DNA from: Malachius bipustulatus
Lineage: Eukaryota; Arthropoda; Insecta; Coleoptera; Melyridae
Direction: 5' to 3'
Assembly (NCBI GenBank): GCA_910589415.1
Contig: OU342639.1
Coordinates: 14,392,268 to 14,456,267, forward strand
Length of the DNA: 64,000 nt
Shown here in pieces: positions 1 to 64,000 of this stretch. The notes under the pieces were generated by a model. The model had not been told where the DNA came from, made no database searches, and saw nothing but the letters and a program-made list of their open reading frames with translations. The translations under genes and the position numbers were made by a program. How positions within the stretch are numbered: the first letter of the stretch is position 1; every line of letters begins with the position of its first letter.

Positions 1-2021
1 ATTGATGCACCAAAATCTCATTCAGATTTCATGAAACTGTAGTGGCATCAGCAGCATAAAGCGGTACGGTTTAATTTCCTCTAAGATAAAAGATAATGGG
101 ATGCCAGTGCCTTATGATTTTTGAATAATTGATCTAAAGTAACCTGAACTATAAAGGCATCAAAATTCACTCAGGTTATGAGATGTTAACTATTTCTAAC
201 TACTGTAGTATATACCTACTGAATAATAGGGTTGATCTTTTAATGAAAAGTATATTTATGAATTCTGTTTACAAAATAACTTATTGAAATTCTATGGTTA
301 TGAAATTACTAATTAATTGATCATGAAGTTAATTGCAAAATATATCTCATTTAACAGTTTAACTGGTAGAGAAAATAGATCTATTTTTCCTTCACATAAA
401 AAGTGACAAATTCATTTCAAGTATTACTTGAATAATAATGGTGATTATTGTATATCGGGTATTTCAAAGTTATTATTAATATAAGTTTTAATTAATAAAA
501 CATCAATCTCTCGACGAGATAAGGCAATAGAACGACACAAAAATCCTAACAGATTTCTCTGATATCACTCTGAGCAATAAAAGGTTATGTCACACTTTGC
601 TTACTGATACGACATTTTGCCTTCCTTGGAATGTCGTGCCGAGACTGGAGAGCGGGGCCCTGGACGAAATCTCAGGATAAGAGACCGTGGTCTCCCCCTG
701 GGGTGGCAGAAAGACTGGTGGACGGTGTCGTGTCCCGTGGGAACACGTGCCTAACACTGGTAGCGTGGTCGTCCTTCGAGGTTAGATGAAAGATGAAAAT
801 ATGAGGCTCCGAATGATGAGATCCAGTATTTAGGGGCAGGTAGCAGCAAAACCTTCAGATAGTGTAAGAGATTCCTTCCATAAAAGCGGATATTCAGATG
901 TACCAGAAATGGAAACCAATATGGCGTCCGGGAAGACAGGTGGGGTTCTACTCCGTAGATAGGTTTTCAGACGAGATAAGATAGTACCCCGATTGATAGG
1001 GTAGGTAGAAAGAACTATAACAATATATAAACTCTATTAGAGAAAGTTTTAGATAGCTTCAACAATTTACTTACCCGATTTACTAATAATCGGTCCTTAG
1101 ATAAAGAGAAAAGGTAGGGGTGCGACTTGTCGCTTCAAACACCAAGAATGGAAGATGGCCGAGCCTGTTCCAGACTCGCGAAAAGGACCAATCCTTTTGC
1201 GCAACTCAAAAGGGTGTTAGTTCATCTTCCGAAACTACATCACAGCGACATCTGTGTTTCTAGTTAATCGAAAAGGAAGGTTGTAAGAGAAGGAAGTTAC
1301 AGATTGTACTACAAGGTAGGGATCTTGAACTTGCCTAGTTTAGTTAGTTTTACCACTCGGCAACAGGTGGCGATGTTGGATCGAAATTCATGTTTCAATC
1401 AAATAAAGTGGCTAGGCGGACACCTTTATAGTAGGGATTTAGACAATGATATCTTACTTAATAATATTAAATGGAGCTAATTAAAGAATAAAACCTTTAA
1501 CGACGTTACAGAACATCGGAAAGTCAATGAGTATAATAAGTATATAAGTAATAAGTTATAAAATATTTTATAAAAAATATCTTTATAAAGGTTAGAAAAT
1601 AATGATAAAGAATAATAGAAATAAAAACCGTTTTGTCATAAAACGGTGTCCCGAAAATAAATTTATGGCTCGGGACAACGTTTTTGAATAAGTTTTCGGC
1701 TCGTAAAAATATCTGTAACAGATTTAGGTCAGCTACTTTTCTTCGATATTCGAGAGTGTCTAAATTTTTTGTCAAATCTGGGCCCCCAATCAAGTGGATG
1801 GCTCTTTTCTGAATGGTATCGAGTAATCACAGCGTATGTTCAGCAGCTGAGCTCCAAATATGTGAACAGTAATCCAAGGATGGTTGAATTTGAGCCTTGT
1901 ATACGAAGAGAAGCTGTTGAGGTGTATAAAATTTCTTCGTGCGGAGCACTTTTCGCCATACCTGCAATATGGTCATGCTAAGACACGTTATCTCGAAAGT
2001 TCACTCCAAGTTAGGGATTCA
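1..2021. other. AT-rich stretch without recognisable gene
   Basis: No coding pattern, RNA gene or clear repeat boundary was recognised. A more GC-balanced block lies at about 590-1,400 and has no long open frame; it could be old noncoding transposon sequence. The short open frames at 1,524-1,981 are AT-rich, overlap on opposite strands and resemble no known protein family. Confidence 0.5.
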
Positions 2022-2180
2022 TCAAGTCAAGTAGCTTGACATTTTTATCAATAGATTGACTTGACTTGAAAATCAAGCTTTTCCAGACTTACTACTTGAC
2101 TTGAGTTGATATTATTTCCCTCGGACTTGACTTGATATCAAGCAATTTAATTCCTACTTGTCTTGATATCAAGCTATTTC
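2022..2180. repeat. Cluster of CTTGACTTGATATCAAG-like repeats
   Basis: Words built from CTTGACTTGA and TATCAAG recur in both orientations at least six times in about 160 bp, which makes the stretch partly self-complementary. This is the look of a small fold-back element or a degenerate tandem repeat. No flanking duplication could be fixed. Confidence 0.55.
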
Positions 2181-2183
2181 AAA

Positions 2184-2778
2184 CTAGTTAGAGCTCCTGA
2201 TGATGTGTCTTAGATCATATAGTTTTTTGGCCTTTCTTGGAAGTAGGTTGGATCCGTGCATATTTCCAGCAGGAAGAAAATTTTCCCTTTTTATATGACA
2301 GACTGAATAGTCGAGAGAAAACGGATGACAGCTCAGTGGCGCATTTTTTAAGTACGATAACAGGTACGTGATCAAACCCGAAGCTTTGTTTGGGTCTAAG
2401 GCTAACATAATGCTCTTTATGACCCGCTGTAGGAAAACAATGTCTGACATTTTGGGCTCCACGGAAAGGATCATTGGCGGAGTTCTTCCCTGAAAGTCGA
2501 CGGAAGAGTATGAAGAAAACACTCCCGCCAACAAGTTCGCCTTCTCGGTAGCCGTAGATGCGATAGTTCCGCCTGTCCGTGTAAGTGTAACATGACAGCA
2601 TGAAAACAAGCCCCACTCCAACATCCCCTAAATTACAGCCCGCACCCTTAAAAAAATGAATAGCACCTTGTATATATTTTGTATATTTAAAACCAGTATT
2701 CGATTCTCTATTCAGATGATTTTTTAGATTCAAAATTGGTTGAGAAATAACCAAGATAAGGTTCATCAAGGTGGTCAT
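2184..2778 (-). pseudogene. Broken non-LTR retrotransposon reverse transcriptase (N-terminal part)
   Basis: Read on the minus strand, two overlapping frames together give the start of a LINE reverse transcriptase. The motif LDPNKASG is followed by a frameshift near 2,375. Then comes DHVPVIVLKKCATEL and a SSCWKYARIQPTSKKG motif, the usual 'fixed K-SG-D, LKKCA, W+ A.v.PipKKG' order of CR1/jockey-type RTs. Upstream residues (about 2,440-2,600) look like the linker between endonuclease and RT. The palm with its catalytic aspartates is missing. This is a truncated, frameshifted copy with no expected activity. The exact clade is not resolved. Confidence 0.7.
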
Positions 2779-3019
2779 GACTTTTTATCTGAACTTTCTC
2801 TGAATGACTTTAGCTGTCAAAATTTATCAATTTTAATTTAAACTTTGACACCCTGTATCTCGAAAGAGAGACATCTATGTGGACAAAATGGCATCAGGGA
2901 AGTCCCATTATTTTTGACCAAATAATCTGTGACTAAGATCTTGACATACTTTTTCACAACACCCTGTATGTTTTTCATTTGAAAAATATACAAGGTATTC
3001 ATATTGGGTATATTGGGTC

Positions 3020-3663
3020 TGTGTGCCGAGACGCTGAAAAGACTGGCGGACAGGAAATCAGTGCATCTTGTATGGGTTCTCGCACACTCAGATGTACTAG
3101 GCAATGAGCTAGCAGACCACTAAGCGAAGCTGACCAGGGAAACCTTTTGTGGACCAGAGCCTGTACTGAGTCTGACCAAAAATCTTCTCAAAGAAGCTAT
3201 AAAAGAATGGACTCGCAAGGGTCTATAGAATCACTGGGAAAGAGCATGAGGCTGCAGACAGGCCAGGCTGTTTCTGGCTGGTCCGATCGGAAACAGATGG
3301 ATCCGCATGTCCAAAATGAACCGAAAAAAACTCAGACTACTAGTCGGGGTTCTCACCGGTCACAATAGTCTGAATAGACATCTACAAGTTATGGGGATTT
3401 CTCAGGACCCAGTTTGCCGTAAATGCGGAATGGATGATGAAGACTCCTACCATTATATAGGCGTATGCGAAGTATACAGCAGCCTCAGGCTCAACATTTT
3501 TGGGTCTGAGGAGCTACAAGAGGAAGAAATGAAACTCCTCCCATACAACAACCTTCTGGCCTCTATGAAAAGGTCGGGGAGGTTCGAGTATGAGTTCCAC
3601 CATGGTTCGGGTACGGCGAAAAGGGCCCTCGGTGGCCTAGTCGCTCGGGGTGCACCACCCTGA
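3020..3663 (+). pseudogene. LINE RNase H domain and C-terminal tail, decayed
   Basis: The plus strand reads as the end of an RNase H domain: a WVLAHSDVLGNELADH motif near 3,075-3,120, where functional copies have WVPGHSGVxGNExAD, followed by a stop. From 3,307 a 118-codon frame carries the typical tail of RNase H-bearing LINEs: LLVGVLTGHNSLNRHL, then a CRKC-x9-H-x4-C finger-like motif. In-frame stops at about 3,122 and in the 3,220-3,260 stretch show it is dead. It probably belongs to a different copy from the minus-strand RT just upstream, since the orientation is opposite. Confidence 0.7.
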
Positions 3664-6426
3664 CCCACCATACTACTACTATTGGGTATATCTTCTGTTT
3701 ATTGTAGGTATAATAATTGTCCCTAAGAAAAAACATTTAGAAAAGAAGGTTTAGGAAATAATTTCAAAGGCCGCTCTTAAAGCAGCTACTACCAATCGTA
3801 GATATACATTATTATATTTATAATAAAAAAATTAATAAAGGAAACGGAGTTCCTCGGAAGTGAATGATTGTTTAGGGTAATCTAGTAAATCAGAGAAATA
3901 ATTGTTTCCTTAAGAGACGGTCATTGTTAATTTTTTGAGTATACTCGTAATTTGGGTTATCTGAGCATTAAAAGGTGTTTAGTGAAATATTATAACGGCT
4001 TATGAGTGTGACCTCAAATAGGTGGTTAATATTACCCTCGGATATAATATCCTGAAATAAATGCAAATTTCTTGATTTGGGTTGTTAATAAATCCAAATT
4101 ATTCTCTGAAAGGTGTATGGATTATGTAATAAAATAAACAAATATGTACTCCTGCCTGGTATATATAGGTATATACACGTACATATTATATACATTAACA
4201 AATATACCTGAGATAACTCTTTGTTTCTAAACATATTTAAATGGAGCTGTTTTAATCCTTTGATACAAGAGAACATCGTTAGGTCTGTAAACTCTCGCTT
4301 TTACCAACGAAATGATATAAAAAGGAAACTTTCGAGTACAAAGTGGAGTTTTGACCCACTTTTATGTATTAATTTGTAACTGTATCACGTCCTCTTGTAA
4401 AGCAGTCAATATCATCTTTATTATTTGTAGCCTCCACTTCCGACTTATGTTCCTGGGACGAGCTTATGAGGGGCTATTCTTCTAGTTGGCATCGGCCGTG
4501 TGAAAAAACTTCGTAAGAGCTGTTTACTAGAAGTGTTCATTCTGCTCTATCCCAAACTCGCTCTATCTAAAATTCGCAAAGTTTCCAGCTAAAAATGTTA
4601 ATCATTCACAACAAATCCGTCCTAAAATTAATAGTACTTTGAGCACTTTGACTATAAGATGCCGGAAAATCGATATTCATTTTCATTCCATAGGATCAAA
4701 GAGAGAGAGAGAGAGAGATAGAGAGAAAGGTAATATTTATGTTTATGTAGCCCTTCGTTCGTTTCCGAATTCCGAGTAAGTTGGCTCTTTGCAATTTTAC
4801 TCCGAACGACGACACTCATTGGAGACATTTTTCTCAGTATATAGCAAACTGTAGATTTTCGACGGGAAAACTCAAGGCTTCAGTAGGTAATAATAAGAAT
4901 TCCATTACTACTTGATGGTATAACTAAATTATGTATCAGGCAACGACAATCTAGCTATCAACTTATTATATGAGAGCGGTAGAGCTTTTGTCCTTCGAAA
5001 GAACGTCATAAGAGCTAAAAAGAAATCAGTTTTCTGGATATTAAACTTACATGCATTTTAGGACTTTTTCCCTGGAGCTCAATGGCCAGTTTGCCTTCCA
5101 TTATTAATTTTCGTGTCTTGTTATGTTCTTTTACGATAAGGATGCTATATCAATATTCGATTCCTTTCAAATATATTACGTATATTGGAAAAATATCGTG
5201 TATGCATTGGTTGAAAGAGATTATAGGACTTCACCAGCATAATATGAAAAGGGAGATAAAAAAGATATGGTCGTAAAATTTTTAATACTTCGTTTTTGCT
5301 TGTTATAACACGATGCTTCTTTTACAAGACCCATTAGCAGATTGGGATATTACTGCGAGTAAATGGATAAACTTAAATTCAAATACAACCTATATAGATT
5401 ATCTAACAGTTGCTTTCTCATTGATTTTCCTTCGAAATTTACATATTCATATGTAAGTATTGGTTGTCTTGTCACCGAAAACTACCAAAATTAAATTAAC
5501 TAGTAATGGTATTATACCCGTCAAAACATAACGATCAATTGAAAAATAGAAAAAAAATTTCTTATAGTATCTTATTATAATATTTAATCAGATTATAACT
5601 AAATTATAGCTTAATTATAATTAAATATAAAAAACAACGAATCGCAATAATATTAAGAAGAGCTGACGAACATACAAGAAAACAACAAACATATAAAAAA
5701 TAAATAATTTAAATTGGTCCAGCTAAACTGTGAAACTAAGCGAGACAAAAATAAGCCTTCCTGTTTTAAATATGCTATTAGTACGCGCGTATTGTCTATT
5801 AAATTCACTTTAGGGTTTCCAAACCGTAGAGCACGACGAAGAGCTAGTAGAGGTCACGAAACTCGTCGAACGTATTCATGGCCGCCTTCGAAAGGCAATT
5901 CAAATTTTAAATTGTCATTCCAATTACTTTTGTTCTAACACAAGCAGTACTGTCATAAATAAAGATTTGGCTCATCTTTGAAACATTCAGGATTGTTTAT
6001 AAAATTGATGAACCAAATCAATTTATCGAATGTAGAGAAGATAAGTACCTACAGTAATTTTATGGATGATCTTCTTGCTTATCACCAGGCTTATCATCTT
6101 CAGAAAAATGGTTTCTGATTAAAAGATTGTCGTCATCCTGATCCACGCAGCAGCCGGTCGTAGAAATAATAAACTTTGAACACAGCACCGCAAAGGCGAC
6201 AATGAAAAATCTTCATCTCATGGACAGACGAACAAGATTTTGTGAGTTTTTGCGAGCTATCAAGTAATAAATTTTGAATACAGTCCCGAATTAATCAATA
6301 AACATTTTCATTGATAGTTTCGAGAAAGTGCGGAAATAGAATTATCTCCTTTTACGAAAACATTAATATTTTTGCTTTTTTCGCATTTTACCTGCAAATG
6401 TGGTTAATTTTTCGAAATATCTGAAT
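3664..6426. other. AT-rich stretch without recognisable gene
   Basis: Low-complexity and AT-rich DNA. The frame at 5,714-5,938 holds an arginine-rich patch but has no partner exon or family resemblance that I recognise. The segment near 5,520-5,700 is almost pure A/T. The one clear feature is the (GA)n run at about 4,699-4,727. Confidence 0.5.
4699..4727. repeat. (GA)n microsatellite
   Basis: About 29 bp of alternating GA with one GATA interruption. Confidence 0.9.
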
Positions 6427-7830
6427 GCTTGTATTTGTATTTGTATTTGTATATTGAGGGTGATCTAGTTACTGCGACCTAAAAGATCTATTGTATCCCC
6501 TCTAATGTGCTTCGCCTGGTATGAAATCCCTTTAGTGGACACCCTCTCCAAGTCCGTTTCCTTGAGAAACTTCAGGATTTTGAGAGGATCAAGGTCGGGT
6601 AAGTTCCCTGCCTCTAGCTGGTGGTGGCCCAGAACATTACTTCTTTTGAGTTCTAACGCATTGCAGTTGAGCAGTAGGTGACGTGGTGTCTCGTCTCCTT
6701 TCCCGCAGAATCTGCAGACGCCATTCTCTTCTATGCCTAACTTCCTCAGGTGTTCCTTGAGCTTACAATGTCACGTTAGGAATCCCGTCAGTGTTCTGAG
6801 ACGTTCCTTGTTGAGGTTGAAGAGTATCTTCGACCTCTCTCGGTTAAAATTTTCGAAAAGTTCTTTGGCTTGTCTCAACCCTGAGAGGTTCCTCCAATAT
6901 GGGTTTCTCTCAGTTTTTCTTTTTCCTTTTGGAGTTCTGCCTTGAAGAAAGTATCTTCAAAGCCACAGAATGGTTCTGGTTCTCTGAAGGGTGTCAATGC
7001 TCCTTTTCTTGTCAATGAGTAGGCACGTTCGTTTCCCTCGATTCAGGAATGGCCCGATATCCACTTGAGGTGAATTTTATTTTTCTTGCCTAATTCATTT
7101 AATTTTCCTAGGCACTCCCAAGCCATATTGGAGCTGATGATCGGAGAGCTCAGCGTCTTTATGGCTGCTTGACTATCCGTCAATATTTCTATTTCCTTGT
7201 TTTTGTAGTTTCTGTCGAGGTTTATTTGGACACATACTTTTATTGCATGTAATTCCGCTTGAAGTATGGTTGGGGATTTTCTCATTGGTTTGGAGTACAT
7301 AGTGCGTGGCCCATAGATTCCTGCCCCGGTTCCCTCGACGGTTTTAGAGCTATCTGTGTACCATTTGATCGTACCTTCTTTGAGAGTACAGCTGGAGGTG
7401 TTGTTCCATTCCTCTTTCGTAGACAGTTTCGTGATGAAGTTTCTCTCGAAACTGAATTTCTTAACAGTTCTGTCTTTTGGTAGTGTAAGGAGCCCCTCAC
7501 AGCCACCCAAGGATCGATCCTCAGTGGCTCGTCGTACGCTTCTGATTCCTACTCTTGACATCCTAAGTAGAGCTTCTCCGCTCTTCTTTCTATCACCAAA
7601 TGTAGTGGTGTCAGATCCAGGATTACTTCCAACGCAGTGGTTGGGCAGGTTCTCATTGCTCCTGTGATGCAGAGACACGCAAGTCTCTGGATCTTCTCAA
7701 GTTTTTCCTTTGCTGTTGCTAGCTTAGTTCTTTTATACCAAGCAACCGCTCCGTATGTATAGGTCTCACGAACATGGTGTACATCCAGCGCAGATATCCG
7801 AATGCTTACACATCTCTTAAATATTTTCAT
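6427..7830 (-). pseudogene. 3' part of a LINE: RT thumb, RNase H, tail and (TACAAA)n end
   Basis: On the minus strand the order is as follows. An RT C-terminal motif around 7,560-7,760 contains LEKIQRLACLCITGAMRT and PTTALEVILDLTPLHL. An RNase H domain at about 7,043-7,370 begins WYTDSSK, has QAELHAI and LTDSQAAIKTL, and ends KWISGHS. A zinc-finger-like tail near 6,660-6,760 reads CRFCGKGDETPRHLLLNC. The copy ends at 6,429-6,452 in a TACAAA hexamer repeat, the kind of simple 3' tail seen on R1/I-type LINEs. The order RT-RNase H-tail-simple repeat shows transcription toward lower coordinates. Frameshifts and stops break the frame below 7,043. The 5' end is lost near 7,830. Confidence 0.8.
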
Positions 7831-8047
7831 AGATGATTTTTGGACATTTATCGAGAATGATTCGGCATTATAAACATGTAACTTTATAAGACCTTTTAAA
7901 GTTAGATATCAAAAATATCAAGAATATATTACATTCGAACGTTTCTGTGTACGTAAATCATCGACCGTATCTATACGTAAGGTAATACAGTAAGAATACA
8001 GTAATAATATTTATTATATTCATTATAAATTTATATAAAATATTATA

Positions 8048-8412
8048 AAGTAGAAAGGTCACACTCAACCCATGTGATGTCATCAATAAACATGGCAAAG
8101 AGTAGGGGGCCCAAGATAGATCCCTGAGGGACACCAGACGTCACTTTCCTAGGGAGTATTAAACCCATTTAAAACAACAAAGATTGCTTTGACAGGTAGC
8201 TTGACAAGCGATTGATGAAAACCAAAATGTTCTAATTTTCCCGAAAGGATACCGTGATCAAGTCTGTCAAAGACCTTAGATATGTCGGTATATATAGCGT
8301 CATAACCTGATGTCCGGTGTCATGTGATTCTGCAATGAATTGGGTTTTCTGTATAAGATTAATTACGGTTGACCTGCCCTTAATAAATCCATTCTGATAA
8401 TAACTGATCCGA
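8048..8412 (-). pseudogene. Fragment of LINE reverse transcriptase palm
   Basis: The minus strand encodes SYYQNGFIKGRSTV, TQFIAES and a DISKAFDRLDH-like A motif, then after frameshifts TSGVPQGSILGPLLFAMF and IDDI. These are RT domains 2a to 4 of a jockey/CR1-type element. It has no obvious continuity with the RNase H LINE at 6.4-7.8 kb, which is of R1/I type. The upstream end at 8,412 is cut off where the kinase retrocopy begins. The domain with the second catalytic pair is absent. Confidence 0.75.
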
Positions 8413-8414
8413 CC

Positions 8415-9359
8415 ATGAGTTTCCGACCATCCCTTTCTTGGATGCAGAACCTCAGGAAAAGCCTGTCGCATTCCTTCGGACGATTATCCGTGTCGAAGGA
8501 GGATGGCGAGGAGCACGGGCACGGGAAGCTGCCATATAACGGCTTCAGCAAGGAGTTCCTAGATCGTCTAGAGCCAAACGGCAACATTCCTGCCGGCAAA
8601 GGTTACGAATGGAACAATGTTTCTAAACATGACAGGGTAAAAAGCAACTGTCAGTGTCTTCCGATAGTCAGCTCTTGGACGACGGGATCCGAGAAGAGAC
8701 CAAAGTGACATTAAGGCCGAGAAAACCGCCCAGACCAAAGTCGGAGGTCTTGCTCAACCAAGGTTCCGATCACCGACGAACGAAATGCTTCTCCGCTTTT
8801 GGGGGAGATTCGTCATTTGGGGGAGGCAAGTCAGAAGCTTATATTAAGTTAGAGCAATTGAAGGGTCCAATGCAATAACCAGTCAAGTCCATTTTTAAGG
8901 CAAAATTAGTTAGCAGTCGATTCTTACATAGTATAAAATTATCTTTCGTCCTGTGTAATAACCAACTCTTGATCATAGAAAATAAGGAAATTAAAAATTA
9001 AAATTAGAGTTGATGATATTGCTATTCTTATTATTTTCTATGATCAAGAGTTGGTTATTACACAGGACGAAAGAGAATTTTATACTATGTAAGAATCGAC
9101 TCGACTGCTAACTAATTTTGGCCTTAAAAATGGACTTGACTGGTTATTGCATTGGACCCTTCAATTAGGTGAAGGTTCAAATGCAACCGTGTGCAAAGAT
9201 ATATAGTAATTTACAAAACCAAGTAGTGGCCTCAAAAGAGATAAGACTACAGGAGGAGGAAGGATCTCCTTTTACAGCGATTAGGGAACCGTCGTTATTA
9301 AAGGAATTGAAACATGCGAATATCTTCACGTTACATAATATTGTCCATACCAGAGAAAA
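8415..9359 (+). pseudogene. Intronless copy of a PFTAIRE cyclin-dependent kinase (CDK14/Eip63E-like)
   Basis: From about 8,442 the plus strand reads MQNLRKSLSHSFGRLS, matching the N-terminal 'LRR(T/S)LSxSF' start of the CDK14/Eip63E family. After a frame change (about 8,650-8,700) come TLRPRKPPRPKSEV, RRTKCFSAFGGDS and SEAYIKLEQL, which lead straight into the kinase glycine loop GEGSNATV. A one-base shift near 9,200 restores [16 protein letters not shown] and the diagnostic SPFTAIRE helix, followed by [21 protein letters not shown]. Here the match stops, at the end of the N-lobe. No introns interrupt it, so it derives from mRNA. It is split by a MITE (8,860-9,162) between EQL and GEG. The catalytic lobe is absent and it cannot be a working kinase. 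On its right it joins gypsy integrase sequence without a gap. Confidence 0.85.
8860..9162. mobile_element. Palindromic (fold-back) MITE inserted in the kinase retrocopy
   Basis: A 303-bp element whose two halves are nearly complete inverted copies (arms of about 125 bp starting GAAGGGTCCAATGC). AATT lies on both sides (8,856-8,859 and 9,163-9,166). The kinase code of EQL-GEG is continuous when the element and one AATT are removed, so the 4-bp target duplication is supported independently. It has no coding capacity. The transposase family is not known to me; a short AT-rich duplication fits several DNA transposon groups. Confidence 0.88.
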
Positions 9360-9886
9360 TGCGATGACCAGTGACCGGGTATTCCCCGCCATTCTTAATC
9401 AATTTTGGTAGGCTTTATAGTGGCGATGAACGAGAGCACCAGGACACCAGAGGAAACTCGAATGACCCGCCTACTCCAGAATCTGTAATGGAAAAGCGTC
9501 GATTGGGCTATCAGAGGATGTTCAACGAAGTGAAGCAGCGTCTTACCGTAGCTCATGAGCGTTATAGGAAACTTTATAACTTGCGACAACGGCTAGTTTA
9601 TTTCCAGGAGGGAGACAGAGTGTGGAAGAGAAGCAACATGCTTTCTGATTTTTTGCATTAATAGCCTCCCAGGCTATTAAAAAGTACCAAGAGCCCTACA
9701 ACATAAAGACAAAATTAGGGAGATGGACGTATGAATTGACGGACGATACAGGGCAGAGCAAAGGGGTCTGGAATGTATAGGACCTTACGCCGTACTATGA
9801 CGCAGAGACGATCGACCCAGGGTAGTCTGTCGTCATGAGAGGTCTTCGAGGTTGCAACCTTTTGTTGCCTCGAAGGAAGGGGACAG
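9360..9886 (+). pseudogene. Ty3/gypsy integrase C-terminus and polypurine tract
   Basis: The plus strand encodes [13 protein letters not shown] (the integrase core end, usually TGxSPFxLxxGR), then a linker and AHERYRKLYNLRQR with EGDRVWKRS. After a stop and frameshift comes the GPY/F-like module KKYQEPYNIKTK with YELTDDTG. It ends with the stop codon and a purine-rich run at about 9,873-9,886, followed directly by TGTGACAA, the expected polypurine tract to LTR junction. A small inverted repeat, CTTCGAGG...CCTCGAAG, lies at 9,844-9,875. Everything upstream in pol is missing; the copy starts at the kinase junction. Confidence 0.8.
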
Positions 9887-11200
9887 TGTGACAATTTTAT
9901 TTCGTCCCCTCACAACATTTTAAGTGGTTGTATTATTGTACATAAACAGTGGGGTTATTTTATTTGTTACATTTTATTTATTATTTCTGATTTATTTATT
10001 TTAGTGGCTGTCATTATGTGGTCTTGTCTTGTCACTGTTGTTTATCAGTGTCATTCTTAATGGTGGCAACTGAGTGTTCTTTTTATTTTTGCGTGAGGAA
10101 TCTTGATCCTGCTAACCGGAGACTATCAGTTTTTTTGCTTCAAATTTCAATATATCTAATCACCCTGGTTAAAAGTAAACAAAAAAAAACAGGAAAAATT
10201 CTACAAAATTAAAATTTAATTTTTAATAAAAATCCAATTAGAGGAGAACATTCTTACACTTCTTGTCGGTAATAATTATTGAAACCCAGTTTCAAATTAA
10301 ACTTGTGGGAAGTTTCAACGTGTGTTGGAGTAGGACAAGCTGGATTTTGCTAGGCCGACCGTGCAGGGTACTGATGGTACGGCCATACTTCATAGAAGGA
10401 TTTAATTTATTGCGACAAGAAAACTCTCCCCGGATTATCCCTTAAACATCCTACTTCTGCATCGGAGGGTGTTCGTCCATGGTGTTGGTACATGGTATTT
10501 GTTCCTACATGGTATTTGTTAGTCCACGGTGTTTGCTGGTACGTGTTTGTTTGGTGCGTGGTGTTTAGTACGTTCGCCTTCAGAGCGGACGTCCTTGATT
10601 TGTTTTGTGGCCCGGAGTCGCCAGTGGTTGAGTCTCAACCTTGTCTTGCCGACCACCGGCTGTCCCCGCCTGACCGAGTCCGATGCACAGTTGATGGTGA
10701 GCGCAACCCGGTCATCTGCACGCCTTAGGAGCCCCATTGGCACCGAGTCCAGGTCTTCCATCTTCTACGGGACAATATTTCAATATTTAAGGTACTAATA
10801 GTGTGAACCAGCAGCAGCTGCTCGCGGTGTAGATTATTAGGAAGCCAGGGTAGGCTAGAAACGGGATTGTGGTACATGGCACTCCCGTGTAACTAATTGA
10901 TCCAATTTCCCTTCCGGCCAACATTAAACTACCCCTGTTAGGCAGAAAACCTTGCTGCAGTGTTTGCCTCGCAAAACAACATCTATTTGAATCGTTTTTC
11001 GCTGGTGACAGCGGTAACCATTTTCTTTATTTCCTATCATAATAATAGTAATAATTAAATAACAGTAGGTGTTTTTTTTTAAGAATTCATACAGACTCAA
11101 CGAGTGGCGTTGACAGCTGGAGTGACAACTCGCTCTCTGCTAGCCGACGATTATGAGCCAAATTTTACCTAATTAAAACCCCGGCTCGCGATTCCGTGTC
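9887..11200 (+). repeat. Probable 3' LTR of the gypsy remnant (right end not fixed)
   Basis: TGTGACAA follows the polypurine tract, so the LTR start is well placed. I could not find a matching 5' LTR or a flanking duplication, so the end is a guess; the sequence changes to anonymous AT-rich DNA by about 11.2 kb. The overlapping short frames at 10,492-10,798 lie inside this noncoding region and are not supported as genes. Confidence 0.45.
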
Positions 11201-12141
11201 GCAAGATGCTTCAGGTGTTGAGGTTATGTTCCCACAGAAGTCCCTGATAATCTTCTTTTTAAGTTTCCTTATTCCCTTATTGCAGGTTGTCAAACTCATT
11301 GTATAGTCCTGCAAGTTTCCGTCATTCTTGGCTTTATTAAAAACCCGTCGAACGTCGACTATAGGTGGTAAAGGTCATCGATATACTATGCTAAACCTGA
11401 AATACCACTGGTCTCTTATCTATTTGTTATTTAACTTCTACATAAATGATAATTGTTATAAGTTAATTATAAGTTTATGATTTTTTTAACCTGCGACATT
11501 AAACAGCTGATGTTCAGCATCTACCTAATTGTACCTATAGTCCTTCGATATACAAGAATCTCGCCGTACGCTCGACGACCGACATGTTTATCTTTTAGTG
11601 TAGAAATGCATGGTATTGGATATGCGCATAGAATCATTAAAGTTCTACCTAATTTTGTATTCAAATTATAACATGATTTGTTTAAGGGTGGCTGTAGGAA
11701 TGTTAAAGTATCTTATAACATATCGTTTCGAGGTTATCTCTTGTTTTGCTTTGTTTGAATTACTGTATTCTTTCAAAACAATAAGAACGTAGACAATAAG
11801 TTCAAGAACTGATCGATGTTTTTTATTTATTTACAAAGCAACACTTCAGGATAGATTCAAATTAATAGCAAATTTTACTTTTAATGGCCGACCTAAATGA
11901 ACCACTTGGTAATAACGACTAGAATATTTGGCTCCATTTTAGGAGAATTTCTGGATCAGAATCGTGGAATAACAATACAAGGAAGGCGTCTAACAGTAAC
12001 GAGGAGAACATGAATATAACACAGTGTAAAACGGCTGATAAAGATAATTTAAGTTTCCATACGTGATCCTAATTTGAGAACAGCTCGCGAGGTCGTCTCT
12101 GAACAAGGTCACGTAGGTAAGTCTCGACGTTCTGTCTCTTA
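11201..12141. other. No gene seen; left flank of the giant transposon
   Basis: AT-rich sequence with only short open frames that show no family resemblance. It is the pre-insertion neighbour of the large element. Joined across the element at TTATAAGC it would continue directly into 39,754. Confidence 0.5.
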
Positions 12142-12149
12142 TTATAAGC
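12142..12149. repeat. Target-site duplication TTATAAGC, left copy
   Basis: The 8 bases directly before the inverted repeat tip ATGTCCCTG are repeated exactly at 39,746-39,753, directly after the right tip. This marks the ends of the transposon. Confidence 0.92.
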
Positions 12150-12282
12150 ATGTCCCTGAAGTTAGATTCGGATTCGGATTCGGTGTACACTCTGGGTCAA
12201 CATTATTAACAATCATATGAAAAACGACTTTATGTAATAATTACTGCTGGCAACCTACAGAAAGACATATCTGGACTTTTGA
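12150..12282 (+). repeat. Left unique terminal inverted repeat tip
   Basis: This 133-bp tip matches the reverse complement of 39,613-39,745 at all but two positions. It starts ATGTCCCTGAAG and contains three tandem GATTCG copies at 12,165-12,182. The terminus and the hexamer cluster are natural candidates for transposase recognition. The tip runs directly into the first 179-bp unit. Confidence 0.92.
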
Positions 12283-15200
12283 ACTTGCAACCCAGAACAA
12301 AGGGGCGCTGTCCCCCTCGAAAATGACGTGAACTTGAAAATTTATTTTCTCTCCTACATTCATAATTAATTAATGGTGACGTCACGCCGGTATTTAAAAA
12401 GCGAATCTATAGCACCAAATGATAGTTAGGAAGCCACTTGAAAACATATCGAAAGCTGCTCACTTGCAACCCAGAACAAAGGGGCGCTGTAACCCTCGAA
12501 AATTACGTAAACTTGAAAATTTATTTTCTCTCCTATATTTGTAATTAATTAATTGCGACGTCACGCCGGTATTTAAAAAGCGAATCTATAGCACCAAATG
12601 ATAGCTAGGAAGCTACTTTAGAACATATCAAAAGCTGCTCACTTGCAAACCAGAACAAAGGGGCGCTGTCACCCTCGAAAATGACGTGAACTTGAAAATT
12701 TATTTTCTCTCCTAGATTCATAATTAATTAATTGCGACGTCACGCCGGTTTTTAAAAAGCGAATCTATAGCACCAAATGATAGTTAGGAAGCTACTTTAG
12801 AACATATCGAAAGCTGCTTACTTGCAAACCAGAACAAAGGGGCGCTGTCACCCTCGAAAATGCCGTGAACTTGAAAATTTATTTTCTCTCCTACATTCAT
12901 AATTAATTAATGGCGACGTCACGCCGGTATTTAAAAAGCGAATCTATAGCACCAAATGATAGTTGGAAAGCCACTCTAAAACATATCGAAGAATGCTTAC
13001 TTGCAACCCAGAACAAAGGGATGCTGTCACCGTCGAAAATTACGCAAACTTGAAAATTTATTTTCTCTCCTACATTCATAATTAATTAATGGCGACGTCA
13101 CGCCGGTTTTTAAAAAGCGAATCTATAGCACCAAATGATAGTTAGGAAGCTACTTTAGAACATATCGAAAGCTGCTTACTTGCAAACCAGAACAAAGGGG
13201 CGCTGTCACCCTCGAAAATGACGTGAACTTGAAAATTTATTTTCTCTCCTACATTCATAATTAATTAATGGCGACGTCACGCCGGTATTTAAAAAGCGAA
13301 TCTATAGCACCAAATGATAGTTAGGAAGCCACTTGAAAACATATCGAAAGCTGCTCACTTGCAACCCAGAACAAAGGGGCGCTGTCACCCTCGAAAATTA
13401 CGTAAACTTGAAAATTTATTTTCTCTCCTAGATTCATAATTAATTAATTGCGACGTCACGCCGGTTTTTAAAAAGCGAATCTATAGCACCAAATAATAGT
13501 TAGGAAGCCACTTGAAAACATATCGAAACCTGCTCACTTGCAACCCAGAACAAAGGGGCGCTGTCACCCTCGAAAATTACGTAAACTTGAAAATTTATTT
13601 TCTCTCCTATATTTGTAATTAATTAATTGCGACGGCACGCCGGTTTTTAAAAAGCAAATCTATAGCACCAAATAATAGTTAGGAAGCCACTTGAAAACAT
13701 ATCGAAACCTGCTCACTTGCAATCCAGAACAAAGGGGCGCTGTCACCCTCGAAAATTACGTAAACTTGAAAATTTATTTTCTCTCCTATATTTGTAATTA
13801 ATTAATTGCGACGGCACGCCGGTATTTAAAAAGCGAATCTATAGCACCAAATGATAGCTAGGAAGCTACTTTAGAACATATCGAAAGCTGCTCACTTGCA
13901 AACCAGAACAAAGGGGCGCTGTCACCCTCGAAAATGACGTGAACTTGAAAATTTATTTTCTCTCCTACATTCATAATTAATTAATGGTGACGTCACGCCG
14001 GTATTTAAAAAGCGAATCTATAGCACCAAATGATAGTTAGGAAGCCACTTGAAAACATATCGAAAGCTGCTCACTTGCAACCCAGAACAAAGGGGCGCTG
14101 TAACCCTCGAAAATGACATGAACTTGAAAATTTATTTTCTCTCCTATATTTGTAATTAATTAATTGCGACGTCACGCCGGTATTTAAAAAGCGAATCTAT
14201 AGCACCAAATGATAGCTAGGAAGCTACTTTAGAACATATCAAAAGCTGCTCACTTGCAAACCAGAACAAAGGGGCGCTGTCACCCTCGAAAATGACGTGA
14301 ACTTGAAAATTTATTTTCTCTCCTAGATTCATAATTAATTATTTGCGACGTCACGCCGGTTTTTAAAAAGCGAATCTATAGCACCAAATGATAGTTAGGA
14401 AGCTACTTTAGAACATATCGAAAGCTGCTTACTTGCAAACCAGAACAAAGGGGCGCTGTCACCCTCGAAAATGCCGTGAACTTGAAAATTTATTTTCTCT
14501 CCTACATTCATAATTAATTAATGGCGACGTCACGCCGGTATTTAAAAAGCGAATCTATAGCACCAAATGATAGTTGGAAAGCCACTCTAAAACATATCGA
14601 AGAATGCTTACTTGCAACCCAGAACAAAGGGATGCTGTCACCGTCGAAAATTACGCAAACTTGAAAATTTATTTTCTCTCCTACATTCATAATTAATTAA
14701 TTGCGACGTCACGCCGGTTTTTAAAAAGCGAATCTATAGCACCAAATGATAGTTAGGAAGCTACTTTAGAACATATCGAAAGCTGCTCACTTGCAAACCA
14801 GAACAAAGGGGCGCTGTCACCCTCGAAAATGACGTGAACTTGAAAATTTATTTTCTCTCCTACATTCATAATTAATTAATGGCGACGTCACGCCGGTATT
14901 TAAAAAGCGAATCTATAGCACCAAATGATAGTTAGGAAGCCACTTGAAAACATATCGAAAGCTGCTCACTTGCAACCCAGAACAAAGGGGCGCTGTCACC
15001 CTCGAAAATTACGTAAACTTGAAAATTTATTTTCTCTCCTAGATTCATAATTAATCAATTGCGACGTCACGCCGGTTTTTAAAAAGCGAATCTATAGCAC
15101 CAAATGATAGTTAGGAAGCCACTTGAAAACATATCGAAACCTGCTCACTTGCAACCCAGAACAAAGGGGCGCTGTCACCCTCGAAAATTACGTAAACTTG

Positions 15201-18200
15201 AAAATTTATTTTCTCTCCTATATTTGTAATTAATTAATTGCGACGGCACGCCGGTATTTAAAAAGCGAATCTATAGCACCAAATGATAGCTAGGAAGCTA
15301 CTTTAGAACATATCGAAAGCTGCTCACTTGCAAACCAGAACAAAGGGGCGCTGTCACCCTCGAAAATGACGTGAACTTGAAAATTTATTTTCTCTCCTAC
15401 ATTCATAATTAATTAATGGCGACGTCACGCCGGTATTTAAAAAGCGAATCTATAGCACCAAATGATAGTTAGGAAGCCACTTGAAAACATATCGAAAGCT
15501 GCTCGCTTGCAAACCAGAACAAAGGGGCGCTGTCACCCTCGAAAATGACGTGAACTTGAAAATTTATTTTCTCTCCTAGATTCATAATTAATTAATTGCG
15601 ACGTCACGCCGGTTTTTAAAAAGCGAATCTATAGCACCAAATGATAGTTAGGAAGCTACTTTAGAACATATCGAAAGCTGCTTACTTGCAAACCAGAACA
15701 AAGGGGCGCTGTCACCCTCGAAAATGCCGTGAACTTGAAAATTTATTTTCTCTCCTACATTCATAATTAATTAATGGCGACGTCACGCCGGTATTTAAAA
15801 AGCGAATCTATAGCACCAAATGATAGTTGGAAAGCCACTCTAAAACATATCGAAGAATGCTTACTTGCAACCCAGAACAAAGGGATGCTGTCACCGTCGA
15901 AAATTACGCAAACTTGAAAATTTATTTTCTCTCCTATATTTGTAATTAATTAATTGCGACGGCACGCCGGTATTTAAAAAGCGAATCTATAGCACCAAAT
16001 GATAGCTAGGAAGCTACTTTAGAACATATCAAAAGCTGCTTACTTGCAAACCAGAACAAAGGGGCGCTGTCACCCTCGAAAATGACGTGAACTTGAAAAT
16101 TTATTTTCTCTCCTAGATTCATAATTAATTAATTGCGACGTCACGCCGGTTTTTAAAAAGCGAATCTATAGCACCAAATGATAGTTAGGAAGCTACTTTA
16201 GAACATATCGAAAGCTGCTTACTTGCAAACCAGAACAAAGGGGCGCTGTCACCCTCGAAAATGCCGTGAACTTGAAAATTTATTTTCTCTCCTACATTCA
16301 TAATTAATTAATGGCGACGTCACGCCGGTATTTAAAAAGCGAATCTATAGCACCAAATGATAGTTGGAAAGCCACTCTAAAACATATCGAAGAATGCTTA
16401 CTTGCAACCCAGAACAAAGGGATGCTGTCACCGTCGAAAATTACGCAAACTTGAAAATTTATTTTCTCTCCTATATTTGTAATTAATTAATTGCGACGGC
16501 ACGCCGGTATTTAAAAAGCGAATCTATAGCACCAAATGATAGTTAGGAAGCTACTTTAGAACATATCGAAAGCTGCTTACTTGCAAACCAGAACAAAGGG
16601 GCGCTGTCACCCTCGAAAATGACGTGAACTTGAAAATTAATTTTCTCTCCTAGATTCATAATTAATTAATTGCGACGTCACGCCGGTTTTTAAAAAGCGA
16701 ATCTATAGCACCAAATGATAGTTAGGAAGCTACTTTAGAACATATCGAAAGCTGCTTACTTGCAAACCAGAACAAAGGGGCGCTGTCACCCTCGAAAATG
16801 ACGTGAACTTGAAAATTTATTTTCTCTCCTACATTCATAATTAATTAATGGCGACGTCACGCCGGTATTTAAAAAGCGAATCTATAGCACCAAATGATAG
16901 TTAGGAAGCCACTTGAAAACATATCGAAAGTTGCTCACTTGCAACCCAGAACAAATGGGCGCTGTCACCCTCGAAAATTACGTAAACTTGAAAATTTATT
17001 TTCTCTCCTATATTTGTAATTAATTAATTGCGACGGCACGCCGGTATTTAAAAAGCGAATCTATAGCACCAAATGATAGTTAGGAAGCCACTTGTAAACA
17101 TATCGAAAACTGCTCACTTGCAACCGAGAACAAAGGGGCGCTGTCACCCTCGAAAATTACGTAAACTTGAAAATTTATTTTCTCTCCTAGATTCATAATT
17201 AATTAATTGCGACGTCACGCCGGTTTTTAAAAAGCGAATCTATAGCACCAAATGATAGTTGGAAAGCCACTCTAAAACATATCGAAAGCTGCTCACTTGC
17301 AACCCAGAACAAAGGGGCGCTGTCCCCCTCGAAAATGACGTGAACTTGAAAATTTATTTTCTCTCCTACATTCATAATTAATTAATTGCGACGTGACGCC
17401 GGTTTTTAAAAAGCGAATCTATAGCACCAAATGATAGTTAGGAAGCTACTTTAGAACATATCGAAAGCTGCTCACTTGCAAACCAGAACAAAGGGGCGCT
17501 GTCACCCTCGAAAATGACGTGAACTTGAAAATTTATTTTCTCTCCTACATTCATAATTAATTAATTGCGACGTCACGCCGGTTTTTAAAAAGCGAATCTA
17601 TAGCACCAAATGATAGTTAGGAAGCCACTTTAGAACATATCGAAAGCTGCTCACTTGCAAACCAGAACAAAGGGGCGCTGTCACCGTCGAAAATGACGCA
17701 AACTTGAAGATTTATTTTCTCTCCTACATTCATAATTAATTAATGGCGACGTCACGCCGGTATTTAAAAAGCAAATCTATAGCACCAAATGATAGTTAAG
17801 AAGCCACTTTAAAACATATCGAAAGCTGCTCACTTGCAACCCAGAACAAAGGGACGCTGTCACCGTCGAAAATGACGCAAACTTGAAAATTTATTTTCTC
17901 TCCTACATTCATAATTAATTAATTGCGACGTCACGCCGGTTTTTAAAAAGCGAATCTATAGCACCAAATGATAGTTAGGAAGCTACTTTAGAACATATCG
18001 AAAGCTGCTCACTTGCAAACCAGAACAAAGGGGCGCTGTCACCCTCGAAAATGACGTGAACTTGAAAATTTATTTTCTCTCCTACATTCATAATTAATTA
18101 ATTGCGACGTCACGCCGGTTTTTAAAAAGCGAATCTATAGCACCAAATGATAGTTAGGAAGCTACTTTAGAACATATCGAAAGCTGCTCACTTGCAAACC

Positions 18201-21200
18201 AGAACAAAGGGGCGCTGTCATCCTCGAAAATGACGTGAACTTGAAAATTTATTTTCTCTCCTACATTCATAATTAATTAATGGCGACGTCACGCCGGTAT
18301 TTAAAAAGCGAATCTGTAGCACCAAATGATAGTTATGAAGCCACTTTAGAACATATCGAAAGCTGCTCACTTGCAAACCAGAACAAAGGGGCGCTGTCCC
18401 CGTCGAAAATGACGCAAACTTGAAAATTTATTTTCTCTCCTACATTCATAATTAATTAATGGCGACGTCACGCCGGTATTTAAAAAGCGAATCTGTAGCA
18501 CCAAATGATAGTTATGAAGCCACTTTAGAACATATCGAAAGCTGCTCACTTGCAAACCAGAACAAAGGGGCGCTGTCACCGTCGAAAATGACGCAAACTT
18601 GAAAATTTATTTTCTCTCCTACATTCATAATTAATTAATGGCGACGTCACGCCGGTTTTTAAAAAGCGAATCTATAGCACCAAATGATAGTTAGGAAGCT
18701 ACTTTAGAACATATCGAAAGCTGCTCACTTGCAAACCAGAACAAAGGGGCGCTGTCACCCTCGAAAATGACGTGAACTTGAAAATTTATTTTCTCTCCTA
18801 CATTCATAATTAATTAATGGCGACGTCACGCCGGTATTTAAAAAGCGAATCTATAGCACCAAATGATAGTTGGAAAGCCACTCTAAAACATATCGAAGAA
18901 TGCTCACTTGCAACCCAGAACAAAGGGATGCTGTCACCGTCGAAAATTACGCAAACTTGAAAATTTATTTTCTCTCCTACATTCATAATTAATTAATGGT
19001 GACGTCACGCCGGTATTTAAAAAGCGAATCTATAGCACCAAATGATAGTTATGAAGCCACTTTAGAACATATCGAAAGCTGCTCACTTGCAAACCAGAAC
19101 AAAGGGGCGCTGTCACCGTCGAAAATGACGCAAACTTGAAAATTTATTTTCTCTCCTACATTCATAATTAATTAATGGCGACGTCACGCCGGTTTTTAAA
19201 AAGCGAATCTATAGCACCAAATGATAGTTAGGAAGCTACTTTAGAACATATCGAAAGCTGCTTACTTGCAAACCAGAACAAAGGGGCGCTGTCACCCTCG
19301 AAAATGCCGTGAACTTGAAAATTTATTTTCTCTCCTAGATTCATAATTAATTAATTGCGACGTCACGCCGGTTTTTAAAAAGCGAATCTATAGCACCAAA
19401 TGATAGTTAGGAAGCTACTTTAGAACATATCGAAAGCTGCTCACTTGCAAACCAGAACAAAGGGGCGCTGTCACCCTCGAAAATGACGTGAACTTGAAAA
19501 TTTATTTTCTCTCCTACATTCATAATTAATTAATGGCGACGTCACGCCGGTATTTAAAAAGCGAATCTATAGCACCAAATGATAGTTAGGAAGCCACTTG
19601 AAAACATATCGAAAGTTGCTCACTTGCAACCCAGAACAAATGGGCGCTGTCACCCTCGAAAATTACGTAAACTTGAAAATTTATTTTCTCTCCTATATTT
19701 GTAATTAATTAATTGCGACGGCACGCCGGTATTTAAAAAGCGAATCTATAGCACCAAATGATAGTTAGGAAGCCACTTGTAAACATATCGAAAACTGCTC
19801 ACTTGCAACCGAGAACAAAGGGGCGCTGTCACCCTCGAAAATTACGTAAACTTGAAAATTTATTTTCTCTCCTAGATTCATAATTAATTAATTGCGACGT
19901 CACGCCGGTTTTTAAAAAGCGAATCTATAGCACCAAATGATAGTTGGAAAGCCACTCTAAAACATATCGAAAGCTGCTCACTTGCAACCCAGAACAAAGG
20001 GGCGCTGTCCCCCTCGAAAATGACGTGAACTTGAAAATTTATTTTCTCTCCTACATTCATAATTAATTAATTGCGACGTGACGCCGGTTTTTAAAAAGCG
20101 AATCTATAGCACCAAATGATAGTTAGGAAGCTACTTTAGAACATATCGAAAGCTGCTCACTTGCAAACCAGAACAAAGGGGCGCTGTCATCCTCGAAAAT
20201 GACGTGAACTTGAAAATTTATTTTCTCTCCTACATTCATAATTAATTAATGGCGACGTCACGCCGGTATTTAAAAAGCGAATCTGTAGCACCAAATGATA
20301 GTTATGAAGCCACTTTAGAACATATCGAATGCTGCTCACTTGCAAACCAGAACAAAGGGGCGCTGTCCCCGTCGAAAATGACGCAAACTTGAAAATTTAT
20401 TTTCTCTCCTACATTCATAATTAATTAATGGCGACGTCACGCCGGTATTTAAAAAGCGAATCTGTAGCACCAAATGATAGTTATGAAGCCACTTTAGAAC
20501 ATATCGAAAGCTGCTCACTTGCAAACCAGAACAAAGGGGCGCTGTCACCGTCGAAAATGACGCAAACTTGAAAATTTATTTTCTCTCCTACATTCATAAT
20601 TAATTAATGGCGACGTCACGCCGGTTTTTAAAAAGCGAATCTATAGCACCAAATGATAGTTAGGAAGCTACTTTAGAACATATCGAAAGCTGCTTACTTG
20701 CAAACCAGAACAAAGGGGCGCTGTCACCCTCGAAAATGCCGTGAACTTGAAAATTTATTTTCTCTCCTACATTCATAATTAATTAATGGCGACGTCACGC
20801 CGGTATTTAAAAAGCGAATCTATAGCACCAAATGATAGTTGGAAAGCCACTCTAAAACATATCGAAGAATGCTCACTTGCAACCCAGAACAAAGGGATGC
20901 TGTCACCGTCGAAAATTACGCAAACTTGAAAATTTATTTTCTCTCCTACATTCATAATTAATTAATGGTGACGTCACGCCGGTATTTAAAAAGCGAATCT
21001 ATAGCACCAAATGATAGTTATGAAGCCACTTTAGAACATATCGAAAGCTGCTCACTTGCAAACCAGAACAAAGGGGCGCTGTCACCGTCGAAAATGACGC
21101 AAACTTGAAAATTTATTTTCTCTCCTACATTCATAATTAATTAATGGCGACGTCACGCCGGTTTTTAAAAAGCGAATCTATAGCACCAAATGATAGTTAG

Positions 21201-21785
21201 GAAGCTACTTTAGAACATATCGAAAGCTGCTTACTTGCAAACCAGAACAAAGGGGCGCTGTCACCCTCGAAAATGCCGTGAACTTGAAAATTTATTTTCT
21301 CTCCTACATTCATAATTAATTAATGGCGACGTCACGCCGGTATTTAAAAAGCGAATCTATAGCACCAAATGATAGTTGGAAAGCCACTCTAAAACATATC
21401 GAAGAATGCTCACTTGCAACCCAGAACAAAGGGATGCTGTCACCGTCGAAAATTACGCAAACTTGAAAATTTATTTTCTCTCCTACATTCATAATTAATT
21501 AATTGCGACGTCACGCCGGTTTTTAAAAAGCGAATCTATAGCACCAAATGATAGTTAGGAAGCTACTTTAGAACATATCGAAAGCTGCTCACTTGCAACC
21601 CAGAACAAAGGGGCGCTGTCACCCTCGAAAATTACGTAAACTTGAAAATTTATTTTCTCTCCTATATTTGTAATTATTAATTGCGACGGCACGCCGGTAT
21701 TTAAAAAGCGAATCTATAGCACCAAATGATAGTTGGAAAGCCACTCTAAAACATATCGAAGGATGCTCACTTGCAAACTAGAACA
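12283..21785 (+). repeat. Left array: about 53 tandem 179-bp units
   Basis: The landmark ACTTGCAA starts at 12,283, 12,462, 12,641 and 12,820, giving a period of 179 bp that persists to 21,769. Each unit holds GGGGCGCTGTCACC, an AATTAATTAATT block, a GACGTCACGCCGG site and TTTAAAAAGCGAATC. Units differ by a small set of linked variants (GATGCTGTCACCGTC versus GCGCTGTCACCCTC, TACATTCATAATT versus TATATTTGTAATT), so there are subfamilies. Blocks recur at whole-unit spacing: 1,969 bp (11 units) and 2,685 bp (15 units), showing segmental duplication inside the array. No coding function is visible; open frames that cross units are chance. Confidence 0.95.
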
Positions 21786-22443
21786 CATTCTTTCCGACTT
21801 TAAATAATTCAAGATATTGTGTGTACAGAATGATTAATTACTAAAAAAAAAAAATACGTCATCAACTATCTTCATCTGTATAATGCATGGAGTGTGGAAC
21901 AGCCAATTGTAATAAATTCATTACCTACTTTAGTTGTTAATTTTGTAGCATTGAAAAAACCCTAAAGAGTCCATTCTTATATTTAATTTAATTTAATTTA
22001 TATTCAAAATTGACGTAACATTTTTTTGTAAAAGTTGCATTGTCCTTTTTTTAAAATTATTGTATACATATATGTTACAGTTAAAACCCGTTTTCCGTTA
22101 GAACTAGTTTTCCCTAGTTAAAACTCGTTTTTACTAATAGGCTTTGTTAAAACTAGAAATACCTAGTCAAAACTAGAATTTACCACTGATATATTTTACC
22201 GATTTTTACAAATTTTATGATTTAACAATAATTTGCAAGAACTTTTGAAGATTTTAATCACAATTTTTGTAAGTATAAAATTTACATCATTATAAGACCT
22301 ACCTATGTACTAAATTTCAATATTGTTAATCATTTTATAGAGAGCCTTGAAGAAGAAGTAAATAAAATTCGAAAGCTTGGCGTAGAAAAAAGAGTGTTCT
22401 TTTCTTAAAACATTCCCAAATAATTGCTAATATCACATATAAG

Positions 22444-22818
22444 GGTGGAGTGCTAGAACGCTAATTAAAGATTTGTCAGATAATAATTATTGATTTTAAA
22501 TTGCAAATTTTGAAAATAGGGTGAATATTTTGAATGGTCTTTCATTTTTTATCAGTAATTAACTCTTCTAAAAGGGGGTAGAGTTTATTTCCAGGAATAT
22601 CAGACCAACACATCACCGTAGGTAGGTCTTAATGAGTATAAAGACAATTAATAGCCTGTCGAATTGGAATCGGGTTTTAACCCATCGTCCTGACAGTTGT
22701 CAAGTCTGGAGCGCCCGAGAACCCAAATTTTTTGACAGACCAACATTTTGACAATACAGGACATTTTAAAATCAGTAATTATCTGGCAGATCTGTAATTA
22801 ACGTTCTAGCACTCCACC
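22444..22818. mobile_element. MITE-like element, imperfect inverted repeats, nested in the core
   Basis: Inverted repeats of about 55 bp start GGTGGAGTGCTAGAACG at 22,444 and end with the complementary sequence at 22,818. The arms have a few mismatches. The 375-bp element has no open frame of note. No clear target duplication was seen. Confidence 0.75.
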
Positions 22819-22852
22819 GATATTGTTGTATATTGTTACTAATATTAGTATA

Positions 22853-23495
22853 CAGGATGTATTGTAACGTCCGCATAATATTAGCACCACGCGATTCTAC
22901 ATCAAAAACAGAACAAAAAAGTCCTCAACAGTTTTTTCTTGATGTACACAGATTTTAAGATATGGACAATTTAACGTTCTTGAATTTTGCAACACTGGCG
23001 CTGGTATAAAAATTAAGATAACTTATTAGACGTGAAGTCACCTCACTGGTATAGTGTGCGTTGCTATGTAATCGAAAAAAGGTGCAACAAGACAAATGTC
23101 ATGCTGCGACGTGTCAATGTTGCAATTTTTTTAAAGATTTTTTATTTTTTCAATTTTTTATTCAACAATTAAAACGCGCAGTTGCAATATTGATTGGAAG
23201 TATTGGAACTCAGGAAATCAAATAATTCCTATAGTTTTGAAATGTTAATTAAAATCATTTTTACCAAAAAAAATCTAAAATTTTGGATAATTTGGCTATT
23301 TTACTTCTTACTGAAGAATTTTTTAATAATATTAAGCAATATTTTTGAGTATTAAAAAACTTCAAATTTAAACTACAATGGTCGATAACTTCGTTATTTG
23401 AGGTCTAAGAGCTAAACGGTATTAAAACTTTATGTTCTGTTTTTGATGTAGAATCACGTGGTGCTAATATTATGCGGACGTTACAATACACCCTG
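22853..23495. mobile_element. Non-autonomous DNA transposon flanked by TA
   Basis: The 643-bp element has roughly 62-bp inverted repeats that start CAGGATGTATTGTAACGTCC on the left; the right arm, reversed, starts CAGGGTGTATTGTAACG. Both end in ATCAAAAACAGAAC. TA lies on each side (22,851-22,852 and 23,496-23,497), as expected for Tc1/mariner-like movement. The interior has no long ORF, so it would need a transposase from elsewhere. Confidence 0.85.
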
Positions 23496-23834
23496 TATTA
23501 TTGTATTTTCATATTACGTGACAATATCCAATAAGAATGGTTTTAATAGTTGTAGTACAAAATGAGTAAGTCATGAGTTACAAAAAAGTGAAAATCGCAA
23601 TTCTTCATTTTGAAGGCAGCTGATATTGGAATTGGCCCCAAATACTGCGCGGAAAACGACTTACGCGTCCCTGTTTCAACTTTCTATGTACTATTATATG
23701 ATGTAGATGAAAGTGTTACATAGGGTGAAAAAATTAGATAATTTTCATCACCCTGTATTAAACTTTAAACCACATGTAGGATATGTAAAAAGTGAAGGTA
23801 GGGACATGGAAGTCGTTTCTTCAATGTTTGGAGC

Positions 23835-24046
23835 GGGATTAACAATTTGTCCAATTAAATAGGTCTGGAAACATATTGGTAATTTAAATGAATTAAAAAA
23901 AATATATATTTTCGTCAACTATTTTGTGGACATAACATCTGTCAAAGAAAATAGTTGACGAAATTTTTATTTTAATTTTTTTTATTTAAATTGCTAATAA
24001 TTAGGTATGTTTCCAGACCTATTTAATTGGTCAAATTGTTAATCCC
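23835..24046. mobile_element. Palindromic element of about 212 bp
   Basis: The left arm starts GGGATTAACAATTTGTCCAA and the right arm ends with its near complement (AATTGGTCAAATTGTTAATCCC, here split by numbering). The arms are about 95 bp and the middle is a short unpaired stretch. The right arm abuts a hammerhead-like motif at 24,044-24,076. Confidence 0.75.
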
Positions 24047-24076
24047 GAAGATGACCCAAATTGTTTGGTCGAAACG
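24044..24076 (+). ncRNA. Degenerate hammerhead-like core, as in Penelope-type 3' ends
   Basis: CCGAAGA, then TGACC and GGTC able to pair across a short loop, then GAAAC. This resembles the CUGANGA-stem II-GAAA core that Penelope-like retroelements carry. The first motif has CCGA for CUGA, so activity is unlikely. Stems I and III were not established. Confidence 0.3.
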
Positions 24077-25343
24077 TTGATTATATAATAAAGACCATAA
24101 CTTTGAGAAGAGACTGTTTTGCCTATAGCTCTTAACAATTTTCTTTCAAAAAACTACAAAATCTAATGAAAGTCTATTAAAAAAAGTCTACTAAAGTCTA
24201 CTAAAAGCAGAATAACCTAAGCCCAGGAAATTATTCAAAATATTGTTATTATATTTTGTCCGACAATCTGATAGTGTAATAATATACAGGAGGTCCCATT
24301 TAAAATAAGAAAGTTGATTGCAACTTCCGGTATACCAGAAGTGGTGTGGGGTTGTAAATATATTAGTTCAGCTCGTCAAAATTGAAATCATACTTGTACA
24401 AATTTTTAGACTTCTATTCCAGTAACTTTTCCATTTTTGAATACCCCAAGGTTCTCGCGCCTCACCCTGAAATTCACTGAAATCCAGTGACCTGAATTAT
24501 CCAGTGACGTTTGTTCACTTCTTATTATTCTTACTCAATCACTCTGTCTATACATAATATTTCGTTTTTTTTTTATACTTCTTTTTTTTCACCAAGAAAT
24601 AGCTTTCCTGCCCATTTTAAGCTTACCCAAGAAAGGAAAGTCCTACTTACGTTATAACAGCAGGGTCTCGAATACATTGCACAATCTCGAAAAGCAAACT
24701 TTGTTAGATACCACAACGTCTATATGCATAAATACGCAGAATGTAGATATAATGAATATCTCGCGGAATTTTTCGCTTGGTTTTCACTCCACAATTAGAT
24801 TTATTGTTGTTTTTGAAGAAAAATTTTCGATTTCTGGAAGTCATATGATTAATGTTATTATTCTCATCAATTGTCTGTAAAAAATCCTGGATGGGTACTT
24901 TATTAGGGTTGGAAAAGAACATAGTTTTATCATATTTGTAAAATATAGTTCAGCAGCTAACAATTTTATAATATCTGGAGTAATTTTAAAGGGAAAAAAT
25001 ACTTCCAGTATATAGTTTAAAGTCCAAATACTGAAATTATTCGATTTTTTCCAATTCGCGCAATTAAATAATAAGTTATATGAAAATTCTTGGCCGGTAG
25101 GTGTTTACCGACCGAACCGAGTTGATATACCAAACTAGTGGAGTCGCTGCGGATATTCATAATACGTACATCGTAAGTATTACTGGATACAAGCGTTGTG
25201 GCATCTGATTGCATTTTGTGTTTGGAAGCTACTTTGTTATACCTCTATAGAGTTAAAATCTATACGATTTTAGCGTTTTTTTCAATAAATTTAAATCTTT
25301 CATCGACAAAAAATTAAAAATAAACCTTGTTATTCTGGGGTTG

Positions 25344-25369
25344 TTTAGTGTATGTAATCATACACTAAA
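25344..25369. repeat. Small hairpin upstream of the transposon ORF
   Basis: Perfect 11-bp stem TTTAGTGTATG / CATACACTAAA with a TAAT loop. Its role is unknown. Confidence 0.6.
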
Positions 25370-25728
25370 TTTTTTATTTCAATAGACACTTTGTCGGTGA
25401 CGTTTTTTGGTGTTTTTTGAAAACAATAAACAAAAAACAATAAAACACAGACAAAACTGTCTCTGTGGTAAACATCTACATACCATATATATTATTACTT
25501 TCATTTTTATTATATTTTGCTGTCTTATTTCATTGATGCGAGAGGTGGTGTTTTAGAATTATTGTATATGGGTTTTCTTTTATCATAGAAAGAGTTTTTT
25601 TTTTGTATACTGCTGTTTGAGGACATGCGTGAAGGTTTCTCACACTTCTAGTGTATTAATTATTGTTACATTATTGTTCGTTTAACGCAGTTATTTGTCT
25701 TGTATAAATACTGAACTTCCCAACAGTT

Positions 25729-28700
25729 ATGGCTTTAAGTAAAACCATATTAAGTTCCATTGTTGATTTGCTGTTTAAGAACCTGCCATTTGGAACTTTC
25801 GAAGATGTGTTACGTTTAGATGTAAAGTCAGAAATTTTTCAGATATTAGCAAATCATCTCAGAAAACACCATTCCCACTTGAAATATCCCAGCCAGGTTT
25901 ATCGTACCCTACACCGTTATGAACTAACAATAAGGGAAGCTTTTGAAAACCGTCTGTCTACGAATCTTAATAACACGCAAACTTCTGTGAATGATCATCA
26001 GGAAATCGTGACAGGAAAGATCGCACATGATATAGAAGACCAAAGCAAAGTGGGATTAAATGAACCAGTTAAATACTCCAATGAAAAAGATTTGAACAGT
26101 AATAATGAGGTTAACGAAGTTTCTGAGTTAGATTCGAGACACGAGTTCTTATATCTACAGAAAAAATTGACTGTATTTTCCTTGGAACAACATTTGAACT
26201 GTGTGAATGTGTCTTTCTTATCGAGACATTCTTACTTGAGGAAAAATTTGTTTTCCTTGAATATATATTGCGTAGTTATTTTTAAAGGTTGTCATTTAAG
26301 ATCAAAACAGCTGGTCGAATATGGAGTTTGCAAACATTCTAATTGCCGTAAATTTAGGTTTGAATATAAAGTGTGTAACGGTTATATCGAACAGGTGACG
26401 GTGAAATTTGATAAAGAAGAAGTTTCCCATGACTCAGAAGTGTATGCTTATCAACTGAGAGGGGAAGAACGGAAAGAAGCAAAGAACAAGCTTCTGAATA
26501 TTCTCCCAAACACCCTAAGATCAGCTGATATAAAAGACGCAGATTCTGAAGCGCTCAGAAGTGGGAACTGGGACAAAATAAAATCACTGGATGTTTATCA
26601 AAAAGCTAGAAGTGAAGCCAAATCAGAGTTAGATCTGGACAAAAATTCTTATTTGGATCTAGTTCTTCGATGCATAAGAGAACCCGAACATCAAAGATAC
26701 GTACAGATGCCTAACGGAGAAACGCTTGTGTATTTATTTACCAAGCAACAAATCGACCTTTTAGTAAGTCGTGGTAAAAGGGTAGTAGCTTACTTTGATG
26801 CAACTGGTTCGGTTGTTTATCCAATCAAGAGAGGCTCTAGGGTCTATTATTATGCATTGGTAATAAATATGGATGGGAAAATAATTCCAATTGCTGAGCT
26901 CATTTCGTCACAACATGATAGTGCCACCCTTTCTTGTTTCTTCATTCATTTAAAAAGATTTATCACTGTATCTCTTCGTAAAACATGGGCACCGTTTAGT
27001 GTTGTCGTCACCGATTGGAGTTTTGCTCTTATAACAGGTGTATGTTTTGGATTCAACGAAATAACTTTATACAGATATCTAAATATAGTATTCAACTTTC
27101 TTCATAACAAATCCACGGATATAGTCAATCTCATAATCCTTCGTTGCTGCTGCGCCCATTTTATAAAGATGGTTGTCAATCGTTTATCAAAAACTAAAAT
27201 CAAAAAGGAAACAAAAAAGTTATTAATTGAAATGATGTCTTGCCTCGTTGCAGCCGAGTCTCTCGATTCTTTAACGTCATTGGTTAGGGGCTTGATGACC
27301 ATACTGATAAATTCACACGTCACCAGTAACGTTCAGGCTGCGCTTAGTATATTTAAAGAAAATTGTGCAGAAAGAGAACAGCAACTGTCATTGGACGATT
27401 TTGAAGATCTCTACGAAGATAGTATGGAAAGTGAAAGAGAAAGGGGAAAATACACAGAATCCCCTTTTTACTTGTATTTTTTCAAGATATATAGAGAAGT
27501 AGTTGAGGAAATGGAGAGTGGTGATTATCATGCCACGGAAGAAAAAAACCAATTTCATTCCCAAGAGTTTGCAAAGTATCTTTTAAATACTTGTCTTCCT
27601 TTTGCTCCATTATGGACAGGACTATTAAACTCCCTTACTGGCCACCAAGGACGAAGAATCAGCAATTCAAATGTTGAATGCTGGTTCAAAATAGTAAAGA
27701 AAGATATACTATGTAACGATCGAAGACTAAAGATTGGAAGATTTGTACAGAAGATACAGGAAAGGTTAGAAATTATAATTAAAAGTATAGAAATGGAAAT
27801 CCACACAAAACTTCAAAATAAACTTAAAGTGAAAACAGACAGTGCCACGGACGATTTGAAAATGCAAGTTGACCAACCACTTGAAGTGGAAACATGGAAG
27901 CCCAAGAGAAGTAAAGAGTCATATTTTTCTACAAAACGACTAAAGAAGCTTCCCGAAAATAAGCGTGCACCGAAAACTACAAAAGAATTAGTACATGATG
28001 TTCACACTGTAAGTTTTTCACATTTCGAAAATACGTTTGTGAAAGACAAGATAGCTCACTTTTTTAAAAGTACCGATACTGGCCACAAAACTAATCTAAA
28101 TGATACCGCAAACGCATATGAGGACGAGACTACAGATACACAAGTGCGCAGTACTGATGGGTTAATCAAAGATGATATGTTTTGTTATCTCGATAATGGA
28201 CTTCTCTTTAGTAATAACTATTATTTAGTTGGTGAAATAATTACTAAACGGAACTTCGTTTTTGGTATGTATCAATATGGGGGACATACTTTAAAATTAC
28301 ACAGCAGCTCGTACGTAAGTCTGATATCAGACTGTAATTACGACTTACCCAAGCCAACTGAAATGAAAGATCGGTGGCTGACAGATGAATGCATAGATGC
28401 TGTTGCGTATTCATTATTGGGCCATCACAGTGATATTTATTATATAGATGCAGTGGCTTCAACGCTTCTTTTTTCCAAACAATGTGACGAGTTCAGACAG
28501 TTTGAACCTTTTACTAAAAGTTTTGATAATATTAGATTTATAACGATACCAGTAAACGTTAGAAATCTTCATTGGTATCTACTAATCTTGGATCTGCAGT
28601 CCAAAACTATTCACGTCTTAGATTCTGGTGTTGCACAATCCCATTCGGCAGTAGCCATAAAGCAGACAATCGCTTATCTCTTCAAGTTCAGGAATGAACT

Positions 28701-29535
28701 GTCTGATAAAAAACAAACAATAAATATTGATGATTGGTGGGTCAAATCAGTAGAATTTTGTCCAAAGCAACAGGACTCTGTCAATTGTGGTGTCTACGTC
28801 TTGTATTTCCTACATTCTTTAAGTCAAACGAAAGATATCACAAAACTTGAAGAGTTTTTTCAAACATATCCACTATACCCTGAAAAATTTAGGGTTTCTT
28901 TACAACAACTTCTCCTGCTTTCCTCAGTTCACATGAAATCCGTTTGTTTGAATTGTGGTAATAAGAGTTCTATGGAATCCATTCTTAGATGTCAGCATTG
29001 CCAGAGGTACATTCACGAGAGAACGTGTAAAACTACATCACCAGTTTCTATAAATAATAGAACCTGCTCATTGTGTGTAGGTTGTAATACTCCATTTAAG
29101 TTTGTCAGCTCTAACTTGATGGTTTATCTAGAACCTCTGATTTTAGAGCATTTCGTTATCCATCACACGCAATATCTCACAAGAATACTAAGCACGAAGG
29201 ACAATAATGAAGAATTTAGACGATTTCGGGAAATAAATGACTACAAGAGTCATTTAAAATGGGATCGCTCAACGGCTTTCTTTGATTTTGAATCTTCAGT
29301 GGAAGTTGCTAAATCGATAAAAAAACACTTACAAGCTGACTGCGTTTATATTTGCTATGTCCTTCTGGGAATTATTAATAAAAAAATATTCCACGCTTAC
29401 TACGGTATTCCAGAAAGTGTGCATGATATGATGTCTTACTACGGACAACTCAATAACATTGAATCATTTACTTATGATTATCCATCTCCTTACACACTTG
29501 ACAACGTATTGGAGCAAATTAACGTAACTGAATAG
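25729..29535 (+). CDS. Transposase-like protein with Ulp1-type protease and PHD-like finger (1,268 aa)
   Basis: This intact single frame is the only long ORF in the giant element, so it is the likely mobility protein. Residues 181-215 hold a possible zinc-binding C/H cluster (C188, C201, H203, C206). Residues about 345-660 look like an RNase H-fold transposase: FDATG with D357, VVTDWS with D429, a CCC-x-H cluster (C473-C475, H477) as in MULE-type enzymes, and SNVECWF with E650. Residues about 875-1,045 match Ulp1/SENP cysteine proteases: LHWY (H948), LDSG (D965), Q1014/Q1015 and NCGVYVL (C1020), all four catalytic positions present. Residues 1,073-1,119 form a PHD-like finger (CxxC, CxxC, H1096, C1100, CxxC). 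The last 150 residues are unassigned. The start is the first ATG of the frame; the next methionine is at 327. AATAAA lies at 29,834. The exact transposase superfamily (MULE- or KDZ-like) is not settled. Confidence 0.9.
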   Translation: MALSKTILSSIVDLLFKNLPFGTFEDVLRLDVKSEIFQILANHLRKHHSHLKYPSQVYRTLHRYELTIREAFENRLSTNLNNTQTSVNDHQEIVTGKIAHDIEDQSKVGLNEPVKYSNEKDLNSNNEVNEVSELDSRHEFLYLQKKLTVFSLEQHLNCVNVSFLSRHSYLRKNLFSLNIYCVVIFKGCHLRSKQLVEYGVCKHSNCRKFRFEYKVCNGYIEQVTVKFDKEEVSHDSEVYAYQLRGEERKEAKNKLLNILPNTLRSADIKDADSEALRSGNWDKIKSLDVYQKARSEAKSELDLDKNSYLDLVLRCIREPEHQRYVQMPNGETLVYLFTKQQIDLLVSRGKRVVAYFDATGSVVYPIKRGSRVYYYALVINMDGKIIPIAELISSQHDSATLSCFFIHLKRFITVSLRKTWAPFSVVVTDWSFALITGVCFGFNEITLYRYLNIVFNFLHNKSTDIVNLIILRCCCAHFIKMVVNRLSKTKIKKETKKLLIEMMSCLVAAESLDSLTSLVRGLMTILINSHVTSNVQAALSIFKENCAEREQQLSLDDFEDLYEDSMESERERGKYTESPFYLYFFKIYREVVEEMESGDYHATEEKNQFHSQEFAKYLLNTCLPFAPLWTGLLNSLTGHQGRRISNSNVECWFKIVKKDILCNDRRLKIGRFVQKIQERLEIIIKSIEMEIHTKLQNKLKVKTDSATDDLKMQVDQPLEVETWKPKRSKESYFSTKRLKKLPENKRAPKTTKELVHDVHTVSFSHFENTFVKDKIAHFFKSTDTGHKTNLNDTANAYEDETTDTQVRSTDGLIKDDMFCYLDNGLLFSNNYYLVGEIITKRNFVFGMYQYGGHTLKLHSSSYVSLISDCNYDLPKPTEMKDRWLTDECIDAVAYSLLGHHSDIYYIDAVASTLLFSKQCDEFRQFEPFTKSFDNIRFITIPVNVRNLHWYLLILDLQSKTIHVLDSGVAQSHSAVAIKQTIAYLFKFRNELSDKKQTINIDDWWVKSVEFCPKQQDSVNCGVYVLYFLHSLSQTKDITKLEEFFQTYPLYPEKFRVSLQQLLLLSSVHMKSVCLNCGNKSSMESILRCQHCQRYIHERTCKTTSPVSINNRTCSLCVGCNTPFKFVSSNLMVYLEPLILEHFVIHHTQYLTRILSTKDNNEEFRRFREINDYKSHLKWDRSTAFFDFESSVEVAKSIKKHLQADCVYICYVLLGIINKKIFHAYYGIPESVHDMMSYYGQLNNIESFTYDYPSPYTLDNVLEQINVTE

Positions 29536-29651
29536 TTTTGAATATACATATCCATCAACAGAACAAAATGGGGTTTGTTTGTTATGATCTAATACCTGAA
29601 ATTTGCTCCGCGTGTATCAAAAAAAAAAAAAATTACTTTTCAGCCTTCATA

Positions 29652-29753
29652 TACGAAGGCGTAGAAGCGCCACACGAGTTTTATTTTTAAAATTCCGAGT
29701 TTAAACTCGGAATTTTAAAAATAAAACTCGTGTGGCGCTTCTACGCCTTCGTA
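29652..29753. mobile_element. Perfect 102-bp palindrome with TTCATA on both sides
   Basis: Two 51-bp arms with no spacer and no mismatch, centred between 29,702 and 29,703 (CCGAGTTT/AAACTCGG). TTCATA occurs directly at 29,646-29,651 and again at 29,754-29,759, so it can be read as a tiny insertion with a 6-bp duplication. It lies 117 bp after the transposon ORF stop and before the AATAAA at 29,834, so transcripts of the ORF would carry it as a very stable 3' hairpin. Confidence 0.85.
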
Positions 29754-29833
29754 TTCATACACAAAAAATAACTATTAAGTATTTTAAAAGTAAGATATAA
29801 ACGAACTAAGAAGTTGTTCGTTACATCTGAATG

Positions 29834-29839
29834 AATAAA
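29834..29839 (+). promoter_or_regulatory. Candidate polyadenylation signal AATAAA for the transposon ORF
   Basis: First clear AATAAA after the stop codon at 29,535 and just before the right array. Position fits; use is inferred. Confidence 0.45.
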
Positions 29840-29895
29840 ATTCTTTCGCACATCATAACATTTTTAAATTGATACATTTGAAGAGTGAAGACTTT

Positions 29896-32800
29896 TTACG
29901 TCATTTTCGAGGGTGACAGGGCCCCTTTGTTCTGGTTTGCAAGCGAGCAGCTCTCGATATGTTTACAAGTGGCTTCCTAACTATCATTTGGTGCTATAGA
30001 TTCGCTTTTTAAAAACCGGCGTGACGTCGCTATTAATTAATTATGAATGTAGGAGAGAAAATAAATTTTCAAGTTCACGTCATTTTCGAGGGTGACAGCG
30101 CCCCTTTGTTCTGGGTTGCAAGTGAGCAGCTTTCGATATGTTTTCAAGTGGCTTCCTAAGTATCATTTGGTGCTATAGATTCGCTTTTTAAATACCGGCG
30201 TGACGTCGCTATTAATTAATTATGAATGTAGGAGAGAAAATAAATTTTCAAAAGTTCACGTCATTTTCGACGGTGACAGCGCCCCTTTGTTCTGGGTTGC
30301 AAGTGAGCAGCTTTCGATATGTTTTAGAGTGGCTTTCCAACTATCATTTGGTGCTATAGATTCGCTTTTTAAAAACCGGCGTGACGTCGCAATTAATTAA
30401 TTATGAATCTAGGAGAGAAAATAAATTTTCAAGTTTACGTAATTTTCGAGGGTGACAGCGCCCCTTTGTTCTCGGTTGCAAGTGAGCAGTTTTCGATATG
30501 TTTACAAGTGGCTTCCTAACTATCATTTGGTGCTATAGATTCGCTTTTTAAATACCGGCGTGCCGTCGCAATTAATTAATTACAAATATAGGAGAGAAAA
30601 TAAATTTTCAAGTTTACGTAATTTTCGAGGGTGACAGCGCCCATTTGTTCTGGGTTGCAAGTGAGCAACTTTCGATATGTTTTCAAGTGGCTTCCTAACT
30701 ATCATTTGGTGCTATAGATTCGCTTTTTAAATACCGGCGTGACGTCGCCATTAATTAATTATGAATGTAGGAGAGAAAATAAATTTTCAAGTTCACGTCA
30801 TTTTCGAGGGTGACAGCGCCCCTTTGTTCTGGTTTGCAAGTGAGCAGCTTTCGATATGTTCTAAAGTAGCTTCCTAACTATCATTTGGTGCTATAGATTC
30901 GCTTTTTAAAAACCGGCGTGACGTCGCAATTAATTAATTATGAATCTAGGAGAGAAAATAAATTTTCAAGTTCACGTCATTTTCGAGGGTGACAGCGCCC
31001 CTTTGTTCGGGTTTGCAAGTGAGCAGCTTTCGATATGTTCTAAAGTAGCTTCCTAGCTATCATTTGGTGCTATAGATTCGCTTTTTAAATACCGGCGTGC
31101 CGTCGCAATTAATTAATTACAAATATAGGAGAGAAAATAAATTTTCAAGTTTGCGTAATTTTCGACGGTGACAGCATCCCTTTGTTCTGGGTTGCAAGTA
31201 AGCATTCTTCGATATGTTTTAGAGTGGCTTTCCAACTATCATTTGGTGCTATAGATTCGCTTTTTAAATACCGGCGTGACGTCGCCATTAATTAATTATG
31301 AATGTAGGAGAGAAAATAAATTTTCAAGTTCACGGCATTTTCGAGGGTGACAGCGCCCCTTTGTTCTGGTTTGCAAGTAAGCAGCTTTCGATATGTTCTA
31401 AAGTAGCTTCCTAACTATCATTTGGTGCTATAGATTCGCTTTTTAAAAACCGGCGTGACGTCGCAATTAATTAATTATGAATCTAGGAGAGAAAATAAAT
31501 TTTCAAGTTCACGTCATTTTCGAGGGTGACAGCGCCCCTTTGTTCTGGTTTGCAAGTGAGCAGCTTTTGATATGTTCTAAAGTAGCTTCCTAGCTATCAT
31601 TTGGTGCTATAGATTCGCTTTTTAAATACCGGCGTGCCGTCGCAATTAATTAATTACAAATATAGGAGAGAAAATAAATTTTCAAGTTTGCGTAATTTTC
31701 GACGGTGACAGCATCCCTTTGTTCTGGGTTGCAAGTAAGCATTCTTCGATATGTTTTAGAGTGGCTTTCCAACTATCATTTGGTGCTATAGATTCGCTTT
31801 TTAAATACCGGCGTGACGTCGCCATTAATTAATTATGAATGTAGGAGAGAAAATAAATTTTCAAGTTCACGGCATTTTCGAGGGTGACAGCGCCCCTTTG
31901 TTCTGGTTTGCAAGTAAGCAGCTTTCGATATGTTCTAAAGTAGCTTCCTAACTATCATTTGGTGCTATAGATTCGCTTTTTAAAAACCGGCGTGACGTCG
32001 CAATTAATTAATTATGAATCTAGGAGAGAAAATAAATTTTCAAGTTCACGTCATTTTCGAGGGTGACAGCGCCCCTTTGTTCTGGTTTGCAAGTGAGCAG
32101 CTTTCGATATGTTTTCAAGTGGCTTCCTAACTATCATTTGGTGCTATAGATTCGCTTTTTAAATACCGGCGTGACGTCACCATTAATTAATTATGAATGT
32201 AGGAGAGAAAATAAATTTTCAAGTTCACGTCATTTTCGAGGGTGACAGCGCCCCTTTGTTCTGGTTTGCAAGTGAGCAGCTTTCGATATATTCTAAAGTA
32301 GCTTCCTAGCTATCATTTGGTGCTATAGATTCGCTTTTTAAATACCGGCGTGCCGTCGCAATTAATTAATTACAAATATAGGAGAGAAAATAAATTTTCA
32401 AGTTTACGTAATTTTCGAGGGTGACAGCGCCCCTTTGTTCTGGGTTGCAAGTGAGCAGGTTTCGATATGTTTTCAAGTGGCTTCCTAACTATCATTTGGT
32501 GCTATAGATTCGCTTTTTAAAAACCGGCGTGACGTCGCAATTGATTAATTATGAATCTAGGAGAGAAAATAAATTTTCAAGTTTACGTAATTTTCGAGGG
32601 TGACAGCGCCCCTTTGTTCTGGGTTGCAAGTGAGCAGCTTTCGATATGTTTTAAAGTGGCTTCCTAACTATCATTTGGTGCTATAGATTCGCTTTTTAAA
32701 TACCGGCGTGACGTCGCCATTAATTAATTATGAATGTAGGAGAGAAAATAAATTTTCAAGTTCACGTCATTTTCGAGGGTGACAGCGCCCCTTTGTTCTG

Positions 32801-35800
32801 GTTTGCAAGTGAGCAGCTTTCGATATGTTCTAAAGTAGCTTCCTAACTATCATTTGGTGCTATAGATTCGCTTTTTAAAAACCGGCGTGACGTCGCAATT
32901 AATTAATTATGAATGTAGGAGAGAAAATAAATTTTCAAGTTTGCGTAATTTTCGACGGTGACAGCATCCCTTTGTTCTGGGTTGCAAGTAAGCATTCTTC
33001 GATATGTTTTAGAGTGGCTTTCCAACTATCATTTGGTGCTATAGATTCGCTTTTTAAATACCGGCGTGACGTCGCCATTAATTAATTATGAATGTAGGAG
33101 AGAAAATAAATTTTCAAGTTCACGGCATTTTCGAGGGTGACAGCGCCCCTTTGTTCTGGTTTGCAAGTAAGCAGCTTTCGATATGTTCTAAAGTAGCTTC
33201 CTAGCTATCATTTGGTGCTATAGATTCGCTTTTTAAAAACCGGCGTGACGTCGCAATTAATTAATTATGAATCTAGGAGAGAAAATAAATTTTCAAGTTC
33301 ACGTCATTTTCGAGGGTGACAGCGCCCCTTTGTTCTGGTTTGCAAGTGAGCAGCTTTTGATATGTTCTAAAGTAGCTTCCTAGCTATCATTTGGTGCTAT
33401 AGATTCGCTTTTTAAATACCGGCGTGACGTCGCAATTAATTAATTACAAATATAGGAGAGAAAATAAATTTTCAAGTTTACGTAATTTTCGAGGGTTACA
33501 GCGCCCCTTTGTTCTGGGTTGCAAGTGAGCAGCTTTCGATATGTTTTCAAGTGGCTTCCTAACTATCATTTGGTGCTATAGATTCGCTTTTTAAATACCG
33601 GCGTGACGTCACCATTAATTAATTATGAATGTAGGAGAGAAAATAAATTTTCAAGTTCACGTCATTTTCGAGGATGACAGCGCCCCTTTGTTCTGGTTTG
33701 CAAGTGAGCAGCTTTCGATATGTTCTAAAGTAGCTTCCTAACTATCATTTGGTGCTATAGATTCGCTTTTTAAAAACCGGCGTGACGTCGCAATTAATTA
33801 ATTATGAATGTAGGAGAGAAAATAAATTTTCAAGTTCACGTCATTTTCGAGGGTGACAGCGCCCCTTTGTTCTGGTTTGCAAGTGAGCAGCTTTCGATAT
33901 GTTCTAAAGTAGCTTCCTAACTATCATTTGGTGCTATAGATTCGCTTTTTAAAAACCGGCGTGACGTCGCAATTAATTAATTAAGAATGTAGGAGAGAAA
34001 ATAAATTTTCAAGTTTGCGTCATTTTCGACGGTGACAGCGTCCCTTTGTTCTGGGTTGCAAGTGAGCAGCTTTCGATATGTTTTAAAGTGGCTTCTTAAC
34101 TATCATTTGGTGCTATAGATTTGCTTTTTAAATACCGGCGTGACGTCGCCATTAATTAATTATGAATGTAGGAGAGAAAATAAATCTTCAAGTTTGCGTC
34201 ATTTTCGACGGTGACAGCGCCCCTTTGTTCTGGTTTGCAAGTGAGCAGCTTTCGATATGTTCTAAAGTGGCTTCCTAACTATCATTTGGTGCTATAGATT
34301 CGCTTTTTAAAAACCGGCGTGACGTCGCAATTAATTAATTATGAATGTAGGAGAGAAAATAAATTTTCAAGTTCACGTCATTTTCGAGGGTGACAGCGCC
34401 CCTTTGTTCTGGTTTGCAAGTGAGCAGCTTTCGATATGTTCTAAAGTAGCTTCCTAACTATCATTTGGTGCTATAGATTCGCTTTTTAAAAACCGGCGTC
34501 ACGTCGCAATTAATTAATTATGAATGTAGGAGAGAAAATAAATTTTCAAGTTCACGTCATTTTCGAGGGTGACAGCGCCCCTTTGTTCTGGGTTGCAAGT
34601 GAGCAGCTTTCGATATGTTTTAGAGTGGCTTTCCAACTATCATTTGGTGCTATAGATTCGCTTTTTAAAAACCGGCGTGACGTCGCAATTAATTAATTAT
34701 GAATCTAGGAGAGAAAATAAATTTTCAAGTTTACGTAATTTTCGAGGGTGACAGCGCCCCTTTGTTCTCGGTTGCAAGTGAGCAGTTTTCGATATGTTTA
34801 CAAGTGGCTTCCTAACTATCATTTGGTGCTATAGATTCGCTTTTTAAATACCGGCGTGCCGTCGCAATTAATTAATTACAAATATAGGAGAGAAAATAAA
34901 TTTTCAAGTTTACGTAATTTTCGAGGGTGACAGCGCCCATTTGTTCTGGGTTGCAAGTGAGCAACTTTCGATATGTTTTCAAGTGGCTTCCTAACTATCA
35001 TTTGGTGCTATAGATTCGCTTTTTAAATACCGGCGTGACGTCGCCATTAATTAATTATGAATGTAGGAGAGAAAATAAATTTTCAAGTTCACGTCATTTT
35101 CGAGGGTGACAGCGCCCCTTTGTTCTGGTTTGCAAGTGAGCAGCTTTCGATATGTTCTAAAGTAGCTTCCTAACTATCATTTGGTGCTATAGATTCGCTT
35201 TTTAAAAACCGGCGTGACGTCGCAATTAATTAATTATGAATCTAGGAGAGAAAATTAATTTTCAAGTTCACGTCATTTTCGAGGGTGACAGCGCCCCTTT
35301 GTTCTGGTTTGCAAGTGAGCAGCTTTCGATATGTTCTAAAGTAGCTTCCTAGCTATCATTTGGTGCTATAGATTCGCTTTTTAAATACCGGCGTGCCGTC
35401 GCAATTAATTAATTACAAATATAGGAGAGAAAATAAATTTTCAAGTTTGCGTAATTTTCGACGGTGACAGCATCCCTTTGTTCTGGGTTGCAAGTAAGCA
35501 TTCTTCGATATGTTTTAGAGTGGCTTTCCAACTATCATTTGGTGCTATAGATTCGCTTTTTAAATACCGGCGTGACGTCGCCATTAATTAATTATGAATG
35601 TAGGAGAGAAAATAAATTTTCAAGTTCACGGCATTTTCGAGGGTGACAGCGCCCCTTTGTTCTGGTTTGCAAGTAAGCAGCTTTCGATATGTTCTAAAGT
35701 AGCTTCCTAACTATCATTTGGTGCTATAGATTCGCTTTTTAAAAACCGGCGTGACGTCGCAATTAATTAATTATGAATCTAGGAGAGAAAATAAATTTTC

Positions 35801-38800
35801 AAGTTCACGTCATTTTCGAGGGTGACAGCGCCCCTTTGTTCTGGTTTGCAAGTGAGCAGCTTTTGATATGTTCTAAAGTAGCTTCCTAGCTATCATTTGG
35901 TGCTATAGATTCGCTTTTTAAATACCGGCGTGCCGTCGCAATTAATTAATTACAAATATAGGAGAGAAAATAAATTTTCAAGTTTGCGTAATTTTCGACG
36001 GTGACAGCATCCCTTTGTTCTGGGTTGCAAGTAAGCATTCTTCGATATGTTTTAGAGTGGCTTTCCAACTATCATTTGGTGCTATAGATTCGCTTTTTAA
36101 ATACCGGCGTGACGTCGCCATTAATTAATTATGAATGTAGGAGAGAAAATAAATTTTCAAGTTCACGGCATTTTCGAGGGTGACAGCGCCCCTTTGTTCT
36201 GGTTTGCAAGTAAGCAGCTTTCGATATGTTCTAAAGTAGCTTCCTAACTATCATTTGGTGCTATAGATTCGCTTTTTAAAAACCGGCGTGACGTCGCCAT
36301 TAATTAATTATGAATGTAGGAGAGAAAATAAATTTTCAAGTTCACGTCATTTTCGAGGGTGACAGCGCCCCTTTGTTCTGGTTTGCAAGTGAGCAGCTTT
36401 CGATATGTTTTCAAGTGGCTTCCTAACTATCATTTGGTGCTATAGATTCGCTTTTTAAATACCGGCGTGACGTCGCCATTAATTAATTATGAATGTAGGA
36501 GAGAAAATAAATTTTCAAGTTCACGTCATTTTCGAGGGTGACAGCGCCCCTTTGTTCTGGTTTGCAAGTGAGCAGCTTTCGATATGTTCTAAAGTAGCTT
36601 CCTAACTATCATTTGGTGCTATAGATTCGCTTTTTAAATACCGGCGTGCCGTCGCAATTAATTAATTACAAATATAGGAGAGAAAATAAATTTTCAAGTT
36701 TACGTAATTTTCGAGGGTGACAGCGCCCCTTTGTTCTGGGTTGCAAGTGAGCAGCTTTCGATATGTTTTCAAGTGGCTTCCTAACTATCATTTGGTGCTA
36801 TAGATTCGCTTTTTAAAAACCGGCGTGACGTCGCAATTGATTAATTATGAATCTAGGAGAGAAAATAAATTTTCAAGTTTACGTAATTTTCGAGGGTGAC
36901 AGCGCCCCTTTGTTCTGGTTTGCAAGTGAGCAGCTTTCGATATGTTTTCAAGTGGCTTCCTAACTATCATTTGGTGCTATAGATTCGCTTTTTAAATACC
37001 GGCGTGACGTCGCCATTAATTAATTATGAATGTAGGAGAGAAAATAAATTTTCAAGTTCACGTCATTTTCGAGGGTGACAGCGCCCCTTTGTTCTGGTTT
37101 GCAAGTGAGCAGCTTTCGATATGTTCTAAAGTAGCTTCCTAACTATCATTTGGTGCTATAGATTCGCTTTTTAAAAACCGGCGTGACGTCGCAATTAATT
37201 AATTATGAATGTAGGAGAGAAAATAAATTTTCAAGTTTGCGTAATTTTCGACGGTGACAGCATCCCTTTGTTCTGGGTTGCAAGTAAGCATTCTTCGATA
37301 TGTTTTAGAGTGGCTTTCCAACTATCATTTGGTGCTATAGATTCGCTTTTTAAATACCGGCGTGACGTCGCCATTAATTAATTATGAATGTAGGAGAGAA
37401 AATAAATTTTCAAGTTCACGGCATTTTCGAGGGTGACAGCGCCCCTTTGTTCTGGTTTGCAAGTAAGCAGCTTTCGATATGTTCTAAAGTAGCTTCCTAA
37501 CTATCATTTGGTGCTATAGATTCGCTTTTTAAAAACCGGCGTGACGTCGCAAATAATTAATTATGAATCTAGGAGAGAAAATAAATTTTCAAGTTCACGT
37601 CATTTTCGAGGGTGACAGCGCCCCTTTGTTCTGGTTTGCAAGTGAGCAGCTTTTGATATGTTCTAAAGTAGCTTCCTAGCTATCATTTGGTGCTATAGAT
37701 TCGCTTTTTAAATACCGGCGTGACGTCGCAATTAATTAATTACAAATATAGGAGAGAAAATAAATTTTCAAGTTTACGTAATTTTCGAGGGTTACAGCGC
37801 CCCTTTGTTCTGGGTTGCAAGTGAGCAGCTTTCGATATGTTTTCAAGTGGCTTCCTAACTATCATTTGGTGCTATAGATTCGCTTTTTAAATACCGGCGT
37901 GACGTCGCCATTAATTAATTATGAATGTAGGAGAGAAAATAAATTTTCAAGTTCACGTCATTTTCGAGGGTGACAGCGCCCCTTTGTTCTGGTTTGCAAG
38001 TGAGCAGCTTTCGATATGTTCTAAAGTAGCTTCCTAGCTATCATTTGGTGCTATAGATTCGCTTTTTAAATACCGGCGTGCCGTCGCAATTAATTAATTA
38101 CAAATATAGGAGAGAAAATAAATTTTCAAGTTTACGTAATTTTCGAGGGTGACAGCGCCCCTTTGTTCTGGATTGCAAGTGAGCAGGTTTCGATATGTTT
38201 TCAAGTGGCTTCCTAACTATTATTTGGTGCTATAGATTTGCTTTTTAAAAACCGGCGTGCCGTCGCAATTAATTAATTACAAATATAGGAGAGAAAATAA
38301 ATTTTCAAGTTTACGTAATTTTCGAGGGTGACAGCGCCCCTTTGTTCTGGGTTGCAAGTGAGCAGGTTTCGATATGTTTTCAAGTGGCTTCCTAACTATT
38401 ATTTGGTGCTATAGATTCGCTTTTTAAAAACCGGCGTGACGTCGCAATTAATTAATTATGAATCTAGGAGAGAAAATAAATTTTCAAGTTTACGTAATTT
38501 TCGAGGGTGACAGCGCCCCTTTGTTCTGGGTTGCAAGTGAGCAGCTTTCGATATGTTTTCAAGTGGCTTCCTAACTATCATTTGGTGCTATAGATTCGCT
38601 TTTTAAATACCGGCGTGACGTCGCCATTAATTAATTATGAATGTAGGAGAGAAAATAAATTTTCAAGTTCACGTCATTTTCGAGGGTGACAGCGCCCCTT
38701 TGTTCTGGTTTGCAAGTGAGCAGCTTTCGATATGTTCTAAAGTAGCTTCCTAGCTATCATTTGGTGCTATAGATTCGCTTTTTAAATACCGGCGTGACGT

Positions 38801-39612
38801 CGCAATTAATTAATTATGAATGTAGGAGAGAAAATAAATTTTCAAGTTTGCGTAATTTTCGACGGTGACAGCATCCCTTTGTTCTGGGTTGCAAGTAAGC
38901 ATTCTTCGATATGTTTTAGAGTGGCTTTCCAACTATCATTTGGTGCTATAGATTCGCTTTTTAAATACCGGCGTGACGTCGCCATTAATTAATTATGAAT
39001 GTAGGAGAGAAAATAAATTTTCAAGTTCACGTCATTTTCGAGGGTGACAGCGCCCCTTTGTTCTGGTTTGCAAGTAAGCAGCTTTCGATATGTTCTAAAG
39101 TAGCTTCCTAACTATCATTTGGTGCTATAGATTCGCTTTTTAAAAACCGGCGTGACGTCGCAATTAATTAATTATGAATGTAGGAGAGAAAATAAATTTT
39201 CAAGTTCACGTCATTTTCGAGGGTGACAGCGCCCCTTTGTTCTGGTTTGCAAGTGAGCAGCTTTTGATATGTTCTAAAGTAGCTTCCTAGCTATCATTTG
39301 GTGCTATAGATTCGCTTTTTAAATACCGGCGTGACGTCGCAATTAATTAATTACAAATATAGGAGAGAAAATAAATTTTCAAGTTTACGTAATTTTCGAG
39401 GGTTACAGCGCCCCTTTGTTCTGGGTTGCAAGTGAGCAGCTTTCGATATGTTTTCAAGTGGCTTCCTAACTATCATTTGGTGCTATAGATTCGCTTTTTA
39501 AATACCGGCGTGACGTCACCATTAATTAATTATGAATGTAGGAGAGAAAATAAATTTTCAAGTTCACGTCATTTTCGAGGGGGACAGCGCCCCTTTGTTC
39601 TGGGTTGCAAGT
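29896..39612 (-). repeat. Right array: about 54 tandem 179-bp units, inverted to the left array
   Basis: The complementary landmark TTGCAAGT starts at 29,937 (as TTGCAAGC) and recurs every 179 bp to 39,605. The units are the same as in the left array, read on the other strand. Rare variants sit at the same distance from the outer end in both arms (for example the GTTCTCGG form near 34,766 here and its complement near 17,119 on the left), so the outer parts are collinear. A block repeats inside this arm at 4,296 bp (24 units: 30,431 and 34,727), a spacing different from the left arm. One 2-bp insertion is seen near 30,251. Confidence 0.95.
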
Positions 39613-39745
39613 TCAAAAGTCCAGATATGTCTTTCTGTAGGTTGCCAGCAGTAATTATTACATAAAGTCGTTTTTCTTATGATTGTCAATAATGTTGACC
39701 CAGAGTGTACACCGAATCCGAATCCGAATCTAACTTCAGGGACAT
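39613..39745 (-). repeat. Right unique terminal inverted repeat tip
   Basis: Reverse complement of the left tip with two differences. It ends CTTCAGGGACAT and contains the three CGAATC copies at about 39,713-39,730. Confidence 0.92.
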
Positions 39746-39753
39746 TTATAAGC
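39746..39753. repeat. Target-site duplication TTATAAGC, right copy
   Basis: Exact direct copy of 12,142-12,149, immediately outside the right tip. Confidence 0.92.
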
Positions 39754-41529
39754 AACCCTCGGAGAAGTTTGTTCCTGTTATGGGCAAGCAAGTATCAGTA
39801 CTGGCTCGTAAAACTTAAAACGTGCATTAACTTAATGGTTTTTATATTTCTTTATACCTATCTGGTACACGTTCCAGCCGGTTGCAATGGATAGATAAGA
39901 TACGAAAGTGTTTCTTACATACAAGACATTCGTTCTTTTTCTGATTTGAAAGCACTTGTTTTACGAAGTCTTCCCTGGAGCTAACACGGTACTAAATATA
40001 TTTTATTGACGTGGATGAGAGAGGTAGTTTTCTTTTTCAATGCACTCGAACTTCTTCCCTTTCAATCAAACGTCGCAACTTTTCCGATAATTGTATTGAT
40101 GGTTATCGTGAATAGGAGAAGCCCTAAGTGAATGATTTCTTATTGGCGCAGTTCATAAATCAACAGTGAAACAGATAAGACGGCATCGCAATAAAAAGAG
40201 GAAAAGCGGATACACAAAACCTTTGCGGAATGTTTTGTTGTAATATTTCCGTATTGAAATAAGTTTTAAGTATTCATACATATCATTATTGGTAATAGGA
40301 AGTTCCGTAATAAATCCACTAAACAAAATTTATCCATGAAAACTTACGGCATGAGTATAAATGTATTTCTAGAAACATGAACTACTTTCTTTTGGTCACG
40401 ATGTCTCAAAAATGATACGTCCTACTCATGCGATGTTATTAGGATTGAAGAGACGAAAAAATAAAATTCTTGTGAAATGTGTGTATTTTTCCAAGGGAAA
40501 TTAAAACGACCTCTCATTGCTTTTCTTAGGTTGAATTCGAGAAATTGGAAAAGAAGGATTATCTCGCTTTAGGGGAAGAATGTCCTGTGACCTTGGCATA
40601 AATAATTCAAGGGGACAGGAACATATATTCGGCTTAATCTAAGATCCATTCCTCTTGTGTCTGTGCATAGTGATATATGGCATTTTGGTAATGCCACGTT
40701 TAAATATAATATTTTATAGGGGAAGAGGAAGACGAGAAATGGAAAAAGGAATTCCTATATAAAATATGTTATAGAGAACTGTTGGAACGTTAAAAGAAGT
40801 TTTCGCCGATCCACTAAAACTTTATAACGATAAATTTCTATAGAATCATACATCTTTTCAACGACTTATTCGGCAGTTATTTTTCCCCTTAAAATTAAAT
40901 TTTGATTGATTTGAAAAATATAGTTTTCCAAAACTTTGAAAGATAAACTACCCCACAATATGTGACAACTATTGTTTTACCACTAGTCACATTACACAAA
41001 TTAAATATGTATGATTGAATGTAAGTGTTATCGAAGCAAATTAATGAGATGTATTCACCACTGTCATGCTGTGAGTGCAACCCTCGCAAAACTAATATAA
41101 TTATAGGTGATGATTTCAGCGGCTGCTCAGATACACCATCGTCTGCCATCGTCTGTTTTTAGCTCAAAGTTTTCTAAAACTTATCTCAAATTTTTCAGAA
41201 CGTTATATAAAGTATAACTTAAAACACTTGTGTTCTAATTATTACAATAAAAATGAGAAGATATCAGATATGCCAATCCAATTCTTTATTGTTTTGGAAG
41301 TAAACGAGAACTATCTACACTGTTGAGTTTTATTCAACAATGCATGGCTAGGAAGTTGTTATTTAAAAAACCAAGCTAATTTATAAGAAAACATATCTCA
41401 ATTATCTCAATATATCTCAATATGAAAATCACGGTATTTTTTTAATTATTATTTAACAAAAGGGCGCATCAACCGTTGGTTATAACCGGAAAAATTACAT
41501 TATATTAATATAATTACAATATTCCACAT
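39754..41529. other. No gene seen; right flank of the giant transposon
   Basis: AT-rich sequence with short open frames only. No repeat or family match was recognised. Confidence 0.5.
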
Positions 41530-41985
41530 TTATTGACTAATATTAATTATTTTATTTTACATGAGATTTCTGAATTAGACTTTATTGTACAATTGGACTT
41601 CTTGGAGGTATTTTCCTACTTGTTCCCAGCAGTTTTTGGAGTGGCTTAGAAGTTTTTTGAAGGGCCCAGGAAATTGGCATTCCTGGGTTGCTCTCTTCGT
41701 TGCCTGTTGTTTTCACATTCAAGGAGAAGGTGTTTGACTGTTAGCTCATCTTGACACACTTCGCGGACTATTGGTTGTGTTCTGTTTAGGAGGCGTCCGT
41801 GAGTTAACTTGGTGTGTCCTAGTCGCAACCTAGTTATACCAACTTGTCTTCTGGATGACGGTAGTGGAAGAGTGCCTATGTTCGTTTTTATTTCTCTTAA
41901 TTTATTGTCTACCCCGGACTGCCATTTGACATAGGCGTCTTTGAAGAAGTTTGTTAGTGGTTTCTTCAGAGTTTCCAACTAGGTC
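41530..41985 (-). pseudogene. C-terminal tail of an RNase H-bearing LINE
   Basis: The minus strand gives VGITRLRLGHTKLTHGRLL, then CQDELTVKHLLLEC, the tail signature of I/jockey-group LINEs. After a frame slip, the ending VGKYLQEVQLYNKV resembles the usual 'FLKEINLYNKI' C-terminus, with an A-rich AATAAA-containing 3' end. Only the last 150 or so residues remain; the RNase H active site is absent. Confidence 0.7.
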
Positions 41986-42029
41986 TTTCATGTTGTTAGG
42001 TACCCTGAAGTTGTTTCTTTCGTTATCGT

Positions 42030-43110
42030 ACATGGTGAATTTTTTGTTTATTTATTTTTTTATGTATTTATTTATTTATTTATTTAGTGAAGAACTCCTT
42101 ACAGATAAAATATAATAAAATTAATTGCATGTCAATCCAAATTATAGAAGCCTAAGGCAACAATAAAATTACAGAAAAATGAAGGTTAACATTACAACAG
42201 ATTGACTCAATAAATTTGAACAGGTGTAAAGTAAATTACAGACTTTGGCTCAACTGCACCATGTTATGGAGTCAAAGAACCCACAGTGTTCAGCGTGACC
42301 TTTCTTATTGCAACAGTATTACATATTACATGCAAATATATCTAGGGAATCCTGTACCTTATGGTAAAGGAAGATCATTCTGTAGAGTGGTGAAAACTGT
42401 AAAATATTAGTTCGGGATATATTCAGGCCAAATTTCCGACCATGACGCGCAGACCTACCCACAGGAACACGAAACTTTATAGTCGAAAGAAGTTCGGTGC
42501 AAGATATTGAGCCTTATAACAATTTCCATATGAAAATCAAATGAAAGTAATTTCGCCTGCTATCCATAGAATCAAGAGAGAATCTGTGAAGGAGTGAGTT
42601 ATTAGGAACACCTTGATGTGGATAAGTTTGCTCAGTCCTGTAGGACAAGTATTTTAGGAACCGTCTTTGCACGGATTCAAGTTCAATTTGGTACTTATAA
42701 CTGGGGTCCCAAACTACACAGGCATAATCAAGTTTAGACCAGACCAACGACAAAAACAATGACCTAAGGGAATCGGCGTCAGCGATGTCAGCAGAATTTC
42801 TAATAATAAAAGATAACACATTGCGTCATTCTTTAGGTTCAGGATATGAGGTTTGAACGGAAGCGATGGGTCGAACCAAACACCGAGATCCCGAATCGTG
42901 TCAGGCCTCTCCAACACACACGTATCAATGGTATAGGGAAATGGGTCTGCCCGGGAGATAATGAAAACGACATTGCCTAACACTTACCCACGTTCACACT
43001 CAAACCATTCCGCCGGCACCAAACCGAAAGACTCGACAGAGAGGACTGGAGAAGATGACAATCATCGATTGTGCGTATTCTGTGGAACATCTTCAGGTCA
43101 TTAGCATGTA
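42030..43110 (-). pseudogene. LINE reverse transcriptase C-terminal half with (AAAT)n tail
   Basis: Minus-strand order: an HADDLKMFHRIRTIDDC motif (active-site aspartates retained) near 43,050-43,110; RLSVWCRRNGLSVNVG; RDLGVWFDPSLPFKPHIL; SLVWSKLDYACVVWDPSY; QRRFLKYLSYRT; and FSLDSMDSRRNYFHL. This is the RT palm end and thumb of a LINE without a visible RNase H domain. Frameshifts separate the parts. The copy ends in an AAAT-type repeat at about 42,055-42,087, which marks its 3' end and its direction. It is 5' truncated near 43,110. Confidence 0.8.
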
Positions 43111-43139
43111 ATAAGCATCCAATTGATCGACAATATCAT

Positions 43140-43695
43140 TAACATATAATTTTAGCAGTAGATGTTCAACTGTGGTTCATTTCTGGCATGTTTCACAGTA
43201 AAGTGACTCGAGTTTTTTTTTTTTTAAATGCAGTCGTGAGTGATCTTAGTATGTCCGATTCTTATTCTGTTTACTATTGCCTGAGATCTTCTTCGCTTTG
43301 GGGAATAGAGTTGCTTAAGGGTGTCGAGTTAGATGTCTCGTAGTTGGCTTTGCCTTTGCTGCCAGTCAGTGTTGCGTATCTTCCGGTTTTTCTATTTTAG
43401 ATAGATAATTCGGTATGAGTATTTACTTGGATGATTACGATTTCCGATATGGCTGCTTGACGAGCTTTTTGGTCTGCTTCTCCATTCCCTGCTACGCACC
43501 ATGGGAGGGTACGTATATGAATGTTGTATGTTTGTTGCTTACCGGGTTTTTTGTATCAAATACTGTTGATATGGTGAAGAAATTCTTCCAGGGCCTTTTA
43601 TCCGTGTTTCCAAATGACGAAGGTGTCATCTGCCGTCTAGCGGTACCAATGTAACAGTTTGTTAGTGGCGGAGTCTGAGGGCGTGGTTTCAAAGA
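43140..43695 (-). pseudogene. Decayed RNase H domain and tail of another LINE
   Basis: The minus strand starts with an IYVPSHGA motif (43,490-43,520; the RNase H end is WVPSHxG). After several stops it ends with LESLYCETCQK and TTVEHLL near 43,150-43,210, the 'CxxC...LTVxHLL' tail. It belongs to a different LINE type from the RT copy just downstream, which begins where this one ends. Confidence 0.6.
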
Positions 43696-43879
43696 ATTTC
43701 ATGTAGAAGTTGGCAAAATAGGACTTAGGGAATTGCCTCTAGCAACTCCATCGATTCTTAGAATTCATCATTTCACTGAAAATAGGTTGTGATGTGGAAG
43801 AGAGAGGTGATCCCACAAGAAAACATGCGCTGGAAATTCTGAAGCAATTGAGTGACTGAGACCATCGGAGGGACCGGCC

Positions 43880-44480
43880 GGTACGACGGTGAAGATAACT
43901 AGTTGATTAGGTATGACCGTCTGCCTATAAATAGGAGCTCTTCCAGTCAGTTATCAATTATCAGTTATCAGTTATCAGCTAAAGACCCTATTGAACCCTT
44001 TTCTTCTGCTGGAGTTGTAGAATACCATGCTCCTGTTGTGCGGTGTACATCGGAACTACCAAGCACACCGTTATCACAAGCGTGACCGAACACAAGAGAA
44101 ATTGTCTCATGGGCCAGACCGATAAGTCATCTAGCGTGGGGCACGCCGTGTTTCAGGATGGCCATGCGATATGTTACGAAAAGACGAAAATCATATTCAC
44201 TACTTCACACTATTACCCTCGTTTACAAGCAATAACTGAAATTTATAAACATCAAACTAATTTCACAAGGCAGGAGGAAGAAATGAAACTATGGAGGATT
44301 TTTTATCCGCTGATACGTCAGACCTGAATGAGTCATCATCTGACTCAGTATCTATGACATAATCGGAGATAAAGAGAGCTAGTGGAGGGAGTATGACGTC
44401 ACCGCACCATCAAGTTATAAACAGGACCCCTCTTCCAGCCGTCTAGTCAGTTATCAGTGAACGAAAAGGAAACATCCCTT
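43880..44480 (+). pseudogene. Penelope-like element remnant: GIY-YIG endonuclease between LTR-like repeats
   Basis: The plus strand encodes, after a frameshift, a MLLLCGVYIGTT motif (the GIY-YIG core 'CSCGKVYIGxT'). Then follow TEHKRNCLMGQTDKSSSVGH, AVFQDGHAI and YPRLQAITEIYKHQTNF, ending FYPLIRQT and a stop at 44,325. This is the C-terminal endonuclease of a Penelope-like retroelement. The segments CTATAAATAGGAGCTCTTCCAG-like at about 43,925 and ATAAACAGGACCCCTCTTCC-like at about 44,419 resemble each other, both with a CAGTTATCA run after. They look like the pseudo-LTRs that flank such elements. The reverse transcriptase is gone, so this is an internally deleted copy. Confidence 0.75.
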
Positions 44481-46002
44481 GCGCACACGTAACTGTTGAT
44501 GATATTTATCGAAGTTGTAGACGGACCGTTTGAAGCAAATCTCCATGGTCACGGCAAAGCAGCCTGGACTAAATTATGATTTCAGTTGAAGCCAGCCGTG
44601 AAAGCAGAGACACATCAAGAGTAACAATAGTTTAATAAAAATAATTATGATCCGGTCAGGATACAAAGTAATAAAACATCAGAAGTGGGATTTCTGATTA
44701 TACTCACCATATTAGCGGAGTTTGTCTTCTTTATAGTAATGAGTTATAACATGAGCTGGTTGTATATCTGAATCTACATAATATATAATCTACAAGTGGA
44801 GAGTCAAGCTTGGAAACTTCTCCCAAGTACCTAGAAGCTGAATCCTATGATGCAAGTTATCGTTAGCTCGTAATCCTTAAGCATAGTCAAATTATGCAGG
44901 TAACCTGATTCGTGAGGACTATGCCGGAGAGAAACTGCTAATACCTAATAACCGAAAACGGATTTCAGTTTATAATGATCATTCGGAAAGAAATTTAAAT
45001 GAGGAGAGTCACAACGACTTATTTCGATGGGGCTCGTGGACATGGAGATTCGCTCCTTAAATATCGCTTAAACTCGCTTTATCTGAACGAGGGAGGCACT
45101 CGAAAGCAGAAGGCACGAGGAGTGCGTAAAAGCAATACAGAGAATCAGAAATCGAGGAATAAATTGATTGTTCGGGTAAACAGGACGATATAGCCATTAC
45201 ATTTATACTATACCTCGGCTCTGTTTGGAAATTCCAAATTCTCAGATGGTATTCTCGTGTATAAAAGCAGACAAGGAACAATTGGTTTACGTCTATGAGC
45301 TTTCCTGAATGTATGCATCAGTCTTCTCTCTTCTCCAGCCTGCGGCTTCGACGACGATTATGGAGTCAAAACCAGTCGGCACCGTGCGAATGCTTGCTTT
45401 TCATTCTCTTTCCTATCCAATATAACAGTGAATGGATTTCTCTTCCAGATTTTATACTCTTCGTATATCAACTTTTAAATGCCCGTTCGCACCTTTCTGA
45501 CAGGACCACCAAGTTATTTTAATAGTTGGATATTTCCACCAAGAATCCATCTTCCTTTCATTAAATGTCACAGTTATGACAAAGATGGTTGTTTTGACAT
45601 CAATTTTATTCATATTCGGACAATGAGAAATTTTTTGCAGCAGAAACTTATCATGCAATACATCCCCTGACTGACAGTTCTCTCATTTCTCACGACAATG
45701 TTCCAAGTAAATCGAAAAACACGATGTCTAATCCAAATCCATTTTATTGCTTCTAATTTTAAGTTTAGATAATATATTATGGAGTTACTTCCAAAGCTAT
45801 ATTACTGGCAAGATAAATCACTAAATTTTTAAAGAGGTTTTATATTCTCATGCAGAGGAAGATTTACTGTGTTGAACTTATATGTATTTATATTGACTGA
45901 TATCCTGTGATGAGTATTATAAAGACTACAAATTTTAACTAATAAATAAACGAAAACGGTCAATAATTTTCTTTAATTATGCAAATTAAAAAAAGCACAT
46001 TG
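44481..46002. other. No gene seen
   Basis: Mixed AT-rich sequence. Open frames at 44,999-45,670 overlap on both strands and show no recognisable family. Confidence 0.5.
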
Positions 46003-47824
46003 ACAGTGTGTCGCATTTAAGATGAAGACACCCCTGTATTTTCGCTATTTGAAGGAGTCGAGGTTCGAAATGTTGTACAGTCATGCAGACCGATGAGCCA
46101 CACTTTTTACGATATCAAACTGAAATTTGATCTTTAAACCCCGCCTACTATTTATACGTCTTTGCAAAGAGAGCAATTTGTCGATATTTTGATTCGCGTT
46201 AGAGATATTGAAAAAAGTGACTCGAAAAAGTTGTTCTAAATTGTTTTCTAACCTGCAGTGTGTTAGCAGCGGCACGATGCACATCGTTGCCGGACTGCGA
46301 TATAGTCGTATAGTATGAACAAACCGAATAATTTAAATGTAAAAGGATAAAAATATTACTGAAATGAGTAGCAAGTGTAGTGTGTGTACAAAGGAGGTTG
46401 AAAGTGGAGAGCAAGGTTGGAATTGTAGATTATGTAGAAAACCAGTACACAAAGTGTGTATGAATATTTCAGACAATGAATGCAAGGTACTGAAGAAAAG
46501 TACTGCACTTTGGTTTACTTGTCAACCCTGTAGAAATGATTATAAAATTTACAAAGGATTTTAGAAGGCGGATTGGACATGATAGTTCAATTAATTGACA
46601 AAATGGATGCAAAAATGCAAGAACAAGCGACAGAACAAAAGGTATTAGCAAATAATATAGATAAGACAGTAAAAAAGTTGGAAGATAAAAAGGAGAAGAT
46701 ATCATATAAGGATGCAATTAAGGAAACAATCACACCTGTGATTATTAAACTTAAAAATGAGATAAATAAAAATGAAGTTAAAAAAGAACATGAAAAAATT
46801 GAAAAGGAATTGAGGGATACTGTTGATCCTGTCTCCAACAAAGTGAAAAGCATAAAGAAAACACAAGGTGGTGCTATTATAGTAAATTGTGAAACAAAAC
46901 AGGATGGCGAAAATCTCAAAGCAGAAGTTAGTAAGAAGATGACAGATTATAAAGCAGATATGATTGAGAAGGTAAAAAAAGAAGAATAAAAATATGTGGA
47001 CTGAGTGAAGTAAATGAAAATGGCGAAATAATCAATCAAATTAAACAACAGAACAACTATGTGAGTCCAATAAAGATAGTTAAATTGTTAGAAACAAAGA
47101 AAAAGAGATACTGGGACTTGATTGCAGAAGTGGATGAGTCATCGTTCAAGCAGATAATGGAGATGCAAAAAATTAACATTGGTTGGGATCGCTGTTATGT
47201 TTACGAGCACGTATATATAAAGCGATGCTTCGATTATGGGGGATACAATCATAAAAAAGAAGCATGTAAAAATAGAATGGCTTGTTTCAGATGCAGTGGA
47301 GAACATTTATCAAAAGACTGCGAAAAAAAGAAGAAATGTATCAATTGTGTTGAGATGAATAGAAAATTGAATTTGAATATGGATGTAAGTCATGATGTTT
47401 TAGATGTAAATTGTGGTGTATACAAGAAGAAAATAGAACAGAAAAAGAAGAAAATGGTGAATATTTGGTAGAAATCAATGGGCAAGTGAAAGTAGGACAC
47501 TATCAGATTGTTGCATTGTTGATAAACATTACAGATAAGTATAGGTATGAAATGGATATTGTAAACAACAATAACGATGATAAAATTACTGACCACGCGA
47601 TATTAGACATAAACATAGGTATTGAGAATAAAAATAAAACATGATAGTGCAAAATAAGCAAAAAGAAATAATTAGCTAGTATAGGAAAAAAATGTATATG
47701 AAAGTAGGTTGATTTAATGTAGATTTAATTAAGTATTATATTATAGTATTATAGCTATAAAGAATGTAATATCCTTCAAAAATAAACATTATTATTATTA
47801 TTATTAGTAAATGCGACACACTGT
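46003..47824. mobile_element. Segment bounded by 17-bp inverted repeat, enclosing a LINE ORF1
   Basis: ACAGTGTGTCGCATTTA at 46,003-46,019 is exactly inverted at 47,808-47,824. Between them lies a LINE ORF1 copy that ends in an ATT repeat directly before the right repeat. Either a LINE landed inside a small terminal-repeat transposon, or the repeat is coincident target structure. No duplication was fixed. Confidence 0.5.
46364..47471 (+). pseudogene. LINE ORF1 (PHD-like finger, coiled coil, zinc knuckles), broken
   Basis: The product starts MSSKCSVCTKEVESG and has a PHD-type pattern (CxxC, CRLC, H, C, CQPC) in the first 66 codons, to a stop at 46,562. A lysine/glutamate-rich, coiled-coil-like part follows at 46,573-46,989. 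After a frame change, 47,061-47,471 carries nucleic-acid-binding knuckles: a damaged first one (CFDYGGYNHKKEAC), CFRCSGEHLSKDC, and CINC with H and C further on. This is the ORF1 plan of several jockey/I-group LINEs, which binds the RNA template. The downstream ORF2 is absent; an (ATT)n run at 47,788-47,806 looks like the element's 3' tail, so the copy is internally deleted. Confidence 0.72.
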
Positions 47825-48910
47825 ATAAAAGACCTTCTTGCTAATCAATCGAATAAATAATGGTGTATTTTTATGGGATTCAATTATGAATATTTTCACC
47901 GCTTTTTAAATTGGCCTTCTGTAATTTTCAATTGCAATTTCAATCACAATTTCATAAACTTGTGCGTTAGTATCTTAGTATAATACCTTAGTAGTGAAAA
48001 TTTTAAAGACGTAATCCAGACTGGAACCTATTTCGATCAAACCAGTTTACTTCCTACTCCACTCACCTTTGACCTTAGAGTTATTCCAGTCATCCATCAT
48101 AATATTCCAAAAATTAGAAGTGAAATATCACCCAAAACTAAAATAAATCAACCATCAAATAAATATTTAATTCAAGTTCAGACTGAACTGAATCCAAACT
48201 CATATTATTCATGAAGCGTTTGCGGAATTGGTTTATAAAAACTATAAAAACTGGTTTAGTGCTAGGATAAAAACTTATAAAAGTTTAAAAAAGAGCCAGA
48301 ACTTAATTCTTGAAGCTACAAAAATGTTAAAAGCTAGGTACTATTTTTACTAATTCACTGGTTCACTGAATCTATATACTTTTTATATTGGAATATTTTC
48401 TAAATAAGAAAATGATTCTCCCAAACAAAAATTTCCACAGTAAGTGGATCTTCATCCTTTATATAAAATCTGAACTTTAGGATTCGATATCTGAATAATC
48501 AAAGTGAATTACAGGTTAAATTAATTTAAATATTATAACGGTAAATGTTTACATCCGCGGCTCCTAAGTTTAATCAATTTTTTCGGGACCGAGGAGCGAA
48601 ATAGGGGTGCTGGGTGGGTAAGAAGCTAAAAACAGCCATTGCAAACTAATATTAAGGTCACAACTAAGGCCTCTTTGGCACTACCGTCGAATTTCTATTT
48701 TTTTTCACTTTCAGAGCAAGGAAAATCTTCGAGATAAACAGTAGCACGGTTTTTATTTTGAATTTTGCATTTATTTTGCATTTGCATTCCAAAAATCGTG
48801 ACATCGTTCGCTATACTCTGGATACGATATGAGAAATCTTATATCCGGTCGAATCCCTCTCTATGTCGTGCTCATGGCATCCGTCGCTTACGATCCGGTT
48901 GGCTTGGACG
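47825..48910. other. No gene seen
   Basis: AT-rich sequence with many short direct words. No coding or RNA feature was recognised. Confidence 0.5.
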
Positions 48911-49935
48911 CAAAATTACAATTACAAATTTCTTTATTGTACTTGAATTACAACAGTCATTGCTCAGTACAACAGCGTCATTACAGAAATTATAAAAACA
49001 AACATAAAGACAAACAGTAAAATTTTTTTAAACACACAGCATGTCAGCATAACGCCGGGAACAGTGAGGGTCGAGACGCGCAGAGACACAAAAGAAATCA
49101 GTTCTCGATCGAGGCATAGTTCCATCTCTATGATAAGGATGGATCAAGGCTTTGAGTTTTAGGTGTTTTAATATCAGACTGCAGGTAGGGATGGGGGGTG
49201 GAAGGACAGTATATCAGAGGTAGTGTAGGGTTCAAACTCCGTGAGATGTTTCCGGAGATACGCACTGTACGCTGAGAACCCAACAGTTGCAGGATCTATT
49301 TTGAAGTGGTTCAGGTATTTGATAGATGCGTACGTGAATGTCCTTTCTGAAGACGACAGATGGTGTGTAGGAGGTTTAAACAAATTGAACCTGGTACTGT
49401 AGTGATGCGTGAATCGGTAAGGTAAAAGTCTATCCTGATTTTTGTGGATCAGTTTGAGCAGAGAGAAGACATACAAAGCAGGCACGGTAGGAAGTCCAAG
49501 CCGCCTGAAATGGCCTCTGCATGACTGCTGCATTGACAAGCCTGTCAGGATCCTAATCGCTCTCTTTTGAAGAAGAAAAACCCTTCGCAGAGATCTCTCA
49601 GACCCACCCCAGACGGCCAGCCCATAGTTCACGTGGCTGATGAAATGCCCATAATAAGCAAAGAGAAGAACCTCAGGGGACACCGTGTGCTGAAGGCGTC
49701 TAAGAAGGAAGCAGACACTAGCAAGACGACGGCACAAATGATCTGTGTGAGCCGACCAGTTTAGGTTCTGGTCGATGTGGAAGCCCAAAAACTTCACCAC
49801 GCCCTTCGGCTCGATCAAGGCACCATCGGTGGGTATGGAGGGTAAAGGTTTTTTAATAGGGTAATGGGTATGGAGGGTAAAGGAACGCGTATTCATCATT
49901 TCGAGTGCGTGCTTCCTATGTATTTATACGCCGCC
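48911..49935 (-). pseudogene. 3' end of a LINE: RT thumb region with open 241-codon frame
   Basis: The frame at 49,899-49,174 (minus) encodes VVKFLGFHIDQNLNWSAH, then FAYYGHFISHVNYGLAVWGG, LQKRAIRILTGL and CRGHFRRLGLPTVPALYVFS. This is the standard C-terminal region of CR1/jockey-type reverse transcriptases. The RT active site lies upstream and is lost, so the copy is 5' truncated near 49,935. Downstream is a 3' UTR with AATAAA (complement at 48,933-48,938) and a TTGTAATTGTAA-type tail at 48,911-48,931. The open frame suggests a fairly young copy. Confidence 0.82.
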
Positions 49936-50575
49936 TACCCAGGACCGGACTCATTAGAGCGGCTCTTAATGCCTCTTTTTTTGGCTAACCATAACTTTGC
50001 AAAGCAAATGAATACCTTCCTGGTGTTACTGTAGGTATGTTCTCCACCCCTATATGTATAGGTGCCATAGTGAAACTGTAGGAGTCGCAGATGTAAATAA
50101 TGACCATTATAACCTATAATTATAATTACTCTTTTATTGATTGTTATGATCCCGGTGTCAATAAATTTGATTCTCAAAAATATTACTTTATTTCTTCGTC
50201 AATCAAGCAGGTTTTAAAACCGATAACGATAATTCACTGTCTGCAATTGGATTAATTTAATCGCCATACTATCACTCCTTCTTCACTTAGGTATACAGGG
50301 TGTTTCAAAACATGTGTTTGAAAATGAACGATGTGATTCCCTGCTTCGTTCTAAGAATCAAGTTTTTACTAACATCGATCCGCAAACGTACCATTTTCGA
50401 GATACATGGTATATAAATTTTTTTTTTCAGTTTTTGGACGATATCTCAGAATCTGTTTGAGAAAGATATCCCAGCTATTTTTACACAGTTATTGTATTAT
50501 AACGAGACCTCTCTCGAAAAATTCAGTTTGTTTCTTAAAAATTCTAGTTTCACATTTAGTGTTTGTTTACATTGT
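49936..50575. other. No gene seen; contains a TACAGGGTGTTTC motif
   Basis: AT-rich. TACAGGGTGTTTCAAAA at about 50,293 opens a stretch typical of dispersed insect repeats, but its right end is not visible. Confidence 0.45.
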
Positions 50576-51017
50576 TTTATAATGATTCAGCCCATGCAAG
50601 GAAATAATACTTTCGCGACAATTCCAGTCACATGCCAGGAATGACACACTGACGGACAGTGTGCGTTCTATTAAATACCAGAGTGGTTTCGCGAACTATC
50701 TGACATTTCCAGAATTCACAGGCAGATAGTGTATAAAAGCGGAAGCTGTTGGCGCTCTGGTAGTAGTTCGATGTTTGGGAGTGAAATCTGATGGTATACA
50801 GAATAGCCAGTGGTGTTATATAGTGGATTGTGATGTATAGACAAGTCGTGTAATATCTGTGAGTGGAGACAACAGGACAGCTGTGTTTATTGATTATTTA
50901 GATTTAGAGGTTATAAGTTTATAAGTAAGTTGTGCCTATTTGTGTTGGAGAATAAATACATTTTTGCAGACTTTAGTGGTGATTTTGTAATTGTGAGACC
51001 CGTAACCCGTAACAGTA
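50576..51017 (+). repeat. Probable solo LTR
   Basis: The block has the parts of an LTR in order: a TATAAAAG box at about 50,732 (GTGTATAAAAGCGGAAGC), a GC-balanced promoter-proximal part, AATAAATACA at about 50,951 as a polyadenylation signal, and a CCCGTAACCCGTAACA end near 51,016. No internal domain or second copy is in the window. The start is uncertain and no target duplication was confirmed. Confidence 0.45.
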
Positions 51018-54000
51018 TGAAGATTTTCATAGTAATAGTATAAGGGCCGAGGACACCGAAGTCACCAAATGAGTCTAATATTTGGCTCATGTCAGGCTAA
51101 TATTCGCCTGCGGCTCATGCGGTCAAACTCCTAGTCGTGCAAAAAGTACCACTTTATGCACTTGTTGCAAAAATAACTATATGATAAGATTAAGATTATT
51201 CTTAAAATTTACCTTACAACTTACTTAATTATTGTAATAATTGTGGAATAAAAAACATGATTTCGCATATCAAATGACACATAGAAATATTTAAGTACCT
51301 AACAAGAAAAGGTGACGAATGTGACCTTATGTAAGAAATATAATTTTGCAGTTCCCATCACTAATAATTGTAACAACATTATTTAAAAAATAATTGATGG
51401 TTCCGCAAAATCCGCTCTGCCTATTTTGGTATTATGGGCACGAGAAAAAATTTAAAGCGATTTTTGTAATTTAAACCGCTTTCTATCTCTAACAGTTTGT
51501 GACATTCTATAATGGCGATGGTTAATAATACACTGATGATAGTTAGGACTGATGTGTGATGAAGTAGAGAACAATAAAAATATAAAATTATTGCCTCGCA
51601 CTTTTCTTAATTTTTGTTTAACAAATTTTAAATAAGTAAAATATTGAAGCAAAATGGTGCAATTCAAATATAAAACTTGTGAACAAATGTTTTATTTTTT
51701 ATAATCAACTCGGTCTTTTCTCTTACGTAAACTTTGGTGCAGATAATTAACAATCGCATTAAATTAGTAATCGCTACCTACATGTATTAACAAGATTTTT
51801 AAATTTTAATTTTCAGTCAGTCGATTTGCACCAGAGGTGTCCTTAATCCTATAGGTTTTGAGTAGGTTTTAGCGATGATTACAAGCATCCTGATCAATAC
51901 GTTATATCCTAATCCTTAACATTCGAGGATTACCAGGTATATATCACGTATTCGTTCCTGTTACCGCCAACGAGCTACAACCAAGAGTAGAGAGTCACGA
52001 TGGAGACGGTTTAATAAAATAAAATTTAAATATATAATTAGTAACATGAAGGTGTAATCTCACACTTTTTGGGTTTATCATTGAGCAAGCCAGATGAAGT
52101 TATTTTCTAAAAGTTGTTTGTTTCCATCAATGCTTTGATAAATTCCAGCTAGAATGAAACAGCAGAGAAGATTATCTTGTCATCTTGAAAGGTATTGGTG
52201 GTGCTATACATCGTGTGTAAATGTGTTCCTTAATAAAATACGACTACAAAGATCTATTACACAAACCGTAGTCACGCCTCACTATATGCGACAAGGATCA
52301 ATTATCATCACAGGGATTCTATGTTCGGTTCGATGTTTATGAACAGACCATATCATATTCGGAGGTATATTAGCACATTATTGACATCCACACCAGTATT
52401 TTATACATGTATTTGTTTCCCGCGCTGATTTAATCTTGGATTAAGTCCCCATGTCAACAGTTTCTACCGCGCTTACTCAACGAGGTGGAATTTTAACGCA
52501 GGTATTAATAGAGAAGTTATCAAGTTGATAAAATAATTTCCAAGAGCGAAATTCCAGGATACCGTTCATCAAAATGCTACGGTTAGTTAAGTAGGTTTTT
52601 CAATTCCATTGTAGAAATCTATTAGAGTGATAACTTAGATCAATAAATTCACTTTGGCCGTTGAGTTCGGAGTGGAAATGAAAATGACAAAGGTGCAGCA
52701 GTTAGTTGAAGTGGGTAAGTAGATAGTAGTGGAGATGATCGGCTGGCCGTTTGAAATATTCATGACTGCACATAAAACCCCCGAATCTACATCCATTATT
52801 CCATCAAGTAAAGTACGTCCCAGGAACAAAAAGCTCTCTTCAATGCCCAGAGGATGACATTAAATATAAAGCTGCATAAATACCCATATATGAAACCATA
52901 CAGATTGTCCAGCCTGGTGATTATATCAGTGCATCTCAAAATATATCTCAACTATAATATCTGTTAAAATTTCCAACTCTACTGTTTTGATGAAATTGTA
53001 AAATTTGATTGAATATGTTACATTTTTTTGCTGGTTAAATAAATAAGTTTTCCTGATCATTATTACTTTCAAGATGGTCCACTGAATCGTGAATTTTACG
53101 TCTAAAAAAGAAGAGTCTAGAATAAACATTATGTATACGTACACGCCTAAACTGACCTGTATTCTAATTACTCAATTGAAACCCTCAATTGAGATCCAGA
53201 ATTTTCAACACTGGACTCTCCTACTCACTACCTACATTTTGACAGGAATGTTTTTTTTCTGTTACTAAGTACGGAAGACGATTTTGTGGTCCCTGATGCT
53301 GCAGCCCTAGGCTTATTGTATCCTGTCGTATGTATCCTGTTATTGATAGACGAACAGTTCAGTTTTAGAAGGTTCAAACAGCCTGTTAGCAAAGGATTTT
53401 CTAGAAGGTAGGTCTCTGGGTTTGATTCACAACTGCATGATGGGCCCGTGTGAGTGGCAGGTACTCAAAAATTACATAATAATTCTCCGGCTGCTTTTAT
53501 AGTCTGCACAGAGAAGCACAGTCGCAACCTTACTCCTTACTGTTCCGCAGACTTAAGCGCAGTCGGATGCGTCACTCCTTCCCAGTACAGTTGCACTACT
53601 TGCGGGACTTGCTCGATCGCATAACTATATGTTTCAAACTATAGTAACTGTGTACGGCTTGTGGGATAGTGTGACCTTTGTCGTTCGCTCCTGAGCCCGA
53701 GCAGATCACCGAGGTTTCTCCTTCTGGGAGTTCCTCGCATGTTGCTTTATTTACTTTTGTGTCAATTTTGGTCTCACTAGTCGCGTCAATGCGAAGCCTT
53801 TCCCTCGGAAGTCCTCAAAAACAGCACCGATTTTGATGATTCTGATTTTTTTAAATTTGTCTTTATAATATTTAAAATCAGAAACTTATTGGAGCGGAGA
53901 CGACATTATATACAGGATGGTCACTTGTCACACAGAGTCGGTTTAATTAGAGAAAAGTTTCACAATTTTATGCTTATCAAAAAACAAACTATAGGACAAC

Positions 54001-54153
54001 TTCAGTCGTTGCACAAATTTGCTGAAAACAACTGAAACTTAGAAATTTCTTACTTTTGGCATATATCTTTTTTATTATTGAAAATAAATTGGTAATTTTT
54101 AATAGGTTTACATAATATATAAGTCATCAAAAGCTATAAATTTGACGTTACAC
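51018..54153. other. No gene seen
   Basis: AT-rich sequence with only short unrelated open frames. A TACAGGATGGTCACTTG motif lies at about 53,914. Confidence 0.5.
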
Positions 54154-54355
54154 AAAATTTCTAAGCTGACTAGATCTCAAAGTTTTCAGTCAAGTCTTGT
54201 TTTCCTAATGGCCGCCATATTGTTTTTCATGTCATTGATTTTATTTTCAATAATTTTCTCAATACCGAATGACATGAAAAAAAAAACAATATGGCGGCCA
54301 TTAGAAAAACAAGACTTGACTGAAAACTTTGAGATCTAGTCAGCTTAGAAAATTT
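54154..54355. repeat. Palindromic element with arms of about 82 bp
   Basis: AAAATTTCTAAGCTGACTAG at 54,154 is mirrored at about 54,336-54,355. The arms share CAAGTCTTGTTTT and GGCCGCCATATTG and leave a short AT-rich loop. A MITE-type fold-back repeat is likely. The open frame across it is an artefact of the palindrome. Confidence 0.8.
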
Positions 54356-57229
54356 TTAGGAAAACTTTTGAGGGTTAGAAATTTCTTGAACGTTAAATGG
54401 ATGGTTTTTGATTACCTATGTATAAACTTACAATAAATTATTAATTATTGTCAATAATAATAAAGATAAATTTAAGGAATCTCGATTTTTCAGCTTTTTC
54501 AGCATATTTCAGGTCAGTCTAAGACTGAAGATGATATAAAGTGTTATTTATTGAACACTTTTGTATATTTAAAATTAAACATTATTTTTCACTCAAATTG
54601 ACAGAATAAGAAGAACGTATCCGAAGCTATTCGCCGAATACACCACGAATATATTATTAATCCTGATTCTGTTTATTATTATTGGAAGAATTTTTCTGTG
54701 CTTAATAGTTTCGGCCACATGTATGCCGTTTTTGCTGTAGCTGGTATTCCTCTGACGTTTTTTAGTGCTGTTTCGAGAAATGCATTTTTTCTCGAGACGC
54801 AATTTTTTCATAAGTGGTATTTTCTGGAAAGCACGTTTTTTTCGTATCTTTTAGCTAAAATACTTGTGACTGTAGGTCACCTTATTTTAAAATATGTCTG
54901 AATATGTGTTTATGACCAAGTCCTGAGGTAGCCCTATGATTTTTTTTAATATGATTATTATTCTAATAACTGCATATGAAATAAAAGTAATAAAAATCTT
55001 AGAAGTGTCAATTACAGTAGAGTTAACTAAAATATTCCATACGGTAGAAAGGAATTCAAGAAGTGTTTACATATAATTTTATTTATTTCATACGATCATA
55101 GTTTTAATGTCTTTCCCATCATGCACTTACTATTATGTTAACAAAATTGGGTAGTTTATTCAAAATATCACTTAACAACCCCTTCAGGTTTTCAGCGCTT
55201 ATACAGGAGAGGATAAAAACAAATATGCCTGAGGTCAGAGGTCTCGGCCACAGTTTTATCTGATTTACATAAAACAGTGAAAGGGAACTGGTTCAGCTTC
55301 CCTAGTCCCTTTGGACCTCTTTTCGATGATGGATCCCTAGGCTCTAGCCTAGTCTGCCTAATGAATAATCTCTGTATCGGTCATTCCTTTTTATCTTGAT
55401 GAAGCGTTGAAGCGTTTACCCATTAGCTTTTGCAGGAACTTATTTTTTGTTAATATACAGAGTTAATATACAAAACAAAATGCACAGAGGCAGAATTAAT
55501 AAATCGGGTATACTGCGAATATTTTCAAGAATATGTACCTCGTTACCGAGGCATTCTCACTTAGAATAAAGTTCCAACTTTTGTTTTGAATCTAAAATTA
55601 AGATGGTGAAACTACTTTGATATCTAATAAATAAGCAATAAACTATATGAAAAGTAGTCAACTTACCTAGACCCGAAGTAGTTGATTTTAATTATGTAAG
55701 TTAAATATCCGATTTAGGACCTCTGACTAGAAAGAGGACCAGTGCGATTGCATGACTGATGCATCTCAATTCATATCAGCGTTAATGGAATGTGTTTTAT
55801 TTAATTCGAGGACCGATAACGGATAGTGAAATAGAGAGAATTAAATTCTTAATGATCTCGGAGAGTTTATTTATTTGCCCTCTAATTATAGCAATCGTGT
55901 CAACATGAACATCAATGTTTATGAAAATACACCGTTTACGCTCCTAAATTAACCCTCCTGCTTTGATTAATGCGTACATTAATGAACAGAATCGTCACTT
56001 TTATTCAAATATATCCAATCACTCAGTTTCGTGTTTACTGGAAATTCCATATTAAATTAACGGATTAGTGTGTACCTTGCTAATTAGTTACAGTTTTCTC
56101 TATATATTGCTCCGTATTTCTCATTAACTGAACTATATTATGCTGAATCAAAATATTATATTTTGATTTACCATTTAACCACTGAGAGTGTATAGACCTT
56201 GAGTAAAACAATTTGTGTATAATAAACAATAAGTATTTACAATAGCATAGTTACTGTACTTATGAATAATAATATGTAAGCGAACACTGACCCCGCGCTA
56301 GCAGTAAGTTTAATCAATAAGCTAAACATTGTACTTTGATATAAAAACAAAAGACAGTTCTAGTTTCGGACAGTAGAAAATATGCCTAGTAATGAAACGA
56401 AGCAAGAAGTTTTTTTTTTTATTTATATAATCACCAAAATAGTTTCATAGTTTTACGTCCATTTATAGATAGTGTCTATAGTTCCAGAATTGAGGGCGAT
56501 AAAATAATAATATAAATAATATACAGATATTCTTATAAGAGCTAACGAAAAGTTTGTAAAGGAGTGGATACAATCAGAAGGGAATTGTGTGCTAATTAAA
56601 AGCACTATTTTATTCTGATCGACTCTACACGCGAAGAGTTCAACGGTCGTTACTAAATTCATTTGTATGGTCACACATTAGATACATTGGTAACCATGTC
56701 AATTGACATGTTACTTTCCATACAATTTTTCCCAGCCACCGCTATACGCTCTCAAGTTCAGCTGTAGTCACCCTGTATTCCAAAGCGTCCACCGAGCATC
56801 CACCAAGCATTTTCAATATCGTGCACAGGACTAGTGCCGTTCGTTGGTCGTCCATCGATATTGCTTCGACAAAATAAGGCATCGATAATTTTTTGTAAGG
56901 TCGGGTATGGAATAAATTGGTGGATTCATCTCCTGCAAAATTTGAGACCAAGATAATGACCTGACAAAGACCTGTTAGTTAAGTGAAGTTTTTTATCTCA
57001 AACGGGGCACTCATTCCCCAAGTCAGGGATCACCCTAAGTCTTACCACCAAGACTGGAGGAGTTGGAGCCTGCAGCAGCTCCAATGGAAGATGATTCATA
57101 ATAGACCAGTACCAACCTTGTGTCTGGAACACCACCTAGACATGGTGCTGAGTTTTTTTAAGAGTGGCATTGTTCCATTTGAGTGATTGGGATGGGTTGA
57201 GAGATAGAATTCTGACGAATTTCAAATAA
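54356..57229. other. No gene seen
   Basis: AT-rich. The minus frame at 56,742-56,951 has amino-acid usage that could be coding (it includes RTALVLCTILKMLGGC), but I recognise no family. Confidence 0.45.
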
Positions 57230-59545
57230 AATTGGATTATTCAGCAATGTTATGTAGTTCTACCGGCCAACTTTCCGCCATAGACCTAAGGATCTGCAGC
57301 CCTGCACTAGCACCATACTTTACATGGGATACTGCTGAATATCTCTAAAGAAGGGACCACCTTCCCATCTACATCAGCCTCCTAAATAATCTTCCAGACT
57401 CCGGAAAGTACCTGCAGCCTTAATGGAAAATCCAGCAACGCAGAATGGACTCTCTTCCAAAGCATTGTAGAAACTGAACTCGAAAACCTTCCCGAATCTT
57501 CAGAAATAAATGAATACTCGATAACCTCCTTCACCCAAATCCTGATAACAGCGGAAGAAGAGACAATCGGGCTCACTAAGCCCCACCTAAGTCACCATAC
57601 TCCCGCTCAATGGTAGAACAAGCAATGCGAAGTGGCCATTAAACAAAGTAAAAGTGCGTTCAACAAACTTAGACGACACAACCTCCAAGAAAATCGAATA
57701 GTCGTCAAGGAGCTCCCAGCCAGAGCTACGTCTCATCCCTCAACAGCTCCACACCAGCCTCAGAGGTCTGGAAGAAGATTAGGAGTATGAAGGGACTAAA
57801 TACGTCAACCTCAATCATTCACTTGATAGACAACAATGGTAGAGCAGTGAGTAATCACAAAATTATGGAGAGAGCTTGTCGCTCAAAAATTTGAGTCGAA
57901 TTCCCACAACCAAAACTGCCCAGACTCATTCATAGCAAACCAAACACATAGTATACCGACTCCCATAGAATCCAAGAACCATATAAATGATCCCATCACG
58001 CTGGAGGAGCCCACAAAATCAAGTCCGGGACCAGATCGAATACCCTACTCCTTCTTAACACATCTCCCTGATAAAGATTCACACCATGTCCTTAGAATCT
58101 TAAACTTCATCTGGAACAAACTAATATTTCCCCAGTCTTGGTTTAAAGCAACAACCATTCCAGTTCATATCCAACAAACCAAAGTCCGACATTAATTCAT
58201 ACCGCCCCATATCACTCACCTGCACTGTGTGCAAGTTCTCGAAAGGATAGTCAACAAACGCCTACATCGAAAAACGCAAACTCGTTTCCCCATTTCAAAG
58301 TGGCTTCCGTATGCATCGATCAATAACCGACAACCTTGTACAGTTGGAAACGGAGATCTCGAGTCATTCGCAGCAAAACAACACTTGGCAGCAGTGATGT
58401 TCGACCTTGAAAAGGCCTGCAAAATGACATGGAGACCACTTATCCTGAGGAAACTTACCGAATGGAAACTGGGCGGTAACCTACACGCCTTCGTGAATAA
58501 TTTTCTCAGCCAACGCACTTTTTCCGTAAGCATTAATGGAACCAATTCCGAAAACAAAATCCAACAAAATGGAATACCACTGGGATCTATCATAAGTGTC
58601 ACCCTTTTTCTCATCGTCATCAACGACATTGGTGAAAAAATGTATGCTGATTACCTATTGATATATACACGTGGCAAAAATAGTAAAACTACAGAAGCAA
58701 TACTACAAGAAACCATAGACAACTTAGAAAAATGGGCCACACACTCCGGATTTAGATCCTCCACAATTAAAACCAGCGACAGAAACCAAATTCCTCTGAC
58801 TGATCTTTGACTCGAAACTATCCTGGAAACCTCATATTGCCCACCTCAAAGCAAGTTGCATGGAAACAATAGACACCATGAGAAGTAAATCCAGCAACCA
58901 TTTGTCATGCTGACTTCGAAACCCTGATGTCAGTATACAAAGCCCTGATTAGCTCGAAACTCGACTATGGGTCAATTGTTTATTCTACAGCACGAAAATC
59001 CCATAACTCACTAGACATAATTCAAAACAAAGCTTTCCGAATAGCTTCAGGCGCCTACAGAACCAGCTCCACTGAGAACATGAGATTCCTGACTAATGAA
59101 CCTCCCCTCCACCTACGAAGACTACAGCTAATCTTAACCTATGCTACCAAAGTCTTAAGAAACACTGATCACCGTATCTACCCATTAATAACATCAAATG
59201 TTTTCCAGACACTTTATCAAAGAAAACCACATCTTTCTCCTCCCATGTCCGAAAGAACCAGACCACTTCTAAACCTCACCTCCCTCAACATCTTACCACT
59301 TAACTTCACCCTTCTGAAAAACAATCCACCATGGACAATCCTCACACCTGCAATAAACACACAACTATCCCTACTTCCCAAAGCAGACACTCCACCTTCC
59401 TAAATAGCCCAAACTTTCAGAAGCATCGCAGCAAACTACCCAACTTCCATATTTATCTACACTGATGCTTCATCACCTCAATATTCATCGCGGAGCTCTT
59501 CGCCACTCACTGAACAGATCTCCTCGAGTCAGCCAGGCGTTTGAT
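57230..59545 (+). pseudogene. Decayed I/R1-like LINE ORF2: endonuclease end, RT, thumb, start of RNase H
   Basis: Across several broken frames the plus strand shows the following. An endonuclease end (AIDLRICSPALAPYFTWDT, then DHLPIYISL) lies at 57,270-57,390. A linker contains KPHLSHHTPAQW. The RT contains SSPGPDRIPYSFL at about 58,020; AAVMFDLEKAC at about 58,390; QNGIPLGSIISVTLFLIVIND at 58,566-58,628 (here split); and YADYLLIYT with YADD changed to YADY. A thumb at 58,927-59,403 contains LDYGSIVYSTARKS and IQNKAFRIASGAYRTSST. FIYTDASS opens an RNase H domain at about 59,452 before the copy ends. Stops and the altered active site mean it is inactive. RNase H presence and motif style suggest I/R1-type. 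Confidence 0.8.
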
Positions 59546-60256
59546 GCTTCCCTGTCAACGTGTGATTTGGCGATCTCATGCGGGTGTCTGCCATGCAGCT
59601 CTTTCCTATTATTATTATTTTTAATATTATTAATGTACGTGGTGTTCTTTTCTCCATCCTGTCATGTATCCGTCTTTCACATTTTTTTGATTGAATCGGC
59701 AACACCTTCTTCTTCCATACATTTGACGCTACCCCACGACAAACTCACTCATCACTATAAACTCTCATCACCGCACTCACTAGTGTATATCATTTGAAAA
59801 CCAGTGATTTGTGAGTCGTAGAGATCATTTTGTATTTTTATAAATTTAAAACAAATTTATTTTGAGGATTAAAAAATCACAAATTAAATTTTGACGGAGT
59901 CTATTTTATTTCCCAAAAAACATAACTCCTGGACTACAACTTGCCTCTGTCTAAAGAACAATATAGATCTTGTTAGGCAATAGCTTCAGCATTTTCTGTT
60001 TCTCCATTGACCTCAGATCATGGACGGCACGGTCAACCTTATCGAGATCTGCTATATTCAGAGCTAAATGAACTGAACAAAAAGACAATAGTAGATATAT
60101 TAGCGACAACAACAGTTGTAAGTGTTTTAACTAATGACGTGGCTAAATAGTATATTGTGAAACAAGTGCGGAAAAGAGAAAATTTCTCACGAGTATGAAA
60201 TTTCTTTTCCGCACGTGCTTCACACAGTACTTTTCCTACGACCACAATTTAATAGA
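59546..60256. other. No gene seen; contains an inverted repeat near 60,150-60,225
   Basis: GTGCGGAAAAGAGAAAATTTCTC and its near complement face each other across a few bases at about 60,164-60,216, so a hairpin is possible. No gene was recognised. Confidence 0.5.
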
Positions 60257-60466
60257 TTAATTATTTAACAAATTTAACACATAAATTATTTTTTCTGACA
60301 ATGCTCTGCTTTTATGACCTTTTCTCCAATTTATGAAATGTTTATAAGCAGATTCGTATTTTTCTCTCGAAACTGCAGGTAGCAAATTCAAGGAACACAA
60401 ACCTGCTTGTTTTCTGACTTCAGGTGATGTATTTTCTGCTTCAGATTCAGAGGAATTACAATCCAT
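60257..60466 (-). CDS. Small frame resembling a Crypton-type recombinase N-terminal segment (possible exon)
   Basis: The 69-codon minus frame starts MDCNSSESEAENTSPEV and contains LLPAVSREKYESAYKHFINW and KGHKSRALSEK. The pattern 'SREKYExAYxxFxxW' followed by a S/T-E segment is like the N-terminal, SAM-like part of Crypton tyrosine recombinases and the insect genes derived from them. The frame ends soon after in AT-rich sequence, and a GT follows SEKIIY, so it could be a first exon. No catalytic part is seen in the window. A chance match or a dead fragment remains possible. Confidence 0.35.
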   Translation of the reverse strand: MDCNSSESEAENTSPEVRKQAGLCSLNLLPAVSREKYESAYKHFINWRKGHKSRALSEKIIYVLNLLNN

Positions 60467-61240
60467 TATAATGATAGGTACCTAACTAAAGATTATTTTT
60501 TCAGACTAGGTACCTAGGTAGGTATTATTTTCAATTCTTCCAATGACTTTTTAACATTACTATTATATACTGTTAAATCATTGAATTCTACCGACAATAT
60601 TATTATTTATTATTAGACTCCGTATAAACTAAAAATAAGTGACGTGAGCGTGGAGACGTGGTAGATAATAACAATGATTTAAGAGAGGTTAGTATATCAT
60701 TGATATGCAACTTCTACACAACGCAGGCGCTGTGCGTCGTCGATTGAAGTTAGTAGAGGACTGTGGTAGAGGTGTGCGAGTTATTTTCACGATCACGTTC
60801 GTAAATTTGATTTGGTTGTTATTAGCGATCAACTCGTAAATTTTAATAATTACTGCCACAAGAGAATAATGAGTATATTTTATAGTCTTGTCGGGTTCTA
60901 TGTTATCCCATTTGTGTTTATTTTATTACCTTGAAGCTTTAAATGAATAGTTATTCCATTAACAATAAGTAACAGTTGAGTTCTCAGTTACCGCCCATCA
61001 CTATTGTTTACATTAAAACTGTACGGAAACGATTTTTGGCTATGCGTTATGTCACTTTGTCTCACAGTTTTGGATACGTGAGAAATCTGATAGTTTGCGC
61101 ACAAAAAACGATGCGCAAAATAGTGTTTTGTATAGTGGTCGTAGGAAAAAGTTTTTTTTATAACTTTTAATAACTTAAAACAGCCAGGAATCAACTATGA
61201 TTTAAATTTTTAATAACTGTTCGGTAACCCTAAAAATCAA
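60467..61240. other. No gene seen
   Basis: AT-rich DNA. The frames at 60,976-61,194 overlap on opposite strands and are not supported. Confidence 0.5.
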
Positions 61241-62038
61241 GTGAATGATCTGACAGCTGGTCCCAATTGTATCCGAAGCGATTTGCATAGAAATAAGTGC
61301 AAATGTGGTAAATATTTCCAAAAAAATATCTTCCTGAAGAATGAAGTAGGCTTACTACAACCATTCAACGAGCATTCGGAAATGAGAGTAAAAGATTTAG
61401 ATTGTATTATTAAACTGATTCGCTTGGATAAAAGCAGTATTCACGTTAATTTAAACCTACCAACGAATGATAAAACTTTGCAAGAAAAAAATTAGAACTC
61501 CCTGCTCAAAGATAAACCGATACTGTTTACTGACGCTATCGTCACAGATGTTAATTCACCTATCATTAGTAATAATCAGTCAGCTATTCCCGTAAACAAA
61601 CAGGACACTGATGAAAAAGATGGAAGAACTAGATTTGTTACTGCGAAAAACAACAAAAGACGACTCCGACCGAAAGTTATAAAAGCAAAAAGAGACCTAA
61701 AAGGACACGTATCAACATTACAAGCCGTTGAACGTAAAGCATGGGTTTTTATTACAAGATTACACCCGGATAACACAACTGATCAAATAAAAGCGGTTAT
61801 TCATATCGTGTGCAAGCAATGTGAAATCGAGAAATTATCATTGAAAAACAGGGACCGTGTCGGCTCATTAGGGATCAGAGTGCCTTTTGAAAGTAAAGAT
61901 GCCGTAACGAATGATACAGCATGGCCCTCAGGCATTAATTGGCAGATACTTCTTCCCAAAGATCTCGAAAAGCCTCGAGTACCCAAAGGAACTAAATCGA
62001 GGCCAAACTCAAACAAGGACGACAACGACACCAAGTAG
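61241..62038 (+). pseudogene. LINE ORF1 of CR1/jockey-like type, frameshifted
   Basis: An early stop at about 61,493 and later frame changes interrupt a protein that reads, near its end, VERKAWVFITRLHPDNTTDQ and then EIEKLSLKNRD, GSLGIRVPF and NDTAWPSGINWQILLP. This matches the C-terminal domain of ORF1 proteins in CR1/jockey-like LINEs ('(K/R)xWxFVxRLxPxTT...SFxxGVP...WPxGVxVR'), which assist the RNA template. A stop precedes the endonuclease fragment by about 130 bp, as expected for an ORF1-ORF2 junction. Confidence 0.65.
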
Positions 62039-62169
62039 TTAATTTTCATATACCTAATTACAATTTTTTAGGTCAAACTGTGATGCATATAACTTCTGCA
62101 GAATGTAAATTAACATACAGAGAAACAAATATAAGACACTTGCATTATAAACTTTTCTGAGCAAAGAAA

Positions 62170-62625
62170 ACGTATATATCTGTGCGATCACCGAACATTA
62201 GGAGGAAAAGTCATTGGAATCACTCCGTAAGGGCAAATACAAGGTAGTTAGTGCCTTTAGAAGATCAAATTTAGCAGGAGGAGGAACCTGTATTGTGTCC
62301 CGTTCTGATTTTGATATGACGGTGATTGAGTCCGCAGATCTTATTCTAGAAAAAGTACTGAAAATAAGCTGTGCCAAAATTGTATGTAATGTAGGGCATA
62401 ATTTGGTAGTATGTGCAGTCTATAGTTTCCCGAGTGCAGCTTTCAAGGAGTTCCTCACCCACTTGCAAGAGGCTGTGAGCGTGATTTTGTAGACAATTCC
62501 GGGGATCTATAGGTTTGTGCTGAGTGGTGACATGGAAAACATATATGAACAACTAAATGAGGGGAAACTAATTATAACTCCTAATTATAACCTTTTGATT
62601 TTCGTAAAGCCTTTGACTCAATAGA
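62170..62625 (+). pseudogene. LINE endonuclease N-terminus with a stray RT scrap
   Basis: The frame 62,214-62,492 encodes LRKGKYKVVSAFRRSNLAGG and VVCAVYSFPSAAFKEFLTHL, the start of an APE-type endonuclease (the E-H-W motif region is just upstream and damaged). A GDME motif near 62,527 stands where GDFN is expected. A short DFRKAFDSI motif at about 62,597-62,625 is an RT domain scrap joined on directly, so the middle of ORF2 has been deleted. Confidence 0.6.
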
Positions 62626-62639
62626 TTAGTTTTCCGGAG

Positions 62640-62975
62640 TTAAAAAGAATGAAATCCGGGTACACATTCATGCCATATCCACGATATGGCGTTAACTTCG
62701 GAATTGGCGTTGCTGTCAGAAGTGACCTCTCCTGCCAAAGTGAGGAAGACTTTGAGATGACACCAAGCAATAAGTAGTATCGATAACTTTTTTAGGCCCT
62801 CACAAAGACTGTTGATTTCATACAGATAAATTACCCCAAAGCCGAGATAGCCATCTTGGGAGATTTTAATGTACATAACATCAACTGGCTTGAATACTCA
62901 AACTTCAGCAATGAAGACCGCCTTAAAACGGAATCGTTTACGATTACACCTCATGGCCAAAATAACGTGCAGTAA
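62640..62975 (+). pseudogene. Second LINE endonuclease fragment
   Basis: Frames give GVNFGIGVAVRSDLSCQ (62,690-62,740) and, after stops, NYPKAEIAILGDFNVHNINW (62,826-62,886) with LEYSNFSNEDRL. GDFN with the following N and W is the catalytic loop of LINE APE-type endonucleases. It belongs to a different LINE from the preceding fragment. Confidence 0.65.
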
Positions 62976-64000
62976 CTGACATTACTAACAAAGCGATGCG
63001 CATCGCCGTCTTTCTATTTTCGAAGCAAAAATGGTGGCTGAACAATGACAAACAAACACAATAATCAGCTAAGATTGCCATTTTTTGATTTCATTCAATG
63101 GTCTGTAACACAACTGCAAAAATTACATGTCAGAAGCAGATGTATAATTGTTCAAAACCAGAAAATACAGACCTTTATATTTATACAGCCAGGAGATGTC
63201 CTTTGTAGTTGTTGATTTTAAATTTTGACAACCTCACTTAAGCGCGAGTTCTTTCATTTACCAACCAGCTCCAATTTTGCAAATATTGTATGTTGTTGAT
63301 TTGAATGATTTGATTGTAGTTCAATGTATTGGTTTCAAAAAAACTATTTTTTGGTAATTGTATAGATCCCTGAAGAAGAGAGTGACAGCTCTCGAAAGCT
63401 CGGATAATTTTAATAAATAGTACACTGTTTTGAAGCCCGAATTTATCATTGATAACGTCCCCAAGAAACAGCTATTTCTAATATATATATATTTATATAC
63501 AGGCTGTCCATTCGAAGCGGTCTATGTAGACCAAGGATTGGCGTCTCAACAATTAATTGTAACAATTCAATCGTTTACACAATCCATTTTCATGTAAAGA
63601 ACGTAAAGAAAGTAAACAATGTAAACAATTAATTTAACTATGCAATAAGATAATGAAATCTTAGATTAAAAAATTTATTATCACGTAGGTACTTACTTAT
63701 TACTGATCGTCCTCGTCCACTCATTTTTTGAATAAAGTAATTCATAGATTAAATAATAAAACGATTTACTGGTTTATATGTTTATAATAATAATAGTTGG
63801 GTCTTCAGAGACTACTTTTTCTTCTTCTTAGGTACAAGAGACGTGAAAGTGTAGTGTATCTGATACCTACTTATAAAACTAAACGAAACTATCTTCTTAA
63901 TCTTGTGCTCAAACCTCAATAAACATAAGTTGTGTAAATTAGGCATGTGAAACTTTTCACAACAATGACGTCACTGATAGCAGTGACAGCGACAGCTGAC
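62976..64000. other. No gene seen; hammerhead-like motif at 63,370 and (TA)n at 63,480
   Basis: AT-rich sequence. It contains a hammerhead-like core (listed separately), a TA run at about 63,480-63,500 and a TACAGGCTGTCCATTC motif right after it. Confidence 0.5.
63370..63400 (+). ncRNA. Hammerhead-like ribozyme core
   Basis: CTGAAGA at 63,370-63,376, then AGAGAG pairing with CTCTC across a short loop, then GAAA at 63,394-63,397. This follows the CUGANGA-stem II-GAAA plan with intact core motifs. Hammerheads of this form occur at the ends of Penelope-like elements and other retroelements. Stems I and III and the cleavage site were not found by eye, so activity is unproven. Confidence 0.4.

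Follow-up and report, generated by a model that had tools for sequence, protein, structure and literature searches.

A giant, recently mobile transposon, probably Rehavkus-like, whose inverted ends are satellite arrays

Architecture of the element

The DNA analyzed here is a window of 64 kb (C17:14392268-14456267, from the 544-Mb assembly of Malachius bipustulatus in 52 contigs), which does not contain any N. It carries an element of 27,596 bp at 12150-39745, termed E1, with the following parts:

12142..12149, no strand: left target site duplication TTATAAGC, identical to the right copy
12150..12282, + strand: left unique tip of 133 bp, beginning ATGTCCCTGAAG, with 2/133 mismatches to the right tip
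12283..21785, + strand: left satellite arm, 53 units of 179 bp
21786..29897, + strand: core of 8112 bp
25729..29535, + strand: transposase ORF of 1268 aa, the sole long ORF of the core
29651..29754, no strand: perfect 104-bp palindrome in the core
29898..39612, - strand: right satellite arm, 54 units of 179 bp, inverted
39613..39745, - strand: right unique tip of 133 bp, inverted
39746..39753, no strand: right target site duplication TTATAAGC, adjoining the right tip

This layout agrees with the first-pass annotation, which had described an exact 8-bp direct repeat directly outside both inverted tips and nearly identical tips of 133 bp. Its estimate of about 53 and 54 opposed 179-bp units corresponds to the Tandem Repeats Finder result of 53.1 copies on the left and 54.3 on the right, in opposite orientation and with 93% matches. 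Counting a motif at the head of the unit gives 53 and 55 (54 and 55 when more mismatches are permitted), and the array length is taken as given by the assembly. Tips and arrays together occupy 71% of the element, close to the 70% that had been claimed for the arrays, and the 8.1-kb core was also found to carry the intact large ORF that had been reported, a transposase-like gene.

The palindrome is bordered by TTCATA on each side. The copy E7 lacks it, as judged from BLAST coordinates, and shows an overlap of 6 bp at the junction; a string search for the palindrome site in E7 had no hit. In the copy E2 the palindrome has a central deletion of 39 bp. We read it as an insert, apparently a small and unstable palindromic one, and not as a component of the transposition unit.

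Copies in the genome and turnover of the arms

The first-pass annotation had proposed that further copies with the same ends, with different 8-bp duplications and with arrays of other lengths, would support a transposon, and all three were found in the host assembly. The assembly was searched with the left and the right tip (40 of 80 candidates scored in each), and tip matches were paired by eye on position and orientation. This gave at least 21 two-ended elements of 4.6-27.6 kb and two tips without a listed partner (C17:5189217 and C4:13319443), both counts being lower bounds. Ten of the 21 placed elements were read whole, and all ten have inverted ends that are long and composite, with tandem repeats that vary. 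Perfect target duplications were found in each of the 15 elements for which both flanks were available, 14 of them of 8 bp and one, in E4, of 9 bp, and all 15 differ from one another. Because each of these 15 copies has a perfect and different duplication, the match at the ends of E1 is not due to chance, a possibility that the first-pass annotation had raised. Joined empty sites were searched for 15 insertions among the loci read. For E6 such a site was found in related repeats beside E5, with 95.2% identity over 187 bp across the junction, and a second one elsewhere, with 92.4% over 171 bp; for E5 there were partial junction matches only and for 13 none.

Seven of the ten whole elements (E3-E6 and E8-E10) lack the ORF and retain the tips, the arms and a portion of the left core. 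Four of these non-autonomous copies, E3, E4, E5 and E8 (C16:12.05, C1:90.5, C4:3.1 and C1:46.1 Mb), have a common interruption of ~3.4-3.5 kb at core position ~800, and they seem to be one sub-lineage that is spreading an inserted passenger. E6 (C20:251582-266383) has the left-core segment in two inverted copies, which makes the element largely one big palindrome, and its right flank is similar to the tip of a related locus at C2:1.8 Mb.

The sister copy E2 (C17:14505798-14533354) lies ~74 kb from E1, inverted relative to it. Since its flanks are unrelated to those of E1 and it has its own target duplication, TGAAAATA, a local duplication of a chromosome segment was ruled out. Its unit counts, 53 and 55, are the same as in E1. 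Over 27.6 kb the two copies differ by 43 substitutions and one 39-bp deletion; 41 of the substitutions lie in the arrays, two lie beside the deletion in the palindrome and none lies in the other ~7.9 kb of the core, which has a chance of ~5e-8 if substitutions are uniform. Among the 41 array substitutions, 39 are swaps between alleles that are each seen in two or more units of the element concerned; on a generous count, 0.40 of random changes would produce an allele that is already there. Such array-confined swaps result either from rapid unit-to-unit conversion or from variants that were moved by polishing.

When the arms of E1 are split into units, L1-33 proves to be mirrored by R1-33, at 22 mismatches over 5907 bp. 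The inner parts of the arms differ because each arm has its own block duplications: R34-52 is a copy of units 10-28 (a shift of 24 units, with 14 mismatches over 3401 bp), while on the left L33-39 is repeated as L44-50 and L25-29 as L40-44. Such multi-unit block copies therefore indicate growth by block duplication, separate on each side. When the arms of ten elements were compared ungapped and in register, a procedure blind to mirror copies that an indel has put out of step, a long mirror copy was seen only in E1 and E2, and shorter ones in E6 (over 6 units) and E7 (~3).

A similar picture comes from the close relatives E3 (26.5 kb, with 29 left and 84 right units in its own orientation) and E4 (20.3 kb, with 34 and 47), which are inverted relative to each other. 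Their outer and inner blocks agree with few mismatches, and E3 has a duplicated block of 34 units: E3R 2-11 and E3R 36-45 each match E4 units 2-11, and E3R 19-33 and E3R 53-67 each match E4 units 12-26. Across the ten copies the arm length varies from 9 to 84 units, and the two arms of a single copy are often unequal (29/84 and 18/9, for example). A motif shared by tip and unit, as a candidate transposase-binding site, was sought, and the best match was 8 bp (TAGATTCG), at chance level. Among the listed matches to the unit, out of 576, there were no free-standing arrays; all were at tip-bearing loci, with 22 of 58 candidate places scored.

The transposase, its relatives and its classification

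The 1268-aa protein contains a WRKY-like fold (residues about 151-282), an RNase H-like DDE domain (D357, D429, C474/H477 and E650), a Ulp1-like protease domain (Pfam stretch 927-1039) and a C-terminal Cys/His cluster of the PHD type. Residues H948, D965, Q1014 and C1020 are presumably the catalytic residues of the Ulp1-like domain. A WRKY/FLYWCH-type DNA-binding domain is typical of the Mutator (MULE) superfamily. The Pfam PHD domain was matched in four of eight aligned proteins (E up to 10, the best 0.00085) and was not matched in the window protein, the Cys/His residues of which align with those of the PHD-matched proteins. Foldseek rows at E ~0.01 were never used as sole support. A PIG-S match in the window protein was below the cut-off and was taken as chance.

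Among the matches listed, with 37 of 165 candidates scored, the ORF is present at 97% identity or more in three copies. It is intact in E1 and E2, and in E7 it has a frame change and one stop. Between E1 and E7 there are 17 synonymous and 14 non-synonymous differences (pN/pS 0.21, two codons skipped), and therefore the ORF was under constraint.

A protein search of the assembly gave at least 41 matches. Three further loci, picked by their ORF and not by arrays, were read, and in all three (29-56% identity) inverted satellite arrays flank the ORF on both sides:

C2:1.82 Mb: 56% identity over residues 151-741 and 47% over 758-1264; 336-347-bp units, 7.1 and 9.3 copies
C6:20.3 Mb: 29% identity; 165-bp units, 13.4 and 42.6 copies; ~16.0 kb
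C16:21.0 Mb: 32% identity; 153-bp units, at least 23.1 and at least 41.7 copies

The relative on C6 has a candidate 9-bp duplication, ATGAAACAT; at the C2 locus a target duplication was sought and not found. The unit sequences of the four families show no resemblance above chance. A motif common to them was sought in 12 comparisons, the best of which (p 0.02) is not significant after 12 tests, and a match of CTTGCAAACC between the 179-bp and the 347-bp unit had p values of 0.06 and 0.08 when run twice. A make-up of the 347-bp unit from two half units was not supported, with a half-to-half score of 5.5 below the top score of 60 shuffles, 7.5. Two related ORFs that score identically are found at C3:36889847-36899206, ~3 kb from each other and oppositely oriented, and contig C42 has a similar arrangement.

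Inverted ends made of tandem repeats of variable copy number occur in Drosophila FB/NOF and Galileo, which have short units or kb-scale TIRs; the Galileo transposase is of the P type. Foldback elements in general are described as having tandem arrays within their inverted ends (PMC3169594), and the available portion of one account describes Rehavkus-1_TC of Tribolium castaneum as a 9.5-kb DNA transposon with a 164-bp satellite in its inverted termini, mostly of five and eight monomers (PMC10218199). It thus resembles the window element in design and differs in scale (27.6 kb, with 53 and 54 units). The Rehavkus group is characterized by a PHD finger, a minisatellite and a 9-bp duplication and is described from arthropods and annelids, and the Mutator (MULE) superfamily by duplications of 8-11 bp (PMC6446971). 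Tetris, with DAIBAM, of the Drosophila virilis group has foldback arms of ~220-bp tandem units and duplications of 8-10 bp, and shares with our element the tandem-unit arms, the length change through unit duplication and the link to satellite DNA; in the part of its description consulted, unlike here, the transposase is not known and the TIRs reach 1.7 kb (PMC4079207). Long Tetris arrays, of up to 66 copies, are described there as satellite arrays born within the element, which they may have disrupted (PMC4079207). Tm1 of Meloidogyne likewise has a Mutator-type transposase flanked by composite foldback ends whose repeats vary, together with 9-bp duplications and non-autonomous kin, but its internal motif is ~14 bp and its 496-aa Phantom-type transposase has FLYWCH and MULE domains, Ulp1 and PHD being named nowhere in the excerpt of that account (PMC3169594). 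KAONASHI or KI-MULEs of plants are Mutator-like and have a Ulp1-type protease domain as well; as their account describes it, this domain is reversed and discussed as transduplicated, whereas in the window element it is in frame with the transposase (PMC2528002).

Compared with these descriptions, the tandem repeats in the inverted ends agree with Rehavkus, as does the PHD finger by way of the aligned relatives and the matching Cys/His residues. The foldback structure, which defines a structural and polyphyletic group, was found in all ten elements read whole. The duplication length, 8 bp in 14 of 15 copies and 9 bp in one, lies within the Mutator range and departs from the 9 bp of Rehavkus; because of this, and because the comparison was made by published description and not by sequence, we name the element only Rehavkus-like. 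We conclude, with a probability of roughly 0.85, that it is a Rehavkus-like member of the Mutator superfamily, an autonomous cut-and-paste transposon with giant foldback arms. The presence of the 27.6-kb copy twice, with different flanks and separate insertion marks, is evidence for its movement; it is a recently mobile, giant and extreme form of a little-studied kind of insect transposon. The first-pass annotation had called it a new type of autonomous giant transposon, with array ends that no known superfamily has. A DNA transposon with an intact transposase-like gene is indeed present, but the novelty of the type did not hold, since Rehavkus-1_TC, Tetris and the foldback elements are precedents in the portions of the literature available; a new superfamily was likewise rejected, given these precedents and the DDE, Ulp1, PHD and WRKY-like parts, which fit a Rehavkus-like Mutator element. 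What is new relative to the literature searched is the scale, the intactness and the repetition of the design across several transposase lineages of one genome.

Competing explanations and other features of the window

Two alternatives concern the identity of the element and the reality of its arms. The transposase might belong to another superfamily with 8-bp duplications, P or hAT, and the likeness to Rehavkus would then be a convergent foldback structure, as in Galileo. An 8-bp duplication is compatible with both and the fold-comparison rows include the P element and Hermes, while a P or hAT domain is not among the 20 Pfam families listed for eight proteins, and we regard this option as improbable. 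Even less probable is that the array length or the 33-unit mirror copy is the product of mis-assembly or of polishing with misplaced reads. The restriction of substitutions between E1 and E2 to the arrays, apart from the palindrome, would fit such an artefact, and misplaced reads could also yield the swaps with alleles of other units. Yet two differently flanked loci have the same unit counts, within one element the inner parts of the arms differ from each other, and the ten copies read whole vary in both length and flanks.

In the mechanism that we propose, the 1268-aa protein would bind the 133-bp tips through its WRKY-like domain and the DDE domain would cut and join the DNA. Blocks may be added to the arms through unequal exchange or out-of-register gap repair, and one arm may at times be overwritten by the other, giving the 33-unit mirror copy. 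The arms might help to unite very distant ends or to load transposase, so that an element of such size can still move. Nearly as likely as this helper role is that the arms are neutral baggage, to which we give slightly less than an even chance: in this view unequal exchange multiplied a foldback tip repeat, nothing but the 133-bp tips matters, and the giant copies are accidents at the top of the length distribution. Only the helper role is challenged by this alternative, which agrees with all other parts of the explanation. The wide range of arm lengths, the inequality of the arms within one copy, the unlike unit sequences of the related families and the lack of a tip-unit motif above chance all fit neutrality, and the motif search gives no support for transposase binding to the units. 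The recurrence of inverted arrays in all three related loci, whose units measure 153, 165 and 336-347 bp as against 179 bp in the window element, counts against it, since baggage need not recur in every lineage. A further and more tentative option is that selection maintains the satellite arm as a constitutive part of these transposons, with an unrelated unit in each lineage kept near one nucleosome length (153, 165 and 179 bp, and 336-347 bp as about double, although the half-unit test was negative), so that length and phasing matter and not sequence. If this is true, the arms could, for instance, provide a platform for chromatin or for synapsis that makes movement possible for elements of 16-28 kb, and such elements would generate new satellite DNA and spread it as they move.

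According to the part of the literature consulted, cut-and-paste transposition becomes less efficient as the ends lie further apart, which is considered to limit giant elements (PMC6431247), and complete elements in an arthropod MULE survey, as excerpted, measure 1.4-10.0 kb (PMC13359780). The present element measures 27.6 kb and has two near-identical, separately inserted copies. In addition, one genome contains four transposase lineages with unlike satellites in the same position, which form a natural series on the birth, amplification, homogenization and movement of satellite units.

Elsewhere in the window, nested inverted repeats at 8856-9166 (arms 98% and 92% complementary) look like a small non-autonomous element, and an inverted repeat of 82 nt (94% complementary, 38 nt apart) lies at 54154-54355. 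ORF fragments are found at 7043-7561 (-), 49174-49899 (-) and 58927-59403 (+), which look like parts of non-LTR retrotransposons.
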